64,000 bases of DNA, taken from the NCBI RefSeq assembly GCF_014334015.1, contig NZ_CP060488.1:1322501-1386500 (forward strand). The letters are read 5' to 3'. Position 1 is the first letter of the stretch. Every line of letters starts with the position of its first letter. Below, piece after piece: positions 1 through 64,000 of this stretch. Both the position numbers and the translations under genes were made by a program. The notes beneath the pieces were generated by a model that saw nothing but the letters and a program-made list of their open reading frames with translations, searched no databases and was not told where the DNA came from. This DNA comes from Bacteroides sp. M10. Its GTDB lineage: Bacteria > Bacteroidota > Bacteroidia > Bacteroidales > Bacteroidaceae.

Positions 1-27
1 ACTAGCTCCAGATTCGGTGATTCTTCT

Positions 28-780
28 TTAAGAGAAGAAACAACCACCGTTAATATCAATATTCGTACCTGTCAGGTAAGAAGATTCGGAGCAAGCCAGG
101 AAGCAAACCAGTTCGGCAACTTCATCAGCAGTTCCCTCACGACGCAATGCGTAAGAGCCTTTCATACGTTCACGATTCTCCGGTGTATTGAAGCGGTCGT
201 GGAACGAAGTAGCAATCGTACCCGGACAGATAGCGTTGCAGCGGATTCCTTGAGGACCGAGTTCTTTGGCCATAGAGCGAGTGAATGTCATTACGGCACC
301 TTTGGCAGTTGCATACATGGAAGCTCCGTTGCCACCGCCGTCGCGGGCAGCCAATGAAGAGAAGTTTACGATAGAACCACCCTCCGGCATCATCGGAACT
401 ACCTCACGGGTACAAAGGAATACGGAACGCATATTGACATCCATCAGGAAGTCATACCAGTCTTCATCCTGTTCGGTGATTTTCTTACGGCCTACGATTC
501 CGCCTACTACATTTACCAATACATCTACCTTGTCGCCAAAAGCCTTGTTGCACTCTGCAAAAAGATTCTTCACCGCAGCAGCTTTCGTCATATCACCCTG
601 AACAGCGATTGCTTCACCACCCACGTTTTTAATCAATGCCAGTGTTTCCTGTGCATCGGCTTCATTATCAAAATAGTTCAAACAAACTTTAGCGCCTTCT
701 GCGGCTAATTTTACAGATATTGCGCGACCCAGGTCACGTGCACCACCAGTTACAATAGCAACTTTTCCTTCTAATTTCAT
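28..780 (-). CDS. SDR-family oxidoreductase, probable DEH reductase of the alginate pathway
   Basis: Probable cytoplasmic NAD(P)H-dependent reductase that turns 4-deoxy-L-erythro-5-hexoseulose uronate (DEH) into 2-keto-3-deoxygluconate. The 250 residues cover a full classical SDR: a cofactor loop at residues 11-18 (TGGARDLG), an NVVGG motif at 90-94 in place of NNAG, and the catalytic set Asn116, Ser141/142, Tyr156 and Lys160. The middle glycine of the usual TGxxxGxG loop is Asp16. It is the last gene of the eight-gene alginate operon, 22 bp after the MFS transporter gene, and the pathway context gives the substrate. The fold is certain. The substrate is inferred, and another sugar-acid oxidoreductase cannot be excluded. 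No KDG kinase or KDPG aldolase is in the window; they could lie beyond the left edge. Confidence 0.85.
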   Translation of the reverse strand: MKLEGKVAIVTGGARDLGRAISVKLAAEGAKVCLNYFDNEADAQETLALIKNVGGEAIAVQGDMTKAAAVKNLFAECNKAFGDKVDVLVNVVGGIVGRKKITEQDEDWYDFLMDVNMRSVFLCTREVVPMMPEGGSIVNFSSLAARDGGGNGASMYATAKGAVMTFTRSMAKELGPQGIRCNAICPGTIATSFHDRFNTPENRERMKGSYALRREGTADEVAELVCFLACSESSYLTGTNIDINGGCFFS

Positions 781-802
781 AATTGTCTTTTTTAAAATAC
801 GT

Positions 803-2269
803 TTATTTATTGATTTGTTTAATCTCTCCTACTGTCAGGAAGATGGAGCACAACGATAGTGGTACCAAAGCTCCCAACAGGCTGAATAATAAAATCCAGT
901 TTGTAATATAGCTGGCAAAAAGAATAGCCAGAATTGTACCCAACACGGCCGAAGCACCTCCAAGACCTGCTAGAGAACCTACGGACTTGCCGCTATGCAA
1001 ATCGCTCGGAATGGTCTGCAAGTTCGTCATGAAGAACTGGAAGCCTCCCAATACCAGTGCCATAAAGAGAATGGCAACCGGAGCCGTGGTAGACATGATA
1101 GCTGCCAGAATGGACGGAATGATTATAAATCCACCAATCAGCATGGCTGCTTTGCGGGCATAGTTCACAGTCTTTCCACGGTTTATCAGCCAACCGGAAT
1201 ACCAGCCCCCGGCAACACTTCCCAAAGCCGCGCCCACATAAGGCACCCAGGCAGAGAACGCCACCTCTTTTATATTCAGATGGAATACGTCAGCAAGATA
1301 AAGCGGCAGGAAGGTTACAAACATCCACCAGATAGGGTCGAGGAAGAATCGGCCGAGAATGACAGACCAGTTCTTTTTCACGCGCAACAGTTCGCCCCAG
1401 CTCTTTCCTTTATCTTCTGTCTTTATCTCCTTTTCGGGCTGACCGCTTAGAATATAAGTACGCTCTTTTTCCGTAATCCAGGGATGCTCTTTCGGAGTTG
1501 CCTTATTGATTATCAACCAGGGAATCAGCCAAATCAATCCCAATCCACCGACTACAATGAAAGTCAGTTTCCAGCCAAAGGCGATGAACAGCATCAGAAT
1601 GATAATCGGAGCAAGAATGGAACCGATGGAAGCTGCCGCTCCAAACAATCCCTGTGCAAAAGCACGTTCTTTCTGCGGGAACCATTCGGCATTACTTTTC
1701 GTAGTGCCCGGCCATGGGCCGGCTTCACCCAAGCCCAACATCATCCGGAAAAAGGTCAGTGAGAAGATTCCTCTGGAAAGAGAGGCCAGCGCATCCGCCG
1801 CTCCCCATACCAGCACACTCCAGAAGAAACCTTTCCGGCATCCAATTTTATCGTACAACTTGCCGGAGACAAGTTGGCTGATGCCGTATGCAATCATAAA
1901 GAAAATCGTAATCAGGCCGAGAATGTCTTTCGCTTTCTGCGACGCATCGGGATCGTTACGGTCTATCAGACCGAGGTCGATGGCGATACCCTCGCGATTG
2001 GTGACAAAGGTGACTCCGTTCTTCTCTTTCATCTGCACATTGGCTACGCTGACCGAATCGCGGTTTCCGTTGGCGGCTGTCAGGATATACTGGTCGCCCA
2101 CCAATGCGGCGTGGTTGCCTTTATCGCTCAACGCCTCCGCCTCGGGCAGAAGACGATAGTCGATATTAGCCACCCACATATAGTTGAGCGTGCCTCTATC
2201 CAGATAATTGATGATGGTTATCAACATGATTAATCCGATAACCACCCATCTAAGTCCTTTTACTTTCAT
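803..2269 (-). CDS. MFS hexuronate-type transporter with an enlarged first periplasmic loop
   Basis: Inner-membrane transporter of the anion:cation symporter (ExuT-like) branch of the MFS, probably importing the unsaturated or 4-deoxy uronate made by the alginate lyases. TM1 lies at about residues 9-30 and ends with the branch's NYLDRGTLNY-type motif. The loop motif GKLYDKIGCRKG follows TM2 at about 137-148, and an EAGPWPG stretch lies at about 182-188. Between TM1 and TM2 are roughly 85 residues, where relatives usually have about 30. This extra hydrophilic segment contains the word VGDQYILTAANGNRDSV and should face the periplasm. The gene starts 4 bp after the cupin stop codon. A family-level call is safe; the exact substrate is inferred from neighbours. 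Confidence 0.85.
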   Translation of the reverse strand: MKVKGLRWVVIGLIMLITIINYLDRGTLNYMWVANIDYRLLPEAEALSDKGNHAALVGDQYILTAANGNRDSVSVANVQMKEKNGVTFVTNREGIAIDLGLIDRNDPDASQKAKDILGLITIFFMIAYGISQLVSGKLYDKIGCRKGFFWSVLVWGAADALASLSRGIFSLTFFRMMLGLGEAGPWPGTTKSNAEWFPQKERAFAQGLFGAAASIGSILAPIIILMLFIAFGWKLTFIVVGGLGLIWLIPWLIINKATPKEHPWITEKERTYILSGQPEKEIKTEDKGKSWGELLRVKKNWSVILGRFFLDPIWWMFVTFLPLYLADVFHLNIKEVAFSAWVPYVGAALGSVAGGWYSGWLINRGKTVNYARKAAMLIGGFIIIPSILAAIMSTTAPVAILFMALVLGGFQFFMTNLQTIPSDLHSGKSVGSLAGLGGASAVLGTILAILFASYITNWILLFSLLGALVPLSLCSIFLTVGEIKQINK

Positions 2270-2273
2270 GCGC

Positions 2274-2618
2274 CTAGAGGTTTAAGAAGTCTGCACGCAC
2301 GGGACTAAAAGTATCAATCAGAATACCAGCTTCCAGGCAAACGCATCCGTGCCATTCATCCGGTGCTACGTAATAACCATCTCCGGCAGAAAGAATCTCT
2401 TTCTTATCGCCGATGGTGAGTTCGAATTTGCCGCTCACCACGTAAGTGGCCTGGCTGTGATAATGCTCGTGCATGGTTCCTACCGCACCTTTATCAAATT
2501 TCACTTTGACCATCATCAACTGTCCGTCATACGCCATAATCTGACGATTGACACCCGGAGCGGGGTTTTCCCACTTCAAATCTTTCTCAAACTGAAAAGT
2601 TTCACTACATGTTTTCAT
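2274..2618 (-). CDS. kdgF: KdgF-type cupin that linearises unsaturated uronates
   Basis: Small single-domain cupin of 114 residues without a signal peptide, so cytoplasmic. KdgF proteins convert the 4,5-unsaturated monouronate released by exolytic lyases into the linear ketone taken by the reductase. The metal site is visible as His50, His52, His54 and Gln56 in the first cupin motif and His90 in the second (PDEWHG). The length matches KdgF of pectin and alginate clusters. It sits between PL17, which would make the substrate, and the transporter and SDR genes, which handle the same molecule and its product. Spacing is 26 bp to PL17 and 4 bp to the MFS gene, so it is co-transcribed. A generic cupin is the alternative, but the context is strong. 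Confidence 0.85.
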   Translation of the reverse strand: MKTCSETFQFEKDLKWENPAPGVNRQIMAYDGQLMMVKVKFDKGAVGTMHEHYHSQATYVVSGKFELTIGDKKEILSAGDGYYVAPDEWHGCVCLEAGILIDTFSPVRADFLNL

Positions 2619-2644
2619 ACTTTCTATCTATTAATGGTTTGTTC

Positions 2645-4852
2645 TCATTTGGCAAAAACTCCGCAACGACCGTTCCAGTCGTAATTCTTTCCTTCGACGG
2701 ACAAGTGATGTTTATTCTCTTTGCTGTCTTCTGCGTTGGCCAGACAGAGTGTTACGGAATGTCCACCTTTATATATAGCTTTGATAACGGTGTATTCGGC
2801 CGTATCCATCACCACTTTCACTTCCTCGCAGGAGGATGTCAGATTGTTGGAAGTCTCCATCACTACGTCATAATCTCCATGCGTTTCGATGGAAGTAGCA
2901 AACGTGTGATTCTTCTGTTCTTTTTCTCTGATTAGAAACGCTGTCTCGTTTCGCAAATTGAAATCCGGATCATTAGCTCCCAGGCGAAGCATCTTTAGTT
3001 CTGTCTGGGGAGTGGTGGCCGCACTAATGGTATAGAGGCGGTTGTCCTTGACAAAAGTGAAACTGGAGGTGTTCGTTTTCTCATTCTGTCCCCAGGCTTC
3101 CAGCCACAGATGCTGATAACCGTTCTTTGTTCCGAGGGTTTGCAATCCGTTGCTTGCTTTGGTATATGGGAAATTCAAAGAAACGAAGTGCCCGTTATAC
3201 CATAGCGGATAGTCGTATTGGTGTTCCTTGTCGGAGTTAGCCTGCAACACGTCCAGTATCAGCGGGAATTGCAGGAAAGGAGTAGTCACATACACTAATG
3301 TACGTTTCATTTCCACTCCAGAATATGCATTGGTTTCTTTGGCTACCATCACTTGGAAATGATCTCCGTTGAAATCACTGTAAATGATGTCCGAATGATA
3401 ACGGGAAGACACTTTTATATCGCCACCGAAATTAGACGTTTCATCGACCACCAGTGTGTTGTGTGCAATGGTCTGTTTGGCAAACGATTCGTTCTCACGT
3501 GTGTAATGTCCCTTATTCTTGGCTTCGATATTGAGAAAACGAGAAGCTCCGTAATCTGTCAGAATCTCGTTTCCATTATCGTAATAGGCCATTGTGAGTT
3601 TATCGTAATGTCCGTGGCTAAGGCCATGAGAAGTGGCTTTCAGGGTCAGGGCACTATTCAGTTTAGGGTCTGTCGAGCGAATCACGGCAATGCCTCCCTC
3701 GTCTCCTTTGCGTCCGTCGCGGAACACACTGCTGCGATATACGATTGGAGCAGCTTCGCCACGGGCAATATCACGGGCTACCCGGAAACCACCGATTGTA
3801 GGCAGATAAGTATGCTGGTATTCGTTCGCTACGGAGAGCAATGATTTATCCGACGGATGGACATTGTATAGAATATCTGCAGCGTAAACCAGTTCCTGTG
3901 CAGAAAGTCCTTTCAGCAGGGCATCGTTGATGTGGAAGAATTCTCCCTCATAAGATAGCTGTATTAACGTGGAAAGTGCTTTTGAGAGTATGCTGTCGCG
4001 ATAGCTGAAGATTTTCAGCTCCGGCAGTTTGTTTTCAATGCATTGGGCGAAGATGACGAAAGGCCAGATGGCATAACGTTGATAGTAGGCCCCCTCTGTG
4101 AAATAGCCATCGGGAGAGAATAGATAATCCATTTGACGGATGAATCCTCCGTGTTTGCCTGTTTCGTCGGAGCCATAAAGGGCTTTCTTCACGTAATCTT
4201 CACGATTCATGGCGAAACCAATCATACCTACGGCAGCCGTAGCCCAGGTGGCATGATTATGCATCTTGTTGAAAGTCTTATTGTTTGCATGGTTATCGCC
4301 CATACCATCCATGATGAAGTCCGCCATTGGGGCAAACAGATTCTTTTCGATGGTGGTGCGCTGCTTGGCCGAGAGTGTATGATAGATGCAATCGTATGCT
4401 ACTGCTGTATGTACCAGCCATACACTTTCATTCAGTGTCTGCCAGAACAGGCGTCCGGGAACAGGGGAAAGTGATACGGGATGGAAACTCAATGTAGGAT
4501 AGAGCTTTGCATAGGCTTCCAGCATATCTGCTACGTAACGGGCGTATTTCTTGTCACCGGTCAGCTGATAGGCAACTCCGCAATGAAACATGGCATAATA
4601 GTTCGACTTATGCTGTTCGTGTACCACCCCGCCACCGCCATCTGTCGGAACGGGAACGGGGATAGGAGAATTCAACGCTGCGTCGGCTGCGCTCAATACT
4701 TCCGAGAGCGTTTTATCGAATGCAGGCACGGTTCCCTTTCCTTCCCTCATCTCGTTCACTTCTTCCTGTGTGAAAAGAAGAGACGGATGTTGGGCAAACG
4801 AAAGGAGACATCCTCCTAAGACCATGAATATACAAATAATAAGTTTTCTCAT
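2645..4852 (-). CDS. PL17 exolytic oligoalginate lyase
   Basis: Oligoalginate lyase that trims unsaturated monouronates from oligoalginates by beta-elimination. The 735 residues have the PL17 layout: an N-terminal alpha/alpha toroid (about 25-360) and a C-terminal heparinase II/III-like beta-sandwich. Expected catalytic residues are present: Asn199-His200 (MHNHATW), Tyr257 (GAYYQRY), His413 (LSHGHYDKL) and Tyr450. These lie at nearly the same numbers as in the characterised enzyme Alg17c (Asn201, His202, Tyr258, His413, Tyr450). The N-terminus carries a signal. A lipobox-like LGGC ends at Cys15, but cleavage after SFA at residue 20 is equally possible, so periplasm versus lipoprotein is open. 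It follows PL6 by 36 bp and precedes the cupin by 26 bp. Confidence 0.92.
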   Translation of the reverse strand: MRKLIICIFMVLGGCLLSFAQHPSLLFTQEEVNEMREGKGTVPAFDKTLSEVLSAADAALNSPIPVPVPTDGGGGVVHEQHKSNYYAMFHCGVAYQLTGDKKYARYVADMLEAYAKLYPTLSFHPVSLSPVPGRLFWQTLNESVWLVHTAVAYDCIYHTLSAKQRTTIEKNLFAPMADFIMDGMGDNHANNKTFNKMHNHATWATAAVGMIGFAMNREDYVKKALYGSDETGKHGGFIRQMDYLFSPDGYFTEGAYYQRYAIWPFVIFAQCIENKLPELKIFSYRDSILSKALSTLIQLSYEGEFFHINDALLKGLSAQELVYAADILYNVHPSDKSLLSVANEYQHTYLPTIGGFRVARDIARGEAAPIVYRSSVFRDGRKGDEGGIAVIRSTDPKLNSALTLKATSHGLSHGHYDKLTMAYYDNGNEILTDYGASRFLNIEAKNKGHYTRENESFAKQTIAHNTLVVDETSNFGGDIKVSSRYHSDIIYSDFNGDHFQVMVAKETNAYSGVEMKRTLVYVTTPFLQFPLILDVLQANSDKEHQYDYPLWYNGHFVSLNFPYTKASNGLQTLGTKNGYQHLWLEAWGQNEKTNTSSFTFVKDNRLYTISAATTPQTELKMLRLGANDPDFNLRNETAFLIREKEQKNHTFATSIETHGDYDVVMETSNNLTSSCEEVKVVMDTAEYTVIKAIYKGGHSVTLCLANAEDSKENKHHLSVEGKNYDWNGRCGVFAK

Positions 4853-4888
4853 CTAATCATTATTTTCTTGTTCCACTTACGATTACGG

Positions 4889-7165
4889 TTATTGCGGAAG
4901 CGAATTCTTTTTCAAACCAATAGAGAGTTTTTCCAATTCGCTGCCCGGCACTGGAGTATAATTGTATGCGTCGGCATTGATATATGCGGGACGGATATTA
5001 TACATTTTTCCTTGTATAGCTTGGGAAGTGGTAGTTACCATTCTGCCGGAGTTCCACAGGTTACAGTTGGCTATGCGAACTTTCTCCCAGGTGGCCTCAT
5101 CCAAACGGATGGTTGCTCCTCCGCGTCCGCTGTTGTCAAAATTACAATTCTCTACTGTCAGTACTTGTGGACCAATCAGGCGCATCACGCTTCCACGCTC
5201 TTTGTTACAACAGTCTGCGAAATTACAATGTCTGATAGTGATATAAGGGCCAGCCGTACTTTCATCACTTCCTCCACGATAAATATTAATAGGTAAACCC
5301 AGCAAACGATAGAAAGAACAGTTTTCAATCAGCATATCATCCGCATTGTAACGACCGATATCGTCTTTCTCGGCGGCATAGTTGATGGCATCTCCAGATA
5401 AGTCGCGGAAAAAGCAGTTTTTGATTGTCACACTCTTGGCGAAAGTGGCTTTCGTTCCTTTGATGGCAAAGAAGCCGCCCTCTCCGAAGTTCTGAAATTC
5501 GCAACCGTCTACTGTCAGTGTATAAGGTTGTATCATATCGATGGCTGTAGAAATTCCCGCTTTAGCCAAGGCTTTACCGGGTTCCAGCACTCCGTCAAAT
5601 GCGATATTCTCAATAATCAGTTCACCACCGTCGGCGATGGTTACCATGTTATCCGGTTTCTCTCCGTTGAAACGAACCAACGGTTTATTGGCTGCGTTGG
5701 CAGCGCGAATTGTCAGCGGTTTATCGATGAACATGGCGCTTTGGATAGGATAGGTACCCTTAGCCAGAACAATAATCCCACCCGGTTCTGCTGAACGAAT
5801 GATTTCAGAAAGATCAGTTCCCGGAGCTGCGTTGTATTCCTTATGAGTCTTTGCAGATGGTTGCGCTACCCGGTTTTCAAACCAGGAAGCACCTTTATCC
5901 TTACGTATTGCGGCCTGATCCGGCAACTGGGGAGCCTTTAGTTTCTCCGTAGTAAATCCCGGAGCCGAATAGTTCTTTGCCAGTTGCACTTTATTGCCTT
6001 TGAACTGAATACCTGATACATCATCAACGGCTATGTAAGGCTGAGACAGTTCCTTATTTATTATGATATTATCCGTAAAGCTCACATTGTCCGGTGCAAG
6101 GGTACGTTCCATGTCTTTGCCTGTGCCGAATTCGATATTTGTACAGTCTACGAAAGTATTACGGTACATCTTCACGTCAACTACCTGGCAATAACGGTTA
6201 GGCAATGAATTAGGTACGGCATCCATCACTCCCAAAGCAGAGAAGAAACGGGTTCCTGCCAGACCGACCAAAGTATTGTCATAAATCTGATGTCCGGCAT
6301 TGACTACGCGAATACCGCCTGTGTTACGGAGCCCGTTGCCAATAAACAGGTTATTATTAACCGTGTTACGGTCACCGTGTCGCAGTGCTACTACTCCCTC
6401 GCATTCTAGCAAGATATTGTTCCGAATCACATTATCGCTGGATTTTATAGAGATTACTTCCACTTCGCCGGAACAGCGTTCGAACAGGTTATTTTCAATT
6501 ATTGTGTTCGAGGAACTGTATGCCTGTTGGGAAGTTCCCACACGCATGGTTTCCGCACCGTTCGAACCGTACACCGGCCTCTCTCCGAAATAATTATGGT
6601 CTATCTGATGATGATTTTCCAGACAACGTTCATCGTTGAGGATGACAATCAAGGTCACCCCCAAATTAAGTTTTCCTGTCAATGAGCAATGATCTACACG
6701 GTTATGACGACCATAAAGCAAGATATAGCTGTAAGCCTGGTCCCGACGGGACGGATTGAATCCGTCTATCACACAATTTGTCAGGCGACAGTGATTGGCC
6801 AGTTCCTGTCCGTTGCGGAATTCTATCACAGAACCTTTGGGAGCGTATCCATCTGTAAAATGTAATCCATCGACAGACATCCACTCTCCTGCTATCCACA
6901 AAGTAGAGCCTCCCTCAATTTTTACTTTTCCAGGATTCAAGGCTTCTATCTTGATAGGAGCTTTCTCGGTTCCCTTACCTGTCCACTTCAACTGCATGTC
7001 TTTATACTGACCATCTTTGATATAAATCTGGTCACCCGGTTGTGCTGTCTTCAGGCAGGAAGCTACTTCGGGAAGTGTCACATCATATCTCTTTGCAAAA
7101 GAGGTGAAGGGAAGCCCGATAAGTAAGGAGGCTATAATCGCTTTATGTATCTTTCGTGTCATCAT
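4889..7165 (-). CDS. PL6 alginate lyase, two parallel beta-helix domains
   Basis: Polysaccharide lyase family 6 (chondroitinase B/alginate lyase fold), predicted to cleave alginate or oligoalginate in the periplasm. The signal peptide has the form ASLLIGLPFTSFA and is cleaved before KRYD, with no lipobox. The first beta-helix (about 27-400) carries the PL6 signature: Glu205 (NGAETMRVG), Glu234 and Glu236 (CSGEVEV) for the calcium site, catalytic base Lys241 (ISIKSSDN) and acid Arg262 (LRHGDRN). The Glu236-Lys241 and Lys241-Arg262 spacings of 5 and 21 match the characterised PL6 enzyme AlyGC. A second helix-rich half (about 440-758) gives the long two-domain form of the family. The gap to the upstream IPT protein gene is 3 bp, so translation may be coupled. 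Confidence 0.93.
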   Translation of the reverse strand: MMTRKIHKAIIASLLIGLPFTSFAKRYDVTLPEVASCLKTAQPGDQIYIKDGQYKDMQLKWTGKGTEKAPIKIEALNPGKVKIEGGSTLWIAGEWMSVDGLHFTDGYAPKGSVIEFRNGQELANHCRLTNCVIDGFNPSRRDQAYSYILLYGRHNRVDHCSLTGKLNLGVTLIVILNDERCLENHHQIDHNYFGERPVYGSNGAETMRVGTSQQAYSSSNTIIENNLFERCSGEVEVISIKSSDNVIRNNILLECEGVVALRHGDRNTVNNNLFIGNGLRNTGGIRVVNAGHQIYDNTLVGLAGTRFFSALGVMDAVPNSLPNRYCQVVDVKMYRNTFVDCTNIEFGTGKDMERTLAPDNVSFTDNIIINKELSQPYIAVDDVSGIQFKGNKVQLAKNYSAPGFTTEKLKAPQLPDQAAIRKDKGASWFENRVAQPSAKTHKEYNAAPGTDLSEIIRSAEPGGIIVLAKGTYPIQSAMFIDKPLTIRAANAANKPLVRFNGEKPDNMVTIADGGELIIENIAFDGVLEPGKALAKAGISTAIDMIQPYTLTVDGCEFQNFGEGGFFAIKGTKATFAKSVTIKNCFFRDLSGDAINYAAEKDDIGRYNADDMLIENCSFYRLLGLPINIYRGGSDESTAGPYITIRHCNFADCCNKERGSVMRLIGPQVLTVENCNFDNSGRGGATIRLDEATWEKVRIANCNLWNSGRMVTTTSQAIQGKMYNIRPAYINADAYNYTPVPGSELEKLSIGLKKNSLPQ

Positions 7166-7168
7166 TGG

Positions 7169-8866
7169 TTATTGAACTTTTGAGTAATCGTAGTCTTTCT
7201 TCTGCCAGTACATATCAAATTCAATGGAACTGGATGAAGGAGCATTGGTGTTATTGTACATTTTAAAGTCAATCGTCTTTATATGCAGTAGTCCAATACG
7301 TTTCACGTTATCAGCGACATTAGACGTCGAACCATTTACATTATAATATAATATAAGCAAGACGGCACCTACATTCACTTTTTGCTCTTTTCCCACTTCA
7401 AAAATACCAGGTGCCCATACATCTGTGTTTATTGATGTTTTCATGCTCGAAATGCTAAATCCACGACAAGTTTTAGCTTCAATATCTATCGGGAAGGTAG
7501 TTTCATCAATATTATCCAACGTACCGTTTTTCACTTCATCTATCAATGCTTTATAACCGGACTTAGTTGGGTCTAAGTATAAGAAAGTCAATACCGGAGT
7601 ACCATAACAGTTTCCATTGATTCCTGGCACCCTATTCTCATCTGCCGAATTATTTATCATATAAAAATTCTTCAACTGTCCATTAGAACCCGCCGGGCTA
7701 TTGATTTGCAATGTTCCTGCATTAACACCCGAGAAGAAGAAATAAGGATTCACAGAATTATATTCACTTTCAGAGACAGCCGGTTTATTATTTGCAGAAC
7801 AAGTTGCAGCCTTGTATTGGTAAGATATTGGATCTACTTTTGTTCTCCAATCCGCATTTGCATACACCAATCCTGTTTCCGGAGAGAAGAATGAAGATAA
7901 TTCTTCTACGTCACGGCCTTGTGCATATACTTTCTTGTTCTCCCAGAAATAAACGAAAGGCACTTTGACTACAAATGCATCTGTCAGAGTATGCACCTCA
8001 CGTCCGTCAAAATAAGAAATCTTCAATGCCATCGTATTATCTCCATCCACATAGTTTTCCGACGAAGGTACGGCAAATTTCAGTTCATTCTCTGTTTGAA
8101 GAGCAATATTACATTCAATGGTTCCCAATATTACTTTATCAATCTTATTCAAATAAGTACCATTCAGAACGACTATATCTCCTATGTTTGCAGGTTCAAA
8201 AGAAGAAGTAGTAACATTCGGTTCATAACGTGCCACGGTCATCTGTGGTGCAGATTCAATCGGAGTTTCCACCTGTGACGTACCATTGAAATATCTGAAT
8301 GTAATAGCAGCTTTATCACTTTCTACATAAGGAATCTTCACTAAGATTTCATCCTCATTCTGCGAAAGTATGCTAGCCTCGTTTCCAGTAGTATGTCCTT
8401 CAGCTGTAAAAAGCACAGCACTGATTACGTTCATATGGGAACCTGAAATCAACAGTTTATTACCCATCTCTACCTCGGTAGGCATTCCCGTTGAGGAAAT
8501 AGTGGGAGCCGGATATTCAATGGTAAAATTGCCTTCTGAAACTCCTTCGCCAACTGAATTACTTAATACAATTTTTCCGCTCTTTGCATTACCGGTCACT
8601 TTGAGTGATAAACGCTCATTGGACACTTTTTGAAGTATCATGACTTTTTCTCCTCCAATTGTCGCACTGACCACATCGTCCAGATACTCTCCGGTAACTA
8701 CGATTTCACTTCCGATACTTCCACTCTCCGGTGAGAAAGATACGATTTGTGGCGCACTGACCACAACGTCTTTCATGGATATAGAATCACAACTGGTCCA
8801 AAAGATAACACATGCAAATAAGGATGCAAGGCTCCATTTTCTATATTGTTTCATATTCGTATTCAT
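7169..8866 (-). CDS. IPT/TIG-repeat surface lipoprotein, probable alginate-binding SGBP
   Basis: Probable surface glycan-binding protein in the position after SusC and SusD usually taken by SusE-like proteins. The lipoprotein signal ends at FWTSC, with Cys26 as the acylated residue. Three IPT/TIG immunoglobulin-like repeats follow at about 38-117, 118-208 and 210-305, each with the xIxSxxPxxGxxGxxVxxxG pattern. A C-terminal domain (about 305-565) rich in aromatics, Asn and Ser should carry the ligand site; I do not recognise it. The start could also be Met5, which gives a tighter signal peptide. It is separated from SusD by 9 bp and from PL6 by 3 bp. No catalytic motif is visible. Binding of alginate is inferred from the operon alone. 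Confidence 0.8.
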   Translation of the reverse strand: MNTNMKQYRKWSLASLFACVIFWTSCDSISMKDVVVSAPQIVSFSPESGSIGSEIVVTGEYLDDVVSATIGGEKVMILQKVSNERLSLKVTGNAKSGKIVLSNSVGEGVSEGNFTIEYPAPTISSTGMPTEVEMGNKLLISGSHMNVISAVLFTAEGHTTGNEASILSQNEDEILVKIPYVESDKAAITFRYFNGTSQVETPIESAPQMTVARYEPNVTTSSFEPANIGDIVVLNGTYLNKIDKVILGTIECNIALQTENELKFAVPSSENYVDGDNTMALKISYFDGREVHTLTDAFVVKVPFVYFWENKKVYAQGRDVEELSSFFSPETGLVYANADWRTKVDPISYQYKAATCSANNKPAVSESEYNSVNPYFFFSGVNAGTLQINSPAGSNGQLKNFYMINNSADENRVPGINGNCYGTPVLTFLYLDPTKSGYKALIDEVKNGTLDNIDETTFPIDIEAKTCRGFSISSMKTSINTDVWAPGIFEVGKEQKVNVGAVLLILYYNVNGSTSNVADNVKRIGLLHIKTIDFKMYNNTNAPSSSSIEFDMYWQKKDYDYSKVQ

Positions 8867-8875
8867 TTTAAGAGA

Positions 8876-10393
8876 TTAATAACCCGTATTCTGTGCAATA
8901 TCCGGATTGATGTTGATTACACTTACCGGAATCGGGAGGAATGTCTGCCAATCAGCAATATCATTTACGACATAGGTATATTCCGAATAGAAAGTCTCAC
9001 TTTTGAAATAATTATTCACTGTTTGAGCAGCCGTACCCCAACGGAGCATATCGAACCAACGCTGGTTTTCAAAAGCAAGTTCCAGTCTTCGTTCATTACG
9101 TACGGCTTCTCTGAAGTCGTAACGGTTAGAAAGATCGGCCAACGTATAAGTTGAAACACCGGCACGTTCGCAAATCATATTCAGATATTTCAAGTTATCA
9201 GCAGACGGACCCGATATTTCATTCGTCAGTTCTGCGTACAACAATGCGATATCGCCTACACGGATAATCGGCCAGTCACTCTCACCATCATACTGCGTAG
9301 ACACAGGATTTGTGTACTTCTTGCAATAACGGCAGTTACCCGTAGTCACCCATTCTTGAGTAGTCGAGTTAAAGTACTTCTGGGCAATATTTACATCCAG
9401 GCGTTTGTCTGTTGCGCCTCTCATTGTATAGGCAGTAATGATATTATCACTTGGAGTATTATAGCCGGAAGAAGTTCCTATAATCACATTTGCACCATTA
9501 TTGACCGGAGCAAACATATTACCGAATGGAGAACCGAGTCCTACATTACCCGAAAGATAACGGGCTGCAAAAATGATTTCCTTGTTCATCTCATTTGTGA
9601 TGTCGAATATCTTATTATATGCTACCAGATCAGCACCTGTCTGCGGATTACCTACGGCAGCACTTTCAAGTACCTCCTTGCATAACTGTGCGGCGCGGGC
9701 ATACTTGGCGTCTCCCGATTTATAATGAGTCGCATACACTTTTGCCAACAATGCTTTAGCAGCATTTCTGTCTGCACGCCCCATATCTGCATCCGCCATT
9801 CGTTCAGGCAACATTCCATTATCAAGAATCCGTTCCAGATCACCCTCAATCAGTGCATAAACCTCTTCTACCGTAGAACGCTGCATATCACGGGCTACAT
9901 CTGACGGAACCTTGGAAGTAACTATAAACACAGGACCCCATAAACGAACAAGATTAAAATATTCTAAAGAACGGAGAAACAAAACCTCTCCCTCATATTG
10001 ATTCCGGGTAGTTTCATCTTCTACCACATCAAGATATGAAATCGCATTATTGACACGGGCAATCGTTGCATAACAAGAATTCCAATACTCTTCCACCCAT
10101 TGGTGCTCTGCCACGATAGTTCCCTGGTCAAGCTGTTCAACCAATTTCGTAGTGCTGGCGGAAGAACCAGTAGCATACATACGTCCATTATCCGAACGTA
10201 ATTCAGTCATTGCCCATTCATAATACATCACGTCATGAAGAGAATTATAGCAACCAAGTACCAGATTATTCACTGAAGAAGCATTTTTCACATATTCATC
10301 CGCAGCAACTTCCGAATAGGGATACTTGTCCAAATCACAAGATGCAAACAGTAACGTTACTAACAGTAATCCTATATAATTTACCTTTTTCAT
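8876..10393 (-). CDS. SusD-family outer-membrane lipoprotein (alginate PUL)
   Basis: SusD homologue of 505 residues, the surface lid that delivers glycan to the SusC channel. The lipoprotein signal ends at LLFASC, with Cys19 acylated, followed by DLDKYPYSEV, a typical SusD start. The RagB/SusD N-terminal domain (about 20-220, alpha-helical TPR-like) has LGCYNSLHDVMYYEW and FLRSLEYFNLVRLWG. The C-terminal SusD domain has RNERRLELAFENQRWFDMLRWG and the closing motif PIPVSVININPDIAQNTGY, close to the family's PIPxxEIxxNPxxxQNPGY. It follows its SusC by 13 bp in the alginate operon. The oligosaccharide it holds is inferred to be alginate-derived. Confidence 0.93.
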   Translation of the reverse strand: MKKVNYIGLLLVTLLFASCDLDKYPYSEVAADEYVKNASSVNNLVLGCYNSLHDVMYYEWAMTELRSDNGRMYATGSSASTTKLVEQLDQGTIVAEHQWVEEYWNSCYATIARVNNAISYLDVVEDETTRNQYEGEVLFLRSLEYFNLVRLWGPVFIVTSKVPSDVARDMQRSTVEEVYALIEGDLERILDNGMLPERMADADMGRADRNAAKALLAKVYATHYKSGDAKYARAAQLCKEVLESAAVGNPQTGADLVAYNKIFDITNEMNKEIIFAARYLSGNVGLGSPFGNMFAPVNNGANVIIGTSSGYNTPSDNIITAYTMRGATDKRLDVNIAQKYFNSTTQEWVTTGNCRYCKKYTNPVSTQYDGESDWPIIRVGDIALLYAELTNEISGPSADNLKYLNMICERAGVSTYTLADLSNRYDFREAVRNERRLELAFENQRWFDMLRWGTAAQTVNNYFKSETFYSEYTYVVNDIADWQTFLPIPVSVININPDIAQNTGY

Positions 10394-10406
10394 CGTTCAC
10401 TTTCCA

Positions 10407-13400
10407 TTAAAAGTTAATATCAAAACCTGCGGAGATAGTACTGGTCAATGGGAATCCACCGCGCTGATATCCCGAAATCATAGAGCTTGAGTATTGAGAA
10501 GAAGTCAGGCGGGATTCCGGATTGATACCCTTATAACTGCTTCCCCAAATGTAGAGCAAGTTACTACCGGACACATAGAAACGTACACCCGACAGTTTCA
10601 ACTTACGCGCAGCCGTACTTGGCAATGTATATCCCAATGTGAAGTTTCTCAAACATGCATAAGAAGCATCCTGCAAAGGATAATCAGTCAAACAGATATC
10701 ATATCCCAACTTCAGATAAGGTACTTTTCCGTTACCCGGATTTTCTGCACTTACCCAACGATCCTTGGTGTAAGCTTTGTTCCATTTCACTGTCTCATTG
10801 TAATAAACGTCACCATTGTAAACGTCAATTCCCTGTACTCCCTGAATCAGGAACGAAATATCAAAATTCTTAATCTGGAATGTGTTCGTGATTCCCCATG
10901 TAAAATCCGGATACGGATTACCCAAAGGAACACGGTCTTCAGGAGTCAACGAACCGTCATTGTTGGTATCTACGATACGCAATCCACCCGGTACGTCATT
11001 CGAGAAGTGAGGATTCGCATTGATTTCCTCCACACTATTCCATACACCATTCGTTTTATATCCATAAAATTGAATCAACGGTGAGCCAACTTTAGCAATG
11101 TAACACTCGCTTCTTTCCCCCTGATTGATAACCTGTTGTTCACCTCCCAGCTCCAGCAATTTATTGCGCGACAAGGAGAAATTTATATTTGTATCCCATG
11201 AAAACTTACGATTCTTGATATTGTGCGTATCGATCTGTATTTCCACACCCGAATTACGTACCTTTCCAATATTATTCCAATAATAACTATATCCGGTGAA
11301 TGACTGTGTAGGCTGCTCAAACAACAGAGCACGAGTCACAGAGTAATAAGCATCTATCGAGAGATTAATCCGGTTCTTGAAGAATCCCAGATCCAGACCA
11401 TAGTTGAATTCATCTGTCTTCTCCCATGTAATGTGAGGATTAGCAAGCGAAGAAGATATATTTGCCGAACCATTAACCAGTTGTCCATTACCAGTACCTG
11501 TCACATAGTTCGCACTGTTCAATACTTCAAGAGCTGCATCATAACTGATACGGTTATTTCCCGTCACACCGTAAGAAGCACGGAGTTTCAAATTAGAAAT
11601 AACTTCGATATTCTTCATAAACTTCTCCTCATTCACACGCCAGCCCAACGATACAGAAGGGAACCAGGCATTGCGATTTCCTTTCGAGAACAAGGAAGAA
11701 CGGTCCAGACGTAAAGAAGTAGACAAGAGATAACGACCCAAATAACTGTAATTGATGCGTCCCAAATAAGACTCCAATACCACATCCGGATAACGGAAAG
11801 TTCCCGTACCATCAGTATTCCCATTCCCTTTACTTGCCAATGAATAAACAGTTGCCGCATTCAGCGTATGAACATCATCAGTAGCAAATCCTGTTGCAGT
11901 CATGGCTACTCGCTGGTTACGAGTGGACTCCACAGTATAACCCAACAAAGCATCAATGCTATGAGCATTATTTCTTCCGAAATCAATGTGATAATTCAAT
12001 GTATTCTCGCTCAACAAATCCACATAGAGTGTGCTAAAATAAGTAGCTCTGCTCTCTTCTTTATCTTTTGTCGCGTCTTTATTACCATAATAGTAAGACG
12101 GGCTAAAACGGACATTCAAACCATTGGACGTCTTGAATTGCAACCCTTTACAAAGATCAATAGTCAGATACATACTTGCCAAACCCTGCATGGACTCACT
12201 CCAACGAGAAGTATTGGCCATCACACTACGGGGATTATTATTGGCTGATGAGAAAGGAGATGATTTCTCCAGCGTCGGATTTCCCTCCGCATCTGGTGTA
12301 CCGGTAGGAGTCATGATATTATTGAAATGACTACCTCTTGCAAAACCTGAATACCCTGTCATTTCAGTACTCCAATCATTATGATAAACAGGAAGAAAAG
12401 ACGGAGTACGATAGAAATCTATAAAATTATTTTTCGGACGTTCTGTTTTGGTATAAGTCCCGGATAAGTTGACCCCTACACTAACAATATTCGAGAGTTT
12501 GGCATCCAATTTCGTACGGAAATTCAATTTATCCAATGAGTTCTGCAACATCACACCCTCATCTTTGGTATAGGCAGCCGAAATAAAGTACTTCGTTTCT
12601 TTACGTCCACCGGAAACGCTCATCTGCACATTGGTAATACCTGCCATATCGCGCAATCCCTCTTTCTGCCAGTCGGTAGTCCCCATCTGACTTTCCAGAT
12701 AAGCAGCTCCACGAGCTGCCGCCGGTACAGACGGACCTCCCATTTCTGCTTCCTGCGTCAACAGATTCAACCACTCGGAAGAAGTCATCATATCGTGCAA
12801 CTGATAAGCATACTTAAATCCCTGATAGAACTTGAACGAATATTTCGGTTTATCGGGAGTACCGCTTTTGGTGGTTACCATGATAACACCATTTGCCGCA
12901 CGTGACCCATAAATAGCGGCAGAAGCCGCATCTTTCAATATTTCAATAGACTTCACATCTGCCGCATTGATAGATGAAAGTCCACCGGCTACCGGAAAGC
13001 CATCAATAATCACCAACGGCTCACTTTCAGCCGAGATGGAACCTGTTCCACGGACACGGATAGACGGTGTCACACCGACTTCAGACGTTTCATTAGAAAC
13101 GGTAAGTCCGCTCATAGAACCTTGCAAAGCAGTAGTCATATCACTCACAGGAGCATTAATCAGTTTCTCACCTTCCAATTTGGAAATCGAACCCGTTAAG
13201 TGAGACTTAGCCTGTGTACCGTAACCGATTACCACCACATCATCCAACATCTTCGAATCTTCTTCCAACGTCACATTGACAACGGTGCGTTTGCCTACCG
13301 CCTCTGCCTTATCAACGTAACCGATATACGAATAAACCAAAATGGTCTTTGAATTAGGAACTTTAATGGAGTATTTACCTTCAGCGTCTGTCACAGTACC

Positions 13401-13562
13401 TGTAGGAACAGCAGCATCTTTAATTGTCACTGAAGCCCCGATTAACGGACCTTGTTCATCTATCACCTTACCAGTAACTACATGCTGGGAGTAAACGTTC
13501 AATGCTCCAACTAACAACAAGAGCACCAATACGACTTTTTTAAAATGCAGAAGTTTGTTCAT
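10407..13562 (-). CDS. SusC-family TonB-dependent transporter (alginate PUL)
   Basis: Outer-membrane TonB-dependent transporter of 1051 residues and first gene of the alginate operon. A signal peptide ends at about NVYSQ. A carboxypeptidase-regulatory-like Ig domain (about 27-105) has the VTGKVIDEQGPLIGASV start. The TonB-box-like DDVVVIGYG lies at about 113-121, and the plug (about 120-240) has IRVRGTGS, PLVIIDGFP and the SusC signature AIYGSRAANGVIMVTTKSG. The 22-strand barrel fills the rest and ends in aromatic-terminated SAGFDINF. The upstream 240 bp hold a Bacteroides -7 box and the GntR-type operator described separately, so transcription is probably repressed until a uronate inducer appears. 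Confidence 0.95.
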   Translation of the reverse strand: MNKLLHFKKVVLVLLLLVGALNVYSQHVVTGKVIDEQGPLIGASVTIKDAAVPTGTVTDAEGKYSIKVPNSKTILVYSYIGYVDKAEAVGKRTVVNVTLEEDSKMLDDVVVIGYGTQAKSHLTGSISKLEGEKLINAPVSDMTTALQGSMSGLTVSNETSEVGVTPSIRVRGTGSISAESEPLVIIDGFPVAGGLSSINAADVKSIEILKDAASAAIYGSRAANGVIMVTTKSGTPDKPKYSFKFYQGFKYAYQLHDMMTSSEWLNLLTQEAEMGGPSVPAAARGAAYLESQMGTTDWQKEGLRDMAGITNVQMSVSGGRKETKYFISAAYTKDEGVMLQNSLDKLNFRTKLDAKLSNIVSVGVNLSGTYTKTERPKNNFIDFYRTPSFLPVYHNDWSTEMTGYSGFARGSHFNNIMTPTGTPDAEGNPTLEKSSPFSSANNNPRSVMANTSRWSESMQGLASMYLTIDLCKGLQFKTSNGLNVRFSPSYYYGNKDATKDKEESRATYFSTLYVDLLSENTLNYHIDFGRNNAHSIDALLGYTVESTRNQRVAMTATGFATDDVHTLNAATVYSLASKGNGNTDGTGTFRYPDVVLESYLGRINYSYLGRYLLSTSLRLDRSSLFSKGNRNAWFPSVSLGWRVNEEKFMKNIEVISNLKLRASYGVTGNNRISYDAALEVLNSANYVTGTGNGQLVNGSANISSSLANPHITWEKTDEFNYGLDLGFFKNRINLSIDAYYSVTRALLFEQPTQSFTGYSYYWNNIGKVRNSGVEIQIDTHNIKNRKFSWDTNINFSLSRNKLLELGGEQQVINQGERSECYIAKVGSPLIQFYGYKTNGVWNSVEEINANPHFSNDVPGGLRIVDTNNDGSLTPEDRVPLGNPYPDFTWGITNTFQIKNFDISFLIQGVQGIDVYNGDVYYNETVKWNKAYTKDRWVSAENPGNGKVPYLKLGYDICLTDYPLQDASYACLRNFTLGYTLPSTAARKLKLSGVRFYVSGSNLLYIWGSSYKGINPESRLTSSQYSSSMISGYQRGGFPLTSTISAGFDINF

Positions 13563-13586
13563 AGATTAGCGTTTTAATTTCTGTGA

Positions 13587-13594
13587 CAAACGTA
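13587..13594 (-). promoter_or_regulatory. Bacteroides -7 box of the alginate operon
   Basis: On the minus strand this reads TACGTTTG, an exact match to TAnnTTTG, the Bacteroides sigma-ABfr -7 consensus. A TTTTGG stretch lies about 19 bp upstream at the expected -33 position, inside the GntR-type palindrome. Transcription would begin near 13580 and leave a leader of about 18 nt before the SusC start codon. Confidence 0.6.
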
Positions 13595-13603
13595 ACGATT
13601 AAA

Positions 13604-13633
13604 ATTGGTAAACCAAAATTTTGGTCTACCAAT
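13604..13633. promoter_or_regulatory. Double palindromic operator, probable site of the FadR-type GntR regulator
   Basis: Two copies of TTGGTnnACCAA lie 4 bp apart (13605-13616 with centre AA, 13621-13632 with centre CT). Together they form a 30-bp palindrome broken at one base pair of each arm. FadR-subfamily GntR proteins typically bind TGGTnnnACCA-like dyads. The site begins 10 bp upstream of the SusC -7 box and covers the -33 region, which fits repression. It lies about 170 bp from the start of the divergent GntR gene. Confidence 0.8.
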
Positions 13634-13802
13634 TATTATTTATTAACAATACTAAATAAACATCTCATAAACAGTACTTTATGCGTACCTCTTTATAAAA
13701 AGGGAAAAGAATATTTTTGCTATAAAGCTTTACTTTGAAAGATAATATTCGTACTTTTACACCCGAATTAAGAAAGAAAACCTTTTAAAATTTTTATATC
13801 TT

Positions 13803-14522
13803 ATGAAGGACGAAGTAAATTCGCAACCAGTTAAACTTGTCATCGAGCACATAAAAAAACAAATCGCAGAACGTCAAATTCTGCCTGGTGAACGTCTACC
13901 GTCTGAACGGAAATTATCGGAACTGCTGAAGGTTAGCCGTTCCCATGTTCGTGAAGCTTTGCAAAAGATGGAGTTGTATGGTATTGTAAAAACATATCCT
14001 CAAAGTGGAACAGTGGTTTCCGAGTTCTCCAAAGATCAATTGGATACCATGATTACCGATGCTTTAAAGATAAGCAAATATGACTTTTCCAGTTTGGTAT
14101 ATGTACGCGTTCTGTTAGAGATCGAGGTCTGTAAACTGTGTGCATCAAACCGTACAGAAGAGGATTTGGAGAATATTGAAAAAACACTTATCGAATTGGA
14201 AGAAAAGTTCGACACAGAGCTTCGTGTTGAGAAAGATTTTGCGTTTCATCAAGCAATTGCACAAGGTGGACACAACCCAGTAATTAGTTCACTCTTGCTT
14301 ATCATTACTCCTGATATATTAAAATATTATCAAAAATATAAAGTCTGCGCTGTTCCACAAAAAACAGTTCATGCAGAACATAGAGAGATGTTGCAAAAGA
14401 TAAAAGATAAAGACAAGGACGGGATGAAAGAGCTGGTACTTCGCCACTTGTCCAACCTGATTGATTTTGCCAAATTATCAGCTAAAGGAGAGATCCCTGA
14501 ATTCGAATACGGGCATATCTAA
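13803..14522 (+). CDS. FadR-subfamily GntR transcriptional regulator of the alginate PUL
   Basis: Transcription factor of 239 residues. The N-terminal winged helix-turn-helix (about 10-75) has the GntR pattern: ILPGERLPSERKLSELLKVSRSHVREALQKME, then a wing with GIVKTYPQSGTVV. The C-terminal all-helical FCD ligand domain (about 95-220) contains the metal/ligand residues of the family, including the VRVLLEIEVCKLCA stretch, HQAIAQGGHNPVI and HAEHREMLQKI. FCD regulators bind sugar acids, and the natural inducer here would be DEH, KDG or an unsaturated uronate. It is divergent from the alginate operon, and the double palindrome in the shared 240-bp region is its likely operator. Alginate control by a GntR protein differs from the HTCS control of the next two loci. 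Confidence 0.9.
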   Translation: MKDEVNSQPVKLVIEHIKKQIAERQILPGERLPSERKLSELLKVSRSHVREALQKMELYGIVKTYPQSGTVVSEFSKDQLDTMITDALKISKYDFSSLVYVRVLLEIEVCKLCASNRTEEDLENIEKTLIELEEKFDTELRVEKDFAFHQAIAQGGHNPVISSLLLIITPDILKYYQKYKVCAVPQKTVHAEHREMLQKIKDKDKDGMKELVLRHLSNLIDFAKLSAKGEIPEFEYGHI

Positions 14523-14543
14523 AAAGCAAAAGAAAGCAATAAA

Positions 14544-14581
14544 AAATAATAGAGGAAGACATTTGTTCTCCTCTATTATTT
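14544..14581. terminator. Bidirectional terminator between the GntR and HU-like genes
   Basis: A perfect 13-bp stem pairs AAATAATAGAGGA (14544-14556) with TCCTCTATTATTT (14569-14581) around a 12-nt loop. It lies 21 bp after the GntR stop codon and 25 bp after the stop of the convergent HU-like gene. A- and T-rich flanks on both sides suit intrinsic termination in both directions. Confidence 0.75.
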
Positions 14582-14606
14582 AATATTATAACAGCCACTC
14601 TTTCAA

Positions 14607-15092
14607 TTAAGCTGCCGGATCGGGAGCTTCCCCTTGATTGCCGCCCGGATTTTCGCCATTGCCAAGATCAGAGCCACTATTACTGCCACTTGTTGCCACA
14701 ACATCCAATGGTACATATTTTGAGATACTCATCTTATTCAACATCGTTTTTAACTGAGTTCCCGGAGTAAAAACTATTTCTCTCACTATGATATTGCTAC
14801 TATCGACATCCTTAGCTTCTATACCACTTTTAGCGTTAAAAGTAGGACGAAGTGTACCGAACTCACCTAACTTCACCGTTTTTCCCTCATCCATATATCC
14901 TTCCAATGAATCAAGCAGACCATCTAAGACTAATTTAACCTGACCACAATGAGTGCTACAAATCAATGATACATTTTTACACAATTTCGAGAAATCAATC
15001 ACTCCGTCACTCACCGGAGCAGCAACATACTTCTTAGTTTTGGTTTCATCGAAATTAAAGACCCTTTCTTTTACTACATACCGTAATCCCAT
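14607..15092 (-). CDS. HU-family (HU-HIG type) DNA-binding protein
   Basis: Histone-like protein of 161 residues of the long Bacteroidota HU class. The start MGLRYVVKERVFNF matches proteins of this class, which begin with a short strand before the HU fold. The fold (about 35-130) shows the helical dimer part (CGQVKLVLDGLLDSLEGYMDEG) and then KTVKLGEFGTLRPTF, the counterpart of the canonical GFGtF motif before the DNA-embracing arm. The tail (about 137-161) is rich in Gly, Asn and Ser, ends in EAPDPAA and looks disordered. It is a monocistronic gene between two PULs, with its own -7 box at 15144. Nothing ties it to either sugar pathway. Confidence 0.8.
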   Translation of the reverse strand: MGLRYVVKERVFNFDETKTKKYVAAPVSDGVIDFSKLCKNVSLICSTHCGQVKLVLDGLLDSLEGYMDEGKTVKLGEFGTLRPTFNAKSGIEAKDVDSSNIIVREIVFTPGTQLKTMLNKMSISKYVPLDVVATSGSNSGSDLGNGENPGGNQGEAPDPAA

Positions 15093-15143
15093 AATTTTAA
15101 GTTTTAAATTATTTCATAAAAATGTTGTTTTGTGATCACGATG

Positions 15144-15151
15144 CAAAGATA
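15144..15151 (-). promoter_or_regulatory. -7 box of the HU-like gene
   Basis: On the minus strand this reads TATCTTTG, a perfect Bacteroides -7 element, 51 bp upstream of the HU-like start codon. The predicted leader is about 45 nt. No clear -33 TTTG is visible. The 200-bp gap 15093-15292 otherwise holds only AT-rich sequence. Confidence 0.55.
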
Positions 15152-15289
15152 CAGCAGGAAAAAACCGTCGAAGTGCTTTAATGGTGCTTAACTACTCGTT
15201 AATCTAAAATAGTCCTTTTAGACAAATATTCGTGTAAGCCACCAGCACGATCTTCTTTCCATTGGAAAACAACCTCAACTGGAAGGTTA

Positions 15290-15306
15290 ATCTTATTTGA
15301 TAAGAT
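15290..15306 (-). terminator. Small hairpin over the last stop codon of the PUL 2 operon
   Basis: ATCTTAT (15290-15296) pairs with ATAAGAT (15300-15306) around a 3-nt loop that overlaps the stop codon of the EEP gene. A weaker 5-bp hairpin follows at 15271-15288. There is no strong T-run, so function as a terminator is a guess from position. Confidence 0.3.
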
Positions 15307-16087
15307 AAGTAGCCACTACCGGATAATGATCCGATTCTTTATCTGCCCAATAACAAACATTGTACGCCTTTACTGTAAAGGCTTCATTCGGAGCATAAAT
15401 CAGCCAGTCGCAGGTATAAGTCGGACTTGGAACGGGCACCGTCCACGGAGCAGCGTCGCTCAAACAGTTTACTGTGAAATACTTCTGAAAAGCAGTCATG
15501 GTAACAGAACCACGACGGGAGTTCAAATCCCCACCGAGGATGATTGGTTTGTCCAGTTGTTCCATACAAGCAAGAATCTCATCAATCTGTTTCAGACGGG
15601 CAGCATCTTCGTACTTATGGTCCAGATGTGTCGTAGCAAAATAAAATTCTTTGCCCTCTTTCATCACTTTTACATAACCAAACGAACGAACGTAGTCGTT
15701 TTCCTTCAATACACTCAATTTAAAGCTTTTCTCTTCCGAAATCGGAAACTTGGAAAGAATTACATTTCCATAGTCTCCTCCGGTAGGAATATCAAGTGCA
15801 TGGGCAAAATAATAATACTTCATGCCTGTCAGTACCGATAATCTTTCAGGAGTATTCCAGGGATTAATCTCTGTATTTCTTTCTATTTCCTGAAGTGAAA
15901 CAATGTCCGGATCTTCCTGTTTTATAACCTCGGCTATTTTATCAATACCTTGTTTGCGCCCACTGTAAGTATTGTAAGTCATCGCTTTTACTGTAACTTC
16001 TTTCTGCTTATTTTTGTCTCTCTGCGCCATCACAGGGGACAACAGACAGCATACCAGAAATAACGAAATGCATATTCTGAAATTCAT
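15293..16087 (-). CDS. Secreted EEP-fold (endonuclease/exonuclease/phosphatase) hydrolase, copy A
   Basis: Metal-dependent phosphoesterase-fold protein of 264 residues, exported by a signal peptide ending near PVMAQ (residue 22). Every residue of the EEP active site is seen: Asn39 (TYNTYSG), Glu67 (LQEIE), His154 (THLDH), Asp187 and Asn189 (GGDLNS), Asp227 (CDWLIY) and Asp253-His254 (SDHYPVV). It should therefore hydrolyse a phosphoester or phosphodiester. Family members include DNases, sphingomyelinases and inositol phosphatases, and the sequence does not say which applies. It is the last gene of the operon starting at 25458 and is a clear paralogue of the EEP gene two positions upstream (shared TYSG/IYSG, GGDYGN/GGEYGN and SDHxPVVAT words). 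Its presence in a GH130 locus suggests a phosphate-bearing glycan. Confidence 0.85.
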   Translation of the reverse strand: MNFRICISLFLVCCLLSPVMAQRDKNKQKEVTVKAMTYNTYSGRKQGIDKIAEVIKQEDPDIVSLQEIERNTEINPWNTPERLSVLTGMKYYYFAHALDIPTGGDYGNVILSKFPISEEKSFKLSVLKENDYVRSFGYVKVMKEGKEFYFATTHLDHKYEDAARLKQIDEILACMEQLDKPIILGGDLNSRRGSVTMTAFQKYFTVNCLSDAAPWTVPVPSPTYTCDWLIYAPNEAFTVKAYNVCYWADKESDHYPVVATYLIK

Positions 16088-16148
16088 ATATCGTCAATTA
16101 GTGAGTGAATGTTATCCTTCAAAACAATCTTTTTTACCTAATACCCTA

Positions 16149-17528
16149 TTAATCCTTTTCTATCTTGCGAATCTTATGATTCCAATAATCTGAAACATAC
16201 AATGCACCGTCGGGCCCGAATTGCACTCCTTCCGGATGATTGAACTGTGCCTTATCCAATGGCCCATCCGTAGTACCGGAAGTACCTGTACCTGTATAAC
16301 TTGTCACTACTCCATCAGGTGTAATTTTCGCGATACGATGCTTTTTACGGACTGCTACATAAATATTGCCTTCTTCATCCAAATCCATCTGACAAGGTTC
16401 TTGGAGTCTGGCATCGTTTCCTTGTCCTTCTACAAAGCCTGTTTTATCATACTGTCCAATCCAAATATGAAGATTAGAAAATAATCCGGTCACCATATCA
16501 TAATCCCCTTTATAAATCACATCCTTCTCCTGTGAACTCATATACACTGTAGTTCCTGCCTTATCGAAAAGGATGCAACGGATCTTCACTTTCGATGCAT
16601 TCTTTCCGTCCGCATCGGGAAGTTGTTGTCCGGTAGTCACCATCGTATTCTGCTCCGGATCATATTTGTAAATCATGGCATTTCCATGAGCTACGGAAAA
16701 AACTTCTCCCGTAACAGGATGTACGCCTACATTGGTAACACCGTTACCTAAAGACGAAGTTATCGACCATATTGCAGCAAGACTTCCAGTATCATACTGA
16801 TGCGCATCATTACTCCATGACATAGTGGCGATATGTGCGCTTCCGGAACCATTCGCATCATTAGACAAGAACAAAGTGTTGCCATCCAGTGAGAAAGCGA
16901 TATTCATCATTCTAAATGCAACTCCACCCGTTACGTCCCCACGAAGAAAAGTAGCTACTTGATTATCTTTTGCAATACGAATATCACGGTCATCGTCTTC
17001 CACAATATACAAAGTGCCTTCCTTATCAAAGGCTATAGAACCTGGTTTCCAAAGGACTGCTTCCATCAAGGAACCCTCTTTTTTCTCTGTTTTGGCAGCA
17101 GGAACATAGCTGCCGATATACGAGCTTACAATAGGAGACTGAGAATATTCAAATTCTGTTTTATAAGTCAGTTCCTGAATATTTTCCCCCTGACCGATAT
17201 ATATTTTCACCGGACCGGAGCCAGAACCTCTCTGCACATTGGCAGTAATAATATTCCCCAAAGCACCTGTCACCTCTGCATCTACTCCGTTGACCGTCAC
17301 TCGGATATTATCCAAGTCCGTACCAAAATGAGTACCATATAAAGTCAGGCTAGTAGACTTTCCACCTGCCGTCGGAGTATACATCGTAATCTTAGGAGTA
17401 ACTTCACCTTCTCCGATTTCAGGCGTCATATCCTGCCGATTCTCATCTTCGCAACCAGCAAAACCTACTGCTCCAAGCAATAGTGTATATATAGAAAATC
17501 GTTTCAAATGATGAATCAATGTTTTCAT
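16149..17528 (-). CDS. IPT/TIG plus NHL-repeat beta-propeller lipoprotein
   Basis: Surface-type lipoprotein of 459 residues. The signal ends at VGFAGC, with Cys26 acylated. An IPT/TIG domain lies at about 45-130 (KITMYTPTAGGKSTSLTLYGTHFG). A six-bladed-type NHL propeller fills about 155-459, with repeats such as PGSIAFDKEGTLYIVEDDD, EPCQMDLDEEGNIYVAVRKKHRI and HPEGVQFGPDGALYVSDYWNHKI. This architecture is common in Bacteroides PULs at surface-binding positions, and some propellers of this type are lyases or hydrolases. No catalytic residues can be assigned here. It lies between the two EEP genes (17 bp after one, 61 bp before the other), so it probably acts on the same glycan outside the cell. 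Binding or scaffolding is the conservative reading. Confidence 0.8.
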   Translation of the reverse strand: MKTLIHHLKRFSIYTLLLGAVGFAGCEDENRQDMTPEIGEGEVTPKITMYTPTAGGKSTSLTLYGTHFGTDLDNIRVTVNGVDAEVTGALGNIITANVQRGSGSGPVKIYIGQGENIQELTYKTEFEYSQSPIVSSYIGSYVPAAKTEKKEGSLMEAVLWKPGSIAFDKEGTLYIVEDDDRDIRIAKDNQVATFLRGDVTGGVAFRMMNIAFSLDGNTLFLSNDANGSGSAHIATMSWSNDAHQYDTGSLAAIWSITSSLGNGVTNVGVHPVTGEVFSVAHGNAMIYKYDPEQNTMVTTGQQLPDADGKNASKVKIRCILFDKAGTTVYMSSQEKDVIYKGDYDMVTGLFSNLHIWIGQYDKTGFVEGQGNDARLQEPCQMDLDEEGNIYVAVRKKHRIAKITPDGVVTSYTGTGTSGTTDGPLDKAQFNHPEGVQFGPDGALYVSDYWNHKIRKIEKD

Positions 17529-17545
17529 GTTTCTATCTTTTTAGA

Positions 17546-18379
17546 TTAATCGTTTATACTGAATGTAGCTACTACCGGAAAATGGTCTGATTCTACATAA
17601 GCATCATAATACACATCATAAGCCTTCGGAGCCATTCCTTTATCCGGGGTATACAACACGAAGTCAATAGCCTTTACCGGAACGGGAGTTCCGGTCGTCA
17701 ATCCATAGTTCCCGTTCAGGCAACCAATATCAAAACGCTCATACAATATCTTCATCGGACCCGAATCAGCCAACGCATTAAAGTCGCCGGTCAATATCAT
17801 CGGGGCATCCATCCCCTTCGTTTTTTCCAGAATAGTTGAGGTCTGATTGATACGGTTGGTTTCATTACCGACATGAGACAAATGAGTTACTCCGAAATAG
17901 AAGTTCTTCCCCTCTTTTTCTGTTTTCACGACTCCCATAGAGCGTGGGTAAACATCTTCCACGGTCTCTATTCTCGGTAAATCATAATTCACCTCGTCGC
18001 TTATCGGATATTTTGAGAGAATCAGATTACCGTATTCTCCACCATCCACATCACGGGTTTTAACGAAGAAAGCATATTGCATTCCCGTCACCTCTTTCAT
18101 CAAAGCAATAATATCCGCTTTCTCGACCTTATTGGTTTTCGTTTCAAACTCCTGTAAACCGGCCAGATCCGGATTTACCTTTTTAATCACTTGAGCAATA
18201 GCCTCCATTCCTTTCTTTCCGGAATAAACTTTCTGCCCGCTGTATATATTGTAGGACATGACTTTTACCAGTACTCCATCCTTATCGTCAGGAGGAGTTA
18301 CACCATCATCATCCGAACTGCAGCCGATAAACAAACCGTTTATCAACAGTACCAGTAATAAATAGAATTTATGTTTCAT
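17546..18379 (-). CDS. EEP-fold hydrolase lipoprotein, copy B
   Basis: Lipoprotein (signal ending GLFIGC, Cys20 acylated, then SSDDDG) with a complete endonuclease/exonuclease/phosphatase domain. Visible active-site residues are Asn44 (SYNIYSG), Glu77 (LQEFE), His166 (THLSH), Asp199 and Asn201 (TGDFNA), Asp239 (IDFVLY) and Asp265-His266 (SDHFPVV). The acidic SDDD after the cysteine resembles the surface-export signal of Bacteroidota lipoproteins, so this copy may face outward while copy A, with a signal peptide but no lipobox, would be periplasmic. It lies between the DUF3823 and NHL genes in the 25458-15293 operon. The predicted chemistry is metal-dependent phosphoester or phosphodiester cleavage; the substrate is unknown. 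Confidence 0.85.
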   Translation of the reverse strand: MKHKFYLLLVLLINGLFIGCSSDDDGVTPPDDKDGVLVKVMSYNIYSGQKVYSGKKGMEAIAQVIKKVNPDLAGLQEFETKTNKVEKADIIALMKEVTGMQYAFFVKTRDVDGGEYGNLILSKYPISDEVNYDLPRIETVEDVYPRSMGVVKTEKEGKNFYFGVTHLSHVGNETNRINQTSTILEKTKGMDAPMILTGDFNALADSGPMKILYERFDIGCLNGNYGLTTGTPVPVKAIDFVLYTPDKGMAPKAYDVYYDAYVESDHFPVVATFSIND

Positions 18380-18405
18380 TGTTACATTCTTTTTTATCGT
18401 TTACC

Positions 18406-19134
18406 TTATCTGATATCATTCACAGTTACTTCCACCACCCGGCTATAGTTCACATACGGTTTGCTTTCCGCCGTTACCGTAGCCGCAACACGCACGTATA
18501 CCCGATTCTTATTGGAAACAATCTTATAGTGATTCTCAATAAATTCGGTATCACTCATCAAGTCAATGACATGCGTACCACTGGCCTTTGTTCCCAATGA
18601 AGAAAGAGTAGCATGATTAGCATTGTTCACGTCTACTCCCGGAGCATAATTCCAGATAACGGAAACATCTGTCAGTTGCAATGTTTCGTTCGATGTCTTT
18701 GCATCGTAGGTAAGTGTCAGTTTATTATCTGCGGATACAGTAACATCAAGACTAATACGCGAAAATGGAATGGTATATAAGTCAACCTGCGTTTGTCCGT
18801 TCACGGTGACATATCCCTCACACACTCCAACAAAAGGGCCGTCCTTTGCCTGAATGCGGTAATTACCATTAAATACTTTGGTATGCTCAAATGTCCCATC
18901 CTGCCGGGCCCGGAAATCGACCGAAGCAGTAGCTCCGGTGTTCTGCTCATACAAACTCATCATCACCCCACTACTTCCCGGCACAGGCATGGGAATCGGC
19001 TCATTCGTTTCCTTGTCATAAATGGTGCCATGCACACCGCCATTCGGTGCATCATAATTGTCGATGTCATTTTCGCATGCTACCATGAAACAGGCGAATA
19101 ATGCAGTCAATCCTATATTTATTATTTTATTCAT
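18406..19134 (-). CDS. DUF3823-type lipoprotein, probable SusE-like glycan-binding protein
   Basis: Lipoprotein of 242 residues directly downstream of SusD (32 bp), the usual place of a SusE-like binding protein. The signal ends at FMVAC (Cys20) and is followed by ENDIDNYD. An Ig-like carboxypeptidase-regulatory segment (about 30-115) has the DUF3823 start GGVHGTIYDKETNEPIP, followed by NYRIQAKDGPF. A second beta-sandwich (about 118-242) ends in VNYSRVVEVTVNDIR. No catalytic residues are seen. DUF3823 proteins are nearly always found beside SusC/SusD pairs. The ligand is unknown; the operon's GH130 enzyme suggests a mannoside. Confidence 0.8.
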   Translation of the reverse strand: MNKIINIGLTALFACFMVACENDIDNYDAPNGGVHGTIYDKETNEPIPMPVPGSSGVMMSLYEQNTGATASVDFRARQDGTFEHTKVFNGNYRIQAKDGPFVGVCEGYVTVNGQTQVDLYTIPFSRISLDVTVSADNKLTLTYDAKTSNETLQLTDVSVIWNYAPGVDVNNANHATLSSLGTKASGTHVIDLMSDTEFIENHYKIVSNKNRVYVRVAATVTAESKPYVNYSRVVEVTVNDIR

Positions 19135-19166
19135 ATCGGTTTTTCTTTAACTTATAATTGAACATA

Positions 19167-21107
19167 TCAGTTGCCGTAACCCGGATTCTGCGTCATCAAC
19201 GGATTTGTACTCAAATCTTCCGCACGGAAAACCGTATAATAGTTCTTTTCGAGGAAAAGACGTTTTCTCTTTTCAGGTACCCCAGTTTCAAATGTGTATT
19301 TTCCACTCTTAACATTGTAATATGGACAAAGAGCTGTACCACGGAAATTAGTCAAGCCACCTTTGCTGACATCCAAATGGGCCAGACGCCAACGTTTCAA
19401 ATCCCAGTAACGATGCTTCTCAAAAGCAAGTTCCACTTTTCGTTCATGGCGAACCTTGTCAAGAGTCAAATCACCGGCAGTCAACAGTTTGATACCTGCC
19501 CTGCCACGAATCTCATTGATATCTTTCAAAGCCACATCCAAATGCTGATTCAACTCCATACAAGCCTCTGCACGATTCAGGTAGATTTCTGCCAGACGGA
19601 ACACAACCCAAGGGGTAGAAGAACGTTTTGCATCAATATCCGTATAATCCGTCAGACTTTCGTCCAAAAACTTACGCTGATAGAAACCTGTTTTGCTGGC
19701 GTCACCTACACTTAATGAACCACCGTCTTTCCCGGAAGTATTGTAAGTCTGTCCGTCGATAACTACCTTATTCTCCTTATCCGGTTGAGCGGAAGCTTCA
19801 TATTTGGTTCCTATTCCATCCTGTCCGTTGATTACTCCGCGCATCCACTCTATTTTACCACCGCCATATCCTTTATAATCAGCGCCAGGCAAGTAAACGG
19901 AACCTAATAAACGAGGATCTTTATTTTTAAAGATGTCATACGGACTGTCGTAGCTAATCGCCTTTCCACCGCTATCCTTCATTTTTAGTTTACCTTCTGT
20001 GCCGTCGATATATTCAAATTCCTCAACCATTTCCAGAACCGGAGACATACCACATCCCCAACCATCACCACGATATGAGAAAGGAACGTTCAGTTTATCC
20101 CACATATGCCCTTTTCCGGCAGCTACATTATACTGTTTCTGAAAAATATACTCTCCATTATCTCCGTTCACTGTCTTAGAAAAAAGATTATAAAAGTTCT
20201 GTGCCAGCTCTTCCGGATCCGTACTTGTCGACTTGTACAAGCTATATACACGAGGAACCATCTCATCCAAAATCTTTGATGAAGCTGTATAACATTCGTC
20301 AAAGTAACGCTCCGCTTCTGTCTCTGGAATATAAACATAGCCTTTGGAAACGGCTTCCCCCGTCAAGGTAAGTGTTTTAGAGTATTTGGCAATAGTGCCG
20401 GCATACAATGCTGCACGAGACCACAAAGCCAATACCGCCCCACGATTGGCCCGATATTTGGCATCGCTGTTGCGCACTTCCGGCAATGATCCATAGACGG
20501 CTTTACACTCATTGATTATAAAATCATACGTAGCTGCTTCCGTATCACGAGCCTGATACAGCGCTTGCGTATTTCCGGCGGTGTATTCTTGAGGAATAGT
20601 TTGCAAAGGCACACCTCCGTAACGTTTCACCAACCCAAAATACTGCATTGCACGGATAAAGCGAGCTTCTGCTCCAATCTCTTCTTTTTCATCCTCACTC
20701 AGCACTGAAGTCTTTTCGATATTCAGCAGGAAGTTATTTACGATACGGATTTGTTTATAACGAGTCACCATATCGTCATTAAATACATAATCGCCATAAG
20801 AATAAGTAGAATTTGATTTATCAAATGCACTCTCTTTCTGATAACTGGCCGTAGCCTCATCCGAAAGACTGGTCTGATTCGCCAAATTCGCTTTCTTGCT
20901 TCCATACCAATCATCAAACTCATCCAGCTTTAATCCGGAATCATACATATCCGCCAAAACGGCTGTAATTGCTTTCGGATTCTGCCAAATTAGATCCGGA
21001 GTGTTAACCCCACTGGTACTTTCACGATTCAGGTAATCATCACATCCCGTCAATCCGAGGATAGATACTCCGGCTATCCATATATATTTCAAATAATTTC
21101 TATTCAT
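19167..21107 (-). CDS. SusD-family outer-membrane lipoprotein (PUL 2)
   Basis: Large SusD homologue of 646 residues, about 100 longer than average. The signal ends at LGLTGC (Cys22), then DDYLNRESTSGVNTPDLIW. The helical SusD core shows ARFIRAMQYFGLVKRYGGVPLQT at about 150-172. Inserted loops in the middle (about 300-490) account for the extra length and would shape the glycan surface. The C-terminal SusD motif is LAFEKHRYWDLKRWRLAHLD, and the protein ends with LSTNPLMTQNPGYGN. It forms the SusCD pair with the gene 14 bp upstream. The ligand is not deducible from sequence. Confidence 0.92.
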   Translation of the reverse strand: MNRNYLKYIWIAGVSILGLTGCDDYLNRESTSGVNTPDLIWQNPKAITAVLADMYDSGLKLDEFDDWYGSKKANLANQTSLSDEATASYQKESAFDKSNSTYSYGDYVFNDDMVTRYKQIRIVNNFLLNIEKTSVLSEDEKEEIGAEARFIRAMQYFGLVKRYGGVPLQTIPQEYTAGNTQALYQARDTEAATYDFIINECKAVYGSLPEVRNSDAKYRANRGAVLALWSRAALYAGTIAKYSKTLTLTGEAVSKGYVYIPETEAERYFDECYTASSKILDEMVPRVYSLYKSTSTDPEELAQNFYNLFSKTVNGDNGEYIFQKQYNVAAGKGHMWDKLNVPFSYRGDGWGCGMSPVLEMVEEFEYIDGTEGKLKMKDSGGKAISYDSPYDIFKNKDPRLLGSVYLPGADYKGYGGGKIEWMRGVINGQDGIGTKYEASAQPDKENKVVIDGQTYNTSGKDGGSLSVGDASKTGFYQRKFLDESLTDYTDIDAKRSSTPWVVFRLAEIYLNRAEACMELNQHLDVALKDINEIRGRAGIKLLTAGDLTLDKVRHERKVELAFEKHRYWDLKRWRLAHLDVSKGGLTNFRGTALCPYYNVKSGKYTFETGVPEKRKRLFLEKNYYTVFRAEDLSTNPLMTQNPGYGN

Positions 21108-21121
21108 TGTCTTTATAGATT

Positions 21122-24100
21122 TTAGAAGGTTACATTCACACCAAAGTTATATGTCTTCATTTGCGGGTAATAGCGCACTCCGCTAGAGTTGCTTTCCGGG
21201 TCAACATTCTTCATCAATCCATCACGATTAGTGAAAGTCAGCAGATTGTTGCAGTTGATGTAAAAACGCACACGGTCGATAGCTGCTTTCTTCGTCAATG
21301 CTTTAGGTAGTGTGTACCCTAGCTCCAATGTTTTCAGACGCAGATAACTTGCATTGTGCAGTGACCATGAATTACCGGAACGATTATCCGCAACACCCGC
21401 TACACGAGCGGCAGGCATATACCCGGAAATCCACTTACTATAAGGATCGGTCGGGTCTTCCCGATGCCAACGGTCGGTCATGATGGCCAGTCCATTACCC
21501 AAACCCTGCTGGATAAATGGGTCCAGAATATCCCCACTGACATAAATATCATGACCTGCCGCCCCCTGAAAGAATACCGTCAGGTCGAATCCTTTATATT
21601 CTCCGGACATATTCAATCCATAATACATACGTGGAGTAGCACCATGTCCGAGTGGCTGCGTATCGTTATCATCAATAATGCCATCCCCATTATAGTCTTC
21701 AAATTTCAGATCACCTGGCATTAATGAACGGTTACCGTCTTTATCCTGAACCGGTGAATTCAAGATTTCCTCGAAACTGGAGAACTGTCCGATAACTTTC
21801 TTTCCCCAACGAATATCTTTATAACGACCGTTCGTGTTATTACGCCAATCATCATACATATTGGTAGAAGCAGCTCTCTCTACATAATCATACTTAATCC
21901 GGGTAGTAGAGAAATTAGCCGACACATTATAATTGAAGTTACCAATCCGGTTCTTATGTCCAACTACGATCTCAAATCCCGTATTAATATCAGAATTCAG
22001 ATTCTCCTGCGGCATTGATTCTCCGAAAATAGTAGGTAATGATCCTACACGAGTAGCAGGAAGTCCCGAACGGTTTCTACGGAACCAATCGAATTCTACG
22101 GAAATCAATCCTCTATGATAAGAGGCTTCAAAGCCAATATTCATAATCTTTGATTCATACCAGGTCAGCCACGGATTGGCCATACCTACCGTAGTCATAC
22201 CGGAAGTCACTCCGTTGCTGCCCATAATATAGCTCCCATGAGATGTATATCCATCCAGATATTGAAAAGCGTCGAAGTCTCCTTCATCTCCCACTTTGGC
22301 ATACGAAGCACGGATTTTCAGGTTGTCCATATCAGGCAACAGTTTCTTGAAAAAGGCCTCTTCGGAAACACGCCACCCTAAAGACACACCTGGAAAAAAT
22401 CCCCAACGGTTACCTTCACGGAATTTATAGGTTCCATCGTAGCGGAAATTGAACTCAACAAGATAGCGATTGGAAAAATCATAATTCAAACGCCCCACCA
22501 GACCGGCATGTGCCGTTTCCTGTGTTTTACCGGAGGCTTCCTGATTGGTTTTATCTCCATAATCCAAGTCAGGAATGAGTCCGATAGCAAAATCACGTGT
22601 TCCGGTCACCCAACTTCTTTTGTCATTATACATTTCCCATACCAGCATAGCACCAATATTGTGCTTCTTGGCAAACGTATTATTATAGTTCATTGAGAAC
22701 TGATAAGTCGGTTTATCATAATTTTCCAGTTTCGATTCCAGATGTGCGGTATTAATCACCTTCTCTATATACTCTTCATTGGCATAATCATAAGTATATT
22801 CCGACAAATCCTTCCTCCATGTTTTCCATTCCTTATTTGTATAATCATAAGCAACCAATGCTTTTGCCATCAGTCCTTTCACCCAGGGAAGTTTCCAGGT
22901 AATAGCCAATGAGCTGTTAAATTCACGACGCAGACGATCTTCATATCCGCTGTCATCCGAACTGGATACATGTACAGGATTAGCCATATCACCTACCGCT
23001 CCCCAATAATCCGGATTATCATTGGCATACATGGAATAAGTCGGGATTGCCATTTGTGCCGAACGGAACAGATTATCGCCGTTATAAGGCTTCTTGCGGT
23101 TATCAAACCGTCCGCTCAAACGCAACTCTACGTTCACCCCTTTAGCAACTTCTACACTTAGGTTTGAACGGACATTGTAACGTTGGTAGTTCCAGTCGCC
23201 CGAACGGATGATGCCGCCCTGATCCATATATCCGATAGACATATAATATTTCACCTTCTCCGTACCTCCCGTCATGCTCAAGTTGTGTGAAGTTTGAGGA
23301 GCTGAGCTACGCATGGTTTCATTCCACCAATCCGTACCTGCCGTACCATTCCGGTAAGCTTCCAGCTGCTCCTGCGAGTAAGCAGAAGCTCCGCGCCACG
23401 GATTCGCATTATGAATCGCTTCATTGTAAAGTGAAGCATACTCATAGGCATTCATCATTTCCGGATAGCGGGTCACTTTCTGAAAACCTACGTAACCATT
23501 ATATTCTATCTTTGCCTTTTGCTCCGTTCCTTTTTTAGTAGTCACCAATAAAACTCCATTAGAACCTTTAAAACCGTAAACAGCTGCGGCGGCATCCTTC
23601 AGTATGGAAATTGATTCGATGTCATTCGGGTCTAGTTGGGCATAATCACGCTCGATACCATCCACAATCACCAACATACTTCCATATCCGCGAATATCAA
23701 CAGAAGCTCCGTCATCGCCAGGACTACCACTACGTTGCACGGCACGCAGCCCCGGCAAACGTCCGGCAAGCATATTTGTCACACTAGGAGCTTTTACCTC
23801 CATCAACTTATCCGAAGAGATGGCAGCTACCGATCCAGTCACAGAAGCTTTCTTCTGAATACCATAACCTACTACTACCACTTCATCCAACGTTTCCGTA
23901 TCTTCCTGCAAAGTTACTTTCAATCCGGCTTGTCCGTTTACTTTCACTTCAGCCGTTTTATATCCGATATAAGATATTTGCAACACTCCGTTAGCCGGAA
24001 CTGACAAAGTGAACTTACCATCCAAATCAGTAATCGTTCCTATACCGGTACTCCCCTTCAACTGTACCGAAGCTCCGATAACAGGTTCTCCATTGGCATC

Positions 24101-24289
24101 AACCACCACACCCTTTACCGAGATATTCCGTACCGTCTGTTCAACATCTGATATCAAAGGATTTTCTGCATATACCGTGAAAGGTAGACACAAGAACGTC
24201 CCTGCCATTAAAGCTGAAACAGTAGCTATCTTCAGCCGGTCATTGAACGACTTTGAGACAACCGTGTTCATTTTACAACCATGTTTCAT
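21122..24289 (-). CDS. SusC-family TonB-dependent transporter (PUL 2)
   Basis: TonB-dependent transporter of 1055 residues. A long N-terminal stretch precedes the signal core (ATVSALMAGTFLCLPFTVYA, about 23-42). Met7 is an alternative start. A carboxypeptidase-like domain (about 58-130) has VKGVVVDANGEPVIGASVQ. The TonB-box-like DEVVVVGYG precedes a plug containing VDIRGYGSMLVIVDGI and the signature AVYGFKGSNGVLLVTTKKG. Here the family's usual SRAANG is FKGSNG, as in a recognised sub-branch of SusC proteins. The barrel ends in YNFGVNVTF. It lies 8 bp after the GH130 lipoprotein gene and 14 bp before SusD, so it is inside the operon driven from about 25500. Confidence 0.94.
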   Translation of the reverse strand: MKHGCKMNTVVSKSFNDRLKIATVSALMAGTFLCLPFTVYAENPLISDVEQTVRNISVKGVVVDANGEPVIGASVQLKGSTGIGTITDLDGKFTLSVPANGVLQISYIGYKTAEVKVNGQAGLKVTLQEDTETLDEVVVVGYGIQKKASVTGSVAAISSDKLMEVKAPSVTNMLAGRLPGLRAVQRSGSPGDDGASVDIRGYGSMLVIVDGIERDYAQLDPNDIESISILKDAAAAVYGFKGSNGVLLVTTKKGTEQKAKIEYNGYVGFQKVTRYPEMMNAYEYASLYNEAIHNANPWRGASAYSQEQLEAYRNGTAGTDWWNETMRSSAPQTSHNLSMTGGTEKVKYYMSIGYMDQGGIIRSGDWNYQRYNVRSNLSVEVAKGVNVELRLSGRFDNRKKPYNGDNLFRSAQMAIPTYSMYANDNPDYWGAVGDMANPVHVSSSDDSGYEDRLRREFNSSLAITWKLPWVKGLMAKALVAYDYTNKEWKTWRKDLSEYTYDYANEEYIEKVINTAHLESKLENYDKPTYQFSMNYNNTFAKKHNIGAMLVWEMYNDKRSWVTGTRDFAIGLIPDLDYGDKTNQEASGKTQETAHAGLVGRLNYDFSNRYLVEFNFRYDGTYKFREGNRWGFFPGVSLGWRVSEEAFFKKLLPDMDNLKIRASYAKVGDEGDFDAFQYLDGYTSHGSYIMGSNGVTSGMTTVGMANPWLTWYESKIMNIGFEASYHRGLISVEFDWFRRNRSGLPATRVGSLPTIFGESMPQENLNSDINTGFEIVVGHKNRIGNFNYNVSANFSTTRIKYDYVERAASTNMYDDWRNNTNGRYKDIRWGKKVIGQFSSFEEILNSPVQDKDGNRSLMPGDLKFEDYNGDGIIDDNDTQPLGHGATPRMYYGLNMSGEYKGFDLTVFFQGAAGHDIYVSGDILDPFIQQGLGNGLAIMTDRWHREDPTDPYSKWISGYMPAARVAGVADNRSGNSWSLHNASYLRLKTLELGYTLPKALTKKAAIDRVRFYINCNNLLTFTNRDGLMKNVDPESNSSGVRYYPQMKTYNFGVNVTF

Positions 24290-24297
24290 AGATTAAA

Positions 24298-25458
24298 TTA
24301 GTTATGTGTTTTGAGTTTTAAATCCATATTATTATCACATATCGCTACTGCAACCTGCGAATCAGCGCAGCCATAATAGAGATATAGTTTATTTTTGAAG
24401 TAAGCCAATCCTTCTATAAATACTGTTCCGTCTTTATATTGACCACTCTTCTCAAAAGCAGCCTCAGGCACAAAGAATGGTTTATCCAAACGACCCAGTA
24501 CTTGATAAGGATCATCGGTATCGAACAAAAACTGCCCTGCACAATAAGCTCCAGCCGGATATTCCGGATCTCTTTCTTCTTTATATCCGTTCTTACCATT
24601 ATACAGTAGGACAATACCATCTGTTGTTTTTATGGCAGGAGGACCACACTCTGTCAAACGACTATCAAAATAGCCGCTGCGGGGTTTGGCAATTTCTCTC
24701 AATTCATTATTCTCGTTCAATACCGGTGTCCAATCTGTCAGGTTGTCGGAAGTTGCTGCACATACGGCATTTTCCCCCCAATACATAAAATATTTGCCAT
24801 TCACTTTCTCAATGACAAGTTTTCCATCCTTCACCCCGGTAACAATAGAAGCAGATTTGCTCGCTATATTGGCAAAACGTCCGTTATACGCTTTTGCAAA
24901 AGCAAGTCCATGCTTTGTCCAGTTCTTCAGGTCGGTGGAAGTAGCAACTGCCAGACGGGGGAGATGACGATTCCAAGCTGTATAGAGCATTACATATAAT
25001 CCATCCTCCGTCATTGCCACACGCGGGTCTTCGCAACCTCCTTCCCATTCTATTTCTTTATAGTCGTCTTCGGAAGGGAATAATACAGGGGCATCCGATT
25101 GTTTCATCGTCACTCCATCCGTACTTTCTGCATAGCCAATGCGGGATGTTCTCTTTCCTATACCTTGCGCTGAATTATCTTCTGCCCGATAGAGTACTAC
25201 AATCTTTCCATCTTTAACGGTGGCTGCCGGATTGAAAGTATCACTCTCCTCCCATCTTACCAACTGCTTGCGCATCGGGCATTGAAAAGTAGTCGGTTGT
25301 GGAGAAATCACCGGATTCACTCCTTCCGGACGAACGAAAGGACCTATTATCCAATGTTCGTTCTGCTCTTCAACAACAGCAGATGTTTGCTTCTGACCCG
25401 AGCATCCGGCAAGTGTCATCATACTAATTAAATAGATTACAGATTTTAGTTTTATCAT
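24298..25458 (-). CDS. GH130 lipoprotein, beta-mannoside-active
   Basis: Glycoside hydrolase family 130 five-bladed propeller of 386 residues, exported as a lipoprotein (signal ending MTLAGC, Cys19). Family marks are NPAATVKDGKIVVLYRAED (about 76-94), GGCEDPRV with the proposed general acid Asp144, a central NGKYFMYWGE, and FIEGLAYFKNKLYLYYGCAD near the end. GH130 enzymes are phosphorylases or hydrolases of beta-mannosides, and lipoprotein members outside the cytoplasm are expected to be hydrolases because phosphate-dependent catalysis suits the cytoplasm. The length and export recall the BT3780-type beta-1,2-mannosidases, but I cannot assign the subfamily by eye. First gene of the main PUL 2 operon, 50 bp downstream of a -7 box and 79 bp downstream of the shared HTCS motif. 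Confidence 0.88.
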   Translation of the reverse strand: MIKLKSVIYLISMMTLAGCSGQKQTSAVVEEQNEHWIIGPFVRPEGVNPVISPQPTTFQCPMRKQLVRWEESDTFNPAATVKDGKIVVLYRAEDNSAQGIGKRTSRIGYAESTDGVTMKQSDAPVLFPSEDDYKEIEWEGGCEDPRVAMTEDGLYVMLYTAWNRHLPRLAVATSTDLKNWTKHGLAFAKAYNGRFANIASKSASIVTGVKDGKLVIEKVNGKYFMYWGENAVCAATSDNLTDWTPVLNENNELREIAKPRSGYFDSRLTECGPPAIKTTDGIVLLYNGKNGYKEERDPEYPAGAYCAGQFLFDTDDPYQVLGRLDKPFFVPEAAFEKSGQYKDGTVFIEGLAYFKNKLYLYYGCADSQVAVAICDNNMDLKLKTHN

Positions 25459-25507
25459 ACGTCATTTTTTAGTTTTTCCGAATCAGTCGTTCCTTGTTTT
25501 CTGTCAG

Positions 25508-25580
25508 CAAAACTACCCTCACTCCACAAAAATTGAGTGTACTATATTCTCAAAAGGGTATATAGGTGCTGTACAACATA
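25508..25580 (-). promoter_or_regulatory. Promoter and HTCS-type activator motif of the main PUL 2 operon (copy 1)
   Basis: The 44-bp block 25537-25580 matches 28004-28047 at 41 of 44 positions, with the first 26 bases identical (start GTGTACTATATTCTC, plus strand). It is followed toward the gene, after exactly 21 bp, by a minus-strand TAGTTTTG (25508-25515), a Bacteroides -7 box. The same 21-bp spacing occurs at the other copy. The motif contains TGTAC words near each end. This is the expected layout for an activator bound just upstream of the core promoter, and the divergent HTCS is the obvious candidate. Confidence 0.8.
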
Positions 25581-25623
25581 ATAATTCATTCGTTTGCAAC
25601 GACGATTTAACGATTTTGAAATA

Positions 25624-26871
25624 TTAGCGAATAGCTTGATTCTGTCTGATGATGTTCCGGGCTAATGGATAGGCAATCAACTGCAAAGCTCCCACTAGGA
25701 TCAATGCGTACTTCAATGCAAAATCCTGTGATATGACAAATGCGAGTACCATAAAAAGTATTAGTCCGAAAGCACGTCCCAGAAATAGTCCGAACTCATG
25801 GCTTAAAATATAGGTATATTCATTTCTTTTTTCGATTTTTACTACTGCATCGATGGTTTGCATCATAATAGGGTAATAAGGCAAGTCAAACAATGGCTGA
25901 AAGATCACCTTACAGAGGACAAAGATAATCACTCCGGTGGCTGAAAACAAGATTCCGTTGAACAGAGTACCGATAAAAAAGACAAGTAGCCCGGCTATAA
26001 ATACCTTCGACCGGTCTTCAGGTTTGGTTATTCGTCCCAATACATAAACCAAAACAGCTGTCAGTGTACCACTGATTCCCTGTATTAAACCCAGTACGCC
26101 TTCATCACCTACTAACTTCAGAACCAGAATAGCAGGAGCGGTCACCAAAAATCCCTGTACCATTCCTTTCAGGGAAGCCAGCAACAACATTTTTTTCCAA
26201 AGTGTGCAAAACCGGAAATACAGAAAATTCTTCTGCACCGGATTGGCGAACTTACCACGCCATAAAACGGCTACAGCAAACAAAGTCACTATGATTACTC
26301 CAACCGTCACCAACCGATAGGCTCCATTAATATCAATCAGGCATCCCATTATTTCCCTGCCATCTATCTGACTGATAAATGCTCCAATCAATAAAGGTAC
26401 AGTAATCGAAGTAATGGAAAAGAAAAAAGACTCCAGCCCGAAGAAGTAGTTGCGACTATCATCTGTCGTGTTATTCAGAGTCAGCAGATAGCGATTGGTC
26501 CAGAAGAAGCCCGATGCAGCTCCAAGTACAAATCCAGCTATACCCAATTCCACAAAGCCTAATGACTTTACCAGCATCATGGCAAACATCGACAATCCAC
26601 TAACTAATATCCCTCCTGCATACAGCATCTTCACACTCACATGTCGCAACAAGAAACCATTCACAAATGAGGTAGTGATGATACCAATGTACATGAAAAG
26701 CTGATAAAAAGCCACCGAAACCGGTTCACTGGTATGGCGCATCACATAAGCACCCACGAAAATCTCAACAACAGGAAGCACCAGCGCATAAAGAAGATTA
26801 GTCATCAGCAAGACCCGTACATTAGAAGTTTGCTGTTTGAAGAACTGATACTCTCTTTTTAGTTTATTCAT
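25624..26871 (-). CDS. MFS sugar transporter (PUL 2)
   Basis: Inner-membrane MFS permease of 415 residues with about 12 hydrophobic segments starting at residue 18 (VRVLLMTNLLYALVLPVVEIFVGAYVM). It has a distinctive GFFWTNRYLLTLNNTTDDSRNYFFGLESFFFS stretch at about 121-152 and no signal peptide. It is the second gene of a two-gene operon with the cytoplasmic GH130 (16-bp gap). The likely job is to import the mannosyl disaccharide or short oligosaccharide that the GH130 enzyme then splits. MFS transporters beside GH130 phosphorylases are a known arrangement in Bacteroides mannoside and N-glycan pathways. The specific sugar cannot be read from sequence. Confidence 0.85.
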   Translation of the reverse strand: MNKLKREYQFFKQQTSNVRVLLMTNLLYALVLPVVEIFVGAYVMRHTSEPVSVAFYQLFMYIGIITTSFVNGFLLRHVSVKMLYAGGILVSGLSMFAMMLVKSLGFVELGIAGFVLGAASGFFWTNRYLLTLNNTTDDSRNYFFGLESFFFSITSITVPLLIGAFISQIDGREIMGCLIDINGAYRLVTVGVIIVTLFAVAVLWRGKFANPVQKNFLYFRFCTLWKKMLLLASLKGMVQGFLVTAPAILVLKLVGDEGVLGLIQGISGTLTAVLVYVLGRITKPEDRSKVFIAGLLVFFIGTLFNGILFSATGVIIFVLCKVIFQPLFDLPYYPIMMQTIDAVVKIEKRNEYTYILSHEFGLFLGRAFGLILFMVLAFVISQDFALKYALILVGALQLIAYPLARNIIRQNQAIR

Positions 26872-26887
26872 TATCTATTTATTTATA

Positions 26888-27934
26888 TTACGACTTTAAT
26901 GAACGGAGAATCTCTGCAATAGACAACTCCGCCCCACAGATTACTTCATCACTGGCACCATAATAAAGCCTTATCTTATCTCCCTCTACCAAATGTCCGT
27001 TGGTGAAAACTACATTCCCGAAAAATCCGGTTTGTTCGTAAGGAGCAACAGGCTCCATGATAGGTTCTTTACTTCGGGCAATTACCTTTGAAGGATCATT
27101 TAAATCAAGTAGAAGAGCTCCCAGACAATAACGGTTTTGATAGTCCGCACCATGATAAATTTCCAACCACCCTTCCTCTGTACAAATAGGTGCCGCTCCT
27201 GCACCCACGCGGGCACAGTCCCAACTATCAGGACGGGTAGTTGCAATGCAACAGTGGTTGCCCCAATGCAGTCGGTCGGGTGATTCGGCAAGCCAAATAT
27301 AGTTGCCACCCAACTCTGGGCTACTCGGACGATGCAGTGCAAGATATTTTCCGTTCACTTTCTCTTCAAACAGCGCGCAATCTTTATTATGAGGAGGGAA
27401 AATCATGCCATAACGAGTATAGTTTTTCCAGTCATAAGTATGAATCAGCCCTACACCAACAGCTACAGAAGAGACTTCCGTAAACGTAAGATAATAACCA
27501 TCGGCAGTAGTGGCCACCCGGCAATCTTCAATGCCAAAAGCCTCTAATGCTCCTTTACCAAAAATAGGAGGATAATCCGGCTCTTCCTTGAAGTGAATTC
27601 CGTCTTCACTCGACACCAGTCGGAGATAAGACATGGTAGTCAGATAATTCTGCCCTGCATATCCTATCACACGAGGATCAGAAGCATCCAGTTTCGGGTC
27701 ATTCTCATCGAAAGAGAGCACTTCTATTTTTCCATCTCTATTATATACGGGAAAACTAATAACTCCCTGTTTCTGCACAGGCCGTTCGGCCACTCGCAGT
27801 AATAACCAAATTTTTCCGTCGAAACGGAACACGCCGGGATTCAGGAAACAGGTGATTTCCATACCTTCTATTCCTGGTTGTAAGTCGGAGGGTTTCAACA
27901 ATGGGTTTTGATGAAATCGTTTTGCAATATCCAT
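26888..27934 (-). CDS. Cytoplasmic GH130 enzyme, probable beta-mannoside phosphorylase
   Basis: Family GH130 propeller of 348 residues without a signal peptide. Landmarks are FLNPGVFRFDGKIWLLLRVAE (about 30-50), FGIEDCRV with the proposed general acid Asp137, ARVGAGAAPICTEEGWLEIYHGAD (about 241-264) and GFFGNVVFTNG near 307-317. Cytoplasmic GH130 proteins are usually inverting phosphorylases making mannose 1-phosphate from beta-mannosides; BT1033 of B. thetaiotaomicron, for example, acts on Man-beta-1,4-GlcNAc. The gene opens an operon with an MFS importer and sits under copy 2 of the HTCS motif, so import and intracellular phosphorolysis are coupled. Which linkage it uses, and whether it is truly a phosphorylase, needs the phosphate-binding residues checked against structures. 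Confidence 0.85.
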   Translation of the reverse strand: MDIAKRFHQNPLLKPSDLQPGIEGMEITCFLNPGVFRFDGKIWLLLRVAERPVQKQGVISFPVYNRDGKIEVLSFDENDPKLDASDPRVIGYAGQNYLTTMSYLRLVSSEDGIHFKEEPDYPPIFGKGALEAFGIEDCRVATTADGYYLTFTEVSSVAVGVGLIHTYDWKNYTRYGMIFPPHNKDCALFEEKVNGKYLALHRPSSPELGGNYIWLAESPDRLHWGNHCCIATTRPDSWDCARVGAGAAPICTEEGWLEIYHGADYQNRYCLGALLLDLNDPSKVIARSKEPIMEPVAPYEQTGFFGNVVFTNGHLVEGDKIRLYYGASDEVICGAELSIAEILRSLKS

Positions 27935-27974
27935 TTTCAGATTATTAAATATGTGTTGTTTTTATTTCTGGTGA

Positions 27975-28047
27975 CAAAGCTACCCTGCACAACAACGGAA
28001 AAGGTGTACTATATTCTCAAAAGGGTATACAGGTGTTGTACAGCATA
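27975..28047 (-). promoter_or_regulatory. Promoter and HTCS-type activator motif of the GH130-MFS operon (copy 2)
   Basis: Second copy of the 44-bp motif (28004-28047), again 21 bp upstream of a minus-strand -7 box, here TAGCTTTG (27975-27982). The start codon of the GH130 gene is 40 bp beyond the box. The region is shared with the HTCS gene on the other strand, and the motif end lies next to that gene's own -7 box at 28052. The same site could thus serve both divergent units. Confidence 0.8.
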
Positions 28048-28051
28048 TTTT

Positions 28052-28059
28052 TATCTTTG
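28052..28059 (+). promoter_or_regulatory. -7 box of the PUL 2 HTCS gene
   Basis: TATCTTTG on the plus strand, an exact Bacteroides -7 match, 31 bp before the chosen HTCS start codon at 28091. It gives a leader of about 25 nt. A second TATCTTTG at 28079-28086 is too close to the start codon to serve. Confidence 0.5.
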
Positions 28060-28090
28060 TTTTCTTATTTTTCCTCTCTATCTTTGCGAC

Positions 28091-31000
28091 ATGATTCTAC
28101 GAAAACACTCATATTTCCGCTACATCTGCATCCTTATTTATTCATGCCTGATGCCTGTTTTATTACATTCCCAGAATGTAGTGAAACAGATTTCGAATGC
28201 AGACGGGTTATCCAATAATTCAGTGAATTGTTTTCTGGAAGATTCGGAACATACTCTCTGGGTAGGAACATGGGACGGGCTGAATGCCTACAACGGACGT
28301 AGCTTTAAAACCTATTCTTATAATAAAAAAAATGCAGGATCTATCAGTAATAATGTAATCTGGCAAATTATCGAGCAAAATGACTCTGTCTTGTGGGTAT
28401 CTACCGACTATGGTGTCAACCGGTGGAAACGTTCCACACAGCAATTTACTCCTTATTATTTAGGTACGCAGAACAATCCGCCCAAACAAGAGAAATCATT
28501 CCTGCTGGGTATCACTTCCGGCAAATACATTATCTGCTATGTGAAGGAACAAGGTTTATTCTATTTTGACGACCGGAAACAGGACTTTGTTCCATTGAAG
28601 AATAATCTTCCTGATGACATCAAAAATTTCGTTATTGATTCCAAAGACCAAGTATTCTTCCTCACAGGACATGGACAATTATTACATTATCAACTATCTG
28701 TCCATAGCTCTAATCCAGAACTCTCGTTCAAAAAAGAAATCAAACAACCTGCTTCCATTTCCGGCATTTATCTTTCTCAAGATTATCTTATCATTAACGA
28801 TGACCGGGCATTAACTGTTTCTTTGGACAACCGCATACTGAATAGCATAGATATTCCGGAAAATAAAACGGTTTCGCAAGTTATCTGCCACAAAGAGTAT
28901 CTTCTCATCAGCTTTATCGAAGGGGGATGTATCAGGTATAATCTGGAAGATAATGCTTCAATGGAATTACCTCAATTACCAGCGAAAGCATCCATTTTCA
29001 CCATCTACATCGGTTCGCAGAATATACTCTGGGTAGGCACCGACGGGCAAGGAGTATTGGAAGTCTATGAACACAGTTCTCCATTCCACACCGTAAAAAC
29101 TGATTATCCCGTACGTTGTTTTTGCGAAGAAGATAATGGTAATATACTCGTGGGAACCAAAGGAGAAGGAATTCTGCTGCTTGACAAACAGGAACGGCAG
29201 GTCGAACCTTATCTGTCAACCGGCAACGGATTGATTTCCAATTCTGTCTATACTATCCGAAAAAATATGTCCGGAGACATATTTATCGGAACCGAGGGAA
29301 CGGGCATCAATTATATTCCACTTAATAGCAGTCAGGTAAAGAAGTTAAGCATTCCTGCTGAATATCCGACTTTCAAAGCTGTATACAGCATTCTGTTCAC
29401 TCATAACGACTCACTATTATGGTTAGGCACTTCCGGCTATGGACTTATCAAACTAACCTTGCAAAGGGAAGGAAAAAGTTATAAAGTGACAGAAATGAAA
29501 CAATATAAATCTCCCGGACCTTCCTCACCAAGTAATAACATCATTTATTCGGTCATTGCCGGGTATAATGAAAATGAACTTTGGCTAGGCACACGAGGCG
29601 GCGGAATCAATAAGTTCGATATCGCATCCGAATGCTTCCAACAAATTCATGAGATAGACTCTACTTTATCCCTAACCAACAATGATATACTCTATCTGAC
29701 CAAAGGAGATTCTGCCAGCATTTGGATAGGCACCAGTTACGGCCTCAATCGATTATTTCCGGCAGACATTCCGCCATCTATTATGGAATATACGGATCAC
29801 AACGGACTACCCAACAATACGATTCACGGTATTCTGAAAGATGAAAACGGTAATATCTGGGCAAGTACCAATCAAGGTATCTCTTTTATTAATCTATCTT
29901 CGGGAAAGATTACTAACTATTCTTCCAGAAACGGATTACAAAATGATGAATTTTCCGATGGAGCGATTTTTAAGGATAAAGCAGGATGGTTGTATTTCGG
30001 AGGAGTCAGTGGGCTGAATTATTTCGATGAGAACAAAATACGTTTACGGGACCATATTGCTACTCTAAGTTTGAATAGTCTAAAAATTAATAATACCAGC
30101 CAAAACATTTACGAGCGTATTTTTAATCATACGCTCCGGCTCGACTATGACGAACCTTACATTACATTAGGGTTCACAGCACACGACTTTATCAACAACG
30201 AGAACTGCGAATTTAGTTATCGGATTATTGACTTCGCCGATGAATGGATTTACAACGAAAACAACCCCAATATCGTCATCACCAAACTACCTCCGGGGAA
30301 ATATAAACTGGAAGTAAAATGTACCAATGGTGACCGTGTATGGAGCAATCAGATCTACTCTCTTCATCTGGATGTCGCCTATCCCTGGTGGCTAAGTACT
30401 ACTGCCTTTATTATCTATTTTATTTTAATTGCTATTGCTATTTATATAACACAGTCCGTCATCAAGAATCGTATCCGACTGAATCGCCAGATTTTACTAG
30501 AACATATTGAAAAGCAAAATCAACAACGTATTCATGAATCGAAGTTGAACTTCTTTACGAACGTGGCACATGAGTTCTTCACTCCGCTAACACTGATATA
30601 TGGTCCGGCACAGCATCTGCTGGAAAAAGCAGACCTTGACAGTTATACGAAAAGGTATATCTACATCATCAAGAACAATGCCGACCGGATGCAGAAACTC
30701 ATCAACGAACTAATGGAGTTTCGGAAAGCAGAATCGGGACATACGGCTATCTATGCAGAGAAAGTAGATATCCAGCTACTCGTTGATTATGTGTCAGACA
30801 ACTATACTGAAATTGCTGAAGAGAATAAAATAGACTTTAGTTTCAAAAGTAAAGAAGTGTCGTCTTTTACTACAGACCGGAATGCACTGGAGAAAATTAT
30901 ATTCAACTTATTATCTAACGCCTTCAAGTATACACCGTCCGGAGGATATATCCGGGCTGAAATAAGACAGAATGCCACTACCGGAACATTACATTTCCGT

Positions 31001-32074
31001 ATACGCAACTCTGGTAAGGGATTGACTGAAAAGCAAACGAGCGAAATATTCAGTCGCTTTAAGATTTTCGAGAGCAGTAACCTGAAGCACGCCGGAAGTA
31101 CCGGAGTGGGTCTGAACCTAACCAAAAGCCTGACTGAATTATTAGGTGGAGAAATCACTATAGAAAGTACTTTGGGAGAATATGTAGAATTCAATGTATC
31201 CCTACCTCCTATGCACGTGAATTCCGAAAAAGAAAGTCAGCCTAAAGAAGAAGAGACAGAGGTCAGTGAAATGCTTTTCATTCCTAAGCAGAAAGAAATT
31301 ACCATACTGATTGTAGAAGACGAAAAGAATATCCGGGAACTGTTGAAAGATATTCTGCTTCCCTACTATCAGGTTCGCGAAGCTGCCGATGGAGAAGAGG
31401 CGCTGAAAGAAGTAGAACAAAAGCAACCGGACATCATTATCAGTGATGTATTAATGCCCAAACTAGATGGCATTACACTGACAGATATATTGAAGTCTAA
31501 TGAACGGACAGCGCATATTCCGGTTATTCATATTTCTGCCAAAAACTCTATTGAAGACCAGATCAATGCCTATAATCACGGGACAGATTTGTATATCCCT
31601 AAACCTTTCCATCCAAGACATGTGTTGAGTGCGGTAGAGAATATGATTAATAAATACTCTCTGATGAAAGAGTATTTCAAATCCGGCCGTTCCTCTCTTA
31701 TTGTAAGGGATGGGATCACCATGCACAAAGAGGATGAATTATTACTGAACAAGATTATCAAGTTCATTGAAGATAATATCGACGATGAATCCATGAATCC
31801 GGATTCTCTTGCAGACTTTATAGGAGTAAGTAAAGCAGGATTGTACCGCAAACTCAAAGAATTGACTGAAAAAACACCAAGCGAGTTTGTCCGTACCATT
31901 CGTTTAGAGTATGCCGCTAGCCTGCTAAAAACAACTAAGCTCACCGTTACCGAAATTATGTATAAATCAGGCTTCTCGAACAAGTCTTATTTCTACCGGG
32001 AGTTTGCGAAATTGTACAATACATCTCCCAAAGAATACAGAAGCGAACAAACAGAAGAAAAAGATACTAAATAA
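28091..32074 (+). CDS. Hybrid two-component system (HTCS) regulator of PUL 2
   Basis: One-protein sensor, kinase, response regulator and AraC activator in the inner membrane; 1327 residues from this ATG. I chose it because it begins a signal peptide (MILRKHSYFRYICILIYSC, cleavage near LLHSQ) and lies just after a -7 box; an upstream in-frame TTG at 27908 would run through the promoter. Periplasmic sensor: two seven-bladed Reg_prop propellers (about 30-690, repeats such as LWVGTWDGLNAYNGRSF) and a Y_Y_Y domain (about 700-765). TM near 780. Kinase: AHEFFTPLTLI with the phospho-His, LLSNAFKYTPSGG, TGVGLNL. Receiver: LIVEDEKN and SDVLMPKLDG. C-terminal AraC helix-turn-helix. The duplicated 44-bp motifs upstream of the two minus-strand operons are probable targets. 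Confidence 0.95.
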   Translation: MILRKHSYFRYICILIYSCLMPVLLHSQNVVKQISNADGLSNNSVNCFLEDSEHTLWVGTWDGLNAYNGRSFKTYSYNKKNAGSISNNVIWQIIEQNDSVLWVSTDYGVNRWKRSTQQFTPYYLGTQNNPPKQEKSFLLGITSGKYIICYVKEQGLFYFDDRKQDFVPLKNNLPDDIKNFVIDSKDQVFFLTGHGQLLHYQLSVHSSNPELSFKKEIKQPASISGIYLSQDYLIINDDRALTVSLDNRILNSIDIPENKTVSQVICHKEYLLISFIEGGCIRYNLEDNASMELPQLPAKASIFTIYIGSQNILWVGTDGQGVLEVYEHSSPFHTVKTDYPVRCFCEEDNGNILVGTKGEGILLLDKQERQVEPYLSTGNGLISNSVYTIRKNMSGDIFIGTEGTGINYIPLNSSQVKKLSIPAEYPTFKAVYSILFTHNDSLLWLGTSGYGLIKLTLQREGKSYKVTEMKQYKSPGPSSPSNNIIYSVIAGYNENELWLGTRGGGINKFDIASECFQQIHEIDSTLSLTNNDILYLTKGDSASIWIGTSYGLNRLFPADIPPSIMEYTDHNGLPNNTIHGILKDENGNIWASTNQGISFINLSSGKITNYSSRNGLQNDEFSDGAIFKDKAGWLYFGGVSGLNYFDENKIRLRDHIATLSLNSLKINNTSQNIYERIFNHTLRLDYDEPYITLGFTAHDFINNENCEFSYRIIDFADEWIYNENNPNIVITKLPPGKYKLEVKCTNGDRVWSNQIYSLHLDVAYPWWLSTTAFIIYFILIAIAIYITQSVIKNRIRLNRQILLEHIEKQNQQRIHESKLNFFTNVAHEFFTPLTLIYGPAQHLLEKADLDSYTKRYIYIIKNNADRMQKLINELMEFRKAESGHTAIYAEKVDIQLLVDYVSDNYTEIAEENKIDFSFKSKEVSSFTTDRNALEKIIFNLLSNAFKYTPSGGYIRAEIRQNATTGTLHFRIRNSGKGLTEKQTSEIFSRFKIFESSNLKHAGSTGVGLNLTKSLTELLGGEITIESTLGEYVEFNVSLPPMHVNSEKESQPKEEETEVSEMLFIPKQKEITILIVEDEKNIRELLKDILLPYYQVREAADGEEALKEVEQKQPDIIISDVLMPKLDGITLTDILKSNERTAHIPVIHISAKNSIEDQINAYNHGTDLYIPKPFHPRHVLSAVENMINKYSLMKEYFKSGRSSLIVRDGITMHKEDELLLNKIIKFIEDNIDDESMNPDSLADFIGVSKAGLYRKLKELTEKTPSEFVRTIRLEYAASLLKTTKLTVTEIMYKSGFSNKSYFYREFAKLYNTSPKEYRSEQTEEKDTK

Positions 32075-32095
32075 CCATTTAACAATAAGAAGACA

Positions 32096-32968
32096 ATGAG
32101 AAAACTTTTGATTGTATTGGCGCTCTGTGGTGTGTCAATACTGAATGCGCAGCAACTAAATGTAGCCTCCTACAACGTACGAAACAGTAATCCCAACGAT
32201 GCCAAAGCGGGAAATGGCTGGGAACAACGCTGCCCGGTACTTACCCAGTTAATCACTTTCCATGACTTCGATATTTTTGGAGCACAGGAAGTGAAACATA
32301 ATCAACTGGAAGACATGCTCAACGCTCTGCCTGCGTACAACTACATAGGTGTAGGACGGGATGACGGCAAGACAAAAGGAGAATATGCTCCTATTTTCTA
32401 TCGGAAAGATAAATTCAAGCTACTCAAGTCCGGCAACTTCTGGTTGTCGGAAGACACTACAAAGCCAAATAAAGGATGGGATGCTGCTTATACCCGCATC
32501 TGCACGTGGGGAGAATTCAAAGACAAAACCGGTAAGTTCAAATTCTGGTTCTTTAATCTGCACATGGATCATATCGGAGTGGTAGCCCGCCGAGAAAGTG
32601 CCAAACTGGTTATTAGCAAAATTAAGGAAATGTGCGGCAAAGATCCCGTTATACTGACAGGTGATTTCAATGTAGACCAAACCAGTGAAAGTTATCAGGT
32701 TCTTCATGAATCCGGAATATTATCAGATTCTTACGAGGTAGCTCAAATGAGATATGCGACTAATGGGACATGTACAGGCTGGAATCCGAATACATATACT
32801 CCGAACCGTATTGACCATATCTTCGTAACCCCCAATTTTACTGTAGAGAAATACGGTGTATTAACAGATACTTATCGCACCAAGAACGAAACTACTGGAA
32901 AGTATGAATCTCATATTCCTTCGGATCATTTCCCGGTAAAGGCAGTATTAAGGTTTAATAGAAAGTAA
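32096..32968 (+). CDS. Secreted EEP-fold hydrolase, copy C, downstream of the HTCS
   Basis: Exported protein of 290 residues (signal peptide to about NAQQ, residue 20) with a complete EEP fold: Asn27 (SYNVRN), Glu65 (AQEVK), His156 (HMDH), Asp190 and Asn192 (TGDFNV), Asp240 (IDHIFV) and Asp277-His278 (SDHFPVKA). It belongs to a different EEP sub-branch from copies A and B. It has the RRESAKLVI segment and a GWEQRCPVL loop, as in the many Bacteroides exported endonuclease/exonuclease/phosphatase proteins of about 290 residues. It starts 21 bp after the HTCS stop, so the sensor and this enzyme share a transcript. Basal expression could then make the inducer from the substrate, a common PUL logic. 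The substrate is unknown. Confidence 0.85.
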   Translation: MRKLLIVLALCGVSILNAQQLNVASYNVRNSNPNDAKAGNGWEQRCPVLTQLITFHDFDIFGAQEVKHNQLEDMLNALPAYNYIGVGRDDGKTKGEYAPIFYRKDKFKLLKSGNFWLSEDTTKPNKGWDAAYTRICTWGEFKDKTGKFKFWFFNLHMDHIGVVARRESAKLVISKIKEMCGKDPVILTGDFNVDQTSESYQVLHESGILSDSYEVAQMRYATNGTCTGWNPNTYTPNRIDHIFVTPNFTVEKYGVLTDTYRTKNETTGKYESHIPSDHFPVKAVLRFNRK

Positions 32969-32977
32969 AAAACTGTA

Positions 32978-33058
32978 TTATGATAATATTATTCAGGATA
33001 ATATCAAACTTATTTCTTATGGGCTATCATAAAGAAAATATTATCAATTATCCTGAAT
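32978..33058. terminator. Overlapping inverted repeats between convergent operons, probable terminator
   Basis: A 13-bp arm at 32990-33002 (TATTCAGGATAAT) is perfectly complementary to 33047-33059. A second pair, TGATAATATT at 32981-32990 and AATATTATCA at 33037-33046, crosses the first. A third, TTATGATA (32978-32985) with TATCATAA (33025-33032), overlaps both. The block fills most of the 188-bp gap between the plus-strand EEP gene and the minus-strand esterase gene, so bidirectional termination is the simplest reading. The crossed order is unusual for a plain hairpin. Confidence 0.5.
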
Positions 33059-33156
33059 ATATTTTCTGAAAGTAATCACTTTTCGGAACAGCATACAAAA
33101 GAAATTGATTGCTGACTCTAAGCATTAAGTTGTATATCCAATACAAAACATCTTCT

Positions 33157-34599
33157 TTATTTCACATCATCCCACGCATCCGTCCGAAAAGGAAATGCAG
33201 CTAATCCAAAAGTATTACGCAGTAAGACATTTCCTACATAGTTACGAAAAGCATACCGCACAGCTATCGGTTGATTGACTTGTTCACTCCAAACTCTCAC
33301 TGTGGGTGTACGATCTACAATTTGTGCTTGAGCCGGATAAAATTTCTTATCAGCTCCTGCAATCTCAAATCCTTCCAAGTTACAGAATGCCGGCGTTAAT
33401 CCGGCAGAAGCATTATCAAAAGTGACAATTGCCTTACCCTCTAAGTAATCGACTTTCGTCATCGTCGGCCCAGTAGGTGGAAGTCTACAAATGTTATATG
33501 TTTTAGTTAAAGCCAGAGTAGCCAAACGAAGCCCTACTATGTCTTTTTGAGGTGGATGAATACAAAACTCATCACCAATGTCGGTAGTAGAAACCATACC
33601 GGAATTGGGTATCGCTTCAAGAGCTTTTGTCTGCGCTTCTCTTAATAAAGCTGCATCCGTATCCTGACTATCTTTATACTTATGAGGAGCAATCTGGACA
33701 TAATAAAAAGGCATATCCGGTGCTTCCCAAACCTCTCTCCATAACTGAACCATAGCAGTCATCATCGGAGCATAACAGTAATAGTTGAAGATATTCGACT
33801 CCCCTTGATACCAAAGGAAACCACGTGCGGTAAAGTTCCTCACAGGCCACAACATGGTATCGTACATGCACTCCAAGCGATGATGCATTTTTAATTTCGA
33901 ACTTCTGACAGCCTCTATGTCTACTCCATCAATAGAAGCTAATGTTTTCTCATTCATCCATGATTCTATCCGGGAACCTCCCCAGCTACTAATAACCAGC
34001 CCTACCGGAATATCGAGCACTTCTGTGACTTGTTTTGCAAAGAAATAAGCAACCGCACTACAAGTCATGACCGCTTCCGGTGCCGATACCTCCCATTTTC
34101 TCCCTTCAAAATCAGTTCGTTGCTGTACATCTTTCGTTCTTGAAACAGCAATAAAGCGGATACGGTTACGATAATTACCAGCATGCAGAATTGTCTCCAA
34201 TGAACGATCAATAGGCTGTCCCGTATTTCCCATCATACGCATATCCATATTAGATTGACCGGAACAAATCCAAACCTCCCCTATCAATATATCTGAAAGG
34301 ATAACCTCCTCTCCATCACTAATTGTAATGAAATAAGGAGTATAGCTTGCCCCAGGAGTATTCACCTTAACCAACCAGGCTCCGTTCTTATCCGTTAGTA
34401 CCTGATAAGTCTGATTATTCCAGGAGGTAGTAACAGTAACTTTCTTATTATCCGCCCATCCCCACAGTTTAACGCTACTATTTTGCTGGAGTATCATATG
34501 ATCTCCCATCATAGCAGGTAATTTAATCTTTCCCTGTATAAAAGATGAAAAACAGAAGCATAAAATCAAAATACTTAGAAGCTTTTTCATATTGTTCAT
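33157..34599 (-). CDS. SGNH-type carbohydrate esterase (sialate O-acetylesterase-like)
   Basis: Secreted esterase of 480 residues, likely removing acetyl groups from the polysaccharide or its oligosaccharides. The signal peptide ends near SSFIQG (residue 23); Met4 is an alternative start. An N-terminal beta-sandwich (about 24-105) comes before the SGNH hydrolase domain, whose catalytic serine lies in CSGQSNM (Ser116). Further blocks are the SWGGSRIESWM oxyanion region, WYQGESN, and HPPQKDIVGLRLA, which holds the catalytic histidine. This is the family annotated as 9-O-acetylesterase, but PUL members act on many acetylated plant or microbial glycans, and no sialidase is nearby. Last gene of the PUL 3 operon, 62 bp after the BACON protein gene. 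Confidence 0.85.
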   Translation of the reverse strand: MNNMKKLLSILILCFCFSSFIQGKIKLPAMMGDHMILQQNSSVKLWGWADNKKVTVTTSWNNQTYQVLTDKNGAWLVKVNTPGASYTPYFITISDGEEVILSDILIGEVWICSGQSNMDMRMMGNTGQPIDRSLETILHAGNYRNRIRFIAVSRTKDVQQRTDFEGRKWEVSAPEAVMTCSAVAYFFAKQVTEVLDIPVGLVISSWGGSRIESWMNEKTLASIDGVDIEAVRSSKLKMHHRLECMYDTMLWPVRNFTARGFLWYQGESNIFNYYCYAPMMTAMVQLWREVWEAPDMPFYYVQIAPHKYKDSQDTDAALLREAQTKALEAIPNSGMVSTTDIGDEFCIHPPQKDIVGLRLATLALTKTYNICRLPPTGPTMTKVDYLEGKAIVTFDNASAGLTPAFCNLEGFEIAGADKKFYPAQAQIVDRTPTVRVWSEQVNQPIAVRYAFRNYVGNVLLRNTFGLAAFPFRTDAWDDVK

Positions 34600-34661
34600 A
34601 TAAAGTTTGGCCCAGGATTACATTAAAATTGTACCCCTGGGCCAAGATTCGTTCATATCCG

Positions 34662-35903
34662 TTAATTCATTACCAAACTCATATCGTCAAGGAACGGCTG
34701 TTGATTTCCATTTCTTCTCCAAACAATATATACATCTGTCTTATCAGCAGGCATAGTGAAAGTATAAGAAACTTTCTTATGCTCATCAGAACTGCTTAAA
34801 ACGCCATCGGAAGCCGCAACAAATCCAAAAGTAACTTCCGGAGCCAATGGATTGGATAATGTCGGTATGTCCGTTTCATTAATCACCGCACCAAGCCTGA
34901 TATTTCCCGGCTGAGACATTTCCGCCGCTGAAGGAGTCTTGAACCAGAAGGAAAATGTATAAGACTTGCCTGGAGTCAACCCTTTCACCTTTCTCCATAA
35001 CCAGTCTAAAGAATTGGCAGTTTCGTTCTCACGCATACGTACGAATAAATAAGATGATCCGGTATGAGGTATAGGCGAGTTTGCAGCAACCCGGACGGCA
35101 GTGGCACTTGCTCCGAATTTACCAATCCCCTGACTATCCGATCCACCCCATTCTCCAAGAGCCGGCCAATATTTGTTGGTAGTAATTCTCTCAAAGCTGT
35201 AATCTTCTTCAGGAGTATCCAATAAGTTCACTCCCCCCATTGCTTCAGTTTGCTGAACAATATCTACACTTTTAGTGATACCCTGAGCAGTAATAGTAAT
35301 CTTTCCTTCCCGGATCACATCACCCCCATTCTTTTCCACTACAAAATTCAAGGTTCCATCCTCCAAGCCCGCGGTTTCGCTGGTAAAACTAATCCACTCT
35401 ACATCGGTTGAAGCCTCCCAACCGACATTACAAACGAAAGATATAGAGTTTCTTCCACCCTCAAAATCCAGTTTGATAGGACTTTTGGTAGTGATGCTTA
35501 ACTGTGGCGTAGAAGTATCTCTATATTTCTGATGAATATTCAATCTTTTTTCCAATTCACCGGCCACTATCTTAATCACACCCATTCTGTCCACCCCTTC
35601 ATCATTTTTAGTAACCTTTGCATTTATGGTAGCACTCTGACTGCCTGCCTTAGCATCCAAAGTAATCCAAACGGCATCTGTTGATACCTGCCAGTCCAAA
35701 TTACAAAGGAATTCTATCGGTATAGTTCCCCCATAAGTGCTAAGAGCTTCAATATCTTCCGTTATGATATAAAGAGTCGGTTTGTTCTGTATTTCATCAT
35801 CATCGTCACATGATTGCAAAACTCCGGCAGACACTCCGAATAGCCCGATGCCTATCATTATCATAAATGACTTTATCCAATGGTCTGAAATATATTTTCT
35901 CAT
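34662..35903 (-). CDS. BACON-domain surface lipoprotein, probable glycan-binding protein
   Basis: Lipoprotein of 413 residues. The signal ends at VLQSC (Cys32) and is followed by the acidic DDDDE expected of surface-exposed Bacteroidota lipoproteins. Two BACON domains lie at about 42-125 and 133-218, each with the NLDWQVSTDAVWITL-type core and an NxxxxxRxGxIxI end. A C-terminal beta-sandwich (about 225-413) with GLTPGKSYTFSFWFKT and YIVWRRNGNQQPFLDDMSLV resembles CBM4/CBM9-like domains. There are no catalytic motifs. It is the best SGBP candidate of PUL 3, although it lies three genes beyond SusD instead of next to it. Gaps are 17 bp upstream and 62 bp downstream. Confidence 0.8.
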   Translation of the reverse strand: MRKYISDHWIKSFMIMIGIGLFGVSAGVLQSCDDDDEIQNKPTLYIITEDIEALSTYGGTIPIEFLCNLDWQVSTDAVWITLDAKAGSQSATINAKVTKNDEGVDRMGVIKIVAGELEKRLNIHQKYRDTSTPQLSITTKSPIKLDFEGGRNSISFVCNVGWEASTDVEWISFTSETAGLEDGTLNFVVEKNGGDVIREGKITITAQGITKSVDIVQQTEAMGGVNLLDTPEEDYSFERITTNKYWPALGEWGGSDSQGIGKFGASATAVRVAANSPIPHTGSSYLFVRMRENETANSLDWLWRKVKGLTPGKSYTFSFWFKTPSAAEMSQPGNIRLGAVINETDIPTLSNPLAPEVTFGFVAASDGVLSSSDEHKKVSYTFTMPADKTDVYIVWRRNGNQQPFLDDMSLVMN

Positions 35904-35920
35904 AATCTATCGCTTTTGAA

Positions 35921-37405
35921 TTATTCATTAATTTCTGCTGAAAGAAGCCGGGTATATCCCAATAAGTCCATATATGACGACTCTCTGTTGAATGTACCCG
36001 AGTTTATCAATTGCCTGATAGGTTCGCTATCCGGATAATATCGCAACCCCATTTCATACATACCCGGATTATCACCGGCTTTTGTCATACGTTCCGTTTC
36101 ACCACAATAATATCCTGACTTTATACATGAATCCATAGACCGGTAGAAATCACTGTAATACTCAAAACAGTAACGTAAATTCTCTCCGGTCGGAGCTGTA
36201 TACGCAAACAAATCCAACCCGTTATTATAGCACATACGAGCAGTTGTAGACAATAATGTGAGTGTGAGATGCGTATATTGCAATCCCTTTAATGGCCCTG
36301 TGTCGTGACGGTAACGATCATAAATTTCCCCCTTCACAGGAGGAGCCGAACCTGCTTTTTCTCTTGAGCACGGAGTATCGCCATCCATCAATATACAGCC
36401 GCTTAACAGTTCTTTTACATCCCTTGGGTTTGCAGGAGAATCAATAGCGAACTGAACCAATTCATCATCATCTGTAACCAGTCCGAGCATCAGTATTCCC
36501 ATTGAATGGGCTACAAGATGATTCTGGTAATATTGCTTATTAAAGTAATCGTTATCTTCCCACAAATTGATACTAATCATCCCTTCCCTATATAGCACCT
36601 GGAACCAATCTGTTATATTCTTCTTTGTCTCATCACTCATGATATTCTCCGAAATCAGCATATCATAAGCACAAACCATTGGATACATACCTCTGGTAAG
36701 ATACATAGCACTGCCCGCATCAGCCACATAACTAATGTCTTTACACGCTTTCGCCCAAGCCTCTATTATTTCAATTGATTTCCGGGCATATTTTTTATCC
36801 CCTGTAAACCAGTATGCCAAAGCCAGATCGCGGGAGTTTGATCCGGGAACATAACTCTCTTCAATAAACTTTGTAGGATCTTGTCCCGTATAAGGAGTCG
36901 CCGTATAAGTCAGTGCATTGTTACAGCGCTTCATCAGATTGTTGTAGGTCGTTGTTATACTTGCCGAACTGTTGCCTTCAACCATTTGTTTTATATTCAA
37001 TAATTCCTCTTTGGTATAAAGGATAGAAGGATGTTTATGTTCTATATCAATCGTTTTTATAGATTGTCTGATTTCTATTATCTTTATGTTACCTCCACAA
37101 GTAATAGAGAGCTTTCCCGTACGATCCCCTCCAGATGTATTTTTCTCTATATGAATCTTTATAATTGCATTGCCGCTACCCTCTGTCGGCCCCCCAAATG
37201 TTATCCACGACACATCTGATGAAATTGTCCAGTTATCATAGCAAATAAACTTAATCAATTCTTCCCCGCCACCATATCCAATACTAACGGCATCATCTGA
37301 AACTAAAGCTATTTCCGTATTCTTCGCATTATCATTACACGCCATAAGCATCTGTGCTAACAACAGCAAAGTCAGGATGATCGAATGTTTATATCCTAAT
37401 TTCAT
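35921..37405 (-). CDS. BACON plus PF05426-type polysaccharide lyase, lipoprotein
   Basis: Predicted surface uronan lyase of 494 residues. The lipoprotein signal ends at LLAQMLMAC (Cys23). A BACON domain (about 33-115) precedes an alpha/alpha-toroid lyase domain of the alginate-lyase superfamily (about 123-494) with HPSILYTKEELLNIK, EDNDYFNKQYYQNHLVAHSMG (Asn-His pair of the active site), GEIYDRYRHD and LDLFAYTAPTGENLRY. PF05426-type families include PL5 alginate lyases, PL38 glucuronan lyases and PL39, and I cannot place it further by eye. It is a paralogue of the lyase at 42641-43891 in the same operon, which lacks the BACON domain. The lipidated form probably cuts the polymer outside the cell. 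Confidence 0.8.
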   Translation of the reverse strand: MKLGYKHSIILTLLLLAQMLMACNDNAKNTEIALVSDDAVSIGYGGGEELIKFICYDNWTISSDVSWITFGGPTEGSGNAIIKIHIEKNTSGGDRTGKLSITCGGNIKIIEIRQSIKTIDIEHKHPSILYTKEELLNIKQMVEGNSSASITTTYNNLMKRCNNALTYTATPYTGQDPTKFIEESYVPGSNSRDLALAYWFTGDKKYARKSIEIIEAWAKACKDISYVADAGSAMYLTRGMYPMVCAYDMLISENIMSDETKKNITDWFQVLYREGMISINLWEDNDYFNKQYYQNHLVAHSMGILMLGLVTDDDELVQFAIDSPANPRDVKELLSGCILMDGDTPCSREKAGSAPPVKGEIYDRYRHDTGPLKGLQYTHLTLTLLSTTARMCYNNGLDLFAYTAPTGENLRYCFEYYSDFYRSMDSCIKSGYYCGETERMTKAGDNPGMYEMGLRYYPDSEPIRQLINSGTFNRESSYMDLLGYTRLLSAEINE

Positions 37406-37432
37406 ATTATTTTCGTTTAATAGTTAACGTTC

Positions 37433-37744
37433 TTATTCCATATAAAAAACTTCTTCCAATGGAATACTGACAGGTGAATTATCCGGATTAACTGCCATGA
37501 TATCCGCCATATAGTCCCACCATTTTTTCACGATTTCATTATCGCCCATATCTTGCGAACCTGCACCATCATTCTTCTGCACAGCATACAATACATTCGT
37601 TTCCTGATCCCAGAATATAGAATAATCGGACACTCCGTTCGCCTTCAAAAGCTTTACCAGTTCAGGCCATATTTCGCTATGCCGCTTTTGATATTCTTTT
37701 TCAAAACCGGGTTTCAAATACATTTTAAAAGCTTCTCTTTTCAT
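37433..37744 (-). CDS. rhaM: L-rhamnose mutarotase
   Basis: Cytoplasmic 103-residue ferredoxin-like-fold protein that interconverts alpha and beta anomers of L-rhamnose. The family signature is complete: Tyr18 and His22 (EYQKRHSEIWPELV), Tyr41 (DYSIFWD) and the tryptophan pair Trp75-Trp76 (KKWWDYM), at the same positions as in the E. coli enzyme RhaM. The length is also standard. It sits in the middle of a lyase PUL between SusD (46 bp) and the BACON lyase (27 bp), with no other rhamnose gene in the window. Its presence is the only direct hint that rhamnose, or a closely similar 6-deoxy sugar, is part of the substrate. Confidence 0.92.
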   Translation of the reverse strand: MKREAFKMYLKPGFEKEYQKRHSEIWPELVKLLKANGVSDYSIFWDQETNVLYAVQKNDGAGSQDMGDNEIVKKWWDYMADIMAVNPDNSPVSIPLEEVFYME

Positions 37745-37790
37745 TGTTTACCTCCATTTGTTTACTAAGTACATACAAAAAACGGACAAG

Positions 37791-39518
37791 TTACCATCCC
37801 GGATTATTAGGTTTCAGAGCCGGATTCCGCTGAATTTCTTCACTTGGGATGGGCCACAGATAATCTCTTTCCGTAAACTTACGGGTAAAGCGAATTTCTC
37901 CGGTAAAGTCTTTCTCCTGACGATTATTCAGATATTGCACAGCCAACCCCCAACGTCTTAAATCACTGAAACGATGTCCTTCACCAACAAGTTCCACAGC
38001 CCGCTCGTGCATAATACGCTCGAACATATCCTCTTTATCTGAAACCTGTAACCAGACCGGTCCGCTATTTAATGCCGGCATATTCGTTGACTGTCTTTTT
38101 CTTACCTTATTCAGTTCAGCGACAGCCTTGTCCAATTGGTTATCTTCATTATAAGCTTCAGCCAGCATCAATAATACATCTGCAAAACGAATGATAGGGA
38201 AGTTGATAGGAGTGTAATTACGATTGGTGATAGCACCACCCATATCTTCAATCGGAACAAACTTCCGGTAAAAATACACATTCCAGCCTCTGTCATTCTG
38301 AATAAAACCATTGGCCACCGTAGTACCTGCCGCAATCGCATACAATTGCTTTTTAGCCCCTGTTCCCACTATATAGCCATTATAATAAGAGTAAGGAACA
38401 ATCAATGACTGCATCATTCTCGGATCTCTTCCTCTGTAAATCTCACCTAACAGAGTGGTATCAGGGATTGTTTCCAATTTCTGTTTGGTCGAATTCAAGG
38501 TTGCCTGAAACGCTTTTTTCTTCACTGCATCACTTTCATTATATCCGGGAATATAATTATTCCAGTTAAACTTCTGTCCATCCTTCTCTTCATACATATC
38601 CGCCAAAGTTACCGACGGCATACAAGTAGCACGACCACCGCCATAAGAGCCGCGTGTTCCATACAAAGTACAAAGCGGCATACCATACAAATTGTCAGTA
38701 GTACCTTTATTTTGAATGGCAAATACCGTTTCATTATCATTAGGAACCGGTCCTGCCGAAGTGAACAAAGTCAGATAATCCGGATACAATTGATAACCAT
38801 ACTGATTGGTTTTGTTATATACAATTTCCTCAAAATCGGCAATCGCTTCAGACCAATTCTTTGTATAAAGATATGCTTTTCCACGTAATGCATAAGCCGC
38901 TCCCTTTGTCGCCCTTCCATAGTCGGAGACCGCCCATTTGAGAGGAAGGTTTGCAATAGCAAAAGTCAGATCTTTAATAATGAAATTCCAAACCTCCTCT
39001 CTTGAATTACGAGGCAGCAACATTTCATTGAAAGATTCGGAGACTTCCCAACTCTCATCATAGATAGGTACTCCGCCAAAAAAATCAGCTAAATGGAAAT
39101 AATACAAAGCCCGCAGAAAATGAGCTTCTCCCAAGACGTTATTTTTCACCTGGTCGTCAATTGACATACCCGATACATTCTTAATAACGGTATTGGCACG
39201 CTGCACACCATCATAAGTGTCCCGCCAATTTTGCACCAGGAAATCATACGCACCGTTATATGTGCCCTGTTCAACAGGTCCGCCCGGTCCGTGACCTATA
39301 TCCGAGTAAGTGTCGAAAAGAGGCATATAGCCATAAGCACCATAATCCTTCAGTTGGGCATATACCCCCATAACTCCCGATTTGGCATCGGCTTCCGTTT
39401 TCCAATAGTTATTTTGAGCGACCTTATCATACGGAGCCACATCCAGATCATAACAGCTGCTGAATCCCAGTGTCACGGCAACCGCTACCATAATATAATT
39501 GACTGTTTTCATAATCAT
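37791..39518 (-). CDS. SusD-family outer-membrane lipoprotein (PUL 3)
   Basis: SusD homologue of 575 residues; Met3 is an equally good start. The signal ends at LGFSSC (Cys22), then YDLDVAPYDKVAQNNYW. The helical SusD core contains GEAHFLRALYYFHLADFFGGVPIYD at about 130-154 and the C-terminal half ERIMHERAVELVGEGHRFSDLRRWGLAVQYL, closing with LWPIPSEEIQRNPALKPNNPGW, a textbook SusD ending. It follows its SusC by 5 bp in the operon that begins at 45116. Its ligand should be oligosaccharides produced by the surface lyase. Confidence 0.94.
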   Translation of the reverse strand: MIMKTVNYIMVAVAVTLGFSSCYDLDVAPYDKVAQNNYWKTEADAKSGVMGVYAQLKDYGAYGYMPLFDTYSDIGHGPGGPVEQGTYNGAYDFLVQNWRDTYDGVQRANTVIKNVSGMSIDDQVKNNVLGEAHFLRALYYFHLADFFGGVPIYDESWEVSESFNEMLLPRNSREEVWNFIIKDLTFAIANLPLKWAVSDYGRATKGAAYALRGKAYLYTKNWSEAIADFEEIVYNKTNQYGYQLYPDYLTLFTSAGPVPNDNETVFAIQNKGTTDNLYGMPLCTLYGTRGSYGGGRATCMPSVTLADMYEEKDGQKFNWNNYIPGYNESDAVKKKAFQATLNSTKQKLETIPDTTLLGEIYRGRDPRMMQSLIVPYSYYNGYIVGTGAKKQLYAIAAGTTVANGFIQNDRGWNVYFYRKFVPIEDMGGAITNRNYTPINFPIIRFADVLLMLAEAYNEDNQLDKAVAELNKVRKRQSTNMPALNSGPVWLQVSDKEDMFERIMHERAVELVGEGHRFSDLRRWGLAVQYLNNRQEKDFTGEIRFTRKFTERDYLWPIPSEEIQRNPALKPNNPGW

Positions 39519-39523
39519 ATTTT

Positions 39524-42500
39524 TTAAAAGACTACATTCACACCTACCGTTATCTGCTTCATCGTCGGATAAGTTGTACCACTTATCTCCGGATCAATCC
39601 CTTTATAGGAAGTAAAAGTTAGCATATTCTCCAAACTTGTGTATAGTCGAAGTTGGGATATATCCAGCTTTTGAAGAAGTTTCTTAGGAATCTTGTACCC
39701 TATCTGAACATTCTTTAATCGCAAATATGACTTATTCTGAACCCAAAAATCACTCGGCTGGGCATTTAACGTATTCAACCCGGTCAGCAATCTGGGATAA
39801 GTGGCATTTGTACGCCCTTCCCGCCAGGCACCTTCGGCTATTTCTTTGTTGATTACATCTCCATAATTAATATATCCCATATAGAATTTATCTTGCCAAT
39901 ATACCTGCAAACCGGCATTTCCCTGGAACAAACAAGAGAAGTCGAATCCATTCCATTCTGCCCCTAAGGAGAAGCCATACGTCAGACGGGGAGCAAGTCC
40001 ATGCCCTACTGCATATTTATCATTATCGTCGATGACACCGTCACCATTCAAATCTTTATATAAGAAATCGCCTTTCTTCGGAGTTCCATAAGAAGCAAAC
40101 GGGTTAACACGTTGTCCGGTAGCAGGATCGACCGGTGCGTCTTTAATCATCTTTTCAACAAACAACATATCTTCGTCCGTTTGAAGAATCCGGTCTACCG
40201 CCAATACATATTGAATATTGATAGGATAGCCTTCCTGAATCATGTTCGTCCCCGAAATCGATCTTTCCTCTCCTTTAAACCGGGTTACTTCATTATCTAT
40301 GAAAGTAAAATTACCACCCACAAAATAGTTTACTTTACCAATCCTATGATTCCACTTCAGATTCATCTCCATACCTCTATTCCGCACTCTTGCTGCATTT
40401 TGAGTAGGGATAGACGCATTACCAACAAGCAATGGTGCCGGCAGATCGATAAGAATATCATGTGTATCTTTATTGAAAAATTCTATTGTTCCATCCAACT
40501 TTGAGCCAAAAAGACTGAAGTCAAGTCCAATATTGGTGACATAGGTCGTTTCCCATGAAACCAACGCATTAGCTAACTGTATCTGTGCCAACCCCGGCAC
40601 AACAGAGTTTCCTAAGACATAATTATCTTTATTGTACACAGACTGGTATTCATAATTATCTACCGCATTATTACCCAATGCACCCCATGAAAGCCTCAAC
40701 TTCAACATATCCAGCCATTTAATTGAATTCATAAAGTTTTCTTCCGACATACGCCATCCCAAGGAGAAGGAAGGGAACGTCCCCCACCGGTGATCTTTAT
40801 GGAAGCGGGAAGAACCGTCCCGGCGAATATTCCCTTCAAACAGATATTTGTCCGCCCATGACAGATTTATTCGTCCGAAATAAGAACGCATCACCCAGTC
40901 TGTGGCAGCCCCACTTGTTTCAGAATCCCCGGTGGCACCATTAATGACCGACAAATTATCTGCAAGAAGATCGTATCTCTTCGCCTCAAACCATTTTACA
41001 TTATCCTTTTCCTGACTGGCTCCCGCCAATATGCCTACATCCAGCTTATCAAAAAATGTCTTCTGATAGCGAGCTACCACATCAGCTACATGATGCGTAT
41101 TAGTCCAATTCTTATTCCTTACAAACGTTCTACCGGCTGCCATCTGGGTTATTGTGTTGGATTGAAAACTCCAACGGTCAGCATAAACCGGAGTCTCTTC
41201 CTCTTGCAGATTATTACGGCGATACGTGTAAGAAGCCTCTATATTTAAACCTTTGAAAACCTTTATATTCGCCCAGAAACGGGAAGTGAGATTATTAACT
41301 TCAATATCTCCCTGATACATATTCAGATGATAAAGAGGACTTTGTACCTGCTGATTTTCCTCCGGATTCTCGGCAGATCCATACCTGCCATCCGGATGCC
41401 GGTAGACAATACCGGGGCTGGAGATGTTACTAAAAAGCGAACTCATGTATTTGGAACCCATCTCGGCATTTGATTTCAGACCGCTGATATTCATCCCCAT
41501 TGTAATCCAAGGCTTTAGTTCGGCATTCACGTTCAGACGGGCAGTAAATCTCTCATAAGCCGAATTCTCCACAATACCCGGATTGTTCAGATAAGCCACA
41601 GAGCCAAATGCTTTCAGTTTCTGGTTTCCGACAGAGAATGATAAATTATGATTAGTAGACACCCCTGTTGAAAAAACTTCATCCTCCCACTTTGTGTTCG
41701 GATACAAGTAAGGTTCATTGGGGTGAACTCTCCATTCCGCTATTTTCCGTTCCGAATATACCGGCATTGCCGTCGGGTCAACATTATAAGCCGCTTCGTT
41801 ATAATACTCCATATAATCGGCATAGTTGTATACAGTTTCAATTGTATTCGAAGGTTTCTGGAAAGAAACATACCCATTATAGGAAATCGACGCTTTGCCT
41901 TCCGAGCCTTTCTTGGTCGTTATCAGGATGACTCCATTGGCGGCTCTTGAACCATAGATAGCAGAAGATGACGCATCTTTCAGTACAGATACTGATTCTA
42001 CATCCTGTGGATTCACCTCATTTATATTTCCTTCTGCCCCATCAATAATAATCAATGGCGAAGAATTATTCAGAGTTCCCTGTCCCCTGATAAGCAAGGT
42101 AGCTCCATCGTTATTAGGACGGGCTGATCCCTGATTGACATACAGTCCCGAACTTAATCCTGCCAATCCGGTTGAAAGACTGGTCATCGGGCGGCTTTCG
42201 GCCTGTTCTGCCAGATTCACCGTAGATACCGAACCTGTCAGATTCACTTTTTTCTGGGTGGCGTATCCTACTACCACCACTTCTTCCAGTGTTTTCCCAT
42301 CCTCAACCAGAGTAATAGTCGCTCCATTAGCCTTTGATGCAATCATTTCCTGAGAAGCATATCCCATATAAGAGATGACAAGTATATCTTTTGCCTGAAC
42401 ATTGACAGAAAACCGTCCCTCTATATTAGTGATAGTCCCCGTTTGCTTCCCTTTTACCTGAACGGTAGCTCCAATCAGGGGCTCATTGTTCACATCTACG

Positions 42501-42616
42501 ACTTTACCGCTTATATTTAACGGATCTTGAGCCCACAGATCTCCTATCGGGATCATGAGCATGAACATAATCACATATAATGAATATATTCCTTTACTGA
42601 TGTTTCTCTGTTTCAT
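39524..42616 (-). CDS. SusC-family TonB-dependent transporter (PUL 3)
   Basis: TonB-dependent transporter of 1030 residues. The signal peptide ends at about GDLWAQ (residue 30). The carboxypeptidase-like domain (about 33-107) begins ISGKVVDVNNEPLIGATVQVKG. EEVVVVGYATQKK is the TonB-box region at about 113. The plug carries ATLLIRGQGTLNNSSPLIIIDGA and AIYGSRAANGVILITTKKG, and the barrel ends in ITVGVNVVF. It is the third gene of its operon, after GH88 and a lyase (24-bp gap), an order that places two degradative enzymes before the transporter. Transcription likely starts upstream of GH88. Confidence 0.95.
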   Translation of the reverse strand: MKQRNISKGIYSLYVIMFMLMIPIGDLWAQDPLNISGKVVDVNNEPLIGATVQVKGKQTGTITNIEGRFSVNVQAKDILVISYMGYASQEMIASKANGATITLVEDGKTLEEVVVVGYATQKKVNLTGSVSTVNLAEQAESRPMTSLSTGLAGLSSGLYVNQGSARPNNDGATLLIRGQGTLNNSSPLIIIDGAEGNINEVNPQDVESVSVLKDASSSAIYGSRAANGVILITTKKGSEGKASISYNGYVSFQKPSNTIETVYNYADYMEYYNEAAYNVDPTAMPVYSERKIAEWRVHPNEPYLYPNTKWEDEVFSTGVSTNHNLSFSVGNQKLKAFGSVAYLNNPGIVENSAYERFTARLNVNAELKPWITMGMNISGLKSNAEMGSKYMSSLFSNISSPGIVYRHPDGRYGSAENPEENQQVQSPLYHLNMYQGDIEVNNLTSRFWANIKVFKGLNIEASYTYRRNNLQEEETPVYADRWSFQSNTITQMAAGRTFVRNKNWTNTHHVADVVARYQKTFFDKLDVGILAGASQEKDNVKWFEAKRYDLLADNLSVINGATGDSETSGAATDWVMRSYFGRINLSWADKYLFEGNIRRDGSSRFHKDHRWGTFPSFSLGWRMSEENFMNSIKWLDMLKLRLSWGALGNNAVDNYEYQSVYNKDNYVLGNSVVPGLAQIQLANALVSWETTYVTNIGLDFSLFGSKLDGTIEFFNKDTHDILIDLPAPLLVGNASIPTQNAARVRNRGMEMNLKWNHRIGKVNYFVGGNFTFIDNEVTRFKGEERSISGTNMIQEGYPINIQYVLAVDRILQTDEDMLFVEKMIKDAPVDPATGQRVNPFASYGTPKKGDFLYKDLNGDGVIDDNDKYAVGHGLAPRLTYGFSLGAEWNGFDFSCLFQGNAGLQVYWQDKFYMGYINYGDVINKEIAEGAWREGRTNATYPRLLTGLNTLNAQPSDFWVQNKSYLRLKNVQIGYKIPKKLLQKLDISQLRLYTSLENMLTFTSYKGIDPEISGTTYPTMKQITVGVNVVF

Positions 42617-42640
42617 AGATATTAATTATTAAAGATTATT

Positions 42641-43891
42641 TTATTCAATACAGCGCCCATGAGTCAAAATCACCGGACCTAACAAATGCAGGTTATGAGC
42701 TGTACGATCATTGGTACGCAAAACCTCATTAAAGATTTTCTCCTCCGGATAACGGGCATGCCCTACCTCCCACAGTGTAAATACCGATTGATCGTTGTAG
42801 TTAATCCAAGAGTCTTCACCTGTATAAAATCCTCCCTTGATAGAAGCATCTTTAGTGATATAAAAATCAGCATAGAAGAGTAAAGGCAATTTAATACTCT
42901 CACCGGTAGGAGCTACATAATGATGAAGATCCAGCCCGTTCAAACGTCCCATTTCTGCTGCTATCATTAGCAAATTAGTCGATAATCCCGCATACTGTAA
43001 GGCTCTGTTCGGCTTCGTAGTCTGTCCGTAATGAGTCAATGCAAAATGCCTGTAACGATCCATTATCTCTCCATCTTGTGTTGGCCATGAGCCGGGTTCA
43101 CCACAGTAAGGCGGTTGTCCTTTCATCAAAATGATACCCTCAATTACCTTCTTTATATTATGTGGATTTGTTTCTCCGTCATATACATAATTCACCAGCT
43201 CATTATCACGCAAAATAATACCAATAGACATCAACCCCACAGCTTCCGCAACTATATGATTCTGAAAATATTGTTTTCCAAAGTAGTCATTCTCCACCCA
43301 GCGTTTCACGCCTTCTTCTATATGAGGAAGCAATATCCGGAGCCATGCCTCAAATTGTATCTGCTTACTTTTTTCTATCAAGTTATCCGCGCAAAGCAAA
43401 TCATAGGCATAAAGGAACGCAAATACGCCACGTGAAACCAACATTCCGGTATTAGGATAGAATTTATCCGGATCGAAATAAGTGCCCGGAACATTTTTAG
43501 GAGAAGACCATTCATTGATTATTTCAATGGCTTTGTGCGCATAGCGTTTATCTTTAGTGATCTGATAGCCAATTGCCAAATCTCTTGCAGCCGACCCGTC
43601 ACGTATAGCAGCTTTGTAGAAAGACATACTGGCATCTCCCCGATACACATTCGGTTTCCATTTCTTGTCTGCATAACCGTCTATTTCACCTTTCAGTTTT
43701 TTCCAAGCTGTTTTCCAAGGCTCAATATCCGAAAGAGCATTTCCCCGCATCAACTCAATGTCCGTACCCGACAAAATCAGGCGGGGATGTTCCGCTTTAA
43801 TTCTAACCGTTTGGTTCTGAGAAAGTGACTTGCCTGCGATGAGAACCATCAAAAACAGTAACAATGATACCTTCATCAACTTGTTTTTCAT
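42641..43891 (-). CDS. PF05426-type polysaccharide lyase, secreted without lipobox
   Basis: Second uronan lyase of PUL 3, 416 residues. The signal peptide ends near AGKSLSQ (residue 25) with no lipobox, so it is probably periplasmic. The alpha/alpha-toroid begins with HPRLILSGTDIELMRG. It shares with the lipoprotein lyase the words NDYFGKQYFQNHIVAEAVG, GEIMDRYRHFALTHYG, LQYAGL and NGLDLHHYVAPTGE, so both derive from one ancestor. The Asn-His pair and the YRH motif should form the active site. Lacking BACON and lipidation, it likely cuts imported oligosaccharides and feeds GH88, which lies 25 bp upstream. Whether it acts on glucuronan, alginate-like or mixed uronic polymers is open. Confidence 0.8.
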   Translation of the reverse strand: MKNKLMKVSLLLFLMVLIAGKSLSQNQTVRIKAEHPRLILSGTDIELMRGNALSDIEPWKTAWKKLKGEIDGYADKKWKPNVYRGDASMSFYKAAIRDGSAARDLAIGYQITKDKRYAHKAIEIINEWSSPKNVPGTYFDPDKFYPNTGMLVSRGVFAFLYAYDLLCADNLIEKSKQIQFEAWLRILLPHIEEGVKRWVENDYFGKQYFQNHIVAEAVGLMSIGIILRDNELVNYVYDGETNPHNIKKVIEGIILMKGQPPYCGEPGSWPTQDGEIMDRYRHFALTHYGQTTKPNRALQYAGLSTNLLMIAAEMGRLNGLDLHHYVAPTGESIKLPLLFYADFYITKDASIKGGFYTGEDSWINYNDQSVFTLWEVGHARYPEEKIFNEVLRTNDRTAHNLHLLGPVILTHGRCIE

Positions 43892-43916
43892 ATAGTAATG
43901 ATTTTAGTTAGTAACT

Positions 43917-45116
43917 CTATTCTTTCAAGTGCATGGCTCTATACCTCATTAATGCTTCTACAAAATAATAATCTGCATAAGTCAGGGGTACATCCACTTC
44001 GCTATTCTGCGGTAAAAAGCCTACACTGTGTTTAAGTATGAAATTACAGTTTTCTCCCGGCTTTGCCAGATACTCGTCCGAAGCCAGTGTTCTAAGCTGT
44101 GTTTCGGCAACAGTGATATATCCTTGTCCGGTTACCTTGTCTACATAACCCGACAGTTCCAGTAAAGCAGAAGCCATAATGGCAGCAGCCGAAGCATCTC
44201 TCAAGGCATCCGGAACTTTTGGATCGTCAAAGTCCCAATAAGGAATCTTATCCTGAGGCATCTTCGGATGATTAAGAAGGAAGCCGGCAATATGCTTTGC
44301 CTGTTCCAGATAACGTGGTTGTTTCGTTTCCCGATACATCATAGTATATCCATACAATGCCCAAGACTGTCCCCTGCTCCATACCGATTCGTCACTATAC
44401 CCTTGCCATGTACATTTCTGAAGTGCATTGCCGCTGATTGTATCATAATTCACCACGTGATAACAACTATAATCCGGTCTGAAATGATTCTCCATTGTTT
44501 TGTCAGCATGAGAAATTGCCATATCATAGAAACATTTATCACCCGAGAACTCCGTTGCCCGACAAAGTAATTCAAGGTTCATCATATTGTCAATGATTAC
44601 AGGAAACTGCCAATGCAAAGTGCCCGGATGACTCCATGAACGTGTGCATCCTACAGCAGAACGGTAACGTGTAGATAATGACCGGGCTGTAGTAGTGACT
44701 ATATCCATGCAGGAAGTATCCCCCAATAGCCGGTATTTATTTCCGAAAGAACAGTTTATCATAAAACCGACATCATGGTTATCTTTATTATACTTCTGGA
44801 TCTCGACTCTATCACTCATCTTGGAAGCCATCTCCTTGAGCTGCTCATCTCCGGTATATTCATACAAATACCAAAGAGTCCCGGGATAAAAGCCACTCGT
44901 CCAGAAATAAGAATCCGAGGTTTCAAGCGCGCCATTTTTATCTATCGAACGGGGTAACATTTCCGGGATAGAATCCATAACAGAATACATATGCTTATAT
45001 TGTTCTACCGCCCGGTTCAAGGCATAATCGACCATGTGTTCCATAGAAGGTTCCAAGGTTGTCGTACATCCTGATACCATCAATGAGAGCAGACATATTG
45101 CCACATAATTTTTCAT
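43917..45116 (-). CDS. GH88 unsaturated glucuronyl hydrolase, lipoprotein
   Basis: Removes the 4,5-unsaturated uronic acid left at the non-reducing end by lyases, through hydration of the double bond. The 399 residues form an alpha6/alpha6 barrel with the GH88 marks SYFWTSGFYPGTLWYLYE (about 69-86), HDVGFM with Asp115, and IIDNMMNLEL with Asp176. The 61-residue spacing of these aspartates equals that between Asp88 and Asp149 in the Bacillus enzyme UGL. A WSRGQSWALYGYTMMYRET block follows. The lipoprotein signal ends at MVSGC (Cys17). It is the first gene of the PUL 3 operon and its presence confirms lyase products as substrates of this locus. Confidence 0.93.
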   Translation of the reverse strand: MKNYVAICLLSLMVSGCTTTLEPSMEHMVDYALNRAVEQYKHMYSVMDSIPEMLPRSIDKNGALETSDSYFWTSGFYPGTLWYLYEYTGDEQLKEMASKMSDRVEIQKYNKDNHDVGFMINCSFGNKYRLLGDTSCMDIVTTTARSLSTRYRSAVGCTRSWSHPGTLHWQFPVIIDNMMNLELLCRATEFSGDKCFYDMAISHADKTMENHFRPDYSCYHVVNYDTISGNALQKCTWQGYSDESVWSRGQSWALYGYTMMYRETKQPRYLEQAKHIAGFLLNHPKMPQDKIPYWDFDDPKVPDALRDASAAAIMASALLELSGYVDKVTGQGYITVAETQLRTLASDEYLAKPGENCNFILKHSVGFLPQNSEVDVPLTYADYYFVEALMRYRAMHLKE

Positions 45117-45448
45117 ATTTTCTTTGCTTATAATTTGAGATATATTAAAAATTTAAAGATCCATCCAAAGGTTTTCTCCTGATAGCAAGAGCAAAAGTAG
45201 GAGATTACAGAAAGCAGCATTGGATAAAAAAGTTCCAAAGGTTCTATAATTTTGTTCATATCCCTATTACAAACCGTTTTTTGTTTCATTATCTCAAAAA
45301 ATAACGATACATTTGTAATTATCGAACCTGCTATCAGATATAAAATATATAATAATAGTCCCCCATTATATGAATCCCTAAGATTAATACCAAAACTAAA
45401 TATAGGAAGTTCCGAAAACAATAGAAACTTAATTAACGCTTTTAATAT
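45117..45448. promoter_or_regulatory. 332-bp divergent regulatory region between GH88 and the PUL 3 HTCS
   Basis: The minus-strand TACTTTTG at 45192-45199 is a good -7 box for the GH88-led operon, with a leader of about 70 nt. Upstream of it, around 45231-45256, lie three loosely similar words (AGTTCC, GGTTCT, TGTTCA) that could be part of an activator site. The 44-bp PUL 2 motif is absent. On the plus strand, TACATTTG (45308-45315) and TAATTTTG (45247-45254) are candidate -7 boxes for the HTCS, neither with a clear -33. The region is AT-rich, with no convincing gene. Confidence 0.45.
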
Positions 45449-48400
45449 ATGCCTGAACATAACAGACTAGTCGCTATTATATTTATGCTGGTTTCATGCG
45501 TCTCATCCATCGCTGGATTCGAGACGATAAACTTCCAGCATTTATCACTCAATTCCATGTTTCCCCAGATTACGATTAACGGACTTTATCAGGATGAATC
45601 GGGTATCTTATGGATTGGAACTAAAGACGGTGTGAAGAAATATAATGGAAATTATATCGAATCTGTCAACTTCATGGGAATAAACAACTGGATACAGTCC
45701 AACCTTGTTCCGACAATCTGTGGGGATAAGAAAGGCCACTTATATGTCAATACGGATTACAGCATCATTGAATATGACCTGATAAAAGAGGAAAGCCGTA
45801 TCATATTCAGCCAGCCCAACACACAGATATTGCCGTCCATTGCCTTCAATTATGGTACCAACTCATTATGGATCGGTTTATTGGATAGTGTCTATAATTA
45901 TAAAGAAGGTATATGTCAGGCCAAATACAAAATTGATGGCAACAACCTAAGTATCTCATCGCTGAAAGAAACGTCCGGCAAATTATTATATATCGGCACC
46001 AAACATGACGGGGTATTTACCATTGATCCATCAGGCAGGCAACAGAAAGTACTGACTACCCGCAGTGAAATTATATCGATAAACGAAGATAGCCGGAACA
46101 ACATCTGGGTGAGCACCCTGAATGAAGGATTATTCAAACTAACTCCATCGGGCGACGTTATCCAATATACGGAGCCTACCTTAGCCAGCAATTATGTAAG
46201 AACAGTATGTGAAGACAACAACGGAAATATCTGGATAGGAACCATGTTGGGATTGAATGTCATCAACTCGCAAACAGGTGATATCAGTTTTTATGGTCTG
46301 GAAAAAGAGGGTAGTGCGGGACTAAGCAACCTCTCTGTCTGGATTATCATGAAAGACGATCAAGGCACAATGTGGTTCGGTACCTACTATGGAGGGTTGG
46401 ATTACTACAATCCGCATACTGACATCTTTGAATATAATAATCTGAAACTGGGACATGCCGGTATCGGACCCGTAATCAGCAAAATTATAGAAGACAAGAC
46501 AGGACGGATATGGATCAGTACAGAAGGAGACGGGTTGGTATCCTACCTACCCGAAACAGATGCATATACATACTATACGAAAGAGAACAATACAATATCC
46601 CACAATAATGTCAAGACTTTATATTATGATGATACATCCAATACTGTATGGATCGGGACTCATCTCGGCGGACTTTGCAGTTACACGATTGACAGAAAAG
46701 AATTCAAACATTTCACTATCGATCTATCCGACCATACAAAACGGTCGGAAATCGTTCAGGCTATCATCCGTCACAAAAATATCTTATATCTGGGCACGCT
46801 TTCGGGAGTATATTATATGAATCTGGAAGATGGCAGCATTCAAAAGATACATCTTCTCGACAAATACATCTATGCTGTAAACTCATTGATGATAGACAAG
46901 CAAGACAACTTGTGGATTGGAGGGAATAATCTGTGCTATTACAGTATCAAACAGAATTATGTACGCAGTCTTGACAAATATCTTGCTAAAATCACCGCTT
47001 CTTCCAAGAATACCATTACGTCTCTTATTCAAGATAATAGCAATCGCATCATAGCCACCACATTAGGCGCAGGTATTCTCATTTATCATCCGACCCAAGA
47101 TCGGTTCGAACAGATAAATAGCAAGAACAGCAATCTCGACAGTGATTATCTAAGTGCCGTTTATCCTCTGTCCGATCATCAGCTTTTGGTCACCAGTGCA
47201 AACGGCTTATCCCATATCGATCTCAAAACAAAAAGAAGCTATAATTATAAGTCACAAAACAAGTTCGTCTTGCCGTCGATGATTCCGGGTGACATAATGA
47301 AAAGCAGTGATAACCGTATCATCATGGGAGGAATAAACGGCCTTGCCATGATTTCTGAAAAGAATTTGTTTCCGGAAAGTCTATCCACTAAAATGTTCTT
47401 CTCCAAACTATTTGTTAATAATAAAGAAGTGTCGGCAAATGATTCTTCCCGAATATTACCTCGTTCTCTTTTTGCAACAGACTGCATCAGGTTGAAGCAT
47501 CATGAGAATAATATATCTGTCGAAATCGGAACCAACGACTTCGTAAATCTCGGACAATCCAGATATCAGTATAAACTGGATGGCTATAACAATAGCTGGA
47601 TTGAATTTCATCCCCAAAAATCAATCAACTACATGAACTTACCTTATGGAGACTATAAGCTAAAAGTAAGAAACATTTCTTTTAAAGATGAAGCCGAACT
47701 TAATGAAATCAGTCTGGGGATCACGATTATCCCTCCTGTTTATGCCACCTGGTACGCTTATCTATTATATACGCTGCTAATATTAGCCATCATTATCAGC
47801 ATTGCCTATTTCTACCGTTCCAAGCTATTGTTAAGAAATTCACTGGAACTTGAAAGGCGGGATAAACTGCAAAAAGACGCGATAAATGAATCCAAAATGC
47901 GTTTCCTTGAAAATATATCACATGAGTTAAAAACACCGATCGCATTAATATCCGGACAACTGGAACTTATTCTTATGTCAAATTACTCATTGGCTACTAT
48001 CCAGAACAGCTTGCGTGAGGTACATAACAGGGCTGCCAAAATGGGTGCTTTAATCAATGAACTACTCGACTTCCTGAAATACAACAAAGAAAATTTCACG
48101 TTAAGAATCAAACAGCAAGATATCGTTTTATTCACACAGGAAATATATGATTCTTTCGTTAGCTATGCCGAACTAAAGAATATTCATTTCAATTTTGTGT
48201 TCGACCAAAAGAGCCAATACACGTGGTTTGATGAAGTACAACTACAAAAGGTTTTCAATAACATTCTATCGAATGCTTTCAAATTCACTCCGGAAAATGG
48301 AACAGTCGAGATTAAAATAACGACTTCTGCGTCTTCCGTAATTATAACATTCAATGATTCCGGCATTGGGATACCTAAAGACATGACAGAACGAATCTTT

Positions 48401-49510
48401 GAACGTTTCTTTCAGGTAAACAACTCTGTAAACAGAGAACTATCCAACACCGGAACAGGGATAGGCTTATCACTGTCACTCAATATTGTAAAGGCACATC
48501 ATGGACAAATAACGGTTGAAAGTGAAGTAGGAAAAGGTAGTTCATTCATTGTCGAATTACCAATCGGTAATGAGTACTTTAAAGAAGATAAAAACATCAC
48601 CATCATAGAGAATCAAAGGAACACAGGGATAATCAATAGCCCGATTAGTATAGAGAATGAAGAAGAGAGCTTGGAAAACCTGGAAGATTTCATCATACAG
48701 CAGAAAAAGGATTTCGATCATTCATCGACTTTACTTATCGTTGAGGATGACGATGAATTGAGGAAATTACTCATAGAGATATTTGAACCCATCTTTGAAA
48801 TCTATGAAGCAAAGAATGGCGAAGATGCATTCAAAATCGCACAGCTCAATTCACCGGATCTTATTTTATCAGATGTGATGATGCCCGGCATCTCCGGTAT
48901 AAATCTATGTGCGAGGATAAAGTCTCATTTTGACACCAGCCATATTCCGGTCATTCTGCTCACTGCACTTAGTAGTGTGGAACATAATATTAAAGGACTC
49001 AATTGTGGAGCCGATGATTATATCACCAAACCATTTAATATCAGAATTCTAATCGCTAAATGCATTAACCTACTAAATAACAGACGAAAATTACAGGAAC
49101 GATACAGAACTTTAGAAAACAATAGTGCAGAGCAACTGACCAACAATAAGCTCGACCAAGATTTCATCGATCATATAATAAGAATTGTACAAACCAAGTT
49201 GGAAGAAGGAAACGGAGATATTAACGTCACCCTGTTATGTTCAGAATTAGGACTAAGCCGGACAAAGCTATTCCTGAAAATGAAAAAGATAACAGGGGAA
49301 TCTCCTCATTATTTTATTCAAAATATAAAACTGAAAACTGCTGCAAAAATGCTTCGGGAGAATGAAGAATACAACATTAGTGATATCAGTTTCCAACTGG
49401 GTTTCAGTTCATTAAACTATTTTGGAAAAAGCTTTAAAGAGTATTTCGGAATGTCTCCTACTGCTTATCGTAAGTTTCACCAGGAACAAAAAGATAATCA
49501 CTCAATATAG
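45449..49510 (+). CDS. Hybrid two-component system (HTCS) regulator of PUL 3
   Basis: Inner-membrane sensor-activator of 1353 residues. The signal peptide (VAIIFMLVSCVSSIAG) is followed by periplasmic Reg_prop propellers (about 30-670; for example ILWIGTKDGVKKYNG and NIWIGTMLGLNVIN) and a Y_Y_Y domain (about 685-750). TM at about 763-785 (TWYAYLLYTLLILAIIISIA). The histidine kinase has ISHELKTPIALISGQ with the phospho-His, NILSNAFKFTPENG and GTGIGLSL. The receiver has LLIVEDDDE, the phospho-Asp in LSDVMMPGISG and KPFNIR. The AraC domain ends the protein (LGLSRTKLFLKMKK, ISDISFQLGFSSLNYFGKSFKEYFGMSPTAYRK). Divergent from the GH88-led operon, which it should activate on binding an oligosaccharide. 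Start supported by the signal peptide; the domain set is complete. Confidence 0.95.
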   Translation: MPEHNRLVAIIFMLVSCVSSIAGFETINFQHLSLNSMFPQITINGLYQDESGILWIGTKDGVKKYNGNYIESVNFMGINNWIQSNLVPTICGDKKGHLYVNTDYSIIEYDLIKEESRIIFSQPNTQILPSIAFNYGTNSLWIGLLDSVYNYKEGICQAKYKIDGNNLSISSLKETSGKLLYIGTKHDGVFTIDPSGRQQKVLTTRSEIISINEDSRNNIWVSTLNEGLFKLTPSGDVIQYTEPTLASNYVRTVCEDNNGNIWIGTMLGLNVINSQTGDISFYGLEKEGSAGLSNLSVWIIMKDDQGTMWFGTYYGGLDYYNPHTDIFEYNNLKLGHAGIGPVISKIIEDKTGRIWISTEGDGLVSYLPETDAYTYYTKENNTISHNNVKTLYYDDTSNTVWIGTHLGGLCSYTIDRKEFKHFTIDLSDHTKRSEIVQAIIRHKNILYLGTLSGVYYMNLEDGSIQKIHLLDKYIYAVNSLMIDKQDNLWIGGNNLCYYSIKQNYVRSLDKYLAKITASSKNTITSLIQDNSNRIIATTLGAGILIYHPTQDRFEQINSKNSNLDSDYLSAVYPLSDHQLLVTSANGLSHIDLKTKRSYNYKSQNKFVLPSMIPGDIMKSSDNRIIMGGINGLAMISEKNLFPESLSTKMFFSKLFVNNKEVSANDSSRILPRSLFATDCIRLKHHENNISVEIGTNDFVNLGQSRYQYKLDGYNNSWIEFHPQKSINYMNLPYGDYKLKVRNISFKDEAELNEISLGITIIPPVYATWYAYLLYTLLILAIIISIAYFYRSKLLLRNSLELERRDKLQKDAINESKMRFLENISHELKTPIALISGQLELILMSNYSLATIQNSLREVHNRAAKMGALINELLDFLKYNKENFTLRIKQQDIVLFTQEIYDSFVSYAELKNIHFNFVFDQKSQYTWFDEVQLQKVFNNILSNAFKFTPENGTVEIKITTSASSVIITFNDSGIGIPKDMTERIFERFFQVNNSVNRELSNTGTGIGLSLSLNIVKAHHGQITVESEVGKGSSFIVELPIGNEYFKEDKNITIIENQRNTGIINSPISIENEEESLENLEDFIIQQKKDFDHSSTLLIVEDDDELRKLLIEIFEPIFEIYEAKNGEDAFKIAQLNSPDLILSDVMMPGISGINLCARIKSHFDTSHIPVILLTALSSVEHNIKGLNCGADDYITKPFNIRILIAKCINLLNNRRKLQERYRTLENNSAEQLTNNKLDQDFIDHIIRIVQTKLEEGNGDINVTLLCSELGLSRTKLFLKMKKITGESPHYFIQNIKLKTAAKMLRENEEYNISDISFQLGFSSLNYFGKSFKEYFGMSPTAYRKFHQEQKDNHSI

Positions 49511-49520
49511 TAATATGGAT

Positions 49521-49548
49521 GCGTGCAAGATACTTTTGTCTTGCACGC
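49521..49548. terminator. Bidirectional hairpin between the HTCS and GH31 genes
   Basis: GCGTGCAAGA (49521-49530) and TCTTGCACGC (49539-49548) form a perfect 10-bp stem around an 8-nt loop. It lies in the 46-bp gap between the convergent HTCS and GH31 stop codons. The stem is GC-rich, but no long T-run follows on either side. Confidence 0.65.
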
Positions 49549-49556
49549 TTCACCAC

Positions 49557-52064
49557 TTATTTAAAAGTAATCATAATCTGCTCATCAATACCCTTATCAG
49601 GCATTCGCACACTACATACACCGGTTTCTTTATCCCAATTCCATAATACAGATTCCGTGTCATTCTCTAAATCTTCTTCCAATCGTTCCGTCTTAGCTTT
49701 CTTTATCTTCTTTCCTTTGGCAGTTACCTCTTTCGGAGCTTTCGCAGAATAAATACGGAATAATAGATTTCTCGGACCGGGGACAGTGTAACCTTTTCCT
49801 TCACGGACAGAGACAGTCAATTCATATCCATTTGCCAAAGTATTACAAACAATCGGCGTTTTGACAAATTCATTGCGCTGATATCCTAAGTCTTCTCCTT
49901 CATCCTCGTAGAGAGTAAAGGTAGCCTGTGCACCCTCTTGTGCAGGGAAAACTTCAAAAGTTAGTGGATATACCGGTTTCTCATGGGTGTAGTTCATCAC
50001 CGGCATGGTGGGAATGATAGAACCTTGCTTCACAAACATAGGAACGGAGGACAAGGGAGCGTCAACCGTAGTCCATTGCTCTCCGGTGTAAACCGTCTTC
50101 TTGTTATTATAGTCAATCCATGTACCTTCGGGCAGATAGACATTTTTGGTACGAGCGCCTTTCTTCACCACAGGGGCTACCAGTAATTCACGGCCGAACA
50201 TAAATTGGGCATCCGTAGAAAATGTTTCCATATCCATTGGGTATTCGAGAAACAGAGGACGCATGATAGGCAATCCTGTATCATAAGCTTCGCGGGCATA
50301 AGTATAGATATAGGGCAATAAACGATATTTCAACTCGATAGCTGCCTTTGCGTTCTTTTCTGCTTCGGGCCCGAAAAGCCACGGTTCCACCGGATTATCT
50401 CCCTCGTGGTGAATACGGCTCAAAGGATTGAATGCTCCGAACTGTATCCAACGGGTATAGAGTTCGGCCATAGCCGGATAATCTTCAATATCTCCACAGT
50501 AACCAGTAATGTCACAGGAAGAAAACGGTATCAGTCCTAAACCGGCGGAAAGCATTACGGGAATCTGATTGGCTAACTGTCCCCAGCCTTGCAACACATC
50601 ATCTCCGTTCCCGCTATCACCTGTCCAACCGAACGTATAGCGTTGCAATCCGGCATAAGCAGCACGCGTCATTTGGAACACACGACGGTCCGGGTTCCTC
50701 TTTTCAAATTGTTCTTTCACCACTTTATCCCAAGTCAATCCATAGACATTATGGATTTCATCGTGCATACCCAGATAGTGTTTCATGACGAGACGTTCCG
50801 TCTGCTCTTCGTTACTCCAGGCAGGTTCGCCCATGTCCGTCCAAAAGCCGGAGATACCATCGTCAATCGGTTTCTGCTGATAGGTTCCCCACCAGTCGGC
50901 TACGGCAGGCAAAGTGAAATCCACCACTCCACAGTTACCACCCCAAGGCCAGGGCATATCGTAGCTTTTACCGTTCGTACTGTCCTTTACAAAATAACCC
51001 AAACGATCTGCTTCTTCCCATTGCTTTTTGTTGGCTTGTGCAATTACCGGATCTTGAGATACTACTACCTTAAAACCCATCCCTTTCAAATCCGAAAGCA
51101 TCTTCTTCGGGTTCTCATAGTTTCCTTTGCGCCATTCGAAATCCTGCAGATATTCCGTCCAGCCAATGTCTTGATAGATAATATCACAAGGAATTCCACG
51201 TTTCCGGTAACCCTCGGCTATTTCGCGACTTAGCTTTTCGCTTGTCAGCAGGCCACGGCATTGAGCAAAGCCCAACGCCCATTTCGGCGGCATGATAGGT
51301 TTGCCCGTCAGTCCGACATATTGGCCGATAATTTCCTTATAGTCCTTGCCGAAGATAAAATAATAGATCATTTCACCATTCGGAGCTTCAAAGCTGTAAT
51401 AGTCGCGACTTTCCGTACCGAACTTAAATTCCGTTTTGTACGTATTATCAAGAAAAATACCATACCGATAACTGCTCATAAAGAAAGGAATACTCTTGTA
51501 GAGCGGATCTTCCACTATACTGTAACAGGGTTTGTCACTATTCCACATCTTATAAGATTCGCCACGACGGTCCATCTTTCCTGTCTTTTCTCCCAGTCCG
51601 AAAAAATGCTCGTCACGACGGAGCACTTTATATTCCGTCTTCTTTGTTCCTTCACTCACATGCCCCTTGTCGGCATAATCACTAAACAGGAGTTTCTGAT
51701 ACTTATCAAATATCTGAAGACTCAACGGAGATTTATTTACCCGAATACGCAATTTCGGAGTAAAGATCTCATAACAGGCTGCCTGTTCGTCTACATGGAC
51801 GGTTCCTACATCTTCCAACTCTTCATTAATCACTGCGAAAGAGGCATTCTTTCGTTGCAGTTGTCCATCGGGCGAAAACCAAACTTTGACTACCGAAGGA
51901 CTACAAAGCTGTAACTGCAACGCAGCACTGTCCGTCAGGTGAAAAGTCACCTGACGGCCTTGTTGTGTAAAAGAAGTGCATGTGCGCGCTGCACTTTCCG
52001 CCCACACCAATGTCGGGAATACCAAACACAACGCCCATACCCAAAATTTATATCTCATCTTCAT
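49557..52064 (-). CDS. GH31 alpha-glucosidase of the dextran PUL
   Basis: Retaining alpha-glucosidase, expected to trim isomaltooligosaccharides from dextran in the periplasm. I chose the ATG at 52064 (835 residues) because it places the signal peptide (YKFWVWALCLVFPTLVWA) at the N-terminus; ATGs at 52106, 52073 and 52058 are alternatives. Order: N-terminal beta-sandwich (about 20-250), TIM barrel with GFWTDMGEPAW holding the nucleophile Asp410 and FGWTGDSGNGDD holding the acid/base Asp483, then two C-terminal beta domains with a Lys-rich tail segment. It is the last gene of the locus, 195 bp after GH66, across a palindromic repeat, so its expression may be partly uncoupled. The counterpart in the B. 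thetaiotaomicron dextran PUL is BT3086. Confidence 0.92.
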   Translation of the reverse strand: MKMRYKFWVWALCLVFPTLVWAESAARTCTSFTQQGRQVTFHLTDSAALQLQLCSPSVVKVWFSPDGQLQRKNASFAVINEELEDVGTVHVDEQAACYEIFTPKLRIRVNKSPLSLQIFDKYQKLLFSDYADKGHVSEGTKKTEYKVLRRDEHFFGLGEKTGKMDRRGESYKMWNSDKPCYSIVEDPLYKSIPFFMSSYRYGIFLDNTYKTEFKFGTESRDYYSFEAPNGEMIYYFIFGKDYKEIIGQYVGLTGKPIMPPKWALGFAQCRGLLTSEKLSREIAEGYRKRGIPCDIIYQDIGWTEYLQDFEWRKGNYENPKKMLSDLKGMGFKVVVSQDPVIAQANKKQWEEADRLGYFVKDSTNGKSYDMPWPWGGNCGVVDFTLPAVADWWGTYQQKPIDDGISGFWTDMGEPAWSNEEQTERLVMKHYLGMHDEIHNVYGLTWDKVVKEQFEKRNPDRRVFQMTRAAYAGLQRYTFGWTGDSGNGDDVLQGWGQLANQIPVMLSAGLGLIPFSSCDITGYCGDIEDYPAMAELYTRWIQFGAFNPLSRIHHEGDNPVEPWLFGPEAEKNAKAAIELKYRLLPYIYTYAREAYDTGLPIMRPLFLEYPMDMETFSTDAQFMFGRELLVAPVVKKGARTKNVYLPEGTWIDYNNKKTVYTGEQWTTVDAPLSSVPMFVKQGSIIPTMPVMNYTHEKPVYPLTFEVFPAQEGAQATFTLYEDEGEDLGYQRNEFVKTPIVCNTLANGYELTVSVREGKGYTVPGPRNLLFRIYSAKAPKEVTAKGKKIKKAKTERLEEDLENDTESVLWNWDKETGVCSVRMPDKGIDEQIMITFK

Positions 52065-52124
52065 ACTTATCATTTTAGTTATTCTATCTACAGCCGCTTC
52101 ATGCATTATTGCTCATATAGTAAA

Positions 52125-52220
52125 TTAAGGCACGGATTACACGGATTAACGCTGTTGTTTTACATACTCCATCATTCTAAAAACCGTGAAATCCGTGTAA
52201 TCCGTGTAATCCGTGCCTAA
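52125..52220. repeat. REP-like palindrome with 9-bp tandem units
   Basis: Two perfect 20-bp inverted arms, GGCACGGATTACACGGATTA (52129-52148) and its complement (52198-52217), flank a 49-bp spacer. The right arm is extended by further 9-bp ATCCGTGTA units from 52190, preceded by a degenerate copy at 52183-52190. It fills most of the gap between GH66 and GH31. CGGATTACA-type repeats recur between genes in Bacteroides genomes; this copy could act as an attenuator or messenger-stabilising hairpin. Confidence 0.75.
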
Positions 52221-52259
52221 TAATATAAGATTAGTTTGCTAGAAGACTTACAATCATTT

Positions 52260-54038
52260 TTATTCAGCCACAACCATTGTCCAGTATTTCAGGGACGGCA
52301 ATGTGAAAGAAACAACTCCGTTCTCCTGCGTAAAAGCCAGTTCCTGCAAAGCGCCTCCATGTACATCCGGTGAAGCTACCCATAACTTGTTCACTTTGGC
52401 CGGCAGATTCATTTGTAAAGCAGCTTTCGTAATCAAGATCGGTTCCGGCATCGTGCCGTCCACATCTCTCCAGCTAAGGCTGTTCGCTTGTGAGAAGTTA
52501 AGAAGATGTATCACTTGCTTGCCACCTACCTGCTTGGCATAAGTAGTAACTGATCCCTGTTGAGGAGGCCAACTATTCAATCTCATTTCGCCATTAGTAC
52601 AATTCATGGAAACACTATTTTCCGTACCGCCGTCACGAAGCAGATTTTGATAAGAAGTCAGGAAATCATAATAACGAACCATCGCTGTTTTCAGTCCTTC
52701 GCTCATTGTCAGGTTCTCATTCGGAAAGTACTCTTTGCACAACATGTGATCGCCTCCCAACTCCAGGTGCGAACCACCCAAAGCAAACATGACAGCATCC
52801 GTCAGCAGAATACCCGGCGTATTAAATTCTCCCCGGTTATCCGCCTTGTTATAATTCATATAAGCTGCAAAAACCGTATTCAACTGATAATCGCCATATA
52901 CTCCATTTTCATAAAGAATAGCTTTCAGATTGGTAAAATCAGCCTCATCCGCCCATACTTCATTATAGAAGAAATCCACTTTATCCGTCTCCCCTATCTG
53001 ACGGGCACCGTAACGGCTCACCGCATTCATCACCAAACTCTTGTCCGGATGCACCTGCTTCATTGCATCTATAAAAGAGGCATATCCCTCACGCAAGTTA
53101 ACAGGAATACCACTATAATTATAAAGCGTGCTACGTCGTCCCAACTGGTCTATCTGATAACCATCGAAAGCGAAGTTTGCATATACATCGTCATTCCTTT
53201 CGCCCAGATATTTCTGCCATTCCTTGTTAGAAGGATCTACCAGATAAATATTACTTTTCCATCCACCCGGCAAGTCATGACTATCCTTAGTCGTGTGAGA
53301 AGCATCCTTAAACAGATACCATTCCTCCTTCACTCCATCCGTAGCAGCATCTTTCAACGCTCCGAAACAAAGATTATAAAACATAGACTTCATACCGAAA
53401 CGATGCTGCGCTTCAATGTAATTTTTCACCGAACTTGTATAAACCTCCCGGTTAGCGATATCCATATATACCTCATCCAACTGTGTACGTGTACCACCCA
53501 ACGGCCAGTGATGCTTATTATGCCAATCCTGGAACTGCACCCAGTTGATATGATGACGGTTCAGGTACTCCATCTCTTCCTGTGTCTTTTCGGCTGTCTT
53601 CTCCTGACTGAAATCAGCTACAAAACCATAACGCGGAAAACGTGCCGGATCACTGGATACATCTACCGCAATCGTACCGACTATTACATCCGTTCCGTTC
53701 TCCTGACGGTAAAGCTCTGCCATGTACCCTTTAAAATCAGTGGTAGGCGGTTGCCATGTCCAACTCGTACCATTTACCGATTCTTCTCCCACCGTTTCAC
53801 CCGAAAGGCGATAACGCACTTTAGTTCCGGCAGGCAAAGCATCATCCGCTGTAAACACCACTTTCTCCCCCGGTTTATAAAAAGCCTTGTCCGTAGACAG
53901 GTCCACACTTAAATCCGATGTTACCGGAGTCACTTCGGTAACACCGCCCGAAGCTCCTCCTTTCTGTTGGTTCGACTCATTATCATCACTGCAAGCCATA
54001 CACAGGAAAGCAGCTACCAGATATATTATTTTTTTCAT
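52260..54038 (-). CDS. GH66 endo-dextranase, surface lipoprotein
   Basis: Endo-acting dextranase (592 residues) that cuts alpha-1,6-glucan at the cell surface. The lipoprotein signal ends at FLCMAC (Cys16), followed by SDDNES, an acidic surface-export motif. An Ig-like domain (about 40-128) precedes the TIM barrel (about 135-480). The nucleophile is Asp297 in FDGYQIDQLG and the acid/base Glu360 in DFFYNEVWAD. A C-terminal beta-sandwich closes the protein. GH66 also includes cycloisomaltooligosaccharide glucanotransferases, but those carry a long CBM35 insertion missing here, so a plain dextranase is preferred. Located 14 bp after the SusE/F-like gene; equivalent to BT3087. Confidence 0.92.
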   Translation of the reverse strand: MKKIIYLVAAFLCMACSDDNESNQQKGGASGGVTEVTPVTSDLSVDLSTDKAFYKPGEKVVFTADDALPAGTKVRYRLSGETVGEESVNGTSWTWQPPTTDFKGYMAELYRQENGTDVIVGTIAVDVSSDPARFPRYGFVADFSQEKTAEKTQEEMEYLNRHHINWVQFQDWHNKHHWPLGGTRTQLDEVYMDIANREVYTSSVKNYIEAQHRFGMKSMFYNLCFGALKDAATDGVKEEWYLFKDASHTTKDSHDLPGGWKSNIYLVDPSNKEWQKYLGERNDDVYANFAFDGYQIDQLGRRSTLYNYSGIPVNLREGYASFIDAMKQVHPDKSLVMNAVSRYGARQIGETDKVDFFYNEVWADEADFTNLKAILYENGVYGDYQLNTVFAAYMNYNKADNRGEFNTPGILLTDAVMFALGGSHLELGGDHMLCKEYFPNENLTMSEGLKTAMVRYYDFLTSYQNLLRDGGTENSVSMNCTNGEMRLNSWPPQQGSVTTYAKQVGGKQVIHLLNFSQANSLSWRDVDGTMPEPILITKAALQMNLPAKVNKLWVASPDVHGGALQELAFTQENGVVSFTLPSLKYWTMVVAE

Positions 54039-54052
54039 CTTGAATTCTTGTT

Positions 54053-55567
54053 TTATTGTTTCACAATCGAGATCGTCTCTTTCAACTGGTCAATCGTAAT
54101 CTGATAAGAACCGGCCTCCTGAATATTCCACTTATAGTCCAGACCACCCAAATCTGCATCCGGATACATACTGCTCAACTCTGCATCCGATTTAGTGACG
54201 AACAATGCTGTTTCCACTTCACCCGTTGGAGTTTTACCGTCCTTATCCGCCATAAACCAATCTCCGTTCCAGTCAGTCTGCTTATCGCAGGAAATCTTCA
54301 TCTCACCGGCTTTCAGCATACCGCTCCATGTAAAGATATAAGGACTGTCGACACTCTTAGTCATCGGTGTAGCATTGTCCAGACTCCATCCGTTCGGAGT
54401 TGCCTCACCCACCAGATACAATCCTGCGTAAGGAGTAAACGGACGCATCAGCATCTTTTCTTTTCCTTTGCCTGTATAGAACCATACTTTATAAGGTTTG
54501 CCACATTCAGCCTCTTTCATTTGCCATTTATTATCGTCGCCTCCAAGCACTACTGACGTCGAAGTGTACGGAGCATTTGCTACGGTAGGATGGAAGAAAG
54601 CATCCGACTGACCGAAATCCGCCACAGAGCTAAACTTAAATTCTCCGTCTGCCTTCCAAGGAATCACAGCCCCATAATGGAATAAATCCATCTGAACAGC
54701 ATCTTTAGACAGTGCCTCAAATCCCCAGCCACCATTTCCGGTAAACGAACCGACAATGAAGAACTCGTCAAATCTCCAACCGATATCTTCCGTTTCAGTC
54801 AGTGTCAACGTCAGATTGAGCAAGTCTACTTTTACAATATAGGTTGCCCCTTCATCGATTACAAACGGCTCGTCCGGCTCGTCGCCCGATGTACGGTAAG
54901 TCAGCTTGAGTGCTTCCACTGCAGTGGCGTCACGGTTGTACGACGGCAAGAATTGTCCCAATGTCGTTATAAATTTCAATGATCCGGCGTTCAGTTTTCC
55001 TGTCCATGTAAACTGTCCGTTATCCGTACGCTCCATCGCTGTCGCATTGTCGGCAGCCCACCCATTCGGAGCAGCATCACCAATCAGGTAAAGCGTAGTA
55101 GTAACCGGCTGATATGTAGTCACCGTAAAAGCAGTCGTCGCACTTTGTTTCTGCTCTTCCATTCCGGCAACAACCGCTGTGATACGTGCCTCCAACTCCG
55201 CTTTCACAGCATAACCGATACCGAACTGCGTATTCAGGAATTGGTTGAGTTCTTCCACTTTCTTAGTCCATTGATACGTTCCCGTACCTAAATCCACCGA
55301 ATAAGCATTTGCAAAGTCCGTTCCGGCTTTCGCCAGTTCCAGCATATAAGAGATACGGTTACCGCTTCCATAATTCGTTCCGGTAGTCCATGAGAGAGCG
55401 AGTGCTTCCTGACTATGGTTCTTTTCGTTCAACACCAAGTCCTGCTGATTCACCGAAAGAGTGAGGGTATCATGTCCTTTATTTGTCTCCATATAATCTT
55501 CGGCACAGGCAACCATCGTTCCGCCGATGAAAAGAGAGCATAACAACTGATATATATATTTCTTCAT
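54053..55567 (-). CDS. SusE/SusF-like starch-type glycan-binding lipoprotein
   Basis: Surface glycan-binding protein of 504 residues. The signal ends at GGTMVAC (Cys21), then AEDYMETN. An N-terminal SusE-type Ig domain (about 35-150) has ALALSWTTGTNYGSGNRISYMLELA. It is followed by three tandem SusE/SusF carbohydrate-binding modules. The first and third share near-identical openings, LYLIGDAAPNGWAADNATAM (about 160) and LYLVGEATPNGWSLDNATPM (about 385). The middle one starts FFIVGSFTGNGGWGFEAL (about 270). Such modules hold glucan with stacked tryptophans, which fits dextran. It lies between SusD (36 bp) and GH66 (14 bp). No enzyme activity is expected. Confidence 0.88.
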   Translation of the reverse strand: MKKYIYQLLCSLFIGGTMVACAEDYMETNKGHDTLTLSVNQQDLVLNEKNHSQEALALSWTTGTNYGSGNRISYMLELAKAGTDFANAYSVDLGTGTYQWTKKVEELNQFLNTQFGIGYAVKAELEARITAVVAGMEEQKQSATTAFTVTTYQPVTTTLYLIGDAAPNGWAADNATAMERTDNGQFTWTGKLNAGSLKFITTLGQFLPSYNRDATAVEALKLTYRTSGDEPDEPFVIDEGATYIVKVDLLNLTLTLTETEDIGWRFDEFFIVGSFTGNGGWGFEALSKDAVQMDLFHYGAVIPWKADGEFKFSSVADFGQSDAFFHPTVANAPYTSTSVVLGGDDNKWQMKEAECGKPYKVWFYTGKGKEKMLMRPFTPYAGLYLVGEATPNGWSLDNATPMTKSVDSPYIFTWSGMLKAGEMKISCDKQTDWNGDWFMADKDGKTPTGEVETALFVTKSDAELSSMYPDADLGGLDYKWNIQEAGSYQITIDQLKETISIVKQ

Positions 55568-55603
55568 GATATTATTTATCTAAATGAATGATTATAAAAC
55601 GGA

Positions 55604-57094
55604 TTAATAACCGGGATTTTGAGTCATCAGATGATTAGAGTCCATCTCTGTCTGCGGAATAGGCAACAGGAGACGTTCCTTGGTCACATTATTCTTACCG
55701 ATGGATTTCAGGAATGTCAATGCATAATTTCCATTATCCACACGGATCATATCAAACCAGCGGTGTCCTTCAAAGGCAAGCTCCATCCGGCGCTCGTGAA
55801 TAATCTTCTCCCTCATTTCAGTCTGCGTCAGAATAGTCGGCACATCTGCCAGTCCGGCACGTTTGCGGACGATGTTCAATGGTTCGGCAGCCTGGTCGGG
55901 ATGTCCCTGCTCGTTCAATGCTTCCGCTTTCTTCAATAGAACATCTGCATAGCGATATACTACGAAGTTGTTGGGATTGGTATTATACTCCGGAGAAACA
56001 GTCTTCGACACAAGGAACTTGCGCACATTATAACCTGTATTCGACCAGGAACGTCTGTATTCCATTCCGTCAAAAGCAGGACAACCTTGATACAAGACAG
56101 TAACGTCTTTCCGCAAATCACCGTCCTCATATTGCTTGAAAAATTCTTCCGTAGGCAGGTTCCATCCATAAGCACCGGCCACCAGACTTGAGTTACGAGG
56201 TCCCATGAAAGTCGACAGCCAGGATGATTGGTTATCACCGCCCCAGAAATCATATTCCGTACTGCCGGAATATTGTACTTCGAAAAGGGATTCCGGACCA
56301 TTATTGATAGTGGCATTGAAATTATCGGCATAATTGTATTGGGTCAAATCGTATCCCATCGCAGCAATATTGTCGCACAGAGTCACTACTTCATTATAGT
56401 ATTCGCGATGATTGGGCGCCAATGTCAGATAAATATCCGCCAGCATAGCCATTGCAGCTTCTTTGCAGGCACGTCCTCTATCGCTGTCTCCATAACTGCT
56501 TTTCGGAGGAAGCATATTTACCGCATTCTTGCAGTCAGAAAAAATCTGGGCATATACCTCATCTACCGTATTACGGGCAATATCCGTAGATTCTCCCGGT
56601 TCAAACGGTGTTAAACGCAAAGGCACACCTCCATACAGACGAACCAGAATATAGTAGTAATGTGCACGCAGGAAATAAGCCTCACCCATGCAACGGGTCT
56701 TTACCTCATCGGAGATAGCTGCCGAAGGCAGATTGGAAAGCACAATGTTACAACGTCCGATACCTACCCACGGAGAACGCCATACGTACAAAGCAAAGCC
56801 ATTATCACTCTGGGCTATGAAATTGGAAGCCTGCACAGTTTCCAGTCCGTCGGTTCCCCCTCCGGCGCCTACCTCACTGTTACCTGCGATAATATCGAGG
56901 CTCCAGATACGCTGGTTATACATATTGGATGACTGAAGAGTCTTGTAACAGGCAGTAGTCAGTGCCACGGCAATCTCGTTCGTTACTTCCGATTCGGGAT
57001 CGACGCCATATTTAGGATATTTATCTAAGAAATCGTTGCATGAGGTCAATGCCAGCATGGCAAACATCATCATCAAAGTTGTTATCTTTTTCAT
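55604..57094 (-). CDS. SusD-family outer-membrane lipoprotein (dextran PUL)
   Basis: SusD homologue of 496 residues; the signal ends at LALTSC (Cys19), followed by NDFLDKYPKYGVDPE. The helical core has GEAYFLRAHYYYILVRLYGGVPLRL at about 137-161 and a DEVYAQIFSDCKNAVNMLP helix. The C-terminal block has REKIIHERRMELAFEGHRWFDMIRVDN and ends LLPIPQTEMDSNHLMTQNPGY, the standard SusD close. Paired with the SusC gene 15 bp upstream. In the syntenic B. thetaiotaomicron locus this is BT3089. The ligand is inferred to be isomaltooligosaccharide or dextran. Confidence 0.94.
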   Translation of the reverse strand: MKKITTLMMMFAMLALTSCNDFLDKYPKYGVDPESEVTNEIAVALTTACYKTLQSSNMYNQRIWSLDIIAGNSEVGAGGGTDGLETVQASNFIAQSDNGFALYVWRSPWVGIGRCNIVLSNLPSAAISDEVKTRCMGEAYFLRAHYYYILVRLYGGVPLRLTPFEPGESTDIARNTVDEVYAQIFSDCKNAVNMLPPKSSYGDSDRGRACKEAAMAMLADIYLTLAPNHREYYNEVVTLCDNIAAMGYDLTQYNYADNFNATINNGPESLFEVQYSGSTEYDFWGGDNQSSWLSTFMGPRNSSLVAGAYGWNLPTEEFFKQYEDGDLRKDVTVLYQGCPAFDGMEYRRSWSNTGYNVRKFLVSKTVSPEYNTNPNNFVVYRYADVLLKKAEALNEQGHPDQAAEPLNIVRKRAGLADVPTILTQTEMREKIIHERRMELAFEGHRWFDMIRVDNGNYALTFLKSIGKNNVTKERLLLPIPQTEMDSNHLMTQNPGY

Positions 57095-57109
57095 ATTCTT
57101 CCTCCTGAT

Positions 57110-60100
57110 TTAAAAGTTAAAGTTCAAACCCATGCTGAACGTACGTGAGATAGGGTAGCGGCTGCTGTCGATACCATTAACGTCAACCTCCGGGTCAAAG
57201 CCGGAATATCCGGTGATAGTCGCCACATTCTCGCAAGAGAAAGAGATGCGGGCATTTTCCAGTTGAATCTTTTGCATCCACTTTTTAGGCAGTGTATACG
57301 AAAGCGTAATGTTTTTCAGACGGAGGTAGGAACCGTTTTCCACAAATCGGTCGGATACGCGGCAGTTCTGATTCGGGTCTCCCCAGATAGCACGCGGCAT
57401 GGAGTTGCTTGTTCCTTCTCCCGTCCAGCGGTTCAGTACGGCTGTGGTCTGGTTGTAAGCGGCTGCCATTCCTTCGTTGTCTACATTGTTGGCATTATAA
57501 ATCTTGTTTCCCGATACGCCTTGCAGGAAAACAGAGAGTTCCCATCCCTTATAAGAGAAATTATTGCTTAGAGAGAAGAACCAGTTCGGATTCGGGTTGC
57601 CGATAACGGTACGGTCTTCATCGTTGATAACTCCATCGTTATTCAAGTCCCGGAAACGGATATCGCCCGGAGCAGCGCCCGGTTGGGTAGCATGGCGGTT
57701 CACTTCATCCCAGTTCTGGAAAAGTCCGTCGGTTACGTATCCGTAGAATACATTAATCGGATAACCGGCTCTAAGCATAGTCACGTATGAGTTACCCATC
57801 TGGTTGATGAACATCGGAGTTTCGCTGTTCAAGTCCTGAATTTCGTTCTTGTTATAAGTGGCTGTTAAGGCAGACTCCCAAGAGAAAAGCCCTTTCAGGT
57901 TGATAGTACGCAAGGTCATTTCCACCCCTTTGTTGCGCATCTTGCCGGCATTGGTGAAAGTTTCGGTAGTATCTTCAAAACCGGAAGTGATAGGAATGGA
58001 AGCCTTCACCAACATATCTGCTGTCTTCTTGATATAAGCGTCCAGCGAAAGGTTGACGCGTGAATTGAACAGGCTCATGTCTACACCAAAGTTGGTCTGG
58101 CGCACTTCTTCCCAATGAATATTCGGATTGGAGAGAGTAGTAGATACCAGAGCGGTGGAGTTGTTGTTGCCGAAAGGATAGACTCCTGTGTTATAGGAAG
58201 CAACAAAGCCGTAGTTACCGATTTCCTGATTACCGGTCACACCGTATCCGATACGCAGTTTGAGGTCATTCACCGGGAAGTTGTCTTTCGGAAACCAGTT
58301 CTCCTGGGAAATACGCCATGCCAGCGAAACGGAAGGGAATGTTCCCCAACGGTTGTTCTTACCGAAACGGGAAGAGCCGTCACGACGCACAGTAGCTGTA
58401 AGCAGGTATTTATCTTCGTAAGAATAGTTGAGACGTGCCATCAGAGAGAGCAGTGCCCAGTCACTCTGGCTACCGCCAAGACTGTACATCTTCTCACCGT
58501 TGTCCATCTCATGGATATTATCAAACATGAAGATATTCTTTTGAGCATTCAGGTAATCGTAGTTGTTCCACTGGGCGGAAGAACCTGCCATCACCCCTAC
58601 CCGGTGTTTCTGCGCAAAAGTGTGGTCGAATACAAAATAATTATCCCACAAATAGGTAAATGCTTTGTTATCGCTCTTATAGCGGGAAGATTCTTCTACC
58701 GGATTCGGTTTCCAGTTGTAAGCCGGAGTAAAGTTGTCGACAAACCAGAATTTGGCGTCATAACCGAATGTACTTTTCAACTTCAGCCATTTGGTAAAGG
58801 TGATCTCTCCGGTGATGTTTGCCAGGAAGTTATATCCTTTTGTTTCATTGGTCATCATGTGCAGCGTACCGATCGGGTTACGGATGCTTCCGTACCATTG
58901 CGCCTCCTGTCCGGGACCGCTCCAACTGCCGTCCTCATTCTTCACCGGTTGGGTGGGGAGTGCTTTCATTGCATCACCGATGCTATAAGTTCCTCCTTCT
59001 TTCACGTCCGTACTGAATGTCAGGTTGGTAGTGAATTTCAGCCATTTATTAACTTGGGCATCGCTATTTGCCTGAAAGTTGAAACGACGGTAATTAACGC
59101 TTTCCACAATACCGGACTGGTCAAGGAAACCACCGGATACATAGTAATGTGCTTTTTCCGTACCACCGGAGTAGCTAACCGAATAGCTTTGCTTCACTCC
59201 CGTGCGCAGCATTTCATCCAGCCAGTTCGTTCCTGTTCCCAATAAAGAAGGGTCTGCCCAATAAGGGTTTGTATTATCATCATTATTAGACAGCATATCA
59301 TTGCTCAAAGCGGCATATTGCGCAGCGTTCAGCATATCGGGCACTTTAGTGGCATTCTGAATCGCCCAGTTAGCGTTTACCGTCACCTTTCCGGCACCCT
59401 CGGCACCACGTTTGCTGGTAATCATCACCACACCGTTCGCACCACGCGAACCATAAATAGCTGTTGCCGAAGCATCTTTCAATACGTCCACCCGCTCTAC
59501 ATCGGCCATATTCAGAGCAGACAATCCCAAGTCGGTAGGTATTCCGTCAATGACAATCAGCGGGTTACTGTTATTGATTGTTCCCAAGCCACGGATTTTA
59601 ATGGTGACATTATCACCCGGCTTACCGGCATCGATAATCTGCACGCCGGACACCTTTCCCTGCATTGCCTGACCGATATTGGCCACCGGAGAGTCTTTGA
59701 TATCCTTCACTCCGACAGAAGATACAGCTCCGGTCAGGTCGCTCTTTTTCATCGTTCCGTAACCCACTACTACAACTTCGTCCAATACTTCCGTATCTTC
59801 CTGCAAGGTTACTTTCAAGGAGTTTTTCCCGTTCACCGGAACTGTCTGCATTTTATAGCCGACAAAAGAGATGGTCAGCGTGCTGTTAGTCGGAACGCTT
59901 AATGAGAAATTACCGTCTACATCGGTAATTGTACCGTTCGTTGTACCTTTTTCTACCACACTGGCACCGATCACCGGTTCGCCCGTGGCATCTACGACAT
60001 GTCCTTTTATTGAAATCTGTTGTGCGAATGCACTAAGAGATAGGAACAAGCCCCACATTATTAGTAAGAGGCGGCGTTCAAAGCCTTTCGACTTCATACT

Positions 60101-60115
60101 CTGTTTCATGTACAT
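57110..60115 (-). CDS. SusC-family TonB-dependent transporter (dextran PUL)
   Basis: TonB-dependent transporter of 1001 residues; Met3 and Met7 are alternative starts. The signal peptide ends at SLSAFAQ (about residue 32). The carboxypeptidase-like domain (about 35-105) begins IKGHVVDATGEPVIGASVVEKG. DEVVVVGYG is the TonB-box region (about 113-121). The plug contains VTIKIRGLGTINNSNPLIVIDGIP and AIYGSRGANGVVMITSKRG, and the barrel ends in FSMGLNFNF. It is the first structural gene of the dextran operon and has its own promoter (-7 box at 60184) in the 205 bp that separate it from the regulator gene on the same strand. Confidence 0.95.
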   Translation of the reverse strand: MYMKQSMKSKGFERRLLLIMWGLFLSLSAFAQQISIKGHVVDATGEPVIGASVVEKGTTNGTITDVDGNFSLSVPTNSTLTISFVGYKMQTVPVNGKNSLKVTLQEDTEVLDEVVVVGYGTMKKSDLTGAVSSVGVKDIKDSPVANIGQAMQGKVSGVQIIDAGKPGDNVTIKIRGLGTINNSNPLIVIDGIPTDLGLSALNMADVERVDVLKDASATAIYGSRGANGVVMITSKRGAEGAGKVTVNANWAIQNATKVPDMLNAAQYAALSNDMLSNNDDNTNPYWADPSLLGTGTNWLDEMLRTGVKQSYSVSYSGGTEKAHYYVSGGFLDQSGIVESVNYRRFNFQANSDAQVNKWLKFTTNLTFSTDVKEGGTYSIGDAMKALPTQPVKNEDGSWSGPGQEAQWYGSIRNPIGTLHMMTNETKGYNFLANITGEITFTKWLKLKSTFGYDAKFWFVDNFTPAYNWKPNPVEESSRYKSDNKAFTYLWDNYFVFDHTFAQKHRVGVMAGSSAQWNNYDYLNAQKNIFMFDNIHEMDNGEKMYSLGGSQSDWALLSLMARLNYSYEDKYLLTATVRRDGSSRFGKNNRWGTFPSVSLAWRISQENWFPKDNFPVNDLKLRIGYGVTGNQEIGNYGFVASYNTGVYPFGNNNSTALVSTTLSNPNIHWEEVRQTNFGVDMSLFNSRVNLSLDAYIKKTADMLVKASIPITSGFEDTTETFTNAGKMRNKGVEMTLRTINLKGLFSWESALTATYNKNEIQDLNSETPMFINQMGNSYVTMLRAGYPINVFYGYVTDGLFQNWDEVNRHATQPGAAPGDIRFRDLNNDGVINDEDRTVIGNPNPNWFFSLSNNFSYKGWELSVFLQGVSGNKIYNANNVDNEGMAAAYNQTTAVLNRWTGEGTSNSMPRAIWGDPNQNCRVSDRFVENGSYLRLKNITLSYTLPKKWMQKIQLENARISFSCENVATITGYSGFDPEVDVNGIDSSRYPISRTFSMGLNFNF

Positions 60116-60183
60116 TAATTTAAAGTTAATATTAGGGTTACTTTTGTTTTACTCTCTGTGTCATTGCTGAAATGACCGTGAAA

Positions 60184-60220
60184 CAAAAGTATCTACATTT
60201 CATACTGCTTCTTAAAGCAG
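60184..60220 (-). promoter_or_regulatory. Promoter and dyad upstream of the dextran SusC
   Basis: The minus-strand TACTTTTG (60184-60191) matches the Bacteroides -7 consensus, 69 bp upstream of the SusC start. A dyad of CTGCTT (60205-60210) and AAGCAG (60215-60220), with 4 bp between the arms, lies 13 bp further upstream and covers the -33 position, a plausible site for the SusR-like regulator. Only one copy exists in the window, so the operator role is inferred from position. Confidence 0.5.
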
Positions 60221-60233
60221 ATAGCAAAAATAT

Positions 60234-60268
60234 AGTGATTTATACAGTATCTCACAGTATAAACCACT
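60234..60268 (-). terminator. Intrinsic terminator of the SusR-like regulator gene
   Basis: AGTGATTTATAC (60234-60245) and GTATAAACCACT (60257-60268) form a 12-bp stem with one mismatch and an 11-nt loop. Read on the minus strand the stem is followed at once by ATATTTTTGC. It is 52 bp after the regulator stop codon and separates that gene from the SusC operon promoter. Confidence 0.6.
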
Positions 60269-60320
60269 AAATATAAGAACGTTACAAAATAGAAGTCAGA
60301 CAAAAAAAGTAGTGGTTTTC

Positions 60321-61970
60321 TTATTCTTCCACCTTCCCTATTTGCATTACTTTAGCCTCAAATTCATCTCTTTCTCCCACAGCCTTGTTACGGACACGGG
60401 TCCGGTAATTATAAATGGTAGTGACGGAGTAACGAAGGAATTGCGCTATTTTAGTGCTGTCCGTAATTCCCAGGCGGATGAGAGCGAAGATACGAAGTTC
60501 GGTATTCAGCTGTTCTCCCGGTTTGGGTTGCATCGGTTCGGTAAGCAGGGCATTAAATTCCTCCACAAAACTGGGGAAGAGTTGCAGGAAAGTCACGTCG
60601 AAGTTCGCATAAAACTCTTTCAGTTCTTCATCAAGGAACTGGGAAGACTTAATAGCCTTATATAGTTCTTCCACCCTTCCGGCAGCGGCAATCTTATTCA
60701 GGGAACGGCGGTATAAATCCATCTTATCGAGATAAGTGGAACATTGGTCCATGTATCTCCCGATATATTCCTCCTTGATATAGTTGGCTTCCGAAAGCGT
60801 ATGATTCATTTCTTTCAGTTGCGAATTGGAATCGTGAAGTTCTTCGTTCAGTTCTTGCAGGAGCGTATTGGTATCGACCACTTCGCGGCGCGCAGCAGCT
60901 ACCTTTTTCATCTGTTTATAGACAAAGAAAATGGCAACCAGCAAGAAAACGGAAAGCAGACTGATACATATCAACGAAACTTTCATCTCCTGTTGCTGAC
61001 GTTTGGTTTTTAATTGATAGGCCTGGTCGATGATAGGAAAGACCTGCGAGATTTCCAACGTACGAAGACGGGCATTGCAAAGAGTGGCATCCTCCAGGGA
61101 ACATTTCAGATAGTTGTAGGCACGGTCGATGTCTCCTGCTTCATAAACAAGAGAAGCGAGTTTGCGCAACGATACATATTCTTTTACCGCTGATTTCAAA
61201 TCGGCGATGGCCGAAAGAGCCAGGTAATGTTTTTGCCCCTGCTTATCTCCTTTCAATCGACAGCCTTCGGAAATGGTATAAGTAATCATTGCCTGTGCAT
61301 GGTCATCCAAAGACGGTTTACTGTAATATTCCATCAGCATATCAATCGCTTCATCGTATCGGGCATGAACGATGTACTTATCTGCCATCACCAATGCATG
61401 TCCCAAAGAGTCGGAAGCATTGATCTGTAACAGGGAATCCCGGTATAAATCCGTCATCCGGTAATATTCTTTCTTGGCTTTCTCCGTAACGGCATAATCA
61501 CCCATCAATCCATAAATAGTGCGATATAGATGATAATAATAGCCATATAGATAGTCGGGCAGTGTTTTCTTATCAATTTTCCCCAATAATTCGAGGGCTT
61601 CTTTGTACATTCCGGTAGTTCCCATCACTTCCGCCATATTCATGGCAGAATCATCCAAGTAGTCCAGTTTATTTAAACGATGTGCCAGTTCCTCTTTCCG
61701 TTGGGCATAGACAAAAGACGAATCCAGATTATAAGCCCGGTATTCATCGAAAAGACGTCCGCAAAAACCATATCGCTGCTCATCAGAAGCAGCCTCAACC
61801 AACAATTTCTTCAAGTCAGCAATTCGTGCCTCCTTTTCCGCTCCATAAGTCTGACGGTTTTTAATGATACCATCAATCTCACGAAGTAACGCATCGGTAC
61901 TCTTATTATCTTTTGCATAAAGCAGACCAGAAAGGACGATTGTCACAAAAATCAGAATAACTTTTTTCAT
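60321..61970 (-). CDS. SusR-like membrane regulator (DUF6377 type) of the dextran PUL
   Basis: Inner-membrane transcription regulator of 549 residues. A signal peptide or first TM (KKVILIFVTIVLSGLLYA) leads into a periplasmic helical TPR-like domain (about 25-315; repeats such as YDEAIDMLMEYYSKPSLDDHAQ). One TM segment lies at about 328-350 (SLICISLLSVFLLVAIFFVY). It is followed by a cytoplasmic coiled coil (about 355-400) and a C-terminal winged or LuxR-like helix-turn-helix (LRIFALIRLGITDSTKIAQFLRYSVTTIYNYRTRVRNKA, about 486-524). This is the layout of SusR-class PUL activators; the equivalent in the B. thetaiotaomicron dextran locus is BT3091. It likely senses isomaltooligosaccharide in the periplasm. 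It lies upstream on the same strand as SusC, with its own promoter and terminator. Confidence 0.85.
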   Translation of the reverse strand: MKKVILIFVTIVLSGLLYAKDNKSTDALLREIDGIIKNRQTYGAEKEARIADLKKLLVEAASDEQRYGFCGRLFDEYRAYNLDSSFVYAQRKEELAHRLNKLDYLDDSAMNMAEVMGTTGMYKEALELLGKIDKKTLPDYLYGYYYHLYRTIYGLMGDYAVTEKAKKEYYRMTDLYRDSLLQINASDSLGHALVMADKYIVHARYDEAIDMLMEYYSKPSLDDHAQAMITYTISEGCRLKGDKQGQKHYLALSAIADLKSAVKEYVSLRKLASLVYEAGDIDRAYNYLKCSLEDATLCNARLRTLEISQVFPIIDQAYQLKTKRQQQEMKVSLICISLLSVFLLVAIFFVYKQMKKVAAARREVVDTNTLLQELNEELHDSNSQLKEMNHTLSEANYIKEEYIGRYMDQCSTYLDKMDLYRRSLNKIAAAGRVEELYKAIKSSQFLDEELKEFYANFDVTFLQLFPSFVEEFNALLTEPMQPKPGEQLNTELRIFALIRLGITDSTKIAQFLRYSVTTIYNYRTRVRNKAVGERDEFEAKVMQIGKVEE

Positions 61971-61992
61971 AGTGCCGTATGTATTATATCTG

Positions 61993-62000
61993 CAAAGATA
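61993..62000 (-). promoter_or_regulatory. -7 box of the SusR-like regulator gene
   Basis: On the minus strand this reads TATCTTTG, an exact -7 match, 22 bp before the regulator start codon. The -33 position shows TTTC and not TTTG. The insertion sequence at 62182 begins about 180 bp upstream and leaves this promoter intact. Confidence 0.6.
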
Positions 62001-62181
62001 AAAGTCTTTCAGAAACTTCCGGCTTTCAGGAGAAGATTATTGCAGGTAGAAAGAACAATCTTTATTAAAAAGAGAAGGTAAATCGGATTTATTATAAACA
62101 TAATTATTATATTTATAATAATCAATATTGCAGTCATTGTTAATTCTTTTATTCCAGTCACTCCCTACTAGAAACGATTTT

Positions 62182-62205
62182 GGTTCTTCGTCAAATTTGG
62201 TGGTA
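62182..62205. repeat. Left inverted repeat of the ISL3-family element
   Basis: It starts GGTTCTTCG and continues TCAAATTTGGTGGTA, the part matched in reverse complement at 63986-64000. ISL3-family ends commonly begin with GG and show imperfect repeats of 15-39 bp. Sequence similarity drops after 62205. Confidence 0.8.
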
Positions 62206-62311
62206 ATCTCTTTTTTATTTCACCGGTCTTCTTCTTTCTTAATCCTATTAAAAGTTGTAGATATGTTTGCTTTTTAGTAACTTTAAAGACACCACATCAT
62301 TAAGAGTTACA

Positions 62312-63979
62312 ATGCAACAAGTCATATCTACAACGTACAAATATACATCAAAAAAAGAAAATACTCCTACAAATAGGGGATTATTCCATGATTTCAGATT
62401 CAGTCTTGGCTACGATAATCTGCAACAAGATGGTATCTCTGAAGCTGTTAGCTCATTGACGGTCTTTCTACATACGGCTGGCAAGGGGGCTTCCTGTCCT
62501 TATTGCGGACATTTCAGTCACCGATTGCACAGTTACTACTCCCGTCATATTCAGGATCTTGAAGTTTACGGTCATACTTTGGAGTTAGTCATAAAGGTTG
62601 GCAAATATTATTGTGATAATGTTTCTTGTCCACAAAAAATATTCTGCGAACCGTTGTCTTTTCTGGCTCGTCGGTATGGTAGACGGAGCTATCTTGTTGA
62701 GGAACGCATCAGATCGATAAGCTTGGAACTTACTTCCCGAAAGGCCTCTTCTCTTTTACAACTGTTCCATATAACGGCCAGTAGTTCTTCCTGCTTACGC
62801 ATCCTACAACAGTGCGGACAACATAATCCTATGCATAATAAAAGTATTTATGTAGGTATTGATGATTTTGCCTATAAAAAAGGTAAGGATTATATGAGTG
62901 TGGTCGTAGACCAGATGACACACATACCTATTGCTTTGTTAGAGGATAGAAACGGAGAAGCACTTGATAACTGGCTCATCCGGAATCCTCAAATACAATA
63001 TATAACGAGAGACCGTGGAAGATGTTTCACAGAAGCTATAAACAGAATAATCCCTGGTGTTACACAAATCTGCGACCGGTTCCATCTAATCAAGAATATG
63101 ACGGACACGATGATACCGGAAATAGAGAAAATGATTCGTCAGACCAAGAAAAAGCTCAAATACGAATATCCTGACAGAGACACGGCTTCTTCGTTAATTC
63201 TTCAGGACATATTTAACATGGGAGATGTCCGACACAGAGAAAAATTAAAGATATACAGGGAAAGCTTGAACTTAAAAATGCAGGGGATGACCATTGAGCA
63301 GACAGCCACACATTTGGGTAAGAAAAGTCGCTACATTTATAAGATCATTCACAACAGAAGAATAGGGGCATACTTGAATGAGCAACAGAAGACAGCTCTT
63401 AAATATGTATCCGAACTGGCTACAATCATTAGTGCGGGCTGTATTACTCGAAAAATATTGGCGCAAAAAATGGGGAGTAAAATCAGTGGCGCACTTATTG
63501 GAAGGATAACATCCAGCTTGCGAAAAAGGTATCAACAAAAGAGGAAGGAAATCAAGGAGCATAATGAGAGCATTGAAAACGGAAGTAAAATACAGAGAGT
63601 TTCACAGAATCAGATACGCAAATACATTCTAAAGGGAGAATCGGATAATCCTAAACTAGCGGAACTGTATAAGTCCTCACCACAGATAAAAGAACTCTTA
63701 AGCGTGTGTCAAAATTTCAGAGACATGATTAATGGGAACACTTATGATAAGGATATTAGAAAGTGGATTGAAAAAGCGAAGGCAACACGGAATATGCCAC
63801 TAACGAACTTTGCATATGGTATTGAAAAAGACTGGGAGGCAGTACAGGCAGCTATTGATATCCCCTTCAGTAACGGATTACTGGAGGGGACAGTGAATAA
63901 AATTAAAGCGGTAAAAAGACAGATGTACAATAGGGCAGGAATTAAACTACTGAGAGCGAAGATTATTTATTCACAATAG
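62312..63979 (+). CDS. ISL3-family transposase
   Basis: Transposase of 555 residues from the ATG at 62312; a TTG 45 bp upstream in frame is a less likely start. The N-terminal zinc-ribbon (zf-ISL3) shows CPYCGHFSHRLHSYYSRHI with a second pair in YYCDNVSCPQKIFCEP. A helix-turn-helix follows (ELTSRKASSLLQLFHITASSSSCLRIL). The DDE catalytic core begins IYVGIDDFAYKKGKDYMSVVVD (first Asp), continues with ITRDRGRCFTEAINRIIPGVTQICDRFHLIKNM (second Asp), and ends with IPFSNGLLEGTVNKIKAVKRQMYNRAG, which has the final Glu in the usual N-x-x-x-E-x-x-x-N-x-I-K context. No frameshift or stop is seen. It reads away from the dextran PUL. Confidence 0.93.
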   Translation: MQQVISTTYKYTSKKENTPTNRGLFHDFRFSLGYDNLQQDGISEAVSSLTVFLHTAGKGASCPYCGHFSHRLHSYYSRHIQDLEVYGHTLELVIKVGKYYCDNVSCPQKIFCEPLSFLARRYGRRSYLVEERIRSISLELTSRKASSLLQLFHITASSSSCLRILQQCGQHNPMHNKSIYVGIDDFAYKKGKDYMSVVVDQMTHIPIALLEDRNGEALDNWLIRNPQIQYITRDRGRCFTEAINRIIPGVTQICDRFHLIKNMTDTMIPEIEKMIRQTKKKLKYEYPDRDTASSLILQDIFNMGDVRHREKLKIYRESLNLKMQGMTIEQTATHLGKKSRYIYKIIHNRRIGAYLNEQQKTALKYVSELATIISAGCITRKILAQKMGSKISGALIGRITSSLRKRYQQKRKEIKEHNESIENGSKIQRVSQNQIRKYILKGESDNPKLAELYKSSPQIKELLSVCQNFRDMINGNTYDKDIRKWIEKAKATRNMPLTNFAYGIEKDWEAVQAAIDIPFSNGLLEGTVNKIKAVKRQMYNRAGIKLLRAKIIYSQ

Positions 63980-64000
63980 AAGAAGTACCACCAAATTTGA

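Follow-up and report, generated by a model that had tools for sequence, protein, structure and literature searches.

We found that positions 15293-32968 of the window (the whole 64,000-nucleotide stretch of Bacteroides sp. M10 DNA that was analysed) form a cassette of 11 genes, two of which encode GH130 enzymes and three of which encode EEP-fold proteins. This cassette is probably a PUL for beta-1,2-oligomannosides held by phosphodiesters, most likely those of Candida-type yeast phosphomannan or phospholipomannan. According to the accessible part of PMC4112839, beta-1,2-mannose is joined via a phosphodiester in both of these C. albicans molecules. The same source and PMC4599007, likewise as far as their accessible text goes, indicate that beta-1,2 chains matter in immune recognition.

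Gene content and the two GH130 enzymes

The minus strand carries EEP_A (15293..16087), a TIG and NHL-propeller lipoprotein (16149..17528; PF01833, PF01436; lipobox) that is probably a surface glycan-binding protein, EEP_B (17546..18379), a DUF3823 lipoprotein (18406..19134; PF12866) that is probably a surface accessory protein and whose gene was found in every annotated cassette, a SusD-like lipoprotein (19167..21107; PF07980, PF14322), and a SusC-like TonB-dependent transporter (21122..24289; PF13715, PF07715; TIGR04056 at 941.8 bits against a cut-off of 368.25). On the same strand lie GH130_a (24298..25458), an MFS inner-membrane transporter (25624..26871; PF07690) and GH130_b (26888..27934). 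The plus strand carries an HTCS, a hybrid two-component regulator of the glycan-sensor type (28091..32074; Reg_prop, Y_Y_Y, HisKA, HATPase_c, Response_reg, HTH_18), and EEP_C (32096..32968), whose gene begins 21 bp 3' of the HTCS gene. The MFS gene adjoins GH130_b, or lies one gene away, in the cassettes that have GH130_b and in eight further loci, and its cargo is probably manno-oligosaccharides. Export signals were judged by eye and with a lipobox pattern rather than with a dedicated predictor; the pattern gave two spurious matches (L113 EEP_A at C14, L105 GH130_a at C10) and overlooked likely lipoboxes in L113 GH130_a, L105 SusD and L105 DUF3823.

These open reading frames lie at the coordinates stated beforehand, and the HTCS start alone was shifted, to an ATG at 28091 that is likelier than the TTG at 27908 of the ORF list. 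The count of two GH130 enzymes with no other recognised glycosidase in the original prediction agrees with Pfam, in which GH130 matches fell on 24298-25458 and 26888-27934. Profile searches matched glycosidase families in none of the six cassette proteins other than the EEPs and GH130s, and detected no GH76, GH92 or GH125 among the 11 proteins. GH130_a also had weak extra matches to GH32N and GH43 models. Three exported EEP proteins with intact metal motifs, their division into two sub-branches and an NHL propeller had been predicted as well, and all were recovered, the last as the TIG and NHL lipoprotein.

GH130_a is identified from its sequence as a beta-1,2-mannosidase of the BT3780 type. 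It scored 662.7 bits on the curated beta-1,2-mannosidase model NF058598, above the cut-off of 550, and the GH130_a proteins of G1141, G056, G1053, G825 and G984 (five of five scanned) exceeded the same cut-off at 608-662 bits. The marks of the BT3780 type are glutamates that replace phosphate-binding basic residues and a lysine for the beta-1,2 bond, and GH130_a is identical at the residues aligned to BT3780 E141, D142, K199, E227 and E268. Structure 5a7v is presumably BT3780; its residue numbers agree after a shift by 4. GH130_a carries a lipobox and is read as an exported enzyme.

GH130_b shares 273 of 346 aligned residues (79%) with Uhgb_MS (9eqq), and no signal peptide was seen in it by eye or with the lipobox pattern. 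It scored 419.1 bits on NF050092 (BtaManbiosPhlase), below the cut-off of 550. Uhgb_MS, which makes beta-1,2-mannobiose, appears in the accessible text of PMC8950772 as a mixed-linkage mannoside synthase. From this relative GH130_b is predicted to be a cytosolic beta-1,2-mannoside phosphorylase. Plain beta-1,4-mannan or an N-glycan was rejected as the target because GH130_a belongs to the beta-1,2 type and the close relative of GH130_b forms beta-1,2 bonds.

The three EEP-fold proteins

All three EEP proteins matched Exo_endo_phos (PF03372), with E values of 3.1e-20 for EEP_A, 1.5e-19 for EEP_B and 6.9e-16 for EEP_C. A script search found the metal-site motifs YN, QE, H-x-x-x-H/H-x-x-H, GDxN and SDH in each of them, and the motif residues N, E, D, N and H were invariant or at least 90% conserved in the EEP_B and EEP_A family alignments (53 and 54 rows). 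The former holds 52 of the best 120 of 146 homologs and the latter 53 of 77 homologs, each together with the query. By eye, the N-termini of EEP_A and EEP_C are signal-like and have no lipobox; by contrast, G056 and G1053 have EEP_A relatives that may be lipoproteins. EEP_B has a surface-lipoprotein signal, with a lipobox and the acidic export sequence CSSDDDG. A lipobox with SDDD was present in six of the seven EEP_B-slot proteins inspected, four of which are close Bacteroides relatives, and the export consensus in B. fragilis is SDDDD according to the accessible part of PMC5080379.

EEP_A and EEP_B are 41% identical to each other and 26-30% identical to EEP_C. In a tree of 54 rows (20 alignment proteins and 34 from loci), EEP_C sits in a separate group of 8 rows (100/100) and EEP_A shares a clade with EEPs that adjoin GH130_a in other families (99/97). 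The EEP_A proteins of G001, G010, G013 and G1146 lie outside this tree and were placed by 88-100% identity; the EEP_B-slot gene of G1053, split across two sequence pieces, was left out. EEP_A and EEP_B are members of an uncharacterised EEP group. We infer all of their activities, and predict EEP_A to be a periplasmic and EEP_B a surface phosphodiesterase.

EEP_C is identical to 4c1r at 161 of 269 aligned residues (60%), with full-length similarity and the metal motifs kept, and the PDB title of 4c1r, the source of that activity, is BT3783 mannosyl-6-phosphatase. By analogy with BT3783, EEP_C is predicted to have a related activity. Its position at one end of the cassette is shared by five of five genomes of the genus (two by coordinates only). 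Paralogs of EEP_C (57-58% identity) adjoin GH76 in all five cassette-bearing genomes of the genus, by coordinates, and in G001 the paralog locus is annotated as GH92-EEP-GH76-GH125, followed by a GH130_a paralog.

The bond that EEP_A and EEP_B would cut could also lie elsewhere. Like sphingomyelinases or GPI phospholipases, they might act on a beta-mannosylated glycolipid (phospholipomannan or GIPC-like) at its inositol-phosphate or sphingolipid end rather than on a sugar-phosphate-sugar bond. We consider this unlikely. When the EEP_A profile was compared with the PDB, sphingomyelinase C (2ddr, E 1.7e-14) came first among named activities, with only the uncharacterised 4ruw higher; the best NCBIfam match of EEP_A was the sphingomyelin phosphodiesterase model TIGR03395, and EEP_B had a PGAP2IP match slightly under the cut-off. 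However, EEP_A scored 33.9 bits on TIGR03395 against a cut-off of 248.2, nucleases and phosphatases fit the EEP fold equally well, and none of the 11 cassette proteins matched a lipid- or inositol-handling family in profile searches. The inositol-phosphate-anchored glycans that the original prediction had offered as a target are not specifically indicated by anything that we found.

Recurrence of the cassette in other genomes

Both GH130s and all three EEPs were clustered in five of the 149 genomes of the genus. G056, from another family, has the same enzymes plus an alkaline phosphatase, and G1053 has the cassette without EEP_C, a relative of which lies elsewhere beside a Metallophos gene. 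A reduced set of GH130_a, SusCD, DUF3823 and EEPs was found in the Sphingobacteriaceae-type genomes G825 and G984, whose clusters also contain LacI-type regulators and sugar transporters, with a ROK kinase in G984. In three of eight related EEP mini-loci a purple-acid-type phosphatase adjoins the EEP or is fused to it. The cassette is more than a chance assembly, since a second family of the order has the same gene set and another order has a reduced one. Furthermore, GH130_a was in the same cluster in nine of nine genomes with an EEP that belongs to the EEP_A clade or is at least 88% identical to it; in the five genomes computed, 1.4-3.1% of random places have a GH130 within 12 kb. Part of the genome samples were subsets drawn from larger groups, and locus contents are what the sequence pieces examined contain. 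Glycerate kinases and an unknown protein family of 571-580 aa were also recorded in the analysis.

SusCD and the phosphoesterases might form a phosphate-scavenging system (PUS) that provides Pi, with mannoside use secondary. In Flavobacterium, Pi depletion induces loci that combine SusCD with phosphomonoesterases and phosphodiesterases (PMC8115612, accessible part), and these are similar to the EEP mini-loci in which SusCD occurs with a metallophosphoesterase. Against this, the cassette encodes two GH130s as well as an HTCS regulator and is joined in G984 and G825 by the neighbours named above, and the same part of that source sets PUSI and PUSII against CAZyme-bearing loci. A PUS is defined by SusCD and phosphoesterases with no CAZyme, and the two GH130s place the cassette outside that definition. 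We regard phosphate scavenging as very unlikely. A non-phosphorylated beta-1,2-mannan or glycan, with EEPs that act on DNA or something unrelated, is also highly improbable. In its favour, GH130_b-related genes and MFS occur in loci without EEPs (eight other genomes) and the EEPs have weak matches to nuclease models (EEP_A 24 and EEP_B 27.8 bits on the exodeoxyribonuclease III model TIGR00633, cut-off 99.05; 25.5 and 19.7 on TIGR00195, cut-off 182.55; EEP_C 43.2 on a nuclease model, cut-off 185). Against it, these scores are far under the cut-offs, and in several families EEPs and GH130_a stay together, in some cases with further phosphatases.

Proposed function and known systems

The reading that we favour is the use of phosphodiester-held beta-1,2-oligomannosides. 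In the order and places that we infer, surface EEP_B would cut the phosphodiester between the beta-1,2-mannoside chain and the rest of the wall, alongside the SusD, DUF3823 and NHL proteins as binders, and the released piece would be imported by SusCD. In the periplasm, EEP_A would cut remaining diesters, EEP_C would remove the phosphate monoester and GH130_a would hydrolyse beta-1,2-mannose bonds. Short oligomannosides would then be moved inward by the MFS transporter and phosphorolysed inside by GH130_b to give mannose 1-phosphate. The HTCS would sense a mannoside and turn the locus on.

More tentatively, we regard it as quite possible that EEP_A and EEP_B are founders of a group of carbohydrate-active phosphodiesterases with glycosyl phosphodiesters (of the mannose-1-phosphate-6-mannose or mannose-phosphate-inositol type) as their substrates. 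Gut Bacteroides would thereby remove the immunogenic beta-1,2-oligomannosides from the phosphomannan or phospholipomannan of yeast. An enzyme that cuts the phosphodiester holding beta-1,2-oligomannosides was not found in the literature searched, which covered few subscription journals, and nothing on this locus appeared among the matches listed by the literature search. The locus is compact and its two candidate enzymes are small, which would make the question directly testable, and EEP_A or EEP_B could yield a tool for stripping phosphomannan side chains. If the proposal is true, mini-loci with the same EEP group and a purple-acid-type phosphatase would apply the same diesterase and monoesterase two-step to other phosphoglycans.

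The use of yeast mannan by gut Bacteroides has already been described, beta-1,2-mannosidases included. Cuskin et al. 2015 (Nature) reportedly place BT3783 in the same locus as BT3780. In the nearest genome compared, a single alpha-mannan locus contains relatives of both alongside GH92, GH76 and GH125. The original prediction that no described system has this enzyme set was too strong, because BT3780 (PMC4599007, accessible part) and BT3783 (4c1r) are already known; its phosphate-joined mannoside target holds in outline, as beta-1,2-mannosides carrying phosphate, to which GH130_a, GH130_b, EEP_C and the added phosphatases in relatives point.

Among enzymes, the cassette EEPs share the fold and metal motifs of sphingomyelinase C and other EEP phosphodiesterases, and differ from sphingomyelinase in scoring far under its curated cut-off and in their setting; GH130_b resembles Uhgb_MS at the identity given above. 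The Flavobacterium PusCD systems, as described in part of PMC8115612, likewise combine SusCD with exported phosphoesterases, but are Pi-depletion-induced and contrasted with CAZyme loci, whereas the cassette has two GH130s and an HTCS. Compared with the B. thetaiotaomicron yeast alpha-mannan locus, the cassette has in common a GH130 beta-1,2-mannosidase, an EEP mannosyl-6-phosphatase (here a relative) and SusCD; it is without GH92, GH76 and GH125, and adds EEP_A and EEP_B, which belong to another EEP group, a Uhgb_MS-type GH130, MFS, DUF3823 and the NHL protein. Since BT3780 and BT3783 are known, we class the cassette as a yeast-mannan variant whose predicted phosphodiesterase arm is undescribed.

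Gene order and surroundings of the locus

We found eleven genes within 15293-32968 of the window, among them two GH130 genes and three exported EEP phosphoesterase-fold genes, which confirmed the original prediction's observation on this locus. The minus strand carries, in order, EEP_A, TIG-NHL, EEP_B, DUF3823, SusD, SusC, GH130_a, MFS and GH130_b, and the plus strand carries a divergent hybrid two-component regulator (HTCS) and then EEP_C. Neighbouring minus-strand genes are 8-61 bp apart, save for GH130_a and MFS, which are separated by 165 bp; the gap from HTCS to EEP_C is 21 bp. Records of B. congonensis, Bacteroides sp. GM023 and B. acidifaciens contain the same genes; the closest compared genome, G001, has 26% of sampled words in common with the window.

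The flank beyond EEP_C varies from genome to genome. In the window, another SusC/SusD (SusCD) locus lies at 33157-49510, with two Alginate_lyase-fold proteins, GH88, a SASA esterase and its own HTCS. A SusCD pair with GH31 and GH66 genes at 49557-60115 is probably an alpha-glucan (dextran) locus. The genes at 28-14522 encode Chondroitinas_B (PL6-like) and Alginate_lyase/Hepar_II_III (PL17-like) proteins, SusCD, MFS, SDR and a GntR regulator, and their target is probably alginate.

GH130 and EEP proteins

GH130_a scored 662.7 bits against the curated beta-1,2-mannosidase model NF058598 (cut-off 550), which its counterparts in G1141 (661.9), G056 (608), G1053 (613.3), G825 (624.6) and G984 (611.6) also passed. 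Aligned with 5a7v, which we take to be the B. thetaiotaomicron beta-1,2-mannosidase BT3780, GH130_a keeps all five checked positions, namely the beta-1,2-specificity lysine and the glutamates found in place of phosphate-binding residues. These diagnostic residues for BT3780-type specificity are those named in PMC4599007. GH130_b is 79% identical (273/346 residues) to Uhgb_MS; PMC8950772 lists this enzyme among mixed-linkage mannoside synthases, with beta-1,2-mannobiose made from mannose 1-phosphate. No signal peptide was seen in GH130_b, and its score of 419.1 bits against NF050092 was under the cut-off of 550, as were those of its relatives in G056 (431.0) and G1053 (427.2).

GH130_b, MFS and SusCD also occur together in eight genomes, with HTCS in seven of the eight fetched stretches. 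Between MFS and SusC, all eight loci encode a protein of 571-580 aa (L057 12233-13972, L059 17006-18739, L061 13773-15506, L063 11920-13650, L065 7783-9525, L066 11777-13504, L067 10224-11948 and L068 13750-15465). These proteins form one family, 56-86% identical to the L059 member, with lipoprotein-like N-termini; none of the eight matched a Pfam family, and the L059 member matched no NCBIfam family. They may be an enzyme for beta-1,2-mannan that has so far gone unrecognised.

EEP_C is 60% identical (161/269) to PDB 4c1r, whose title names the B. thetaiotaomicron mannosyl-6-phosphatase Bt3783. EEP_A and EEP_B, which are 41% identical to each other, belong to a distinct group. In profile searches the top match of both was the uncharacterised 4ruw, followed by sphingomyelinase C for EEP_A and by 3g6s and 3teb for EEP_B. 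Their confidently predicted structures matched the EEP fold across the mature length, and matched every EEP subgroup shown rather than one in particular.

The N-terminus of EEP_B has a lipobox and then SSDDDG. SDDD follows the cysteine in six of the seven EEP_B-position proteins examined, and SDKD in the seventh (G825); PMC5080379 gives SDDDD as the B. fragilis surface-export consensus. The window's EEP_A and EEP_C have signal-like N-termini without a lipobox, suggesting that both are periplasmic; in G056 and G1053, EEP_A may be a lipoprotein.

Occurrence of the cassette in other genomes

When 149 genomes of the genus were searched with EEP_A (E <= 1e-40), five matched, each with EEP_B, EEP_C and both GH130s in the EEP_A cluster (the G1146 cluster and the G010 EEP_C were judged by coordinates only). 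EEP_A also matched in 5 of 101 genomes of the G056 family and 7 of 201 of the G467 family. In the former family, G056 has the complete set, rearranged, plus an alkaline phosphatase (PF00245, E 2.7e-59); in G1053 only EEP_C was missing from the fetched pieces. In the latter family, the Sphingobacteriaceae-type G825 and G984 have GH130_a, SusCD, DUF3823 and EEPs, and each also encodes a Sugar_tr transporter and a regulator of LacI type; GH130_b was not found in their fetched pieces. G984 additionally has an EEP_C-like protein and a ROK kinase, and G825 a GH92 gene. In the tree, EEP_A of Bacteroides, G056, G1053 and G984 group together in a single clade (branch supports 99/97), with G825 next (95/91).

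GH130_a lies in the cluster in all nine of these genomes. Genomes with cassettes or mini-loci have 1 to 7 GH130 matches each, and a random place falls within 12 kb of one with a chance of 1.4-3.1% in the five cassette genomes computed, although the co-occurrences are not independent draws because the genomes share ancestry or transfer.

The remaining eight matching genomes (G467, G952, G989, G903, G879, G1032, G1043 and G1045) have small loci that comprise SusCD, an accessory protein and EEP; none of their GH130 matches lies inside 12 kb, the nearest being about 17 kb away (G1043). In G1032, G1045 and G1043 a purple-acid-type metallophosphoesterase is next to EEP or fused to a second EEP. The other five all have BT_3987-like_N plus F5/8 type C as their accessory protein, and in the four scanned an ECF-type sigma factor adjoins EEP; the genes examined in these five included no recognised phosphatase. 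Pairing of a diesterase with a monoesterase is therefore recurrent but not general.

Other EEP arrangements were also seen. L116 8719-10575 (G1043) encodes a single 618-aa protein of EEP and purple-acid-type metallophosphoesterase domains, adjoined by another EEP and SusCD. At L031 4269-9134 (G035) an EEP domain is fused to a GH89-type NAGLU enzyme, with a second EEP, SusCD and a glycerate kinase gene adjoining, and L078 9359-17081 (G392) has SusCD and then three consecutive EEP genes, again with a downstream glycerate kinase gene.

Relation to yeast mannan loci

PMC4112839 describes C. albicans phosphomannan, in which a phosphodiester joins beta-1,2-mannose to the N-glycan, and phospholipomannan, in which one links beta-1,2-mannose to the lipid part. 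A locus that combines a beta-1,2-mannosidase with a mannosyl-phosphatase relative and additional EEPs, and that has no alpha-mannosidases, fits the phosphodiester-linked beta-1,2-mannose side chain of C. albicans. Of the possible targets, phosphate-linked beta-1,2-mannosides have the best support, and we consider them moderately probable; from this context, EEP_A and EEP_B are putative diesterases.

EEP_C paralogs (57-58% identity) adjoin GH76 in the five genus genomes, as judged by coordinates and with a partial GH76 match in G010. In G001 the annotated neighbourhood of this paralog reads GH92, EEP, GH76, GH125 and then a GH130_a paralog (61% identity), so this genome also has an alpha-mannan locus that contains relatives of both known elements. 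Compared with that locus, the cassette lacks alpha-mannosidases and has EEP_A and EEP_B added. The locus is a variant of the yeast-mannan kind, and its undescribed part is the EEP_A/EEP_B group.
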